Virus record (IMG/VR): IMGVR_UViG_3300046010_004118
Span: 1-32,457 of that record
Direction: 5' to 3' (one strand)
Length of the DNA stretch: 32,457 nucleotides
Source of the DNA: a virus
Shown here: piece by piece, positions 1 through 32,457 of the stretch
Position numbering within the stretch: the first letter of the stretch is position 1
Layout of the letters: the number at the start of each line of letters is the position of its first letter
Program-made: the position numbers and the translations under genes
The notes under the pieces: model-generated
Told to the model about the DNA's origin: nothing
The model's input: the letters and a program-made list of their open reading frames with translations, nothing else
Database searches by the model: none

Positions 1-397
1 GGTTGCATGCATAATCTATGAAAATGATTCTTTCCTTTCGGAGTTGAGATGAATATGACTTTCTTTCCTTTGACCAGGACAGTTGCACTCAAGACCTCAT
101 CCCACAACTCTGGTCTGGTGAAAGCCATCTCATCCACCACCATATAGTCAAAGGTGTTGCCTCGGATGTTATCTGGTCTCTCACCTGAAAAGAATTCAAT
201 TGTGGAGCCAAAGCCAGTGACCAATAAATCTGACCGATTGAAATTAAACAAGCCACTCTTTGCAACTGCTCTCTCAAGATCAGCGAATACTTTCTTGCCT
301 TGCTTATAAACTGGAGTGACCCAAGCTATGCGACAGCCTTTATCATTGATAGCCCACCAAAGTAGTTGATTGATTCCAAGCAAGGTCTTGCCAAACT
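1..397. repeat. Left copy of the terminal overlap
   Basis: Aligns without gaps to 32061-32457. Bases 237-397 are identical to 32297-32457; bases 1-236 carry 18 substitutions. The overlap lies inside terL. Only two amino acids differ (V/I and T/N), so the differences look like strain variation under selection. This supports a circular or circularly permuted genome assembled from a mixed population. Confidence 0.9.
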
Positions 398-500
398 GCC
401 TACCAATGTTGAGAGCATAATACTTCTCATGGCCATGGTTGATGGCATCATGAATCTCTCGCTGTTTGTCATGTGGTTTGTAACCTTTGACTGTTGACAT
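1..500 (-). CDS. terL: Terminase large subunit, N-terminal part (continues at 32060)
   Basis: ATP-driven DNA packaging motor. This stretch encodes about the first 166 residues, from the ATG at 500, and runs off the left edge. Visible motifs are the Walker A GRQFGKT at residues 33-39 and the Walker B ending in VVDEMAF (D123-E124), followed by an ISTPKGK coupling-motif-like segment. Because 1-397 matches 32061-32457, joining the ends gives a 400-residue protein with the nuclease half at 31358-32060; the frame is kept exactly (500+703 = 1203 nt). The start follows directly on a terminator and a TATCTTTG box. Certain as TerL; the split is an assembly edge, not a gene break. Confidence 0.93.
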   Translation of the reverse strand, partial: MSTVKGYKPHDKQREIHDAINHGHEKYYALNIGRQFGKTLLGINQLLWWAINDKGCRIAWVTPVYKQGKKVFADLERAVAKSGLFNFNRSDLLVTGFGSTIEFFSGERPDNIRGNTFDYMVVDEMAFTRPELWDEVLSATVLVKGKKVIFISTPKGKNHFHRLCMQ

Positions 501-504
501 TAAA

Positions 505-512
505 CAAAGATA
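505..512 (-). promoter_or_regulatory. Candidate -7 box of the terL (late) promoter
   Basis: On the minus strand this reads TATCTTTG, a perfect match to the Bacteroidetes TANNTTTG -7 box. It lies between the T-run of the preceding terminator and the terL ATG, only 4 nt from that ATG, so a start at the usual distance would give a leaderless mRNA. No TTTG -33 box is seen at the expected spacing. terL needs its own promoter because a terminator sits directly upstream, and the same layout recurs at 18041-18048 and 21329-21336. Confidence 0.4.
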
Positions 513-572
513 ATAAAAAACCCGCTAAGTGTGGGCGACCAGGGACTCCCTAATCCATTAACCATAGCGGGT
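513..572 (-). terminator. Terminator ending the early/middle operon
   Basis: On the minus strand ACCCGCTA (572-565) pairs perfectly with TAGCGGGT (527-520) and is followed by a T-rich run, TTTTTTATT. The 37-nt loop contains a second small hairpin (AGGGA/TCCCT), so the element may be a more complex RNA than a plain terminator. It sits between the small terminase candidate and terL. The local CpG content is high compared with the surrounding genes, as expected for a structured RNA. Confidence 0.7.
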
Positions 573-620
573 GTATTGAGTGACTTGGTAACTGTTCTAA
601 TGGTAAGTAGCCAAGTACTA

Positions 621-1016
621 TCATTCAAAGTCGAACTTCTCTACATTCTTAGTCTCAAGTTGCTGGCGATCATGCATTCCAAATTTATTCTTAGCATAGA
701 ATATTCCCTTGCCTTCATTGGCCACAATGTTCTTTCCAAGAGCTATGAATTCACCGTCTATATTTTTAATAGTGTGACATTTGTCAGACTCTTCTCTCAA
801 CCATCTATACCATGTTCTCCTATCAATTAATTTCATTCCAAGTTTAATAGGAATCCATATCATTAAAAAGTAATCAATGGTTGGAATATGTCTATCAGAA
901 ACGAGTACAATCTCTCCCTTATTAGAGATCATCTCTTTTTTATTATTGAGACATTCTTGGATATACTCAAAGCCAAGATCCTCAAGTTGATCTATTATCT
1001 CTTGATTATATGCCAT
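621..1016 (-). CDS. Putative terminase small subunit
   Basis: 131-residue protein placed directly before terL in transcription order. The N-terminal third is helical; a central IPTIDYFLMIWIP segment is followed by RRTWYRWLREE, and the C-terminal part contains IVANEGKGIFYAKNKFGM. This order (recognition-helix-like part, then a conserved NEGKGIFYAKN stretch) is what I recall for small terminase-like proteins of Bacteroidetes phages. By that role it would recognise the packaging site and load TerL. It is the last gene of the early/middle unit, cut off from terL by the terminator at 513-572. The function rests on remembered family likeness plus position. Confidence 0.6.
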   Translation of the reverse strand: MAYNQEIIDQLEDLGFEYIQECLNNKKEMISNKGEIVLVSDRHIPTIDYFLMIWIPIKLGMKLIDRRTWYRWLREESDKCHTIKNIDGEFIALGKNIVANEGKGIFYAKNKFGMHDRQQLETKNVEKFDFE

Positions 1017-1055
1017 TTAGATACAATTATTCTCTTATAATATATTATTGTTCGA

Positions 1056-2123
1056 TTATTTACAATACTTAACATAAAACGTATATGGTAACACTTTCAT
1101 CTTAGTGAGTAGCCATAGGATAATTCTGTACTTTTTAAAGTCATATCTATCGAATTCTGACCGATCTCTCTTTCTGATGTTGATTAGTCTGAGCATTCTC
1201 TCTGCACTGGAGCCAAGCTTTGTGATATCGAATTCTGACTTTTTGTTGAACTGCTCCATGGCTTGCTCTTTGGTGAGCTTGCCACTTCTCACTTGTGCAG
1301 CAAGATAGACAATACGCTTATCAATGTCGAACTTTTCAGGGAGGAGGAATGATCCAACAAACTCAGTATAAACATTCTCGCAATGCTTGCCACCATAATC
1401 TTGCCAGTTGATTAGTCTCTTCATTTCAGCCTCCATTGAGTCTCTATCAAATCCATAGTGAAATGGTCTGACATTCTTAATTCCTAATGCAGCATAGAAT
1501 AGTTGATCCTTGAAAGTGAAGAGAGGATAGTTCTGGAGTCTAAGTCCAGAGTATTTGTTATAAACTGATTGAATGTATTTGGCATCCATATAAGTCCAAC
1601 CTTTTGGAGTTGATCCTTCAGTTCTGAAATCATGACCATTGAGAATGTATTTGATGTTGTACTTGAATGCAGTATCATACATCAGTTTGGTCATTGCAAT
1701 ATCATTTGGAATATCAGCATCTGGAACGCCAGCCCATAAGAATGCATCATTGAGTCTATCGTATTCCTCCTTATTCACAGTATATGTAATTGAGTCAACT
1801 CCGAGGAGCTTGACCAGTTGAGTCATATTGTGCACAGCTTCAGGAGCATTCCAATGATTGTCGAAATGAATCACCAATGGTCTCAATCCCCAGTATTTCA
1901 CAGCTGTGAATAATAGAGTTGAGGAGTCAATACCTCCAGAGATTCCCATGATGCAGTCATAGGTCTTGTCTCTACCTTTCTTTTTAATCTCTTTTACAAT
2001 GAACTTCAGCTCAAGAGGATTGGCTTGTCTCTCCAGCTCATCATGAAGATCACAGTATTCACATTGCTCATCACCTATATGAGCTATGGTCTCATTAAAC
2101 AAACAGCGTTGACATTCTTTCAT
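1056..2123 (-). CDS. N-acetyl sugar amidotransferase-like PP-loop protein (WbpG/PseA type)
   Basis: 355 residues from the ATG at 2123; an upstream in-frame start at 2171 is rejected because it adds an unlike leader inside the previous gene. A four-cysteine knuckle (C4, C7, C21, C24) is followed by the PP-loop SGGIDSS at residues 62-68, which binds ATP for adenylation. Further landmarks are NGHDFRTEG, a WTYMDAKYI segment and YGGKHCENVYTEF, all typical of the family that turns acetamido groups on surface sugars into acetamidino groups. In bacteria such enzymes receive ammonia from HisH/HisF-like partners; none is seen here, so host partners or free ammonia would be needed. Overlaps the preceding glycosyltransferase gene by 29 nt, so co-translated with it. 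Family assignment is strong; the substrate is unknown. Confidence 0.85.
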   Translation of the reverse strand: MKECQRCLFNETIAHIGDEQCEYCDLHDELERQANPLELKFIVKEIKKKGRDKTYDCIMGISGGIDSSTLLFTAVKYWGLRPLVIHFDNHWNAPEAVHNMTQLVKLLGVDSITYTVNKEEYDRLNDAFLWAGVPDADIPNDIAMTKLMYDTAFKYNIKYILNGHDFRTEGSTPKGWTYMDAKYIQSVYNKYSGLRLQNYPLFTFKDQLFYAALGIKNVRPFHYGFDRDSMEAEMKRLINWQDYGGKHCENVYTEFVGSFLLPEKFDIDKRIVYLAAQVRSGKLTKEQAMEQFNKKSEFDITKLGSSAERMLRLINIRKRDRSEFDRYDFKKYRIILWLLTKMKVLPYTFYVKYCK

Positions 2124-2832
2124 AGTTAACAAAGTTATGATAAATTTTACTAATATACACATTATCCACATGCCGAGTGGAATACTCTCTCATGATTGAT
2201 TGGCAGATGTCATCCACTGACTGCCAAGGGATAGAGGCTGGCAGATCACCATTAAATATTGAACGCCTTCCCATGAGTCCCATTTCAATGTTGGTATTTG
2301 GACAGCCATCATGTGGAGTCAGTCTGAGATTCAGAAAGCATTGAGCATAGACATCAAAGATCTCTGACTTTGCGAATGTATCATGACCAGCTCTGATGAT
2401 AGGGATGTTGATTCGTTCTTTGATTTCGTTGATTAGCTCTTGACCATAATACTCTGGAGCATTTCCAGAATACCAGAATATCTTATCTCCATTTGGCACC
2501 AATGGATAGTGATGTGGAATGACTGCATTGATAGGACACCAGATTGCCTCCACTCCTTTGGATGCCAAAGTCTCAAGGACTTGATGACTGACAGCAATGT
2601 TGACTGATTCTTTCACAAACTTAATCCAATCATCTGGCAGATCCTTGGCATCTGATCCAAACCAAACAATTGTGCTTGCTCCAAGATGTGTTGCCAACAT
2701 GACAAGATCCTCCTCTCTGTACATGCCCATGAACAGAGTATCAATGATCGGTGATTCGTATGCTGTTAAGTTAAATTTTTGAATGAGTCCTTTGTCAAGA
2801 CCAGCAAGAGATTCTGAGATATGTGCTTGCAT
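2095..2832 (-). CDS. GT-B-fold glycosyltransferase-like protein
   Basis: 245 residues. The pattern resembles the GT4-like phage proteins: an N-terminal half with LVMLATHLGASTIVWFGSDA, then a nucleotide-sugar-binding-like half with KIFWYSGNAPEYYG, IPIIRAGHDT and PNTNIEMGLMGRR, the last resembling the sugar-nucleotide-contacting E(x)nE region of GT-B enzymes. Starts with a 1-nt overlap on the stop of the upstream GT2 gene (TAATG) and runs 29 nt into the amidotransferase gene, so the three form one sugar-modifying unit. Donor and acceptor cannot be read from the sequence. Confidence 0.7.
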   Translation of the reverse strand: MQAHISESLAGLDKGLIQKFNLTAYESPIIDTLFMGMYREEDLVMLATHLGASTIVWFGSDAKDLPDDWIKFVKESVNIAVSHQVLETLASKGVEAIWCPINAVIPHHYPLVPNGDKIFWYSGNAPEYYGQELINEIKERINIPIIRAGHDTFAKSEIFDVYAQCFLNLRLTPHDGCPNTNIEMGLMGRRSIFNGDLPASIPWQSVDDICQSIMREYSTRHVDNVYISKIYHNFVNYERMSTLFV

Positions 2833-3530
2833 TATAATAGTTGTTTAATTTCACTAAACTCTTTATCCAATAGACTGACATTACATCTCTCTGACTTCAG
2901 AGATCCAGTCCAATGATCGGTGAATTTATGTTTGTTATTCCATTTGTTTGTCGAGATGGATAGCAGTTGAACTGAGTTGTCACATTCCAAGATTCCAATG
3001 TCTTGGTTGCTCTTCATAGCCTTGAGCCACATTGACCAATCAAGACCAGAGTTGAGTTGACCATTGAATGGAGTCCAGTTGATAGCCTCCAGGAATTCTC
3101 TATTTAAAAATCGACCAATGCCGATTGGCTCATTCTGCCTCATCTGATCCTTGTATCCTTTCCAATGCACAAGTCTGATTGACTCAGAGACATCAGCAAA
3201 GTGACAGCCAAGTTGACCAATCATTCCAAAGTCCTTGCTGTGCTCCTTGCATCTTTGAATGTATCCATCACTGCACCAGTCAGATGATCCCATAAAGATG
3301 ACAGCATCAGCATTGTAATTCTTTGAGGCTTGGAATCCTTTATTCCATTTGTTGCCAAGAGGATCATTGTCAATGGAGATGAATTCAACCTCCATTTGCA
3401 TGGCAATATCCATTGCCTCTCTCTCATGGCCTAAAATTATCGGAGTTACTCCTTGGCTCTTAAGTCTTGAGATAGTTAATCTGACAAGAGGAAATCTACC
3501 AAATACTGGTATCGGAGCTGTGACTATCAT
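2832..3530 (-). CDS. Family 2 (GT-A) glycosyltransferase
   Basis: 232 residues. Begins with the short beta-strand opening of a GT-A fold (MIVTAPIPVFGRFPLVRLTI), followed by NDPLGNKWNKGF, a signature I know from phage GT2-like proteins, and VIFMGSSDWCSDGY, where SDW stands in the place of the metal-binding DxD. Acceptor-side features such as LNSGLDWSMW follow. First member of the three-gene sugar cluster in transcription order. Likely transfers a sugar to a host surface glycan or a phage component; which one is not shown by the sequence. Confidence 0.78.
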   Translation of the reverse strand: MIVTAPIPVFGRFPLVRLTISRLKSQGVTPIILGHEREAMDIAMQMEVEFISIDNDPLGNKWNKGFQASKNYNADAVIFMGSSDWCSDGYIQRCKEHSKDFGMIGQLGCHFADVSESIRLVHWKGYKDQMRQNEPIGIGRFLNREFLEAINWTPFNGQLNSGLDWSMWLKAMKSNQDIGILECDNSVQLLSISTNKWNNKHKFTDHWTGSLKSERCNVSLLDKEFSEIKQLL

Positions 3531-3763
3531 TGTTTGATTCCAATAAAGTGAATACGAGGCTTGAGCTGCTCACCATCATTGATTGACTTGAGGAGCTTTC
3601 CCATTCCATTTCGGATGCAAGTTGAGCAAGCCACATTGAGCTTACCAAATCCCATTGCTTTGTACCAATCACTGAGCTCTCTTTTCATTCCAGCATTCAG
3701 AGAAAAGGATCTTGTCGCTGAATATCTCTCAGCTTGCTGGATCAGTTCATCACTTACTTTCAT
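3527..3763 (-). CDS. Small conserved CxxC phage protein
   Basis: 78 residues, function unknown. A helical N-terminus (residues 1-35) is followed by GFGKLNVACSTCIRNGMGKL, a motif with a C-x-x-C pair that recurs in small Bacteroidetes phage proteins in similar positions. It overlaps the next gene, GT2, by 4 nt and the upstream membrane protein by 14 nt, so translational coupling is likely. The cysteines could bind a metal; only one pair is present, so binding would need a dimer or a partner. Confidence 0.6.
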   Translation of the reverse strand: MKVSDELIQQAERYSATRSFSLNAGMKRELSDWYKAMGFGKLNVACSTCIRNGMGKLLKSINDGEQLKPRIHFIGIKQ

Positions 3764-3962
3764 AGATCAATATTAAGTCAGATAATAAATAGCTGATGAA
3801 TGCCAAGCCAACAAGATGCCAATCAAAGAATGATGCAGCAATGACTGATATCCAAAAGGATAGACAGCTCTGACAACTGAATGGTTTCATATCAGGAAGA
3901 TTGAAGCTCTGGAGAGCTCTCGCAAATCCTATTGGTAGAGTTATTATAATCAGATAAATCAT
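3750..3962 (-). CDS. Small integral membrane protein with KPFSCQSC motif
   Basis: 70 residues with two or three hydrophobic segments: residues 1-12, about 33-47 and about 50-66. Between the first two lies MKPFSCQSCLSFW, a cysteine-pair motif I recall in small phage and bacterial membrane proteins of unknown role. Its 5' end overlaps the sigma-like gene by 71 nt and its 3' end overlaps the CxxC protein gene by 14 nt. It could help anchor products of the neighbouring sugar genes at the membrane, but that is only a guess from context. Confidence 0.55.
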   Translation of the reverse strand: MIYLIIITLPIGFARALQSFNLPDMKPFSCQSCLSFWISVIAASFFDWHLVGLAFISYLLSDLILIYESK

Positions 3963-4398
3963 ATTTAAATTGTTTAATTGCTAAGTGAATAGTATCAAGA
4001 CTGATGCCAGTCAATGTTCTTATCTCTCTGTATGTCATCCCCATCAGATGCATCTTAGTAATCTCTTTGGTGAACATTTTCTGATCATCTTCAGGACTCT
4101 GATGAAGATAGTCATCCAAGAGCTCTTGAGCTGTTGTGACTTCGTATGCCTCATCATCTGATTGCCTTGAGTCCATATCTGGGAGCTCATAATGTGTCTT
4201 GAATAACTTATTGAATGTGGAATCCCTCCAGTTGTACTGGTTGTATGCATATCTTGCGAATACCCTTGGAAGATCCTCTTGTCTGATGCTAAGCTCATGC
4301 ACCAGTAGATAGACGTGGCTGACCAAGTCTGAAGATATTGGATTCCCTCCAGTGATTTTACTGGCAATGAGATAGGCTTCTTTTTTCCAAAATTCCAC
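3892..4398 (-). CDS. Sigma-70-like factor / HTH regulator
   Basis: 168 residues, starting at GTG (4398); an in-frame stop just upstream leaves no ATG choice. The N-terminal part (SSDLVSHVYLLVHEL, then RVFARYAYNQYNW) resembles sigma region 2; an acidic linker follows; the C-terminal part MGMTYREIRTLTGISLDTI is a region-4-like helix-turn-helix. The last 20 or so residues are encoded in the overlap with the membrane protein gene and look low-complexity. A phage sigma factor would fit the unusual late promoter candidates, which have a good -7 box and no -33 box. A non-sigma HTH regulator is the alternative. Confidence 0.55.
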   Translation of the reverse strand: MEFWKKEAYLIASKITGGNPISSDLVSHVYLLVHELSIRQEDLPRVFARYAYNQYNWRDSTFNKLFKTHYELPDMDSRQSDDEAYEVTTAQELLDDYLHQSPEDDQKMFTKEITKMHLMGMTYREIRTLTGISLDTIHLAIKQFKYDLSDYNNSTNRICESSPELQSS

Positions 4399-4407
4399 AT
4401 CGCTAAG

Positions 4408-4626
4408 TTATGATATTTTAGAATACCATTTGAACCACTTGATATAGAAATCCTCAGAGACCTTTGACTCATTCATGAATCTCCAGAGCTGAGTTGTATT
4501 GACTCCAATATCCTCAGCTATATGGATCTGCTTATATCTGTTGCTGATTCGTGACTTTGTTTCTCTAATCATCCATTCCTTGATGTTGTCATCTGGATTC
4601 TTGAGATAGATTGTTATGGTTTTCAT
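4408..4626 (-). CDS. Small HTH-like protein
   Basis: 72 residues from the ATG at 4626. A longer in-frame reading to 4764 is rejected because that part overlaps another gene in a different frame. The centre, IHIAEDIGVNTTQLWRF, reads as a helix-turn-helix, and the protein ends in an aromatic, basic tail (FYIKWFKWYSKIS). The ATG overlaps the stop of the upstream membrane protein gene (ATGA). Probably a small DNA-binding regulator; no family recognised. Confidence 0.55.
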   Translation of the reverse strand: MKTITIYLKNPDDNIKEWMIRETKSRISNRYKQIHIAEDIGVNTTQLWRFMNESKVSEDFYIKWFKWYSKIS

Positions 4627-4781
4627 TTTTTGAATCTTATTAATACCAGCCAGAATGTGGTTAGTGCTATAAAAGTGAATATGCCAATTACTCCAAAGAA
4701 ATAATACAAGCCATAATAAAACAACCCTATGCCTGTCATCAACAAGCATAGAGTCAAAATCCAAGCGATTATGTCTTTCAT
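4623..4781 (-). CDS. 52-residue membrane protein (short, hidden gene)
   Basis: Reads MKDIIAWILTLCLLMTGIGL at its start and continues to residue 52, nearly all of it hydrophobic with two probable transmembrane helices (about 3-22 and 27-48) and a basic end, IRFKK. Both junctions are tight: its ATG overlaps the stop of the DUF3127 gene (TAATG), and its stop overlaps the ATG of the HTH gene (ATGA). This chaining argues that it is a true gene despite its size. Function unknown. Confidence 0.65.
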   Translation of the reverse strand: MKDIIAWILTLCLLMTGIGLFYYGLYYFFGVIGIFTFIALTTFWLVLIRFKK

Positions 4782-5050
4782 TAGAATAGAGTTGATTCTA
4801 TTTTGTAAGCATTGAGAGTATTGTAGTACTTACCATTGTACTCTCTACCTCTCAAGTCAAATGACAGCTCAACCTCTTCACCAATTGCCAACATGTTCAC
4901 ATCTTGAATGCGATCATTGGCCGCTTGGAATTGAACTTTCTGAGGATACTTCTCATCTGGAGTCTGAATAACGAAATCCATTACTCTGAACTTTTCAGAG
5001 ACTTGCTTTGCATCTCCTTTGTGGATTAGCTTTCCTTTTAGTTTATACAT
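4781..5050 (-). CDS. DUF3127 single-stranded-DNA-binding-like protein
   Basis: 89 residues from the ATG at 5050. It shows the DUF3127 pattern: GKLIHKGDAKQVSEKFRVMD, then FVIQTPDEKYPQKVQFQ, then FDLRGREYNGKYYNTLNAYK. DUF3127 is an OB-fold family common in Bacteroidetes and their phages, where it appears to take an SSB-like role. Its position after ERF and the YqaJ-like nuclease fits a DNA replication and recombination set. A longer reading to 5098 adds 16 residues but starts inside the upstream inverted repeat region and is less likely. Confidence 0.85.
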   Translation of the reverse strand: MYKLKGKLIHKGDAKQVSEKFRVMDFVIQTPDEKYPQKVQFQAANDRIQDVNMLAIGEEVELSFDLRGREYNGKYYNTLNAYKIESTLF

Positions 5051-5077
5051 GATATTTAATTTACATTGTTTAATAAA

Positions 5078-5131
5078 CCCCCTGTCTGTATTATTCAATT
5101 TACTTCCCAGGTTTTTGATTTGAACAGGGGG
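5078..5131 (-). other. Inverted repeat upstream of the DUF3127 gene
   Basis: CCCCCTGT (5078-5085) and ACAGGGGG (5124-5131) are perfect 8-base partners with a 38-nt loop. On the minus strand the second arm is followed by TTTATTAAAC, a weak T-run, so this may be a leaky terminator or a structured leader. The size matches the elements at 520-572 and 10308-10363. Confidence 0.5.
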
Positions 5132-5147
5132 GTGTTAATTACACAGT

Positions 5148-5168
5148 TCAATTGCCGATTTTGAACGG
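5148..5168. promoter_or_regulatory. Operator-like inverted repeat
   Basis: GTTCAA and TTGAAC arms separated by 9 nt, with another TTGAAC nearby at 5120-5125. It lies in the 141-bp gap between the YqaJ-like and DUF3127 genes and could be a regulator-binding site. Only the symmetry supports it. Confidence 0.25.
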
Positions 5169-5191
5169 TGTTTGTTACAGCTTACCAGAGC

Positions 5192-5812
5192 CTACTTATT
5201 ATTTAACTGATTAATATACTGGCTGTAATATTCACTTGCTGCTGTGAGCTTCTCTTTCATTTCATCAATTGCATCTGGAATCATCGCATATTTCAACACT
5301 GTGATTCTCTTGGCTGAATCAATATGACTCACCTTGTGAATGGATCTATTGTCCCAGTCATTGAGCAACAAGTCATCTGTATCTATCATGCAATAGATTA
5401 GCTCAGCTTGTGGCTTATCAAGGAGCCAACAGTATCCGATAAGTTGCCACATGTAATCCTTATTCACTCCTTCACCTGGAGTCGCTGGCCAAGTCTCAAG
5501 GGACCAAGATGTCTTGATATCAATGATGCAATCATCCAGGATGATATCTGGCTGTCCAGTTAGATATTCATTCTCAAATCTTTCATTATTCTTGACATAG
5601 AATGTGCCTCTCACTTGATTAACCAGAGCAATAGATTCCTCCTCCCAATCAATACCTTTTAGCATTGGCTTTGTTGTGATGGATGTTTTGAATCCAAAGT
5701 AATCCTCTTTTGCTTTCATTTTGATATAGCTCTTTGCAGTTTCAGATAATATCTCTGACTTTGCCTTTGGCTGAGTCATGAGCTTTCCTAATGATGATGG
5801 ATGCCATTTCAT
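5192..5812 (-). CDS. YqaJ-like PD-(D/E)XK recombination nuclease
   Basis: 206 residues. The core reads TGQPDIILDDCIIDIKTSWS (about residues 90-110), the D...(D)xK catalytic signature of the lambda-exonuclease/YqaJ fold, followed by a helix with YMWQLIGYCWLL, the usual Q-x-x-Y-like position. As a 5'-3' exonuclease it would make single-stranded DNA for the ERF annealing protein encoded just upstream. The ATG lies inside the last codons of that gene (4-nt overlap), which fits coupled translation of a two-part recombinase. Confidence 0.78.
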   Translation of the reverse strand: MKWHPSSLGKLMTQPKAKSEILSETAKSYIKMKAKEDYFGFKTSITTKPMLKGIDWEEESIALVNQVRGTFYVKNNERFENEYLTGQPDIILDDCIIDIKTSWSLETWPATPGEGVNKDYMWQLIGYCWLLDKPQAELIYCMIDTDDLLLNDWDNRSIHKVSHIDSAKRITVLKYAMIPDAIDEMKEKLTAASEYYSQYINQLNNK

Positions 5813-6321
5813 AATTGTGCCTCCTGGTCCTTAGTTAGTGAATAGCTTGACTTTAATTGATCAAGAGTATACTTTCCTTTACTGATTGCATCAAGAGCTT
5901 TCTTGAATTGCTCATCTGATAATGATGGATTCGGAGCTTTCACTGTTGCTGTTGCTGAGTTACCATCATCATCCACTGACTGCAATGCCAATAGTGACTG
6001 CAATGTCCCTCTGCGAAAGTAAGTAATGGCTCCGAGTAGTTTCTGAGGATCAGTGATCTCTGGCAGTTGCATCCAAGACTCAATCATATCACCAGAATCA
6101 ATGTCAATTATCTGAGTGAATACAATGTGATCCTTCACTGGCTGCAATAGGACCAAGCCATTCTCATGGAGGATTGGCTCAACTGTCTCAAGCAATGCAT
6201 TGATATCAGCATAGGACTTTTTAAAATGTGGATTCGTGGCATTCTTAGCCACCTTTCCAATGTTCATCTTGGCCATGTGGAGCTTAGCCCACAATGACCG
6301 ATTAAAAACTTGCTTTTCCAT
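5809..6321 (-). CDS. erf: ERF-family single-strand annealing protein
   Basis: 170 residues. The ERF signature is clear: NATNPHFKKSYADINALL near residue 28, ILHENGLVLLQPV, and TDPQKLLGAITYFRRGTLQS near residue 90. ERF proteins anneal complementary single strands in phage recombination and genome circularisation. The C-terminal 40 residues are a charged tail of the kind that often contacts SSB-like partners; DUF3127 is encoded nearby. Paired with the YqaJ-like nuclease by a 4-nt overlap. Confidence 0.88.
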   Translation of the reverse strand: MEKQVFNRSLWAKLHMAKMNIGKVAKNATNPHFKKSYADINALLETVEPILHENGLVLLQPVKDHIVFTQIIDIDSGDMIESWMQLPEITDPQKLLGAITYFRRGTLQSLLALQSVDDDGNSATATVKAPNPSLSDEQFKKALDAISKGKYTLDQLKSSYSLTKDQEAQL

Positions 6322-6339
6322 TTATGTTGTTTTTAGGTT

Positions 6340-6819
6340 TTACAAATGTAAAGAGAATTTTTCATACCACATTACAAAATCATCAAAACTTTTTGCAATG
6401 ATATAAACACCTCCAGCTTTCTCAATCATTTCTTGATATTGTTTCTGAGCATCTGATTGGACATCACGTCCATACTTCACCTCAATCTTGACTGACCTCC
6501 CTCGGATGGTTGCTGAGATATCAGCTGTCCCTTTTGTGCCTTGTCCTGGAGTCCATTTTCCTGGCAGTTGCTTTTTATAGGCAATCTCTCCAGTTCCAAC
6601 ATCAATCTTTTTACCTTCTCGATATTGTCCCTGGTTGCTAATCCTCTCAGCTTGACCTCCCATTGCATTAATCCAAAATATTATGCACTTAGTCAGACCA
6701 TTTGCTGAGGTATCTTTCCAATCAGTTAAAGGAATGAGCTCTGGTCTCATTGATGGATATTTAGTTGTCAGTTGTTCTATCTCCAGAGCTTTGAGTTTGT
6801 CCTTGTTAGCTTTGTTCAT
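6340..6819 (-). CDS. VRR-NUC-like nuclease / Holliday-junction-resolvase-like protein
   Basis: 159 residues. The C-terminal half has GTKGTADISATIRGRSVKIE followed by VKYGRD and S-x-x-Q, the G-x-x-D...E-x-K...S-Q pattern of VRR-NUC and related PD-(D/E)XK nucleases. The first 60 residues are a helical lead. Located directly upstream of ERF in the recombination set. Its start codon lies in junction repeat copy 1 (6817-6839), so it shares its translation start region with the small genes upstream. Confidence 0.75.
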   Translation of the reverse strand: MNKANKDKLKALEIEQLTTKYPSMRPELIPLTDWKDTSANGLTKCIIFWINAMGGQAERISNQGQYREGKKIDVGTGEIAYKKQLPGKWTPGQGTKGTADISATIRGRSVKIEVKYGRDVQSDAQKQYQEMIEKAGGVYIIAKSFDDFVMWYEKFSLHL

Positions 6820-6839
6820 TCTATTCTGATTTAAAGGTT
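6817..6839 (-). repeat. Junction repeat, copy 1
   Basis: Plus-strand core TTCTGATTTAAAGG, with the CAT of the next gene's start at one end. Here the repeat only supplies the leader and ATG of the VRR-NUC-like gene; the upstream gene has already stopped at 6857. This suggests the repeat is itself a usable translation start region. Confidence 0.85.
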
Positions 6840-6856
6840 ATATCATTGTGTTTATT

Positions 6857-7207
6857 TTAAATTTTTCTGGTTAAAGAATTTGAGGCTTTCTCTGCAAAAT
6901 CTTTCAATTCTTTTTTATCCGATTCTGTTAGGTCGATACTTGTTAGCCATCCTTGCCCAAAATTGAATCGAGTTTCTTTTTCATCTAAAACCTTAGTGTA
7001 TATTTTGTTATTTTGAGTATCTAAAAATGGAAACAAAATTCTCATTTTATCTAACACACCTGTGCGCTCCAGCTCATTTACATATCCAACTAGCGACTTA
7101 ACATAAGTTAATCTTGTATATGCAAAACCCCTCGTATTAAATTTAATTTGATCTATCTTAATTGCTTTAAAATAATCTCTAAGCATTTGTTTGTTTTTTG
7201 GTGTCAT
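6857..7207 (-). CDS. Protein of unknown function, 116 residues
   Basis: Starts at the ATG inside junction repeat copy 2 (7207); a longer in-frame reading to 7276 only translates the end of the upstream gene in another frame. The protein is mixed alpha/beta with many charged residues (for example RGFAYTRLTYVKSLVGYVNE) and a C-terminal helix ending SNSLTRKI. No family recognised. It sits between the small-gene array and the nuclease gene, so a replication- or recombination-linked accessory role is possible. Confidence 0.6.
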   Translation of the reverse strand: MTPKNKQMLRDYFKAIKIDQIKFNTRGFAYTRLTYVKSLVGYVNELERTGVLDKMRILFPFLDTQNNKIYTKVLDEKETRFNFGQGWLTSIDLTESDKKELKDFAEKASNSLTRKI

Positions 7208-7227
7208 TCTATTCTGATTTAAAGGTT
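7205..7227 (-). repeat. Junction repeat, copy 2
   Basis: Identical over 23 bases to copies 1, 3 and 4. It encodes the last residues TFKSE and the TAG of the 66-residue gene, one A, then the ATG of the next gene. Similarity with copy 5 extends about 25 bases further into the EQYYNET coding stretch. Confidence 0.9.
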
Positions 7228-7409
7228 TCATTGTAGTATTGTTCTGGTGTTCCATGGAATAATGCATCTCTTGCATCTATTATTTGATTCTCAAATATTT
7301 TATCTGCTCTTTCAACTATATCTTCAGGAACTCCCTCATGGAAATATCCATTATTAAATAGTTGTTGTACTAACCATTCTACTGCTGTTAACTGTTTTTC
7401 TTTTTTCAT
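7209..7409 (-). CDS. EQYYNET-family small protein, paralog 1
   Basis: 66 residues. N-terminal helix with LTAVEWLVQQLF, a middle acidic helix, and C-terminus PEQYYNETFKSE. I recall this TAVEW...EQYYNET layout as a widespread small family in Bacteroidetes phages with no known function. Two further relatives follow at 7411-7614 and 7755-7949. Starts in repeat copy 3 and ends in copy 2, with stop and next start arranged as TAGAATG. Confidence 0.75.
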   Translation of the reverse strand: MKKEKQLTAVEWLVQQLFNNGYFHEGVPEDIVERADKIFENQIIDARDALFHGTPEQYYNETFKSE

Positions 7410-7429
7410 TCTATTCTGATTTAAAGGTT
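7407..7429 (-). repeat. Junction repeat, copy 3
   Basis: Same 23 bases as copies 1, 2 and 4. Ends the 67-residue gene (TFKSE, TAG) and starts the 66-residue gene. Confidence 0.9.
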
Positions 7430-7614
7430 TCTAAATTCATATATCCATCAAAGTCTAAAATTTTCATATCTTCTCTGTCACATCTAATTGCAAATTCTGC
7501 ATATTCTTGTGCTTGTTTGGATTCCATTTCTTTGGCTTCTTCAAAATCTTTCTGATTAAAACCAATTCCTCTTTGAATAAGTCTTAATTTAAATAACTCT
7601 ACTGCTGTTTTCAT
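7411..7614 (-). CDS. EQYYNET-family-like small protein, paralog 2 (diverged)
   Basis: 67 residues. Opens with MKTAVELFKLRLIQRGIGF, has the family's acidic EEAKEMESKQAQEYA helix, but the C-terminal EQYYNE is replaced by DGYMNLE before the shared TFKSE end. The shared end is encoded by the junction repeat rather than by family descent alone. Starts in repeat copy 4, ends in copy 3. Confidence 0.7.
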   Translation of the reverse strand: MKTAVELFKLRLIQRGIGFNQKDFEEAKEMESKQAQEYAEFAIRCDREDMKILDFDGYMNLETFKSE

Positions 7615-7634
7615 TCTATTCTGATTTAAAGGTT
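7612..7634 (-). repeat. Junction repeat, copy 4
   Basis: Same 23 bases as copies 1-3. Ends the 45-residue gene (TFKSE, TAG) and starts the 67-residue gene. Confidence 0.9.
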
Positions 7635-7753
7635 ACTTTTAATTTAATAGTCCAAGTTTTTCTTAGCCAACCAAGAAAAAATTCAGAACATCCATCAGCA
7701 TACTTTGTATATGCTAACATAGGGAATATTAACCATGTTTTATCTTCTTTCAT
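7616..7753 (-). CDS. 45-residue protein with WLIFPMLAY...GWLRKTW motifs
   Basis: Starts at the ATG of repeat copy 5 (7753), not at the longer in-frame position 7834, whose extra residues merely translate the repeat in the wrong frame. The sequence contains WLIFPMLAYTKY, GCSEFFLGWL and RKTWTIKLK, an aromatic-rich pattern I associate with tiny proteins accompanying the EQYYNET family. It is unrelated to its neighbours, yet ends in the same TFKSE. Function unknown. Confidence 0.6.
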   Translation of the reverse strand: MKEDKTWLIFPMLAYTKYADGCSEFFLGWLRKTWTIKLKVTFKSE

Positions 7754-7773
7754 TCTATTCTGATTTAAATGTT
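7751..7773 (-). repeat. Junction repeat, copy 5 (one mismatch)
   Basis: Differs from the other copies at one base (AAATGTT for AAAGGTT on the plus strand). Ends the 64-residue gene and starts the 45-residue gene. Confidence 0.88.
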
Positions 7774-7949
7774 TCGTTGTAGTATTGTTCTGAAGTTCTA
7801 ATTTGTTTAGATACAAAATGTAGTTCACCATCACAATAAGATTTTCTTATCTGCTCTTTCTCCATTTCTTTGGCTATTTGAATATCCTTTAAAGTAATAC
7901 AACTTTTTTTTACAAATTGATCAAATAACCATTCTACTGCTGTTTTCAT
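7755..7949 (-). CDS. EQYYNET-family small protein, paralog 3
   Basis: 64 residues from the ATG at 7949 (MKTAVEWLFDQFVKK); a reading from 7970 adds seven unlikely residues that overlap the upstream small gene. It carries the family's AKEMEKEQIRKSYCDGE centre and the SEQYYNETFKSE end. First member of the repeat-linked array in transcription order and the only one whose start is not made by a repeat copy. Confidence 0.75.
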   Translation of the reverse strand: MKTAVEWLFDQFVKKSCITLKDIQIAKEMEKEQIRKSYCDGELHFVSKQIRTSEQYYNETFKSE

Positions 7950-7950
7950 A

Positions 7951-8043
7951 TCATGAATATTTAGTAACATAAATCAATGCATCCAATGCTATGCATACCT
8001 GTTGGACTTTCTTTCTTTGTTTTGTTGTTAGTTTATTTTCCAT
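7951..8043 (-). CDS. 30-residue peptide gene (hidden)
   Basis: Starts in the final codons of the primase-helicase gene (overlapping its stop by 11 nt) and ends one base before the next ATG (TGAT ATG-type spacing). The peptide opens MENKLTTKQRKKVQQVCIAL and ends VTKYS; a basic helix followed by a hydrophobic one. Tight packing on both sides supports expression; no family recognised. Confidence 0.45.
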   Translation of the reverse strand: MENKLTTKQRKKVQQVCIALDALIYVTKYS

Positions 8044-10270
8044 CTTTCTCTAATTTATTTATCCAATTAATAACTGTTCTTCTGCTCACCTGAAGGATTT
8101 CAGATGCTGTTGTCCTGTTAAGCTCTGGATCTGATTGATACATTGCCATAAAATGGTCAAATTTACTTGCTCCATTTGTAGCTAATTTTCTCAAATCAGC
8201 TTTCTCTTGAGCATCTTTCTTTACAAGTTTACTCATATTGACAAAGTAATCACTTAACTTCTCAGCTCTTATCATTGCCTCTTTGCAAATTTGAAGAGCA
8301 TTAACATCATCATGTTCTGAGCTCATCAATATGTTCAACATCATTGCAAATCTTGGAATGTAGCTCTTTTGTTTTGGCAACATTGATTTCATGTATTCAT
8401 TCTCATCATCTGAGTTTTGCATATCAGATATCTTGTCATGAATTCGAATCCACTCATCATTGGCCTCATGTGAGAATCTTGCAACTTGTGGTAAAATTTC
8501 ACCTTTCTCATCTGTTATAAAAAAATTCTTTGCAAGTGATTCCTTGAGTCTGATTAAGAAATTTTCATACCAGCATAAAATATCATAATTCATTACATTG
8601 GTATTGTACTTATCAACACTGAGCTCTGGATATGATATCAGAATCCTGTCAATGAATCCATTCTCTTTGTTGGCTCCAGTTGCAAATTGTTCAAAGATAT
8701 CTGGCTGAATACCTCCAATGACAGGAATGAATGGCTTGTCAACAAATGCACTCTTTGATGTTTTACGATTCAATGAAATGCTCTGACCATTCCAAGATGA
8801 TAGCCAGAATTCCAAATCTGATCCAGCTCTGTACTTATTCATATCTTTAAACCAACCAGCGAGCTCATCCTTGAATACTCCAATGCAATTAGGATTAGTC
8901 TCATGCAAATCAATCAAGGCCTCAAGAGTAATATCACCAACAATGAATTGCTCTGATTTTGGTTTAATAATCTCCTCAGCATATTTCTTGGCATCCTTAT
9001 CAAGCCTTTCATATTCCACATACTTAGCATATGACTTTTGAAATTCCTTTTGCTTTCTAATGTTAAGCTTTTGAAGAGGAAAGATGATCTGATTCAATGA
9101 TGGCGTTTTACCTATTCCTGGCTTTCCAACAACCGCAAGCCACAATGTTGCTGTCTCTCTCCATCCTGGCTTTATCTCAACAATAAATGAGTTGCCAATA
9201 CAAACTGACAATGACCAAAGAAATGCACATCCCATGTAATCAATGGACAATCCAAGAGTCTCAGAGCTCTCAATGATATATTGTTGAATCTCTTTACTGA
9301 ATATCTCAATAGGAAATTGAACTCTCTCAATATTAATCTTTGGCTCAATTTGTTTAACCTTTAATTTTTTCTCAAGTCTTGCTCCAAATCCATCAGAATA
9401 AATTGCCTTAGCTGATGCATTGAAATCACCATTGTGATATCTCCAGGTGTATGCAATGAATGGTGTAATCAATTGCTCATGTGGATATATTGATCCTGTT
9501 GAGAATAGATACATACATCCACTATTTTTATAGACATATCCTGAATGCGGAGATGTGCCTCCATTCCTCTTGATGATATCCTTATCATGAGTCTTTGATA
9601 CAATCTGAAAGTCATCTGATATGATATCCCAGATGGATGTTCTTTGATTGTAATCCTCCCAAGGAGTCAATGTTGATTCATAAACCTCCTTAACTTGCTG
9701 TTGTAATGGCTCATCACCAGTGTAGTTGTAAGTTTTACAGATTGTCCAAAGTATTTCCTTATCCTTATCAGATATCTCCTTTACATCAAGATATGTCAAC
9801 AGATTGATATTGTTTGAATACACAACACAATAGCCACCAACACCTCTTGATTCAATCACTGCCTCAGAATGTCCTTTGAGTTTTGCAATTTTCTGATTGC
9901 CATTGACATTGTTTGTCTTGTAAAGGATATGATATCCTTGATTGACTGTCTTGTATATTATAAACTTGAAATCAAAGTCATCAATATTATCTCTGAGCAA
10001 CTGGAGGAATTCATTCCAAAAGTCATTTTGTTCTTTTAGAGTTGCAAATATTTTGAGATCAACATCAATACATTCAATCCCATTGTATCCAGTGACTAAT
10101 CCAACATAATGAGCTTTTGGTGAATTGTACTTTTGTTCAAACTCTTCTTTTGTATATGCTTTATTTTGGCATTCCTTCCAGGATCCAATTGGTATTTTCT
10201 TATCATCAGATACAATCAAAGAGTATCCTGAATCAATTAATCTTTTGGCATAAGTTAGTGGTATTTTCAT
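8033..10270 (-). CDS. Prim-pol / DUF3987 primase-helicase replication protein
   Basis: 745 residues in three parts. Residues 1 to about 180 resemble a bifunctional primase-polymerase domain: CIDVDLK supplies the metal-binding D-x-D, and QGYHILYK supplies the conserved histidine strand. Residues about 310-650 match the DUF3987 helicase-like domain, with Walker A GKPGIGKTPS and Walker B-like GVFKDELAGWF, then PFIPVIGGIQPD and NGFIDRIL. The last 30 residues (TASEILQVSRRTVINWINKL) form an HTH. It would prime and unwind DNA at the phage origin. The iteron-rich gap directly upstream (10424-10600) is the natural place for that origin. Only 6 CpG in 2,238 bases by hand count. Confidence 0.85.
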   Translation of the reverse strand: MKIPLTYAKRLIDSGYSLIVSDDKKIPIGSWKECQNKAYTKEEFEQKYNSPKAHYVGLVTGYNGIECIDVDLKIFATLKEQNDFWNEFLQLLRDNIDDFDFKFIIYKTVNQGYHILYKTNNVNGNQKIAKLKGHSEAVIESRGVGGYCVVYSNNINLLTYLDVKEISDKDKEILWTICKTYNYTGDEPLQQQVKEVYESTLTPWEDYNQRTSIWDIISDDFQIVSKTHDKDIIKRNGGTSPHSGYVYKNSGCMYLFSTGSIYPHEQLITPFIAYTWRYHNGDFNASAKAIYSDGFGARLEKKLKVKQIEPKINIERVQFPIEIFSKEIQQYIIESSETLGLSIDYMGCAFLWSLSVCIGNSFIVEIKPGWRETATLWLAVVGKPGIGKTPSLNQIIFPLQKLNIRKQKEFQKSYAKYVEYERLDKDAKKYAEEIIKPKSEQFIVGDITLEALIDLHETNPNCIGVFKDELAGWFKDMNKYRAGSDLEFWLSSWNGQSISLNRKTSKSAFVDKPFIPVIGGIQPDIFEQFATGANKENGFIDRILISYPELSVDKYNTNVMNYDILCWYENFLIRLKESLAKNFFITDEKGEILPQVARFSHEANDEWIRIHDKISDMQNSDDENEYMKSMLPKQKSYIPRFAMMLNILMSSEHDDVNALQICKEAMIRAEKLSDYFVNMSKLVKKDAQEKADLRKLATNGASKFDHFMAMYQSDPELNRTTASEILQVSRRTVINWINKLEKDGK

Positions 10271-10307
10271 TATCGTAAAAAGAAAATTGCCCCACCAAAT
10301 CCACAGG

Positions 10308-10363
10308 ATCTCACTACTGTTTCATTGATGAGGCAAAAAATATCTTTGTTAATTTGTGAGATC
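10308..10363 (-). other. Inverted repeat in the primase-helicase leader
   Basis: GATCTCAC (10308-10315) and GTGAGATC (10356-10363) are perfect partners with a 40-nt loop. It lies between the candidate promoter at 10370-10377 and the gene start at 10270, so it would be in the 5' untranslated RNA. There is no T-run after it, so it is not a standard terminator. It may be a structured leader or a protein-binding site. Confidence 0.4.
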
Positions 10364-10369
10364 ATTCTG

Positions 10370-10377
10370 CAAATATA
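10370..10377 (-). promoter_or_regulatory. Candidate -7 box for the primase-helicase gene
   Basis: Reads TATATTTG on the minus strand, a perfect TANNTTTG. No clear TTTG lies 19-21 nt upstream. It would give a leader of roughly 90 nt containing the inverted repeat at 10308-10363. A/T-rich surroundings make chance matches possible. Confidence 0.3.
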
Positions 10378-10423
10378 TAAAAAATTCTTTATTTGATACA
10401 TTGTATTAATTTTTATTGTTACT

Positions 10424-10600
10424 GTGAAATTTCACACCTAATTTCACACCTAATTTCACACCATTTTTCTAAGTACAATAGGCATTTCATAGGCTTACTG
10501 TGAAAATTTCACACTTTTAGAAAAAAATAGTTTTTAAATTTCATTTTATTTTTTAAATTTTTAGGTGTGAAGGCAATTTCACAGTTCACAGTTCACACCT
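10424..10600. other. Iteron cluster; candidate replication origin or operator region
   Basis: Non-coding gap (10271-10601). It starts with the perfect palindrome GTGAAATTTCAC (10424-10435), which runs into three 12-bp tandem copies of TTTCACACC plus spacer (10430-10438, 10442-10450, 10454-10462). A second near-palindrome GTGAAAATTTCAC lies at 10500-10512. The far side has an inverted GGTGTGAA (10564-10571), and three more TTCACA units at 7-bp spacing before 10599. A long A/T stretch (10515-10563) separates the two groups, like a DNA-unwinding element. The flanks encode a DnaA-domain-IV-like protein and the primase-helicase. Confidence 0.6.
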
Positions 10601-10601
10601 T

Positions 10602-10967
10602 TTAATATCCTCCAGCCATGATTTTCTCCTTAATCATCCTCAATTGAGTAGTGTTATGGCAGTTCATCACATCATCAAAGATAGAATCCTTTTGCAGCTC
10701 AACAATTGGTTTAAATATCAGGTCATAATGCTTGATATGCCTCATGTAAATCTTATCTTTTTGATAGAATGAATCATGAACTTTCAGAGCATTAATGATG
10801 CTGGCATGAGTCCTGTTGAATAATCTTCCAATCTTTGAAAGATGCCAGCCTTCCTCTCTGAGTATTGAATAAAGATAAGCTCTCTTGTATACCTTGTCTC
10901 TGTATCTATCAGCAAGATGGAGATCATCCTGGATCATTAGTTCTTTTACTTGTTGTATTATGTCCAT
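10602..10967 (-). CDS. DnaA-domain-IV-like DNA-binding protein
   Basis: 121 residues. The centre RAYLYSILREEGWHLSKIGR and the following LFNRTHASIINALK match the layout of the DnaA C-terminal DNA-binding domain (helix, basic loop, IG-x-x-F, then R-T/D-H-x-x-I-x-x-A). No AAA+ part is present, so it binds DNA without being a full initiator. It is encoded beside the iteron cluster and may be the origin-recognition protein. Its start lies 44 nt inside the upstream HTH gene. Confidence 0.65.
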   Translation of the reverse strand: MDIIQQVKELMIQDDLHLADRYRDKVYKRAYLYSILREEGWHLSKIGRLFNRTHASIINALKVHDSFYQKDKIYMRHIKHYDLIFKPIVELQKDSIFDDVMNCHNTTQLRMIKEKIMAGGY

Positions 10968-11151
10968 TTAAAAAATATTTATTGTGTGAATCTTTATTGA
11001 TCTGGTATCCTAATGCTTTGAACAAATTAAAGTATCGGTAAACTCTTCTATCTGAGACATTTAGATATCTTGCAATGGTTGATATCTGCCTTGATTTTTG
11101 TTGCATCAGCTGAATCAACTTGATACATCTGTACATCTTGAGCTGATTCAT
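10924..11151 (-). CDS. Small winged-HTH-like regulator
   Basis: 75 residues. MYRCIKLIQLMQQKSRQIST leads into IARYLNVSDRRVYRYFNLFK, a DeoR/HTH_11-like helix-turn-helix with a possible wing (YQINKDSHNKYFL). The C-terminal tail is encoded over the start of the DnaA-IV-like gene. The ATG overlaps the stop of the upstream 59-residue gene (ATGA). Probably an early regulator. Confidence 0.6.
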   Translation of the reverse strand: MNQLKMYRCIKLIQLMQQKSRQISTIARYLNVSDRRVYRYFNLFKALGYQINKDSHNKYFLNGHNTTSKRTNDPG

Positions 11152-11327
11152 ATTTCCTCAACTTTATATCCATGATCAATGTACCATTTCAATGTATCTC
11201 TCTCCTCATCTTGATACTTTGGATCAAACAAACATTGATTCTCATCCATTAGACAGTCGCACCAGTATCCACCTTCCTCTTCCATTTCATCCTTTAACCA
11301 AACTCTATATTTTTTTTGTTCCGACAT
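11148..11327 (-). CDS. 59-residue acidic protein (hidden gene)
   Basis: Begins MSEQKKYRVWLKDEMEEEGG and continues with WCDCLMDENQCLFDPKYQD, then DTLKWYIDHGYKVEEI. It is too short for usual cut-offs but is packed tightly: it starts 23 nt inside the end of the two-HTH gene and its stop overlaps the next ATG. Three cysteines (C-x-C and one more) could bind metal. It fills what would otherwise be an unexplained gap of about 150 bp. No family recognised. Confidence 0.6.
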   Translation of the reverse strand: MSEQKKYRVWLKDEMEEEGGYWCDCLMDENQCLFDPKYQDEERDTLKWYIDHGYKVEEI

Positions 11328-11724
11328 AGCTCAAAATTTCATTGTTATATTTCTTTTTTGCACCCTGGAATAAATGCTTCCAACTTTTACCAGTACAAAT
11401 ATTTGAAACGGTTGACTGATCAATATCAAATAAATTTGCAATACTTTTCTGAGTCATTCCATATTTTAATCTCATGACCATTATTCTTTTTACAGATAGA
11501 TTGCTGAGCTTAGTAAAATTACAATCATGCTCAATTGATCCAGTTCCTCTTTTTTTATTATCAGTTTTGACATCTCTAACCAATCTGCAAATGGTTGTCA
11601 TTGTTACATTGAATTCATGTGCTAATTCTTTCATTTTTACTTTTGATGATCCATATCTTTTTTGGATATCTTTAACTTGATGAATGTCAAGCTTTGCTGC
11701 ATTGCTGTATCTTCCTTCTTTCAT
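11305..11724 (-). CDS. Two-HTH DNA-binding protein
   Basis: 139 residues with two helix-turn-helix units: VKMKELAHEFNVTMTTICRL near residues 29-48 and MTQKSIANLFDIDQSTVSNI near 89-108, the second followed by CTGKSWKHL. The second unit with its GK-x-W-K-H end resembles the DNA-binding tail of phage HNH proteins, but no nuclease domain is present. Likely a regulator or DNA organiser of the early region. Confidence 0.6.
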   Translation of the reverse strand: MKEGRYSNAAKLDIHQVKDIQKRYGSSKVKMKELAHEFNVTMTTICRLVRDVKTDNKKRGTGSIEHDCNFTKLSNLSVKRIMVMRLKYGMTQKSIANLFDIDQSTVSNICTGKSWKHLFQGAKKKYNNEILSYVGTKKI

Positions 11725-11736
11725 ATCTTCTCAACT

Positions 11737-11952
11737 TTAATGATTAACGGAGGCCACATGTCCATCTTCTTGATTGCATCCTCTGGACTGTTGGCTTGAA
11801 TTGTTTTCTGTTGGATTGTCCACTTGACATCCTTGACTTTGTAAGTTACTTTGAAATTCTTCATCTCTTTTTGCTCTTAAATAATTGTTAAATAAATCCA
11901 TGTTGAATCTTCCAGCTCTCTGCCAGTAGTATTCATAATATGCTATGCTCAT
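11737..11952 (-). CDS. Small early protein, 71 residues, unknown
   Basis: An aromatic N-terminus (MSIAYYEYYWQRAGRF) is followed by a helix and a low-complexity Q/N/S-rich tail with two cysteines. The ATG overlaps the stop of the upstream gene (ATGA), which supports the call. No family recognised; composition suggests a disordered C-terminal half. Confidence 0.5.
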   Translation of the reverse strand: MSIAYYEYYWQRAGRFNMDLFNNYLRAKRDEEFQSNLQSQGCQVDNPTENNSSQQSRGCNQEDGHVASVNH

Positions 11953-12218
11953 AATAATTTTTTTAATTTATAAGCTTTCAGTCTTCCAATGGCTCTTGCA
12001 TAGGTATCAACCTTGTTGTCATACTTATCAGCCAGTTCATTCAAATAGCATCTTCTCAGCTCAGGAATCAACCTTTGATGGATCTTCATTTTCTGTTGGA
12101 ATCCATAGATCATATCATTAATTGATTCAATAAATTCTCTTTTCTCTTCATAGTTACTGATTGAATCAACGTAACCTGAACCATGACAATAGTGGCATTC
12201 TTGAATAAAACTTTCCAT
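11949..12218 (-). CDS. Small protein with CxxCxGxG zinc-knuckle half-site
   Basis: 89 residues. Residues 8-16 read CHYCHGSGY, one CxxCxGxG unit as in DnaJ-type zinc domains; only one unit is present, so zinc binding would need dimerisation. The remainder is predicted helical and basic toward the end (RLKAYKLKKLL). It starts 3 nt after the 24-residue membrane peptide. Function unknown. Confidence 0.55.
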   Translation of the reverse strand: MESFIQECHYCHGSGYVDSISNYEEKREFIESINDMIYGFQQKMKIHQRLIPELRRCYLNELADKYDNKVDTYARAIGRLKAYKLKKLL

Positions 12219-12221
12219 GAC

Positions 12222-12296
12222 TTACTTTTTAAGGTTAATAATTTTTAAAGTTGCAACAAAGCTGTAAAGCAGTAATAAATAGATAAATGTTCCCAT
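12222..12296 (-). CDS. 24-residue hydrophobic peptide (hidden)
   Basis: Reads MGTFIYLLLLYSFVATLKII then NLKK: one probable membrane helix with a basic end. It is the first frame after the early promoter (about 14 nt of leader) and ends 3 nt before the next ATG. Position and hydrophobicity support a real leader-type membrane peptide. It could also act mainly to couple translation of the next gene. Confidence 0.45.
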   Translation of the reverse strand: MGTFIYLLLLYSFVATLKIINLKK

Positions 12297-12317
12297 GTTT
12301 TTTGTTTTAGTGTTGAA

Positions 12318-12347
12318 CAAATTTAATAACTATTTTCACTTATGAAA
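12318..12347 (-). promoter_or_regulatory. Early operon promoter, Bacteroidetes type
   Basis: The minus strand has TAAATTTG (12325-12318), a perfect TANNTTTG -7 box, with TTTC (12347-12344) 18 nt upstream in place of the -33 TTTG. It lies just beyond the late-operon terminator and before the first gene of the early unit. Confidence 0.5.
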
Positions 12348-12379
12348 TAATTTTAACATATTTTAACAAATGAAGGAAT

Positions 12380-12408
12380 AAAAAAAGGGAATGATTTTCA
12401 CCACTCCC
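12380..12408 (-). terminator. Terminator of the late operon
   Basis: On the minus strand, GGGAGTGG (12408-12401) and TCATTCCC form about eight pairs, including G-T wobbles, around a TGAAAA-type loop, followed by seven T (12386-12380). It sits after the last lysis-region gene and before the early promoter. The rest of the 12297-12451 gap holds only the promoter. Confidence 0.75.
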
Positions 12409-12451
12409 TCTCTTTTGTTAACTAAAAAATAATTATGCGTTGTAAATATAG

Positions 12452-12733
12452 TTATTTTCTGAATCTCTTCACTAAAAACTTTGCTATTTTTCCAATCAAT
12501 CCAGATTGCTCATTGACATCAAGTTTAACCTCTCCTTTATCAATTGAGACATCAACCTTCTCTGTATCTATTTTCAAGCTCTTTCCTTCATTATCTTTGT
12601 GAAAGTCAACATCAACCTTTGGTGTATCAACTTTAACGTCTGTAACACCATCTTTTCTGGTTATTTTAATATCAACATTCTTTGTGTCAATGTTAATGTT
12701 AAGATTCTTTTTTGGTCTACCTGGTTTTTTCAT
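12452..12733 (-). CDS. Lysis-linked protein with AT-hook-like start and cationic amphipathic end
   Basis: 93 residues. It opens with KKPGRPKK, an AT-hook-like GRP motif. Residues about 10-75 alternate valine/isoleucine with aspartate/lysine (VDIKI, VDVDF, VDVSI), which suggests a small beta-repeat sheet. The last 17 residues (SGLIGKIAKFLVKRFRK) form a strongly cationic amphipathic helix like an antimicrobial peptide. Its ATG overlaps the lysin stop (TAATG), so it is co-translated with the lysin, and it is the last gene before the operon terminator. A membrane-disrupting lysis factor is one reading; a DNA-binding protein is the other. Confidence 0.6.
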   Translation of the reverse strand: MKKPGRPKKNLNINIDTKNVDIKITRKDGVTDVKVDTPKVDVDFHKDNEGKSLKIDTEKVDVSIDKGEVKLDVNEQSGLIGKIAKFLVKRFRK

Positions 12734-13251
12734 TATGCTTCATTTGTTGTTACTACTCCTTTTGCCTCAAGATGGATCACTCTGACATTGGCTGGCTGTG
12801 CAATCTTCCATGCTGTCCTTCTTGCTTGGCTGAGTCTTGACTTCTCAATGCGAGATACACTCACTGAATTGTTCTGGTTGCCACCTAATACATGATAGTG
12901 AGTCTTATCCTCTCCAATATAGATTCCGACATGACCTCCTCCATTCCTGGTGAATGTCAACACATCACCAAGCATTGGCACCTTAGCGACATTGCCATAC
13001 TTATTCCAGTTCAAAGCCCACAATGGATGTTTCACAACTGGCAATCCAGCTGCATGAGCACAATAAGCTACAAATAAACCACACCATGGAATCTCATCAT
13101 TGGTATAAACCTTATCAAGTCCAAGAGCTTTTGCCCAGGATAGAATGGTTGGATTGTGTTGCTTGCCAACAATCTCCTTAACACCAATGTGCTTGACTGC
13201 CTCAACTAATATCTTGGGAGCTGTTTCTTTTTTCAGCCATGCATAGCTCAT
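12733..13251 (-). CDS. Endolysin, TIGR02594-like CHAP/NlpC-P60 amidase or peptidase
   Basis: 172 residues with no signal peptide. The papain-like triad is visible: C57 in DEIPWCGLFVAYC, H107 in GGGHVGIYIG, and N125 in LGGNQNN. The lead VKHIGVKEIVGKQHNPTILS is the family's substrate-side start. It would cleave peptidoglycan at the end of infection. Encoded after two membrane-anchored coiled-coil proteins and before the cationic-tail protein, which together look like a lysis cassette. No typical holin was identified with certainty. Confidence 0.88.
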   Translation of the reverse strand: MSYAWLKKETAPKILVEAVKHIGVKEIVGKQHNPTILSWAKALGLDKVYTNDEIPWCGLFVAYCAHAAGLPVVKHPLWALNWNKYGNVAKVPMLGDVLTFTRNGGGHVGIYIGEDKTHYHVLGGNQNNSVSVSRIEKSRLSQARRTAWKIAQPANVRVIHLEAKGVVTTNEA

Positions 13252-13493
13252 ATTGAATCTCTTTGGATGTAAATGTACTTAATTTTCCTTTTGATATTCA
13301 ATAGACTGTCCACATCATGCTTGAGTATCTCAACCTTGTGATTGTTTTCCTCCTCAAGATCATGAAGATATTTCTCTGCCTCAATCCTAACTGGATCTTT
13401 CTTTGGTGTTTTATATTCATGCGTTGGCATTGGTGCCAGGATTGCAAATAATGAGCTTGCAATTGTAGCAATCAATAATACTTTATTCTCCAT
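13248..13493 (-). CDS. Membrane-anchored coiled-coil protein, spanin-like
   Basis: 81 residues from the ATG at 13493; a TTG one codon earlier is the alternative. An N-terminal hydrophobic segment (residues 4-20, VLLIATIASSLFAILAP) could be a signal or anchor, followed by a charged coiled coil (residues 35-75). There is no lipobox cysteine, so it is not a classic outer-membrane spanin. Overlaps the lysin start by 4 nt and the upstream 80-residue gene by 11 nt. Confidence 0.55.
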   Translation of the reverse strand: MENKVLLIATIASSLFAILAPMPTHEYKTPKKDPVRIEAEKYLHDLEEENNHKVEILKHDVDSLLNIKRKIKYIYIQRDSI

Positions 13494-13725
13494 CAAGTTT
13501 TTTATTTAGTTCTTTTTGAAACAAGATATCTTGCATCAGTTTTTTATCTGCCTTTCTTTCCTCATCACAATCATCAATCTTCTTTTGTTGTGTTTTGATT
13601 TCATTGTCTTTTGATGTTATGAGATATCTGCCAGTCATAATTACTATTGCAAATAAGACAAAGAATAAATAAGTAAATGGACTTTTAAGAAATGTTTTAA
13701 AATCAAGTTTGAATATTTTCTCCAT
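13483..13725 (-). CDS. Rz-like inner-membrane coiled-coil protein
   Basis: 80 residues. A short cytoplasmic start is followed by a transmembrane helix (residues 18-31, TYLFFVLFAIVIMT) and a long charged coiled coil to the end. This layout fits an inner-membrane spanin, with the following gene as a possible partner. A holin is less likely because there is a single helix and a long soluble tail. First gene of the lysis cassette. Confidence 0.55.
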   Translation of the reverse strand: MEKIFKLDFKTFLKSPFTYLFFVLFAIVIMTGRYLITSKDNEIKTQQKKIDDCDEERKADKKLMQDILFQKELNKKLDGE

Positions 13726-13735
13726 ACTTATTATG

Positions 13736-14413
13736 CTAATATGTTTTATTCAGCACAAAGATATCTGAGTAAATTGAATTGTTTGCATTGGTTGAGCTCC
13801 ATTGAGCTGTGATGTCTAAGGTATTACTGATGGTAGTATCAAATGTTGTTGAGTTTATTTTATTCCAACCATATCCTTGTTGAGTATCTGATGCTTTTTT
13901 TAATACATGGAATTGTGCCAATGATACAATTGATGCTGTTCCAGCTGGACCAATAGCTCTAATTGTGAAAGTTACATTCAACATAAATACTTGATTATTA
14001 ATTGTAGGCATTACCATTGCTGGAGATACACCCAAATCCACAGATCCACTCTTCAATCTTATTGTCAATGTATTATTATTCTGAGCACTCATCACTCCAC
14101 CCATCTCAACCCTAAATGAATCACCAACAGAGAAGCCATTTGCTGGAATAGATAAACTACCAACACCTCCATCAATCAAAGTTCCTTCTGCTGTTGTTGC
14201 TGTTAATGTTGGACTATTGGCTGTCTGAGAAAATAAACCCACATTAGTAGTTGCTAATGGACCAGGAATTGTGACAACAGTCTCTCCTCCACTATCTGCT
14301 GCTGTGACTCCAGCTCCAGTGAATTTCAAAGTTGATCTCTGAGTTAATGCTGTGCTCTCATCCTTAATAGTATCATAAGCCTGAGCTGTGACATTGATGG
14401 TTGTTGTTGCCAT
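13736..14413 (-). CDS. Beta-rich virion appendage / tail-fibre-like protein
   Basis: 225 residues, rich in T, S, N, V and G. The N-terminal part has a repeated-sheet character (LKFTGAGVTAADSGGETVVT). The C-terminal domain (FRVEMGGVMSAQNNNTLTIR to NSIYSDIFVLNKTY) resembles beta-sandwich tips seen in many phage appendage proteins. Begins with a 1-nt overlap on the upstream tail-completion-like gene. Probably a virion-surface or head-fibre protein; exact place in the particle unknown. Confidence 0.55.
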   Translation of the reverse strand: MATTTINVTAQAYDTIKDESTALTQRSTLKFTGAGVTAADSGGETVVTIPGPLATTNVGLFSQTANSPTLTATTAEGTLIDGGVGSLSIPANGFSVGDSFRVEMGGVMSAQNNNTLTIRLKSGSVDLGVSPAMVMPTINNQVFMLNVTFTIRAIGPAGTASIVSLAQFHVLKKASDTQQGYGWNKINSTTFDTTISNTLDITAQWSSTNANNSIYSDIFVLNKTY

Positions 14414-14997
14414 TATAAGTTGATATTTATTGTGTTATTTGTTGTTGTGTTCTGTGTGAAGGTATCCTCAAGAGATCCATTGACATAAACTTGATATGTT
14501 GTTGTCAAATCTCCACAATCTTCTCCTGGAGGATTGCCATTCTCAAAGTCATAGTCATCATAAGGAATGGAACACCAATCATTGTAGTCATATATTGATG
14601 CACTCACATTGATTGTCCATCCAGCTGTGACATCTGGTCCTCTGTTAATGAATGGTTGTGTTGTGATATCTCCATTTATATCCATGAACTCCTCAAATCT
14701 CCATTGCTGCAATGTGATTCTTATGTCATTACAGATGCTCAAGCAATCAGAATGAATCTCATTGATTTGTCTATATTCCTGGATGTTATATTTATCGCAT
14801 ATTGAGATGACCATGTTCACATTCACAGCTTGATCAGTCATAGATCCAGGTTGCAAAGTTACTACCATCAAAGGATATTGAGCCGCATCTCTTGAGACAG
14901 CATCAATAAAATCACCTTGAAAGAATTCGTTTATCTGCCTGTGTTCTGTTGCTATTATTTCCAGCTCTTTCATTAGCTGGTTTAACGTTCTTTCCAT
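14413..14997 (-). CDS. Tail completion / neck-like protein
   Basis: 194 residues. The N-terminal helix (TLNQLMKELEIIATEHRQIN) is followed by alternating strands: YPLMVVTLQPG, NVNMVISICDKY and WTINVSASIYDYNDWCSIPY. This fits the small alpha/beta tail-terminator or neck proteins of Bacteroidetes phages. The last 40 residues are T/N-rich and acidic. Encoded after the connector-like gene, as expected for head-tail joining genes. Confidence 0.55.
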   Translation of the reverse strand: MERTLNQLMKELEIIATEHRQINEFFQGDFIDAVSRDAAQYPLMVVTLQPGSMTDQAVNVNMVISICDKYNIQEYRQINEIHSDCLSICNDIRITLQQWRFEEFMDINGDITTQPFINRGPDVTAGWTINVSASIYDYNDWCSIPYDDYDFENGNPPGEDCGDLTTTYQVYVNGSLEDTFTQNTTTNNTININL

Positions 14998-15049
14998 CCT
15001 TATTAAGATATGCTTTTAATTTATCAATCTGTTTTTTTGAGAATTTCAT
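14912..15049 (-). CDS. 45-residue basic protein (overlapping, tentative)
   Basis: Opens MKFSKKQIDKLKAYLNKDGK and runs for 45 residues. Its ATG overlaps the stop of the connector-like gene (ATGA), and it fills the 48-bp gap before the next gene, but its second half (86 nt) lies inside that gene in another frame. Good coupling at the start and protein-like first 20 residues; the overlap lowers confidence. Confidence 0.38.
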   Translation of the reverse strand: MKFSKKQIDKLKAYLNKDGKNVKPANERAGNNSNRTQADKRILSR

Positions 15050-15558
15050 TGCATCCAATTTATTGGTCTATAACCAGTCTTATCTTTTTTCACAAATTCA
15101 TTACAATGATCAGAGCACATATCACAATATTCAGGATATTTGGTTGCTTGATCATCCATAAGGAATCCAACTAATCTCTGTTTATAAAAATATGCATCTT
15201 TTCTCAATTGATCTCTGAGCTCATTTACCTCATCCAAAGTATTGGCTTGCAAGTTCTCATCAGATACTCTTCCAGCTGATTTGTTTGTTAGCTTCTCAGT
15301 AAGGAACAGAGCTGCTCTGTAATCAACGAAAGCAACCAAGCATGGCACAACATAATCATTCATTAATGTGAGATAATCAGCTGTCCATGTATTTGTCTCA
15401 ACTCTATCAAGCAATGCTCGATAAAGAGGAGTTCCAAGAGCTGGCTGAATATGCATGTCTTGACTTCGCTTGATAGCAACTGCCAGGAGTTTTGTATCTG
15501 TATTGCTGTGGATCAATCCTAATTTTTTAAGATTCTCCACTGAAAGTAGGTAGTTCAT
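15046..15558 (-). CDS. Head-tail connector-like protein
   Basis: 170 residues, mostly helical. Features are KLLAVAIKRSQDMHIQPALG near residue 23, LYRALLDRVE, then long helices, and a C-terminal YPEYCDMCSDHC cysteine cluster. Helical proteins of this length, opening with a site like IQPALG and encoded after the portal, are typical gp6-like connector (DUF6712-type) proteins in Bacteroidetes phages. The cysteines might bind metal. Confidence 0.62.
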   Translation of the reverse strand: MNYLLSVENLKKLGLIHSNTDTKLLAVAIKRSQDMHIQPALGTPLYRALLDRVETNTWTADYLTLMNDYVVPCLVAFVDYRAALFLTEKLTNKSAGRVSDENLQANTLDEVNELRDQLRKDAYFYKQRLVGFLMDDQATKYPEYCDMCSDHCNEFVKKDKTGYRPINWMQ

Positions 15559-15561
15559 AGT

Positions 15562-17526
15562 TTATCTTTTTACAACTAATTGCTGAATCCATTCATGTCT
15601 ACACCATGGAGTTGAGGCTTGAGTATCTGGATTGGTATACCATCCACCTCTATATCTCCACACATCTCTATCAACTCGGCCAGAGATAGTATTGATTTCA
15701 TCCTTTGTGTAGAGTCTATTAAGTGACATTAATCTTTCACAAAACTGTCTTGAGCCACTCTTTGCTGGAGGGACATCAAGTCTTGTTCTGTATCCATATC
15801 TTACCTCAAATCTTTCAATAGGAATATCAACCTCTCTGACCAATGACTTTCCCAAATCAGTGACCTCTCCTTTTGTGATGACCTCCCATCTCATAAGCTT
15901 AGCCATTGACTTGGCAATATCCTCAATGTTTGTGTTGAGAGCCTTGGCAATGCCATTTGAATCCTCACCATCTCCAATCAACTTAAGTACATTCTTGTCA
16001 AAATCATTTAGCTCTGCTGAGATTTCTCCAATGGTTGCAAAGAGTTGATCTTGCTTTGAGAATACATCAGCTGATGGAGTATCCCAAGCTATTGGAAATG
16101 TGGCAATCACATTATATTCATGAGCTGGATCACCGTATTGTGCAAAGTATCCAATCTCATCATCTTGGTGTTCAAACTTGCATGAGCTCAATTGCTGTGC
16201 TCCTGGTTGCAATCCCACAATCCTTCTTGCTTGTGCCTCATCAATGGTTGGAAATGATGCTAAGACAATGCTCAATGCACTCTCGCTGGTCAATACACCC
16301 TCCTTAATCTTAGCAACCACATCAATAAGTGATGCAATCTGAGCTCCATTCAATGCACTCTTAGCAACATCAACTGTTGCCTCTGCTGTTGGTTGGTCAA
16401 TTGCTGTTGGCTGTGCTGCCACTGGTGCAACTTCAGCTGTTCCAATTGGTTTAACATCTCTTAGCTTAACTGTTCCAACATCACCAGACAACTCAATCAT
16501 GTAATTAAGCATCCACTCAATTCTCCTTTGTCTTGTATCAACATAAGTCTTTTTAAATATCTCAAATAATTCAGCTGATTCAGCCGCATTGAATGATCCT
16601 TCAGGAGCAACACCAAACAAAGATGGAGAGACAACCGCATGAGCAACAAGGATGTTTTGTTGAACGCTTGACTCAAGAGATTCATATCTCTTATCAAGAT
16701 CATTTCCAGTCAGACTCTCAACTCTGGGAGCTTGATCTGCTGATGGTGCAAATGTGATGATGATATCACCTGAATTCTCAATGTTGGATGCTGGTCCTTT
16801 AATTTGATTCTTGAATGACTCAGCTTCCTCTTGAGTTTCTGGAAAGCCATCCATGAAAGTGATCATTGTTCCTGACTTGAATCCATTCTGTAATTCATAC
16901 ATGTGGAATTTAGAGATGTCAACATCAGTCTGAATTGCTGTGATCCCTCCATTGTATGGTGGCTTTGGATATACTCCTTGCTCTTTACGGCCTTTCTTAG
17001 CTGGATCCTTATAATAGATCACAAATGATCCAACCTTATTATTCTCATCAAGAGCTGGAATAGTTCTGAGATTTGTTTTCTCAGCTGATTGCTGTTGAAC
17101 AGTCCAGTCATCTGATAGATAGTACATTCTTTCATCCGCTGATATTCTTATCATATCAATGGCAAGATACTCCCATCTGACAACTCTTGTCCCTTCCTTA
17201 TTCCAGGTACCTTTGACAGCGAATGCTCCGAATAATTCATAATCAAATGCCAATTGCTCAACAATCTCATCCATTGTAAAGTCAGAGAATGGATTCTCAA
17301 GGAATCTTTGCAAGTTACCAGTGACAACTTCAATCCCTCCACCAGCAATGTAGTGAGTCTTATTCTTGATTATTCCTTGATGCCAAGCCGATCCATTGAA
17401 AAGATCCACTAAAAAATAAGGATAGTCATTCTTTTTACCCCACTTGATAAAGCCAAGCATTCTATCTTGCTCCTCAACTGGCTGGACAAAGTCCTTTCTG
17501 AATGACATTGATTCGAACTTATTCAT
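15562..17526 (-). CDS. Portal protein with C-terminal MuF-like domain
   Basis: 654 residues. Residues about 10-370 have a portal layout: FNGSAWHQGIIKNKTHYIAG, WEYLAIDMIRIS, a central stem-like region, and HAVVSPSLFGVAPEGSFNAA with a long helix after it. Residues about 395-455 (NGAQIASLIDVVAKIKEGVL) resemble the C-terminal helices of DUF1073-like portals. The last 70 residues (SGSRQFCERLMSLNRLYTKD ... RGGWYT ... WCRHEW) resemble the tail domain of MuF-like minor head proteins, so this looks like a fusion. The portal forms the packaging and head-tail ring. About 0.2 of expected CpG by rough count. Confidence 0.82.
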   Translation of the reverse strand: MNKFESMSFRKDFVQPVEEQDRMLGFIKWGKKNDYPYFLVDLFNGSAWHQGIIKNKTHYIAGGGIEVVTGNLQRFLENPFSDFTMDEIVEQLAFDYELFGAFAVKGTWNKEGTRVVRWEYLAIDMIRISADERMYYLSDDWTVQQQSAEKTNLRTIPALDENNKVGSFVIYYKDPAKKGRKEQGVYPKPPYNGGITAIQTDVDISKFHMYELQNGFKSGTMITFMDGFPETQEEAESFKNQIKGPASNIENSGDIIITFAPSADQAPRVESLTGNDLDKRYESLESSVQQNILVAHAVVSPSLFGVAPEGSFNAAESAELFEIFKKTYVDTRQRRIEWMLNYMIELSGDVGTVKLRDVKPIGTAEVAPVAAQPTAIDQPTAEATVDVAKSALNGAQIASLIDVVAKIKEGVLTSESALSIVLASFPTIDEAQARRIVGLQPGAQQLSSCKFEHQDDEIGYFAQYGDPAHEYNVIATFPIAWDTPSADVFSKQDQLFATIGEISAELNDFDKNVLKLIGDGEDSNGIAKALNTNIEDIAKSMAKLMRWEVITKGEVTDLGKSLVREVDIPIERFEVRYGYRTRLDVPPAKSGSRQFCERLMSLNRLYTKDEINTISGRVDRDVWRYRGGWYTNPDTQASTPWCRHEWIQQLVVKR

Positions 17527-17887
17527 ATATATTGAATGTTATATTTTCATTGTACTCATTGGAAGGTGAATCAATCTCAAAGACATGAGCTCTGCCTTCC
17601 TCAACCAAGCCATCTGACAAGTCAGGATCAAGATTGGTTGTTGATGTTTGCTGATATATTCTGTATGTGTAGTATCCATCATAATCAAAGTTAACATCCA
17701 CCCCATCCACAAGCAAGAATTCATCATATCTTGATGTCCCAGTGCTGATATTAGTCAGGATGCAATAGTATTTTAAGAATGATTGTTCATGCTCAAATTC
17801 AAATAGATAGTAAACTGGACTAACTGTTGTCAGTTCCGTTACTGTTACTATCAGATTTGAAGAGCTGGCCTTCTGTATTCTCAGCAT
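17519..17887 (-). CDS. Small beta-rich virion protein
   Basis: 122 residues, rich in Y, F and V strands: VSPVYYLFEFEHEQSFLKYY, RYDEFLLVDG, YYTYRIYQQTS and TNLDPDLSDGLVEEG. I recall this layout as a conserved small protein between capsid and portal genes in Bacteroidetes phages. Overlaps the portal start by 8 nt and the upstream gene by 68 nt. Function unknown; likely head-associated. Confidence 0.6.
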   Translation of the reverse strand: MLRIQKASSSNLIVTVTELTTVSPVYYLFEFEHEQSFLKYYCILTNISTGTSRYDEFLLVDGVDVNFDYDGYYTYRIYQQTSTTNLDPDLSDGLVEEGRAHVFEIDSPSNEYNENITFNIYE

Positions 17888-18035
17888 TTTTAATTAGTTT
17901 AGGTTTTCTTTTTTCAAAGATATGCAGAAATCCAAGAGAGACATAATAATCCTCTTGACCTCTTTTAATGTCAACCCATTTACTCAATAGATTTGACCAT
18001 TGTTTTGATCCGATAAACTTAGCCTTTATTTCCAT
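17820..18035 (-). CDS. Small head-region protein
   Basis: 71 residues starting MEIKAKFIGSKQWSNLLSKW. An N-terminal strand-loop region is followed by YYVSLGFLHIFEKRKPKLI and a polar tail. Directly follows a terminator and a perfect TATATTTG box, so it may begin its own transcript. The last 22 codons overlap the next gene. No function recognised. Confidence 0.55.
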   Translation of the reverse strand: MEIKAKFIGSKQWSNLLSKWVDIKRGQEDYYVSLGFLHIFEKRKPKLIKNAENTEGQLFKSDSNSNGTDNS

Positions 18036-18040
18036 GGTTT

Positions 18041-18048
18041 CAAATATA
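18041..18048 (-). promoter_or_regulatory. Candidate -7 box for the 17820-18035 gene
   Basis: Reads TATATTTG on the minus strand, 5 nt before the ATG at 18035 and just after a strong terminator. The spacing would give a leaderless transcript. No -33 TTTG is seen. Confidence 0.4.
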
Positions 18049-18049
18049 C

Positions 18050-18074
18050 AAAAAAAGGAGGGACTCAGCCCTCC
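18050..18074 (-). terminator. Terminator after the tube-like gene
   Basis: On the minus strand GGAGGG (18074-18069) pairs with CCCTCC (18062-18057) across a 6-nt loop, then seven T (18056-18050). Classic intrinsic terminator. Confidence 0.85.
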
Positions 18075-18100
18075 CTTTCTTATAAGAGTTTATCAATTTA

Positions 18101-18631
18101 TTAGATTGATGGAGATTGCTGTGTTAACAATGATGTGTAAACAGATGCAAGTACATCTGGCACAGGATCATTCTCTAATCCACCCATGATGATATCATGA
18201 CCTAATCTGTCAGACTTTAATACTCCAGATCCATAAGCTGAAGCTTCAGCAATCTGAAGACCTTCACCGAATCCAAGAGCAACAACAGTCCCATCAGCTT
18301 TCTCAACAAGAGCAACAACTTCATTCTGTCCAAGCAAGTGAATCTCAGAACGTAACTCCTTTGTATCTGATGCTAAGATCATTGTCAAAGTTTGTTCATA
18401 CCAAAGAGTTCCATTTCCTTTATTCACTCGGATTGGTGCAGTGTAGCTTGATAAGTTAGATTTCAACTTGTACAAAAACACTTCACCAGTTACAGTCAAA
18501 GCTGTGATCTCATTGTCAGCAATTGTGGATGCAGATACATTTCCTAATGGGAATATTAATACTGATTTGATTCCACCTTTTCCATTGGTACAAGTTCTAT
18601 CATTGTAGCCAAGAGTCATATTACAAGACAT
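18101..18631 (-). CDS. Major tail-tube-like structural protein
   Basis: 176 residues. It opens MSCNMTLGYNDRTCTNGKGG then IKSVLIFPLGNVS, and continues with strands, RSEIHLLGQNEVVALVEKAD and VVALGFGEGLQIAEASAYGS. The early cysteine pair followed by GGIK, and an L-x-x-N-x-V-V-A-L strand, match a structural family I know from Bacteroidetes phages that fits a tail-tube subunit. It is flanked by two strong terminators, as is common for abundant virion proteins. Tube identity is inferred; a head decoration protein is the alternative. Confidence 0.55.
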   Translation of the reverse strand: MSCNMTLGYNDRTCTNGKGGIKSVLIFPLGNVSASTIADNEITALTVTGEVFLYKLKSNLSSYTAPIRVNKGNGTLWYEQTLTMILASDTKELRSEIHLLGQNEVVALVEKADGTVVALGFGEGLQIAEASAYGSGVLKSDRLGHDIIMGGLENDPVPDVLASVYTSLLTQQSPSI

Positions 18632-18656
18632 AAGATATTTTTTTTTTAATGTTTAT

Positions 18657-18681
18657 AAAATGGGAGGAGTTACCCCCTCCC
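18657..18681 (-). terminator. Terminator after the major capsid gene
   Basis: On the minus strand GGGAGG (18681-18676) pairs with CCTCCC (18667-18662) across an 8-nt loop, followed by ATTTTATAAA. The weak T-run suggests partial read-through into the tube-like gene. Confidence 0.75.
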
Positions 18682-18691
18682 TTATTAATTT

Positions 18692-19663
18692 TTAGTTAGG
18701 TGAACCAGTTCCATTCCACACTCCGATTTGGCTCAAGAAAGGTACCTGAACACCAGCCCTGAACTTAGAACGTAGGTAGATCACATCATCATCTTGAGAA
18801 TACCACAAGTCAAAGTTTTCAAAGTCTGAGCTTAAGTCAGTACCGAATACAAATTGAGATGCACGTCCAGTGTAGATGTTATCAAGACCATTCAAACCAT
18901 TAACCTTAACGATTCTCATGTTTGTTCCTGGAAGGATTAACTCATTCAAGTCACCAATGTTAGCTGGATTGTAGTGGAATAAGTTATCATCAACCAAGTT
19001 CTTAGTCAAGAAATTAAAGTTCTCACGTCCAGTAAAACAGATAAAGTCATTAGCCTCAGCAACATTTGCTGGAGTATTAACGAAACACTCATAGAAAACA
19101 TCAAAAGCATTAGATGCAGAGATTGTTGCTGTTGATGATGTATTCAAGTTAACACAACCATTTGCTGTTGTTAAGAATTGACGGAATCCATTCATCTTAG
19201 ATAAGTTACCAGAGCCAGTTGCTTTGTTACCTTTCCAGATTAACTTGTCTAATTCAAATGAATGTAATTGTAATAAGTAGTTGATGATTTGAGCTTCAAA
19301 TGGAAGAGTCTTATCTTCAGCCATAGCTCCTGGACGTAGACCTAACTGAGTCCAGAATCCATCAAGATCCTTTTGACAAAATGATTTCATGTAACCAAGA
19401 GTCTCAACAGCGATAGCTCTATCAGTGAATACAGTATCTCCATCTGGAGTCATTGTACAATCACCATCTTGGTAAACAATTGAATCATCCATCAATTTCA
19501 ATTCTTGAGATCCTTTGATCCCTTGTTGAATTGATACATATTGTAATGTGCGAGCTTCAGTTACTGACTTAACAATTAAGTCTTCTCTTTGCTCATCAAC
19601 ATAAGCTGCAAGACCAGATACATCCCAGTCGAATTTTGTGCGTAGGTATTTTTTTAACGACAT
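18692..19663 (-). CDS. Major capsid protein
   Basis: 323 residues. The N-terminal arm (KKYLRTKFDWDVSGLAAYVD) is followed by VKSVTEARTLQYVSIQQGIK, a capsid-like long beta hairpin region, then TDRAIAVETLGYMKSFCQKD and a C-terminal domain ending in FRAGVQVPFLSQIGVW. Position after the scaffold and before a terminator supports the call. It differs in codon use from its neighbours: arginine is often CGT or CGC (for example in TGRENF, TGRASQF, LRPGA), and I count 14 CpG in 972 bases, far more per kb than in the tape measure. This is expected if codon choice follows high expression. Confidence 0.85.
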   Translation of the reverse strand: MSLKKYLRTKFDWDVSGLAAYVDEQREDLIVKSVTEARTLQYVSIQQGIKGSQELKLMDDSIVYQDGDCTMTPDGDTVFTDRAIAVETLGYMKSFCQKDLDGFWTQLGLRPGAMAEDKTLPFEAQIINYLLQLHSFELDKLIWKGNKATGSGNLSKMNGFRQFLTTANGCVNLNTSSTATISASNAFDVFYECFVNTPANVAEANDFICFTGRENFNFLTKNLVDDNLFHYNPANIGDLNELILPGTNMRIVKVNGLNGLDNIYTGRASQFVFGTDLSSDFENFDLWYSQDDDVIYLRSKFRAGVQVPFLSQIGVWNGTGSPN

Positions 19664-19668
19664 TTTAT

Positions 19669-20403
19669 TTATACTTTAGAATTTTTCAAAAACATTTGTC
19701 TGGCTGTCAAGTTGCCAACTTTGCTGAATTTCTCAGCCTCTTTGGTTTGTACTGATGGTTGAGCTTTGAAAGTCTCGAAATCACTTTTCAATGAACTCAA
19801 CTCATTAACCAATGTTGTGTTATTCTCTGCAATAGCTTTGGTCATTTCTGCTAAGCCTTCGACAGCCTTTGAGAATGATTCTAACTTTGCATTTATAATT
19901 GATTCAACTTTCTCTGCACTCATTGATTGTTCAACTGGCATTGTAGTCTCTTCATTTATCTTAGCTATCACAGCAGATGCTACATCATAAGCAACTCCCA
20001 TCTCAAGTCCTAATCTTTCAGCAATCACCTCGGTGATATCTTCCAACACTTGTGGTAACATCTCAGCAGAGATTGCTTGAAAATCAGAGCTTGTCTCTTC
20101 GACAGCTACCTCACCAGCACCTTCATTCTCTCTTTCATCAATAACCTCAGTGATTATTCCTTCAGCATCAACGACAATTGAAACGCCAGCAAGATCACCA
20201 CTCAATGAATGTGTTCCCTCTGGAGCTGGTATTCTTTCACCATCAGCAACAACAAAAACTGGCATACCAACCTCAAGAGCATCATACTCTATCACTGTAA
20301 CACCATCAGTCAATGTTGCTTGTTCAAATGTCTCAACTGACTTTGAGAATTGTGCTTTCATTTCAGCTATCAATTCCTTAATCGTTTGCAATTCTTTGTT
20401 CAT
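19669..20403 (-). CDS. Capsid scaffold-like protein
   Basis: 244 residues. An N-terminal helix is followed by a small beta unit (TLTDGVTVIEYDALEVGMPV, VVADGERIPAPEGTHSL), an acidic linker (ENEGAGEVAVEETSS), and a long coiled coil (residues 150-225). This layout, between prohead protease and capsid genes, is typical of scaffolds that are later cut by the protease. Acidic and E/A-rich, with a basic C-terminus (RQMFLKNSKV) that could bind the capsid protein. Confidence 0.72.
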   Translation of the reverse strand: MNKELQTIKELIAEMKAQFSKSVETFEQATLTDGVTVIEYDALEVGMPVFVVADGERIPAPEGTHSLSGDLAGVSIVVDAEGIITEVIDERENEGAGEVAVEETSSDFQAISAEMLPQVLEDITEVIAERLGLEMGVAYDVASAVIAKINEETTMPVEQSMSAEKVESIINAKLESFSKAVEGLAEMTKAIAENNTTLVNELSSLKSDFETFKAQPSVQTKEAEKFSKVGNLTARQMFLKNSKV

Positions 20404-20415
20404 ACTTATTATAAT

Positions 20416-21318
20416 TTATTGTTCGAAAATCCCTAATTCTTTTAGCTTAGCCTCTGACCATCTCTTTGCAGCAAGCCCACCCCATAATAAATAGGAGATA
20501 GTTCCACAAGCTGATTGGTCACTCTCATCATAATATTCCTCAGCTCTGGATAGATAAGAATACATTCTTTTGATCACAGCCACTGAGACCGTTTGTCTAT
20601 TGGCCAAAGTTGTTGCTCTTAAACGTCCTACTCTTGTGGCACATTTATTTCCATACTTTTGATTGAGCTCAATTCCTTTCTTGGCATTGTTGCTCACAGC
20701 TTCAGGATAGTCATTGTAAAATGTGATATATTCCTGGACCTTCTTAAGCTCTTGATATATGGTTGAGAATTCATGCTCCCACCCTTTACCAGTCTCAAGC
20801 AATTGGAAAACTCCCTCAATTGAGAATCCAGTGAACATGCCAGCCTTGGCTGCATCATAGACATCCTTGTTTGTTACCTTATAACTCACAATCCAAGAGC
20901 CATCATTCTCATCCTTGAATCTTTCTGGAGCGGTGAATCCTTTTGACTCATCAATTATATATGACATTATCATGTATATACCATCAACCACTCTCTTGCT
21001 ATCATGCTCAAGATTAACATTGTTGAAATTCTCTCTCCTGGCATAATCAAAAACAATATCCTTGATTGATGATGGTGAAAAGTTCACATAATATTCCTCA
21101 CCAGATTGAGGATCTCTCCTAAATATGGGAGTATTCGCAGATATAGCAACTCCAGTGATGACTTGCTCCTCATCATTAAACTGATAAGCAATCTTTTTGG
21201 AGAATGTTTCAAATGATTTCTCATGTGCTGGATTAGCCACAAGGCTGTTGAATGATACTGTTGTCTCTGGATCATCAAGATCTATGAGAATATCATATAG
21301 TGGTAACTCTCTAAGCAT
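20416..21318 (-). CDS. XkdF-like prohead serine protease with C-terminal extra domain
   Basis: 300 residues from the ATG at 21318; a reading from 21366 adds 16 unlikely residues over the start of the plus-strand gene. Residues 1-175 show the XkdF/S78-like protease: FSPSSIKDIVFDYARREN, the catalytic H105 in NVNLEHD, and S166 in GMFTGFSIEGVF. Residues about 200-300 are a separate domain (VSNNAKKGIELNQKYGNKCA, then TTLANRQTVSVAVIKRMYSY and SYLLWGGLAAKRW) that I recall fused to several phage head proteins, with unknown role. Processes scaffold and capsid. Confidence 0.78.
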   Translation of the reverse strand: MLRELPLYDILIDLDDPETTVSFNSLVANPAHEKSFETFSKKIAYQFNDEEQVITGVAISANTPIFRRDPQSGEEYYVNFSPSSIKDIVFDYARRENFNNVNLEHDSKRVVDGIYMIMSYIIDESKGFTAPERFKDENDGSWIVSYKVTNKDVYDAAKAGMFTGFSIEGVFQLLETGKGWEHEFSTIYQELKKVQEYITFYNDYPEAVSNNAKKGIELNQKYGNKCATRVGRLRATTLANRQTVSVAVIKRMYSYLSRAEEYYDESDQSACGTISYLLWGGLAAKRWSEAKLKELGIFEQ

Positions 21319-21328
21319 AATTATTATG

Positions 21329-21336
21329 TATATTTG
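21329..21336 (+). promoter_or_regulatory. Candidate -7 box for the plus-strand gene
   Basis: Reads TATATTTG, 6 nt before the ATG at 21343, in the 24-bp gap between two divergent starts. No -33 TTTG is seen. This gene cannot be read from either minus-strand unit, so it needs its own promoter. Confidence 0.4.
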
Positions 21337-21342
21337 TTCGAA

Positions 21343-21990
21343 ATGATTTTTGTTTATCCATATCATTCAAGAGCTGAGTCTGACTTTGAAATCAAGCAAT
21401 CTATTGCAATGGTCCTCAAAGTTTATCCTGGTGCAGAGATCTGGACAGTTGGCAAAGCTGTGCCAGGAATCAACAACATACCATGCACTCAACACAACAA
21501 CATCAGAGGCTGTGATGTGACCAATAGGATCCTGACCTTTGCCAAGAAAGTTGGAGGAGAGTTTATCTATATGAACAAAGATTTCTTTATCACTCAGTCA
21601 TGGCAGCCACATGTGGCTATCAACATGAAGAGCCTCATTGTCAATGATGACCATCCTCCACATACAAAGGTAGCTCAGTCAAATACATTGGAATTCCTCA
21701 AGCATAACAGCTTTACAGCTTACAATTATGAGACACATACTCCATGTGTAATGGATAGCAAAAAACTGATTGAACTATTTGACAATATCAACTGGCAGAA
21801 TGATAACCATTTTATTAAGTCAATATATTGTAATGTTTACCAGGTACCATCAAAGGAAGGATTCAATTGTAAGGTATCAACTCCATCCATTGCCAAAGCT
21901 CAAGAGTTCATTGCACTCCAGGGATGTTTCTCAACTGGAGATCAGTTCTGGAATAAGCCTTGTGTTGAATGGATTAAAAGCTTGACTTAG
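21343..21990 (+). CDS. Stealth-like / glycosyltransferase-like protein (only plus-strand gene)
   Basis: 215 residues from the ATG at 21343 (a TTG at 21334 is the longer choice). The protein opens MIFVYPYHSRAESDFEIKQS, followed by IWTVGKAVPGINNIPCTQ and, near residue 85, GGEFIYMNKDFFITQ. The order (paired start strand, VG-x-x-P near residue 40, then FIYMN-D-FFI) resembles Stealth-type hexose-phosphate transferases and related glycosyltransferases. Its last 17 bases overlap the end of the tape measure gene on the other strand. It looks like an inserted cargo gene with its own promoter. The enzymatic call is moderate. Confidence 0.55.
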   Translation: MIFVYPYHSRAESDFEIKQSIAMVLKVYPGAEIWTVGKAVPGINNIPCTQHNNIRGCDVTNRILTFAKKVGGEFIYMNKDFFITQSWQPHVAINMKSLIVNDDHPPHTKVAQSNTLEFLKHNSFTAYNYETHTPCVMDSKKLIELFDNINWQNDNHFIKSIYCNVYQVPSKEGFNCKVSTPSIAKAQEFIALQGCFSTGDQFWNKPCVEWIKSLT

Positions 21991-24619
21991 CCTCTTGTAC
22001 TTGCACCTTGTTTTGAGTGCCAGTGATGTCAGATTCTAAGACAACCACTTGTGATGTCATTGTCTGACCTTGTTGACCTTGACCAAGCTGATTCAAGTCA
22101 GTTGTCTGAGCTTGTGTGTTGGCTGTGAATGAACTTGCACCAGCTCCACTCAATGCACCGCCACCTCCAGATGATAATTGTGGAGGAGTGGGAGCTGAGC
22201 CAGCTTGATACTTTTGATTCATGATGGCCATTGCTTGAGTGATTCCAATCAATGAGGCTGATGCAATTGCAGCAATACCAGCTGGAGATGGAGGTGGCCC
22301 AAATTGTGCAATACCTTTGACAATGGCTGAGGCTGTATCAATACCAACCTGTGCCAATCTTAGAGCCTTGTCTCTTGCAAATTGTGCTTTCTTAATTTTC
22401 TCCTCTTCATTGTAGGCTTTCAACTGCACTTGATACTTTTGTTGTGCAAAGTTTTCCTCAATCTGTTTCTTTTGATCAGCAGTCAATCCCTCTTGGCTAA
22501 GTTGTGCCTGGAGATTCTTGTCAAGATTAGCAAGATCTGCATCTCTATTCTCAGCTATTCTGTTTAATCTTGCTTGATCTATCTCATTGACAAGAGCATT
22601 GATTTTCTTAAGTTCATCCAATCCTTTCTGAGCTCCCTCAATTGCATCTGTCACTCCCTTAAGTTGCTCCTCTCTTGCCTTAATTGCATTGGCCTTTGCT
22701 TGATCATCATATTTTTTATCAAGCTCTGCTTTCTTTATTCTGAATTGTTCCTGAGCTTTTAAGTTAGCATCATAGAATTCCTCCTCATCAATAGCCTCAG
22801 CTTTGAAAGCTGCCAAGTTCAATGCCTCTTGTTTTTTCAATGCCTCTTCCAAATCAAGCAATTCATTCTCTCTATCAGTATTTAAGAATCTTTGCAATTG
22901 ATCTCTTAATGATTTTTTCTTAGCCTCATTCTCTGCAATCTTGTCAAGCTCAATCTGGTTATACTTATTGACAATGGCAATTCTTTCAGCTGCCTCTTGC
23001 ACAGCAATTTGTGACAATAACTCAGCATTGCCATGAGCTTGATCTCTAAGCTTGTCATACTTCATGGTTGATAGCAAAAGCTCCTTCTCTTGATTCTCAG
23101 CCATCAAGTCAAGACTCAATTGGAATTGTTCATCCTCAGCCTTGATTCTATCCTCATTTGCTTTACGTTCAATCTCAGCCAATCTCTCAGCTTCTTTCTT
23201 GGCATCCTCTCTCCTCTTCTCAGCTCTTGCCTTGGCCTTGTCAGATCTTGCTTTTGCAGCATCATCATCTTTCTTGTCTTGCTCAATTCTTAATACCTCA
23301 AGATCCTGAGCATTCTTTTTATTAACCTTGAATTGTTCAAAACTGTTTTTCTTTGCATCCTTAAGTGACTTCTCAAGTTTCTTAGCTCTGTCACTATCAG
23401 CATCTCCTGTTGCCTTGAGTAGTTTAATCTCAGCCTCATATGCTGCAATCTTTTGCTTTTGCATTTCAAGGATGGCTCTTCCTGACTTAAGAGCTGCCTT
23501 AAGTTTTTTCTCCTCCATTTCCTCAGTATTCTTTCCAGCAGCTTGTGCTTTTCGAATCTCAAAGGATAGATTGTCATCAACAGCTTGAGCTTTTTTCTTT
23601 TCAGCTGCAATCTTTTTATTCATCTCTTTCTCAGTGGCATCAGTCTTGGCTCTTGCATTTTTTTTCATCTTTGCAGTTTGCTCATCATCAACCACTCCAA
23701 AATATTCAAGAGCTTTAATCACTCCATATATAACAGCAATGAAAGGAAACATAACACCGATTACAATCTTAACTGCTGGTCCAAGTTTATTAAACCAGTT
23801 GTAAGCTTTCATAACAGCTGCTGAGACCTTGTCAAAGTTGGCAATGAGTAATCCAACAGCAACAACAATAGCACCAATACCAGTTGCAATCAAAGCTATT
23901 CTGAATAGCTTCATCCCAGTAGTTGCTGTGCTTGTTGCTGCAGCAAGGGATACATTTGCTGTGGCTTGTGCCTCAGTTGCTGCTGCATTTGCCAATGCTG
24001 GTGCAATAGATCCAGTCAATACAAATTGCTTAGCCTTCTCAAGACCATTTCTTAATTGCAAGCCAAGAATTGACTCCTTATTCAAGTTATTTGAAATGAT
24101 ACTAACTGAGTTGACTAATCCCTGGACAGCTTGCAACTTAACCATTGTCTCAGTTAAAGCCTCAGACTCAACACCAGTCAATGCAACTGCTGATTGAATA
24201 CCTTGGAATGCAGCTGCTCCAGTCTCAACTCCTTGCAAAGTTGTATCTAAGCCAACAAAGTCAGATGACAAAGCTGTTGTCTGAGCCTTAAGATCACCAA
24301 TCTCATCCTTAAGATTTGCAGCGTTTCTAATTGCTTGTGCTCCAATAGGACTCTCAGCTCCAGCCTGAGCTGCCAAGTTCTGATAGTCCTTCATGGTCTT
24401 GGTCAACTCCCTCATAGTAAGTCCACCAGCCTCAACTCTTGCATTTAGTTCCTGAAGTTTTTGGTCAAAGGTATCAATGCCAGTACTATCTGCTGCTGTT
24501 TTTTGTGTTGCCTTGAGATCTTGATTCAAGTCATTAACAGCTGCATCCATGGCCTGAATGTCATTAACACTATTTCCAGTGTTAACCTTGAGTGAGAATA
24601 CAACTGACTTCTCTGCCAT
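21974..24619 (-). CDS. Tail tape measure protein
   Basis: 881 residues. An N-terminal helical region (1-180) is followed by two hydrophobic segments near residues 240-262 (LIATGIGAIVVAVGLLIANF) and 285-303 (IVIGVMFPFIAVIYGVIKAL), a very long K/E/A-rich coiled coil (about 310-730), a hydrophobic A/G-rich part (SAIVKGIAQFGPPPSPAGIA) and a Q/S/G-rich end. This sets tail length; it also suggests a siphovirus-like or myovirus-like long tail. By hand count it has only 5 CpG in 2,646 bases. Confidence 0.88.
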   Translation of the reverse strand: MAEKSVVFSLKVNTGNSVNDIQAMDAAVNDLNQDLKATQKTAADSTGIDTFDQKLQELNARVEAGGLTMRELTKTMKDYQNLAAQAGAESPIGAQAIRNAANLKDEIGDLKAQTTALSSDFVGLDTTLQGVETGAAAFQGIQSAVALTGVESEALTETMVKLQAVQGLVNSVSIISNNLNKESILGLQLRNGLEKAKQFVLTGSIAPALANAAATEAQATANVSLAAATSTATTGMKLFRIALIATGIGAIVVAVGLLIANFDKVSAAVMKAYNWFNKLGPAVKIVIGVMFPFIAVIYGVIKALEYFGVVDDEQTAKMKKNARAKTDATEKEMNKKIAAEKKKAQAVDDNLSFEIRKAQAAGKNTEEMEEKKLKAALKSGRAILEMQKQKIAAYEAEIKLLKATGDADSDRAKKLEKSLKDAKKNSFEQFKVNKKNAQDLEVLRIEQDKKDDDAAKARSDKAKARAEKRREDAKKEAERLAEIERKANEDRIKAEDEQFQLSLDLMAENQEKELLLSTMKYDKLRDQAHGNAELLSQIAVQEAAERIAIVNKYNQIELDKIAENEAKKKSLRDQLQRFLNTDRENELLDLEEALKKQEALNLAAFKAEAIDEEEFYDANLKAQEQFRIKKAELDKKYDDQAKANAIKAREEQLKGVTDAIEGAQKGLDELKKINALVNEIDQARLNRIAENRDADLANLDKNLQAQLSQEGLTADQKKQIEENFAQQKYQVQLKAYNEEEKIKKAQFARDKALRLAQVGIDTASAIVKGIAQFGPPPSPAGIAAIASASLIGITQAMAIMNQKYQAGSAPTPPQLSSGGGGALSGAGASSFTANTQAQTTDLNQLGQGQQGQTMTSQVVVLESDITGTQNKVQVQEAKSSF

Positions 24620-24849
24620 TAATTTTCAATTGGTGGGAAAGGTGGAGTTGGTTTTGGTTTGTAAGGGCTCAAAGGAATATCTAATAAATAAGAATACTCC
24701 GTGTTTGCGATGTCCAATTCATCCTGCTCACTTAAAAATAAAAAATATACATCATTAATATCTTGAACGAAATTAAAAAATGTATCAGCGTCAAAGAATA
24801 CTCCTTGTAAATCTTCCGCTTGTTGGTTTGTTACTATTCTACCTTCCAT
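24619..24849 (-). CDS. Small tail-fibre-linked protein
   Basis: 76 residues, helical centre (ADTFFNFVQDINDVYFLFLS) with a proline-rich end (SPYKPKPTPPFPPIEN). No family recognised. It is joined by single-base overlaps to the tape measure gene and to the fibre gene. Like the fibre gene it is not CpG-depleted, so it probably arrived with that module. A fibre chaperone or assembly factor is possible. Confidence 0.55.
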   Translation of the reverse strand: MEGRIVTNQQAEDLQGVFFDADTFFNFVQDINDVYFLFLSEQDELDIANTEYSYLLDIPLSPYKPKPTPPFPPIEN

Positions 24850-25655
24850 TATACTTGTCTACTTAAAGTTGTTTGATATGCTTGTACAGCTGTGTAAAAG
24901 TTAGCCGCTTCAGTGTCTGTTAGTCCGTCTCCTATTGAACTAAATGCTATTTCATTATTAAAATAATTAGCGTTATTTCTTGAAGCACCTATATACATAC
25001 TGCTTGTATTTAAGGCACTTGAATTAGTTGTAGAATTAAATATTTGTGTAGTATTTACTCTATATTTTTTTACGTTAGCCCCTGTTCTAATAGCTATATG
25101 AAACCCTCTCACATCATAAGTAACTATTGCAAAATCACTAAAACTGTCATTTACTCTTATTGAATATTGATTTGCAGCTTGTTTTGGCCAGATATATAAT
25201 CCATTATTATAACTTCCAGCATCTTCGCTACTTATAATTGGTCCTGGTGAATTTATATTATTTCTAATGTAACCTGATATATGCGTTGAATTTAAAGATA
25301 AAATAGAATTCGGTATTAATGATGTGTTTGCATAAGCACTTGAGCCATTTGGCAGCATTCCCGTTGCTGAATGTGTCCAGCCAGTGGTAAAAGTCAAGTT
25401 AAATGTGCCAGGCGTTTTAAGATTAACGGCATGACTTGAAGCTACTCCACCTACTATTGGATATATCGCTTTAAACTTTGTCCAAATTGAATACCCTTTC
25501 AAGTCAACTACCAAAGTATTAATAGCACTTTGTTGAGTAGGGTTAGTGATTGAAGCCGCTGTTATGAATGCTTGAGCATCTGGGTCTATACCCCCGCTTG
25601 GTCTCGCTAATATTCCGTGTGTTGCTAAGAACATACTATTTCCGTATCCTATCAT
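24849..25655 (-). CDS. Tail fibre / receptor-binding protein with LamG-like domain
   Basis: 268 residues from the ATG at 25655, which overlaps the stop of the upstream gene (ATGA); a TTG at 25667 is the alternative. The N-terminus carries GGIDPDAQAFITAASITNPT and VVDLKGYSIWTKFKAIYPIV, a module I know from Bacteroidetes phages and prophages. The middle is a concanavalin/LamG-like sandwich (HISGYIRNN to MYIGASRNNANYF), and the C-terminus is IAFSSIGDGLTDTEAANFYT. It likely binds a host surface glycan. Codon use and CpG content differ sharply from the flanks, indicating recent exchange. Confidence 0.7.
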   Translation of the reverse strand: MIGYGNSMFLATHGILARPSGGIDPDAQAFITAASITNPTQQSAINTLVVDLKGYSIWTKFKAIYPIVGGVASSHAVNLKTPGTFNLTFTTGWTHSATGMLPNGSSAYANTSLIPNSILSLNSTHISGYIRNNINSPGPIISSEDAGSYNNGLYIWPKQAANQYSIRVNDSFSDFAIVTYDVRGFHIAIRTGANVKKYRVNTTQIFNSTTNSSALNTSSMYIGASRNNANYFNNEIAFSSIGDGLTDTEAANFYTAVQAYQTTLSRQV

Positions 25656-25918
25656 AATACTAAACAAACCGAGCCAGATGTCAATGTGACTCCACTGAAC
25701 TTGGCTCCATTAATAGGTCTGATGATTGCTCCAGCTTTCACTGCTGTGCCAGTTGCTGCAATGTAAGTTGACTTAACATCACTGCCAGCAACTCTAATTG
25801 CTGAGAATACTGTATCCTCCAGCACCACAATTGCATCATGATCAACAGTCTTTGCTGCTGTATTATTAACTATGAAAGTTCCTTGTTGTGCTGTGAGCAC
25901 GCTATTTCCTATTGCCAT
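25652..25918 (-). CDS. Small beta-rich tail/structural protein
   Basis: 88 residues: short strands with regular spacing (GTFIVNNTAAKTVDHDAIVV, DTVFSAIRVAG, GTAVKAGAIIRPINGAKFSG). I recall similar proteins in Bacteroidetes phages near tail fibres. Probably a virion protein at the fibre or baseplate. CpG-poor, unlike the following fibre gene. Confidence 0.55.
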   Translation of the reverse strand: MAIGNSVLTAQQGTFIVNNTAAKTVDHDAIVVLEDTVFSAIRVAGSDVKSTYIAATGTAVKAGAIIRPINGAKFSGVTLTSGSVCLVL

Positions 25919-25928
25919 TTTTATTTAT

Positions 25929-26486
25929 TTACGTTGTTATATCTCCAGCCAAATACCACTCATTTGTGCCTCTTTTTATCAATGTTGCCACTCCATATTG
26001 AGCAGCTATTTTTGTTTTACCTCCACTTGATCTCAGTGTTACTGTTCCAGCTGGTGTAATTGTTGTCTGACCAGCTCCATATTGAGCAATCAATATCTGA
26101 GTGCCAATAGGAAAAGCAACAACTGTATTTGTTGGAATGGTCAAAGTATTTGCACCAGCAAGATTCATTTCAACAAGTCTACATGCATCTGTTAAATCAA
26201 GAATATAGTTGAAAGTCTGAGTATTAAACTTGACCTCCATTACAACAGTTCCAGTTCCATTAGGTCTGATCACAACATCACCATTGGATGAGCTTGTGAT
26301 ATCGTTACCATTTACATCAAGATCTCCACCAAGTTGAGGTGTAGTGTCAAGAGACATCTCCATTAAATTGGCACCAGTTACTTTCTTAGAAACATAAGCA
26401 ATGCCAGATACCTCTGAAATCTCAACAAGATCTGTTGCTGCAAGCTTGCCAGTCTTGGATGTAAGTTGTGATATTTTTAATCCCAT
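25929..26486 (-). CDS. Tail-fibre-like protein
   Basis: 185 residues. N-terminus MGLKISQLTSKTGKLAATDL followed by VEISE and YVSKKVTGANL is a baseplate-attachment-like stretch; next comes QLGGDLDVNGNDITS, a fibre repeat type; the C-terminal domain (FPIGTQILIAQYGAGQTTIT, LRSSGGKTKIAAQYGVATLI) resembles fibre tips common in Bacteroidetes phages. No chaperone gene is obvious. Encoded upstream of the second fibre module. Confidence 0.62.
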   Translation of the reverse strand: MGLKISQLTSKTGKLAATDLVEISEVSGIAYVSKKVTGANLMEMSLDTTPQLGGDLDVNGNDITSSSNGDVVIRPNGTGTVVMEVKFNTQTFNYILDLTDACRLVEMNLAGANTLTIPTNTVVAFPIGTQILIAQYGAGQTTITPAGTVTLRSSGGKTKIAAQYGVATLIKRGTNEWYLAGDITT

Positions 26487-28892
26487 TTATATCTCTATTA
26501 TGCGAAGAGTTCCATCCTCAGTGATTCGATCATCAGTACCTCTTGTCTCTCCCTCCAATACTCTACCATACTGAGTAAATGGATCAAATGGTGGAGTCAC
26601 AATTGTTGACTGTATTCCCTCCCCTTGTATTATGCGAATCAGTTCGATATTGGTTGATACATTCTTTCCGCTCTGATAATCACTTATTTTCTGTAACCTA
26701 TAAACAACACCATCTATGTTGATTAAGTTCCTAAAATCAAGGCTATTGATGTCTGATGGCCTTAACATAACTGAGCAAGTAATTTGCTTTCCAAATCTTG
26801 ATATCAATTCCTTGATGAACTTCTCATGATACAGATACAAGTTGTTGGTTGGATAGTTGCTTGTTGACCAAAACACATAGTCAGGTATACCAAAGTTAAA
26901 ATCAAATGTTGGTGAATCAAGGCTGTCCAAATGACCAACATAAGGATAGTCAATCTCAACATTATCATTTCCATCTTCATCTCTATGAGTCCATGCTCCA
27001 GTTCTTAATCCTCCTAATTGCACAATGAATGGCTTGCCTTTTTTCTTTTCAACTAAACTGCTGCCATCCTCATTGAACTTAACCTGGAATGATCTTGGCA
27101 CAATCAAGTCAGTGAATGATCCCTCTGGTGAATCTTCAGGAATTCTGCACAATAGCTTTTGACTGAATGGCAATTTAAACTCAGTATCATTGGTTGCAAA
27201 TTGACTTTGACTCTCAATTAAAAATGAGCCATATTGCTCCTGGACATCATCAAGGTAGCGAGTATTCCAATAATCATCATCTTGCTCAAAATTAAACTTG
27301 TAATTTTTTGAACTAAAATTGATTGTTGGAGTGACAGTGATATCCTTTGACCTGTCCAATTTATAAGTCCAATCAATTGCATCTCCACTGGCATTGTAAA
27401 ATTCTGACAATGGCTCAATCTCCAAAATACTTGGATCAGCTATTGATGGCTTGATATACAAATTGAATGCAGTGACCAATCCTTTAAAGAACTGATCACA
27501 AGTCATGTCAGGCAAGAATGAATCAAGATAGACTGTCCCTCCAGCTGATAAGGCTTGTTGTTGTTTTAAGAAATTTAAATCAGATGTATTGGATAGAATG
27601 TTGATTAATAAATTAAGATTGGTTAATCCTGTTCTTTGTACTGTGCAACTGACTAATCGGAATCTGACATCAAAATGTACCTCATCATTATAATTAACAT
27701 TCAACATCCTTGAGTAATCAAATGAAAATGTCAAGCTTGTTGTGGTTGATGTGATGGATCCTGAATATAGTAAGTCATTACTCATCAAGATGTTATTCTT
27801 ATATGTTAAAATTACAACCTCATATTCTCCATTAATTGTATATGCTCCAGATCCATCACCAGCAATTGTGATATCAAGATCATGATCACCAGCATAATTA
27901 ATCTGATAAAGACCTTGAGATGCCACAACTATTCTCAATGGTGAAAATTCTTGAGCTTGATTCAAATCATCTTGGTTGATTGTAGCTGCATAATGAGCAA
28001 GTATCTCATAATCACTAATGCCAATAATATCTGGCTGTGAAGCAAAGTAAGTCACACCACTACCTCCAAACCCATTGCTTAAAAAGTAACCGCTTGATGT
28101 TGTTGTATTATCTTGTGTAGTGAATACACTCTCTCCTTCAGCTTGAGCTTGTGTGATGGTTGGCAAATCTCCTCCAGGATAAGCCATTAACAATCTCTTG
28201 AATCTTTGGCTATCAATGAATTGACTATCCCAAGTTATGCCAGCATAGTTGAAAGCTTTCTCCAATACCTCATAACAAAACACTTGTGGAGGAATATGCT
28301 CAACTCCAAAGGTGGCTGCTGATGGACGCGTGAATCCGTAATCAATCAAGCCGTAATAATACCCCTTACCAGTCCACCCTTGAGAGTCTTGATTGCTGGA
28401 TGGTGATCCATTCAATTGGATAGTTCCACCCCATGTATCTTGTTGGTTGTCATATGTCAGAGCATGATTGTATTCTGACCAACCTAATTCATTCACCTTG
28501 ATCTTAGCGAGCCTTGAGATGTAGTCAATGGTGTCACTTACCAGAGTAATGTCAAAGGACCATACTCCATCCATAAGCTTGCAACTCATCAACTGAGCTA
28601 CACCATTGAACTCAAGCAAGCCATTCTGATAGTATTGACATTCTGCTTTAATGCTTGGATCAAAGTCAATGAAATCAGAATCAGTACCCGATATTGTCTC
28701 GGTAGCTGATAAAGTATACACACTCAACATAAGTGATGTATTGCTCTTTGTTCCTGGCAATGTGATAGTCTTGGACTTGTTGCCCTTGCGAGCTGTCAAG
28801 TCCTTGATGTCACTGATATTGAATGTCAATGGAAAGGGAGCATCTTGGTTGATGTCAACAAGCCTTCCATTAATGAATAATTCTCCAGCCAT
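26487..28892 (-). CDS. Large tail / baseplate hub-like protein
   Basis: 801 residues. It begins ELFINGRLVDINQDAPFPLT and SDIKDLTARKGNKSKTITLP, a distal-tail-like start that I know from Bacteroidetes phages. The middle is beta-rich with T/S-rich sheets, and a later segment (KLDRSKDITVTPTINFSSKN) matches hub-like repeats. The end is IIQGEGIQ followed by a polar tail. Located between the 394-residue tail gene and the fibre genes, so part of the tail tip. Exact role (Dit, Tal or hub) is not certain. Confidence 0.62.
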   Translation of the reverse strand: MAGELFINGRLVDINQDAPFPLTFNISDIKDLTARKGNKSKTITLPGTKSNTSLMLSVYTLSATETISGTDSDFIDFDPSIKAECQYYQNGLLEFNGVAQLMSCKLMDGVWSFDITLVSDTIDYISRLAKIKVNELGWSEYNHALTYDNQQDTWGGTIQLNGSPSSNQDSQGWTGKGYYYGLIDYGFTRPSAATFGVEHIPPQVFCYEVLEKAFNYAGITWDSQFIDSQRFKRLLMAYPGGDLPTITQAQAEGESVFTTQDNTTTSSGYFLSNGFGGSGVTYFASQPDIIGISDYEILAHYAATINQDDLNQAQEFSPLRIVVASQGLYQINYAGDHDLDITIAGDGSGAYTINGEYEVVILTYKNNILMSNDLLYSGSITSTTTSLTFSFDYSRMLNVNYNDEVHFDVRFRLVSCTVQRTGLTNLNLLINILSNTSDLNFLKQQQALSAGGTVYLDSFLPDMTCDQFFKGLVTAFNLYIKPSIADPSILEIEPLSEFYNASGDAIDWTYKLDRSKDITVTPTINFSSKNYKFNFEQDDDYWNTRYLDDVQEQYGSFLIESQSQFATNDTEFKLPFSQKLLCRIPEDSPEGSFTDLIVPRSFQVKFNEDGSSLVEKKKGKPFIVQLGGLRTGAWTHRDEDGNDNVEIDYPYVGHLDSLDSPTFDFNFGIPDYVFWSTSNYPTNNLYLYHEKFIKELISRFGKQITCSVMLRPSDINSLDFRNLINIDGVVYRLQKISDYQSGKNVSTNIELIRIIQGEGIQSTIVTPPFDPFTQYGRVLEGETRGTDDRITEDGTLRIIEI

Positions 28893-30076
28893 TAGTTCAG
28901 TTGTGATCTATATGTGTATGTTCTTTCAATTGTAATCTGCTCCTGGATTAATCCATCTCTCCTCCTATTTTTCAGCTGATAGCTTGAATTGGTCACTTTC
29001 ACTGGCTCAAATTCAGTTGAATTGTTTTGCTCAAGATAAACCAAAGGAGAATCAAACAATGAATCAACAAGCCAATTCTGAACTGCCTCTGATATCCAGT
29101 CTGAATTCAAAACTAATTGCTTGCTCTTGGTCTTGGCAAAATGAATCTTTTGACCAGAGTACAATGGATATGTGTAGCTTGTGCCATCCCATACTCCAGG
29201 ATCTCTCTGGTAGTCAAATGCCTGAACAGTTGCTGATTCTGTTGATACCAATGCAAAGGTAAATGAATCCCATGATCCAAGCTTATTCAACCAATGCAAT
29301 CTATATGTCTCATATCTCTTGCAATCAGTATCCATGTAAATGTAATATGTCTCTGAGTTACTTGCTCCACCAACATCAACATAAACAAAATATTTATAAC
29401 AATCATCAAAATCAATTTGAGTTATGGTTGAATTTGAAATGATAGCTTGTGGACCAACATTCAAAATGTTAAATTCAGAGGATGTCAATGAGATATTAAA
29501 ATCTGATGCAATGACATTTCCTTGAATATCATACAACTCACAAGCCAAGGCAACACCAGCTCCTCCTGTTGGTTCCAAATATCCAACATATATATTCTCA
29601 TCCATTCCACAAAGTTGTCTTGATGTCCTTGGAAAATATGTCAAGAATAAGCTCCCTTGAGTTACATTAGGATTATAATCTGCATCATCCCACACTCTCC
29701 ACTCTGGATATTCAAGAGCTGCATTGAATGCTTTCAATGTTGTGCTTGTATCACTGGCTTGAATTGTGGGAGTTGATCCATACTTTTCATATACAATGAT
29801 AGCATATGTGACCATTGAATTGGTGGCATCAAACTCAAGATCAGTTGTGATCTCTGGATTTCTTATCACACTTTGAACAGCTTCAGATACATCAATTCTG
29901 CCAAGAGTATTAAATTGCCTGAACACCTCTTGAGTCAATCTCAATGTGCTATCAATATAAACCTCAACAATAAAACTGAAATTCGGTTGTGCAGTCTGAT
30001 TGCTGCTGAATGTGAACACCAATGGATTCCCAGCTGGTGCAATGAGTTGTGGCTCATCATATATTGTTACTGCCAT
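28892..30076 (-). CDS. Tail-associated structural protein, 394 residues
   Basis: Beta-rich throughout, with repeated fibronectin-like character: LVFTFSSNQTAQPNFSFIVE, LRLTQEVFRQFNTLGRIDVS, and near the end SSYQLKNRRRDGLIQEQITI. The central segment has CKRYETYRLHWLNKLGSWDS, resembling a motif in large Bacteroidetes phage tail proteins. The stop overlaps the start of the 801-residue tail gene by 1 nt. Probably a tail-tip protein; family not named with confidence. Confidence 0.5.
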   Translation of the reverse strand: MAVTIYDEPQLIAPAGNPLVFTFSSNQTAQPNFSFIVEVYIDSTLRLTQEVFRQFNTLGRIDVSEAVQSVIRNPEITTDLEFDATNSMVTYAIIVYEKYGSTPTIQASDTSTTLKAFNAALEYPEWRVWDDADYNPNVTQGSLFLTYFPRTSRQLCGMDENIYVGYLEPTGGAGVALACELYDIQGNVIASDFNISLTSSEFNILNVGPQAIISNSTITQIDFDDCYKYFVYVDVGGASNSETYYIYMDTDCKRYETYRLHWLNKLGSWDSFTFALVSTESATVQAFDYQRDPGVWDGTSYTYPLYSGQKIHFAKTKSKQLVLNSDWISEAVQNWLVDSLFDSPLVYLEQNNSTEFEPVKVTNSSYQLKNRRRDGLIQEQITIERTYTYRSQLN

Positions 30077-30581
30077 TCTTTGTAAAATTTATTTCAAACA
30101 TTAAACCAGTGAGCTCTGCCAAATCATTTCCAATCCTTTCAAGGACTTGATCAGTGATGACATTCTCAGTGATTCTCTTTGGTTGCAATCCTCTTTGCTT
30201 GATGTTGGATGCCACAGCATAAGCATGACTCATATCCAACCCTTTCCACTGGCTGATGGCTGTTGCCATATTGTGAGATACTCCAGGATAGTTGAATGAG
30301 AATTGACTGCCATAGTTGTTGGTGCCAACAGCATTGACTCCCTCATCAACAAATGGAAAGTAATCCTCAGCCTCTAATCTGAATGACAGCTGTCCAGTTG
30401 GTACCGGAATGATTGAGGCTGCCAATGCTCCAGTATTCTGAGCAACTCTCTTTGTGTAATCTCTGAACTCCTCAGCAAGCTGATTGGAAAGGCCAATGAT
30501 AAACCTATCATAAGCATTCTGTGGCTGCTCAGCATCCTGAGTAGTTATTCCAAAGTCCTCAAGAAAATCAAACTCAGCCAT
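30057..30581 (-). CDS. HK97-gp10-like tail completion protein
   Basis: 174 residues. The helical N-terminus (SNQLAEEFRDYTKRVAQNTG) is followed by strands including LSFRLEAEDYFPFVDEGV, and a closing helix. The F-V-D-E-G-V strand is a hallmark of gp10-like proteins. Its ATG lies inside the end of the -1 frame of the chaperone gene, and its end overlaps the 394-residue gene by 20 nt. A minor head or tail-joining role fits, although it is far from the other head genes. Confidence 0.62.
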   Translation of the reverse strand: MAEFDFLEDFGITTQDAEQPQNAYDRFIIGLSNQLAEEFRDYTKRVAQNTGALAASIIPVPTGQLSFRLEAEDYFPFVDEGVNAVGTNNYGSQFSFNYPGVSHNMATAISQWKGLDMSHAYAVASNIKQRGLQPKRITENVITDQVLERIGNDLAELTGLMFEINFTKNGSNNI

Positions 30582-31361
30582 TTCTTAATATGCGTTTTTG
30601 TTCGTTCTCATCCACTATCCTAAAATAGTTCATCCAGAATAATGTTGTCACATAAGGCTGTTGTGTAACCTTTGCCACACTGAGTCCCATTTCTTTGGAT
30701 AGTCTATGAATGATAGTGGTCCAACTGAACCACTCTGAATCTTTAAGTCCTGCTCCATCATCATCATTTCCATCCTCTGCCTCGCCATCTGTATCCCTAA
30801 TATAGCGAGCCTCCGCTTGTCCGATAAGTCCAAAAAAAAACTGAAGAAATTTAAGAACTCATCACCTGGAAAGTTTTCCTTGAATTCCTTGTATCTGGTT
30901 TCATTAGGATTCAGCACTCTTCCTCTATCATCCTCCTGGCAATACTCCATGCCTTTCTCAACATACATAATTGCCAATGCTTGACATGGATCTTGGCTGA
31001 TATCCTCAATCAGTTTCAAGTCAATGATCTGACCAGTTGAGACATGACCAAAGTTTTTCTCAAAGCAATACACCTTGCCATTCACCTCAATCTCAGACTT
31101 TGGCTCCTGGTATTTATAAGTAACCAACAACTGGAGGAGATGGTTGGCAGCAACTTGAATTGATTCAATATCAGCTCGCTTGATCTTGTTGATTGACTCT
31201 CCACTGAATAGACTGAGCAACTGACATTGGAAGATTAACAGCTGAGTGATGTCATCATCTCTCTGCTCTTTCATTGCCTCGGCCATCATCAGCCAGCGAG
31301 TCATCTGTTCAGGGGTGCATGCTGATAGTGTGGTTGGTAGTTTTATCTCAAGTTGTTTCAT
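30574..31361 (-). CDS. Tail assembly chaperone, frameshifted long form (predicted)
   Basis: The unshifted frame (31361 to 30648, 237 residues) opens MKQLEIKLPTTLSACTPEQM and reads as a helical chaperone up to NFFSFF (residue 176). There a run of nine T permits a -1 slip. The -1 frame then stays open for 86 more residues: an acidic linker (EAEDGNDDDGAG), a tryptophan pair (SEWFSWTTIIHRLSKEM) and VAKVTQQPYVTTLFWMNYF, ending at 30574 after overlapping the next start. That C-terminal pattern is typical of the T part of gpG/gpGT-type chaperones, while the unshifted end looks like a shadow. A sequencing indel is the rival explanation. Product 262 residues if shifted. Confidence 0.65.
30834..30840 (-). 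promoter_or_regulatory. Slippery heptamer for programmed -1 frameshifting
   Basis: The coding strand reads T TTT TTT, an X XXY YYZ site in the correct phase (zero-frame codons 175 and 176 are TTT TTT), inside a T9 run (30840-30832). No downstream pseudoknot was modelled; the following 70 bases are G/A-rich. Confidence 0.55.
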
Positions 31362-32457
31362 ACTCTCAAAGCCATATATCTTCCTCGGTTTGTGAATTCC
31401 TTTCTGCTATGCCAAGCCAATGCAGTTGACATCACTCCATCATCATGCAATCCAGCTGGTGCAGAATAACTCACATTCCTGGTATTCGGATTGTAAATAT
31501 AGGAAAAATTATCAAGCTCATCTATCAACCATTGCTCATTGATAATTGAGATAGCTTGTTGCTCGAATGCCACAGCCAAGTCCTCAATGATGATTGGTTT
31601 TGTTTTGGAGCTTGTCACAAATGGATGAATCAGATTCTTGCACCTTGCCTGGAGCATCTCAAAGAACACATCTCCTTGATTGTTCACCTCCACCAATGTG
31701 ATGGCATTGTATTGCTTAATCAACTCAGCAACCTTGTCAATTATCCTGGTCCATTCATCATGCCTCCATCTATCAGCCGTCACCATCTGACCATCTTGAT
31801 TGAGGATGGATAGCACAGTGTAGTCATCAGCTCGGCCAATGTCAAGACCAGCGAACATCTTTGGAGTCTTGGATGCCGAGCCAATGCACTCATGAACATT
31901 CTTGAATATACCAGATGCATTATCAATGAACTCAGCCAAATACTCTTGTCTGAACACATGATCAGGCAATGACCTCTTCCTTTCATCCAATTCTCTTGGA
32001 TCAATCATAGGATTGTCATAAGATGAATAATGAAAGTAGGCATAGCGATCATCATAGTTTGGCTGCATGCATAATCTATGAAAATGATTCTTGCCTTTTG
32101 GAGTTGAGATAAAGATAATCTTCTTTCCTTTGACCAGGACAGTTGCACTCAAGACTTCATCCCATAACTCTGGTCTGGTGAAAGCCATCTCATCCACAAC
32201 CATATAGTCAAATGTGTTACCTCTGATATTATCTGGTCTCTCACCTGAAAAGAATTCAATTGTGGAGCCAAAGCCATTCACCAATAAATCTGACCTATTG
32301 AAATTAAACAAGCCACTCTTTGCAACTGCTCTCTCAAGATCAGCGAATACTTTCTTGCCTTGCTTATAAACTGGAGTGACCCAAGCTATGCGACAGCCTT
32401 TATCATTGATAGCCCACCAAAGTAGTTGATTGATTCCAAGCAAGGTCTTGCCAAACT
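31358..32457 (-). CDS. terL: Terminase large subunit, C-terminal part and right-end copy
   Basis: Runs off the right edge and continues at 500-1. The nuclease half is clear: LDIGRADDYTVLSIL holds the first catalytic aspartate, TLVEVNNQGDVFFEML an acidic residue, and GLHDDGVMSTALAW the final D pair of the RNase H-like fold. The segment that repeats the left end contains the Walker B (VVDEMAF). The stop overlaps the chaperone ATG (ATGA). Unique sequence is 31358-32060; the rest duplicates 1-397 with 18 changes. Confidence 0.93.
   Translation of the reverse strand, partial: FGKTLLGINQLLWWAINDKGCRIAWVTPVYKQGKKVFADLERAVAKSGLFNFNRSDLLVNGFGSTIEFFSGERPDNIRGNTFDYMVVDEMAFTRPELWDEVLSATVLVKGKKIIFISTPKGKNHFHRLCMQPNYDDRYAYFHYSSYDNPMIDPRELDERKRSLPDHVFRQEYLAEFIDNASGIFKNVHECIGSASKTPKMFAGLDIGRADDYTVLSILNQDGQMVTADRWRHDEWTRIIDKVAELIKQYNAITLVEVNNQGDVFFEMLQARCKNLIHPFVTSSKTKPIIIEDLAVAFEQQAISIINEQWLIDELDNFSYIYNPNTRNVSYSAPAGLHDDGVMSTALAWHSRKEFTNRGRYMALRV
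32061..32457. repeat. Right copy of the terminal overlap
   Basis: Partner of 1-397. Identical from 32297 onward; 18 substitutions in 32061-32296, of which three remove a CpG found in the left copy. All differences but those giving two amino acid changes are silent. Confidence 0.9.

Follow-up and report, generated by a model that had tools for sequence, protein, structure and literature searches.

CpG depletion is usually taken as damage left by methylation, or as immune evasion in the case of animal viruses. Where phages rely on the host for replication, they have been reported to converge on its dinucleotide signature, and CpG-poor prokaryotes are known (PMC3308326), which makes an ordinary host-signature reading the likeliest one for the phage described here. 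Five cultured Bacteroidota phages have CpG ratios of 0.93, 0.73, 0.96, 1.09 and 1.54, and searches of the literature available to us found no report of CpG-poor Bacteroidota phages. Here, we describe a large family of bacterial viruses in which substitution rates can separate the causes of CpG depletion. New CpG sites are removed, or seldom arise, whichever mutation would create them, and the shortage probably reflects a host-linked genome habit and not the decay of methylated DNA.

The window, i.e., the whole stretch of DNA analysed, is a virus record of 32,457 bases. Its two ends overlap by 397 bases with 18 differences. The window is therefore probably almost a full phage genome, ∼32.06 kb long, whose assembly ran on beyond its starting point and drew on a mixed population. 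The 18 mismatched positions indicate that the record joins two strains of such a population. Three of the 18 (positions 39, 164 and 236) alter a CpG, as an earlier note on this DNA had counted; position 39 is the sole C/T (deamination-type) change among them, and the other two are G/T. The features needed below are as follows.

1–32457, whole phage genome; CpG ratio 0.185, every 1-kb block depleted
1–397, first copy of the terminal overlap; matches 32061–32457
4781–5098, minus strand, DUF3127 single-strand binding protein (SSB); a marker of Bacteroidota phages
5192–5812, presumed exonuclease, between the ERF and DUF3127 genes
5809–6321, minus strand, ERF recombinase; gene order as in Nonlabens phage P12024S
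8033–10270, minus strand, primase-helicase (Prim-Pol + DUF3987); used for a family tree
15562–17526, minus strand, portal protein; distant matches, included in the substitution test
18692–19663, minus strand, major capsid gene (PHROG 11320)
21974–24619, minus strand, presumed tape measure gene, from position and length; no family match
24619–25667, minus strand, two tail-region genes nearly free of CpG depletion (ratios 0.82 and 0.66)
31358–32443, minus strand, terminase large subunit
32061–32457, second copy of the terminal overlap; matches 1–397

Several other regions of the window merit mention. An N-acetyl sugar amidotransferase-like gene (TIGR03573, slightly under the cut-off) and two neighbours occupy 1056–3530 on the minus strand and probably serve to modify surface sugars. 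For the amidotransferase, 192 relatives occur in viral contigs and none in cultured phages. Between 6799 and 7970, a 44-nt unit (core TTCATTCTATTCTGATTTAAAGGTTT) occurs five times at the junctions between small genes arranged in a row; four of these genes end in ...FKSE. The repeats may be copies of a leader or the unit of a duplication. The single sizeable plus-strand gene (21334–21990) lies between the tape measure and protease genes and has no Pfam match. The PHROG label 'DNA methyltransferase' on 20416–21366 is misleading, as this gene encodes a head protease of the XkdF type. Scans for Rfam families in the window and for tRNA genes, as host tags, in the window and 43 related loci gave no match, and PADLOC returned only generic HTH matches for ten window proteins.

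CpG is about five times too rare in the window, with 209 observed against ∼1,130 expected (symmetric ratio 0.185), and the ratio stays below 0.5 in every 1-kb block. The computed ratios thus bear out the extreme depletion that the earlier note had claimed for most of the genome from counts in single genes. Its counts of 5 CpG in the 2,646 bases of the tape measure gene (106 expected; 0.05) and 6 in the 2,238 bases of the primase-helicase gene (65 expected) are exact. The abundance of TG and CA that it reported corresponds to a TpG/CpA ratio of 1.43, and its remark that arginine codons are mostly AGA or AGG holds for 334 of the 387 in the window. TpA stands at 0.62, GpC at 1.12 and GC content at 37%. 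All sixteen NCGN contexts are depleted, as are all codon phases (0.27 at positions 1–2, 0.14 at 2–3 and 0.18 at 3–1). In 200 shuffles that permuted synonymous codons while holding proteins and codon usage fixed, 471 ± 15 CpG fell on codon boundaries, against the 86 observed; the depletion therefore far exceeds both chance and codon choice. Non-coding DNA of the window contains 20 CpG where 56 are expected (0.36), and three CpG-poor clades pooled have 0.22 of the expected CpG in non-coding and 0.18 in coding DNA. The earlier suggestion that structured RNA regions are richer in CpG is weak in light of these values and of the absence of Rfam matches in the window. Two tetranucleotides are also rare: GCGC is avoided beyond the CpG depletion in loci of the window's clade, c6 (11 against 144 expected), and CTAG is almost missing from the window (1 against 36). 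The hosts may possess HhaI-type restriction.

Two parts of the genome depart from this pattern. The earlier note described the capsid gene as richer in CpG, and its count of 14 in 972 bases is exact (33 expected). Synonymous CpG in this gene is nevertheless as depleted as elsewhere (C before G, 0.06), and the surplus is mainly in CGN arginine codons; half of the 14 lie in CGT or CGC codons. Across clade c6, capsid genes use 295 CGT, 103 CGC and 12 CGA codons against 350 AGA or AGG, whereas AGA and AGG supply about nine tenths of the arginines in portal and tape measure genes. The preference resembles the effect of ordinary translational selection on genes of high expression, and suggests that CGT and CGC codons are read well in the host. 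The second departure is the tail region at 24619–25667, probably an exchanged tail or host-recognition module from phages of another signature. One of its genes (24849–25667) carries 16 CpG, 0.66 of expectation, and in 22 CpG-poor loci its homologues avoid CpG only slightly (C at 0.13 before G and at 0.18 before other bases). This gene and its homologues argue that CpG is probably not strongly toxic to the phage.

To place the window among its relatives, we collected 146 related loci from two capsid scans of IMG/VR, besides one genome hit, and 160 further loci from amidotransferase and primase scans, partly on the same contigs as the capsid loci. Across more than 200 related loci, the CpG ratio ranges from 0.07 to 1.5 and tracks clades. 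Clades of the capsid tree have ratios of 0.18 (c6, which includes the window), 0.13, 0.12, 0.15 and 0.46, and one clade divides into two monophyletic parts, one low in CpG (23 loci, below 0.31) and one high (19 loci, above that value). In clade c2, a CpG ratio of 0.15 goes with a TpG/CpA ratio of only 1.10. Many primase relatives at 52–60% identity have CpG near 1. The primase tree (52 rows, 49 different) requires two changes for low CpG, both forced by well supported branches, which shows that depletion arose at least twice on this tree. The depletion is thus clade-specific, stable inside clades and variable within the phage family, and it accompanies other clade-specific dinucleotide biases.

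The phage belongs to an abundant uncultured freshwater group, and a Bacteroidota host is well supported, at the level of the phylum, by its predicted genes and gene starts. The DUF3127 SSB has 104 matches among cultured phage records, from Flavobacterium, Cellulophaga, Nonlabens, Tenacibaculum, Maribacter, Bacteroides and Phocaeicola phages and a few other phage records. Among cultured phages, the portal protein finds distant matches in Nonlabens phages only, and the order ERF, presumed exonuclease, SSB is the same in Nonlabens phage P12024S. The Shine-Dalgarno motif is missing at nearly all gene starts in the window. A profile search of genome contigs with the capsid alignment returned a single locus, L082, and no host candidate of aquatic origin emerged from plasmid searches that used the amidotransferase, the primase, DUF3127 and two Spirosoma proteins. 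The L082 capsid is 70% identical to that of the window, its CpG ratio is 1.51 and it sits in a metagenome-assembled genome (MAG) labelled Enterobacterales whose own signature differs; L082 is probably mis-binned. We rejected this MAG as a Bacteroidota host, as the Por secretion domain occurs in no genome sampled from its phylum. L082 also has a reversed gene (3810–4469, minus strand) in the same place as the plus-strand gene of the window, which it resembles by eye.

Substitution rates between relatives distinguish how CpG is lost from how it is gained. We counted synonymous third-position differences by context, mostly in structural genes (the portal gene among them), between pairs of relatives on non-overlapping tree paths. 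Exit and entry rates come from unpolarised pairs of extant sequences with no ancestors reconstructed, and the test assumes near-stationarity within a clade. In clade c6, C changes to T before G at 2.15 times the rate before A or T (95% interval 1.80–2.52), and T changes to C before G at 0.131 times (0.110–0.153). G to A after C proceeds at 3.26 times and A to G after C at 0.123 times. Scaled selection coefficients of 2.8–3.3 predict exit and entry rates of 2.98 and 0.18 for the first pair and 3.41 and 0.13 for the second, while a hypermutable CpG predicts 16 and 1, and 27 and 1. All six synonymous single-base routes into CpG are suppressed 5–8 fold (0.135, 0.128, 0.140, 0.133, 0.200 and 0.164), including the four transversion routes (0.128, 0.140, 0.200 and 0.164). 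Loss of CpG by transition is just 2–3 fold faster, and exits by transversion show no increase (0.8, 0.8, 1.7 and 1.2). Were every mismatch before G counted as a gain, the entry rate would at most double and would still be ∼4-fold suppressed. At divergence below 0.02, a range in which little is hidden by saturation, we saw 12 and 10 differences in the two transition classes; hypermutation expects 81 and 42, and selection at a scaled strength of ∼3 expects 17 and 6. The C/T class in this range rejects hypermutation even with 95% of CpG frozen (P = 0.0015). In clades with milder depletion the pattern recurs at lower coefficients (1.4–2.5), and transition entry and exit rates lie near the selection prediction in four clades. 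Entry is also suppressed, more weakly, in CC/GG contexts, which means that the force extends somewhat beyond CpG.

The earlier note had offered three causes: cytosine methylation with deamination, a CpG-targeting defence and an unusual host genome. If the host or the phage methylated the cytosine in every CpG, 5-methylcytosine would turn to T and CpG would decay to TpG and CpA. The TpG/CpA excess in the window fits this, three of 23 related records (L321, L322 and L323, from clades of differing CpG level) carry a C5-methylase gene (PF00145), and the faster transition exits next to barely raised transversions would allow a modest contribution. Yet such decay should make CpG loss much faster while leaving its creation at the normal rate, and creation is suppressed by all routes. 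The low-divergence differences fall well short of the hypermutation expectation, clade c2 is CpG-poor without the TpG/CpA excess that should appear wherever CpG is low, part of the excess in the window is due to TpA depletion, and no C5-methylase was found in the window or in 20 of the 23 records. We therefore reject methylation decay as the main cause and give it little chance. Codon usage fitted to host tRNAs, with AGA for arginine and the like, or avoidance of restriction sites could be read from the AGA/AGG preference and from the additional avoidance of GCGC in c6, and we consider this almost certainly wrong. Codon usage as the sole cause is refuted by the deficit at codon boundaries with usage held fixed, and capsid genes favour CGT and CGC more than other genes do. 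Restriction as the sole cause is rejected because every NCGN context is depleted and not particular palindromes, with extra avoidance for GCGC alone; non-coding DNA is depleted too.

Our preferred explanation, held with somewhat more belief than doubt, is that the depletion is a heritable signature of certain clades, kept by a force directed at the CpG product, and that a CpG-poor Bacteroidota host most likely has it too. New CpG would be removed or blocked whichever mutation makes them, with kinetics as expected for weak selection (scaled strength ∼3) or an equivalent product-directed repair bias; both the sharing with the host and the choice between selection and repair are what we infer. 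The bias is genome-wide, present in coding and non-coding DNA and independent of codon choice. Among the larger window proteins scanned, none matched a replicative DNA polymerase family, although a Prim-Pol primase is present; the phage presumably relies on the host replisome, and its signature would then most likely be that of a CpG-poor host. Of the earlier note's causes, an unusual host genome would best explain a pattern that is clade-specific, stable and accompanied by other dinucleotide biases. Against this reading, pure selection does not explain the unraised transversion exits. Those exits, and the suppression of entry already at the lowest divergence, would suit context-dependent mutation or mismatch repair in a host replisome that rarely makes CpG, without selection; six chemically different mutation types would each need a 5–8 fold lowering precisely in the context that yields CpG, and we regard this account as unlikely, if worth keeping in view. 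A host defence that senses CpG in the DNA or RNA of the phage would make phages lose CpG by selection, and the host itself need not be CpG-poor. Such a defence would match the product-directed, selection-like suppression and its clade-specific strength (scaled coefficients 1.4 to 3.3). Nothing was found for it, however: the phage tolerates a tail gene with 16 CpG, of a kind met repeatedly in CpG-poor loci, the capsid gene, presumably the most expressed, holds the most CGN codons, and no bacterial system is known to recognise bare CpG. We judge it improbable. More broadly, and speculatively, some freshwater Bacteroidota might have a CpG-directed process, either a defence against the nucleic acid of phages or a repair system that clears new CpG irrespective of the mutation behind them. 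This process would have driven entire phage lineages, more than once, towards genomes free of CpG, with no cytosine methylation involved.

Sister clades that differ several-fold in CpG, together with creation suppressed on every route, make this family a tractable case for a long-standing open question, namely what holds genome signatures in place. The extreme composition may also serve as a tag for finding uncultured hosts.

Among known systems, the Karlin-type dinucleotide signature of host-replication-dependent phages (PMC3308326, PMC2917420) is likewise genome-wide, gene-independent, clade-specific, stable and spread over several dinucleotides, and the window phage likewise has no recognisable DNA polymerase. 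CpG in the window is far more extreme than in the five cultured Bacteroidota phages, and the likeness is drawn on the phage side of the host comparison that defines the Karlin case. Vertebrate-type 5-methylcytosine deamination resembles the window in combining low CpG and an excess of TpG/CpA, but here the creation of CpG is suppressed on every route, TpG/CpA is not in excess in one clade and no methylase is encoded in the window. ZAP-type antiviral sensing, which acts on RNA viruses of vertebrates, resembles our case in its selection-like removal of CpG; here, the virus is a dsDNA phage in a bacterium with no sensor known, its highly expressed capsid gene retains CGN codons and a CpG-rich module is tolerated. 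Nonlabens phage P12024S (Inhavirus) is a distant portal relative (∼20% identity) with the ERF, exonuclease and DUF3127 order in common, but it has a CpG ratio of 0.93 and a marine host.

What the first reader, a model, noticed from the sequence alone, without database searches (positions are those of the whole stretch)
30574..31361. Probable programmed -1 frameshift in the tail assembly chaperone
Seen: a T9 run contains a correctly phased T TTT TTT heptamer; downstream, the -1 frame is open for 86 codons and looks like protein (acidic linker, SEWFSW, VTQQPYVTTLFWMNYF), while the zero frame ends in a shadow-like R/M-rich tail. Known: many long-tailed phages make a longer chaperone by -1 slipping (lambda G/GT). 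Here the gene is placed right after terL, far from the tape measure, which is unusual for this pair.
Basis: partly seen in the sequence, partly recalled or inferred. Interest (0 to 1): 0.65.

Follow-up and report, generated by a model that had tools for sequence, protein, structure and literature searches.

The report
T9 slippage site in phage tail chaperone
The gene after the terminase of this Bacteroidetes-type phage carries a run of nine T's that is never shorter in about 300 related sequences; it lets the phage make a short and a long version of what is probably a tail-assembly helper, and the strict minimal length of the run points to the RNA-making enzyme slipping rather than, or as well as, the ribosome.

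Summary
The frameshift is real at sequence level. The T9 run (30840-30832, - strand) is exactly nine T's in all 86 close relatives. The -1 frame downstream is under purifying selection and ends at the start of the next gene. The 0-frame tail is not a shadow: it has fixed length and is selected too. A distant family sits in the same place, including the cultured Nonlabens phages P12024S/L, whose gp38 and gp39 are annotated as two separate hypothetical genes. Fused-product profiles match over the whole length (E = 7e-14), slip sites aligned.

Across 307 fetched loci (121 clusters at 90% identity) every run is 9, 10 or 12 T's, never 7 or 8. The register varies, but left and right ends compensate. 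Runs of nine or more A/T are otherwise strongly avoided, and no downstream RNA structure is conserved. A ribosomal heptamer needs only seven T's; nine is the known threshold for RNA-polymerase slippage. I therefore favour transcriptional slippage (0.55) over ribosomal slippage (0.37); both give the same fusion.

Function as a lambda G/GT-like tail chaperone pair is inferred from architecture and synteny (about 0.8); no family model or structure confirmed it. The place after terL is the rule in this group.

The parts
30648..31361 (-). 0-frame ORF (short form, G-like, 237 aa including the tail read after the slip site)
   Evidence: relatives
30832..30840 (-). T9 run (sense strand), the slip site
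   Evidence: invariant in 86 close relatives, at least 9 T in all 307 loci
30834..30840 (-). in-frame T_TTT_TTT heptamer within the T9
30574..30834 (-). -1 frame segment read after the slip (T-like domain: acidic linker, then a predicted helical WxxW...P...L.W..Y domain), ending TGA 30576-30574
   Evidence: selection; homology
30648..30831 (-). dual-coding stretch, both frames under purifying selection
30057..30581 (-). next gene (174 aa); its ATG overlaps the -1 stop
   Evidence: same coupling in 200 of 206 distant loci
31358..32455 (-). terminase large subunit (runs off the window), directly upstream, 4-nt overlap
21974..24619 (-). probable tape measure protein (881 aa; by length, composition and position only), 5.9 kb downstream of the chaperone-like gene
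   Evidence: no family match

Best explanation
The gene is a two-product tail-assembly-chaperone-like gene of a family of Bacteroidetes-type siphophages. Most mRNAs carry nine U's and give the short 0-frame protein. A minority carry an extra U (or lack two) because RNA polymerase slips on the T9 run, so ribosomes read the -1 frame and make a long protein: the first 176 residues (through the two slip-site Phe codons) plus an 86-codon C-terminal domain. By analogy with lambda gpG/gpGT, the common part would coat the tape measure protein and the extra domain would recruit the tail-tube protein. Shown here: the site, its conservation, selection on both frames, homology across the family, and the coupling of the -1 stop to the next gene. 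Inferred: that the slip happens, that polymerase makes it, the product ratio, and the chaperone function.
For: T9 is exactly 9 in 86 contigs. The eight other invariant Phe codons of the gene all vary TTT/TTC, while the two in the run never do, and no other 9-nt stretch of the 0-only region is invariant. Selection by codon phase: -1-only region 0.43/3.65/0.95 changes per site, i.e. at the -1 wobble position. P12024S/L and further contigs show the same site; 80 and 78 more come mostly or wholly through N-terminal patterns that do not contain the site. 307 loci, 121 clusters: runs 9/10/12 only; registers differ but left and right ends compensate (5.2 of 75 lineages expected below nine at 70% clustering, none seen; no shuffle of 20,000 gave none; at 50% clustering p = 0.005). 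Fused-product profiles match over the whole length, E = 7e-14. T>=9 elsewhere: 0 against 6.7 expected, A>=9: 5 against 28.5, with a sharp drop from 8 to 9 as described for transcriptional slippage (PMC1088944). Slippage at nine A or T is efficient in vivo (PMC5009743). No conserved RNA structure. The next ORF starts at the -1 stop in 200 of 206 loci.
Against: The tail chaperone frameshifts described in the papers read are ribosomal (PMC5009743), and any run of nine T's also contains an in-frame U_UUU_UUU. Some of the outer T's are also favoured by coding: a hydrophobic residue before the two Phe, an aromatic residue after, and Leu/Phe in the -1 frame. The compensation rests on a modest number of lineages. 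A9/T9 avoidance could also reflect replication slippage. No transcript or protein data were available. The chaperone function has no sequence or structure match.
Confidence: 0.55

Rival explanations
1. Programmed -1 ribosomal frameshift at U_UUU_UUU (and in the window clade also U_UUU_UUR), as in lambda G/GT; the extra T's are by-products of dual coding. Same two proteins.
For: In-frame heptamer in every one of the 307 loci; precedent in most long-tailed phages (PMC5009743; experimental 6-7% for HK97-like chaperones, PMC3711429); outer T's partly explained by amino acids in the two frames.
Against: No run of seven or eight T's and no U_UUU_UUC or other heptamer in 121 clusters; left/right compensation of run length; no conserved downstream structure and no Shine-Dalgarno-like stretch seen upstream; avoidance of runs of nine or more elsewhere.
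Confidence: 0.37
2. The -1 ORF is a separate small gene translated on its own (re-initiation), as P12024S gp39 is annotated.
For: GenBank annotates gp39 from an ATG overlapping the gp38 stop; PHROGs keeps the two halves as two families, 32199 and 38404.
Against: In the window the conserved -1 protein begins before any ATG/GTG/TTG (first ATG in KEMG); in the family the conserved LSFRxRL follows the slip directly; the T run would need no conservation.
Confidence: 0.05
3. The pair is not a tail chaperone but another two-form morphogenesis protein (this cuts across the other readings).
For: No Pfam, named PHROGs, NCBIfam or PDB match; not next to the tape measure.
Against: A recoding gene in the tail module with short and long forms, an acidic linker then a helical C-terminal domain, and the order terL - this gene - tail genes - tape measure, also seen for the gene after terL in phi46:1 and TCUEAP1.
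Confidence: 0.2
4. Assembly or sequencing error, or a decaying gene split by a frameshift mutation.
For: Homopolymers are error-prone.
Against: Exactly nine T's in 86 contigs from many samples, both frames selected, same site in distant families.
Confidence: 0.01

Closest known systems
Lambda gpG/gpGT and other frameshifted tail assembly chaperones (e.g. HK97-like)
   Same: Short 0-frame protein plus a -1 fusion with an extra C-terminal domain; one such gene in the tail module; slip near the end of the common part.
   Different: Slip site is a T>=9 run of strictly kept minimal length; the gene follows terL and is not next to the tape measure; the 0-frame goes on for many codons after the slip (about 16-84 in the distant family, 61 in the window); no detectable sequence similarity.
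P12024S/P12024L gp38 + gp39 (PHROGs 32199 and 38404, both unknown function)
   Same: Same place after terL, T9 at the homologous codons, homologous common part and -1 domain.
   Different: Register of the run differs by one base; annotated as two separate genes; no frameshift noted in the record seen here.
Transcriptional slippage genes with A9/T9 runs (Thermus thermophilus dnaX, IS elements, Shigella type III genes)
   Same: Nine-base A/T run, avoided elsewhere, no structure needed, reading frame restored or changed in a share of mRNAs (PMC1088944, PMC5009743).
   Different: Those have demonstrated heterogeneous mRNAs; here that is untested.
Elizabethkingia phage TCUEAP1_3 (gene after terL)
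   Same: C-terminal 85 residues resemble the -1 domain of the family (hhalign E 5e-6, probability 70%).
   Different: Domain is in the same frame as the rest of a 180-aa ORF; no T9 run.

Membership tests
Lambda G/GT-type tail assembly chaperone pair | -1 recoding site near the end of the common part giving a short and a long form | tested here: met
   Sequence level only. Products not seen.
Lambda G/GT-type tail assembly chaperone pair | Gene pair directly upstream of the tape measure gene | tested here: not met
   5.9 kb and several genes lie between; it follows terL, as in the rest of this family. So I say 'works like', not 'is a member'.
Lambda G/GT-type tail assembly chaperone pair | Sequence or fold similarity to known chaperones | tested here: inconclusive
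   No hits; models of low confidence (pLDDT 47 and 63).
Lambda G/GT-type tail assembly chaperone pair | Common part binds the tape measure, extra domain binds the tail tube; absent from virions | not testable with these tools
   Needs experiments.
P12024S gp38/gp39 family (PHROGs 32199/38404) | Homology of the common part | tested here: met
   hhalign E 4.7e-7, 1e-10; a single-sequence scan against PHROGs misses it.
P12024S gp38/gp39 family (PHROGs 32199/38404) | Homology of the -1 domain and of the slip position | tested here: met
   Full-length fused profiles E 7e-14 with the slip sites aligned; the -1 domain alone is weak (E 0.003).
Programmed ribosomal -1 frameshift | In-frame X_XXY_YYZ heptamer | tested here: met
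   T_TTT_TTT.
Programmed ribosomal -1 frameshift | Conserved downstream structure or other stimulator | tested here: not met
   No compensatory pairs; some sites work without one, so not decisive.
Transcriptional slippage site | Run of at least nine A or T, kept by selection, avoided elsewhere | tested here: met
Transcriptional slippage site | mRNAs of mixed run length | not testable with these tools
   No transcript reads available.

The most novel reading that the evidence does not exclude
A large family of Bacteroidetes-type tailed phages makes its tail-chaperone pair by RNA-polymerase slippage on a T>=9 run instead of ribosomal frameshifting, with the length of the run, not its codon register, under selection.
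Probability: 0.5. Interest if true: 0.75.

Novelty: new variant of a known kind. Interest (0 to 1): 0.6.

Why it matters
Frameshifting in tail chaperones is a classic conserved recoding event, described as ribosomal in the papers I could read. Here a family with at least 121 distinct clusters, including two cultured phages whose two halves are annotated as unrelated hypothetical genes, carries a signature that fits polymerase slippage better. If true, the same kind of product pair would have been reached by a different machine, and the question is directly testable in an isolated phage-host pair (P12024S on its host). It also gives a functional hypothesis and a corrected gene model for two unknown PHROGs families.

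Tried and rejected
Family scans of both frames in Pfam, PHROGs, NCBIfam and PDB: nothing. tblastn of both frames against isolated phages: nothing. Genome-contig scans with the gene and with terL profiles: nothing. phi46:1 gp16 and TCUEAP1_3 as homologues: phi46:1 not supported, TCUEAP1_3 only for the C-terminal domain. A downstream stimulatory hairpin: present in part of the window clade, broken in others. Other Bacteroidetes phages with similar terL (RAP44, Harreka_1, phiST, BS-TP2) have a different gene order.

Full report
OBSERVATION. The minus-strand ORF 31361-30648 follows terL with a 4-nt overlap and contains nine T's at 30840-30832, read AG T TTT TTT TTG. A -1 slip on T_TTT_TTT gives ...SFF|FGLIGQAEARYIRDTDGEAEDGNDDDGAGLKDSEWFSWTTIIHRLSKEMGLSVAKVTQQPYVTTLFWMNYFRIVDENEQKRILRNG, ending at TGA 30576-30574, which overlaps the ATG of the next gene. 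A T9 as such is expected about twice in a shuffled window, so the case rests on conservation.

CLOSE RELATIVES. 80 IMG/VR contigs at 73-98% protein identity, plus six more used, all carry exactly nine T's in the same phase. In the 80 checked one by one, the 0-frame stop is 193 nt after the first T and the -1 frame is open to the next gene or to the contig end. On a tree of 68 distinct sequences, changes per site by 0-frame codon position are 1.62/0.73/5.78 in the 0-only part, 0.56/1.56/2.10 in the overlap and 0.43/3.65/0.95 in the -1-only part. So the -1 protein is selected (its wobble position is the 0-frame second position), and in the overlap both wobble positions are slowed. In the first half of the overlap the 0-frame dominates (2.63 at its third position), so the short form's tail is not a mere shadow. 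In the T9 the AGT and the two TTT codons never change. The eight other invariant Phe codons of the gene all switch between TTT and TTC, and none of 512 other 9-nt stretches is invariant.

DISTANT FAMILY. No curated family or isolated phage matched by direct search. A Foldseek list from a weak model (pLDDT 47, used only as a lead) contained a 175-aa protein of Nonlabens phage P12024S. In that genome the gene right after terL, gp38, has T9 at 23578-23586, and the -1 frame runs into gp39, annotated as a separate gene. Searching with gp38 gave 63 contigs at 25-99% identity; 62 of them were examined and all have T9 (one T10) at the homologous place. Two further scans gave 80 and 79 new loci. 77 of the 80 lack the FFYHLGN pattern, and the patterns of the second scan lie wholly in the N-terminal part, so nearly all were found blind to the site. 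Every one that reaches the site has nine or more T's (one contig of the second scan ends before it). Profile-profile alignment of the window clade with this family gives E = 1e-10 for the common part and 7e-14 for the fused product over its whole length, with the slip sites aligned. The -1 domain alone is a weak match (E = 0.003).

GENE CONTEXT. terL lies upstream in 182 of 194 loci with enough flank. An ORF of at least 80 aa starts close to the -1 stop in 200 of 206, mostly at -8 to 0 nt, while the 0-frame stop lies a median of 68 nt earlier. The -1 stop, not the 0-frame stop, therefore looks like the functional end of the gene. The place after terL is thus typical for the group, not odd.

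LEVEL OF THE SLIP. In 307 loci (some are the same contig fetched twice; 121 clusters at 90% identity) the run is 9 (280), 10 (26) or 12 (1). Written as T's left and right of the last two Phe codons, the combinations are 2+1, 1+2, 2+2, 3+1, 3+0, 4+0 and 5+1. When one side is short the other is long. Shuffling sides among 75 lineages (70% identity) gives 5.2 lineages below nine on average and never none in 20,000 shuffles; among 21 lineages (50%) p = 0.005. A ribosomal heptamer would tolerate seven or eight. Caveats: the run defines its own anchor, lineages are not fully independent, and some outer T's are also favoured by the two proteins. In other genes of 110 clusters, T>=9 occurs 0 times against 6.7 expected and A>=9 5 against 28.5, whereas A8 is 31 against 41 (similar for A in seven near-complete genomes). 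This break at nine is what Baranov et al. describe for transcriptional slippage (PMC1088944). No downstream structure is conserved in the window clade or in the family. I therefore put polymerase slippage at 0.55 and ribosomal slippage at 0.37. One extra U gives exactly the same protein as a -1 ribosomal slip, so only RNA data can decide.

FUNCTION. A short and a long form from one recoding gene in a tail module, with an acidic linker and a helical C-terminal domain, is what lambda G/GT-type chaperones look like (review PMC5009743). This is resemblance of design. Membership by sequence was inconclusive, position next to the tape measure was not met, and binding was not testable. I put chaperone function at about 0.8.

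NOVELTY. In the library searched, no paper listed joins tail chaperones with transcriptional slippage as a demonstrated mechanism or reports the frameshift in flavobacterial phages. New variant of a known kind; interest 0.6, rising if RNA data confirm polymerase slippage.

Noticed in passing
window 4-397 and 32064-32457: The two ends of the window overlap over 394 nt of terL at 95.7% identity; related records of 32-33 kb are cut at other points. The genome is probably complete and circularly permuted, assembled from slightly different strains.
   Followed up: partly
window 7204-7970, - strand: Four small tandem ORFs of about 66-72 aa share a C-terminus (...TFKSE) and a 20-45 nt repeated end; a small gene array of unknown function.
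   Followed up: partly
window 1056-3530, - strand: An ATP-pyrophosphatase-like gene (weak NAD_synthase/PAPS_reduct matches; looks like an N-acetyl sugar amidotransferase) followed by two genes that look glycan-related by eye (no Pfam match), in a 32-kb phage.
   Followed up: partly
L218 2164-2706 (Elizabethkingia phage TCUEAP1): Gene after terL whose C-terminal 85 residues resemble the -1 domain in the same frame, without a T9; possibly a fused or unshifted relative.
   Followed up: partly
window 18638-18647: T10 run on the + strand between the probable major capsid and tail tube genes, outside coding; possibly part of a terminator.
   Followed up: no
loci L235-L460: Runs of nine or more A/T are strongly avoided in the other genes of these phages, with a sharp break between 8 and 9.
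   Followed up: yes
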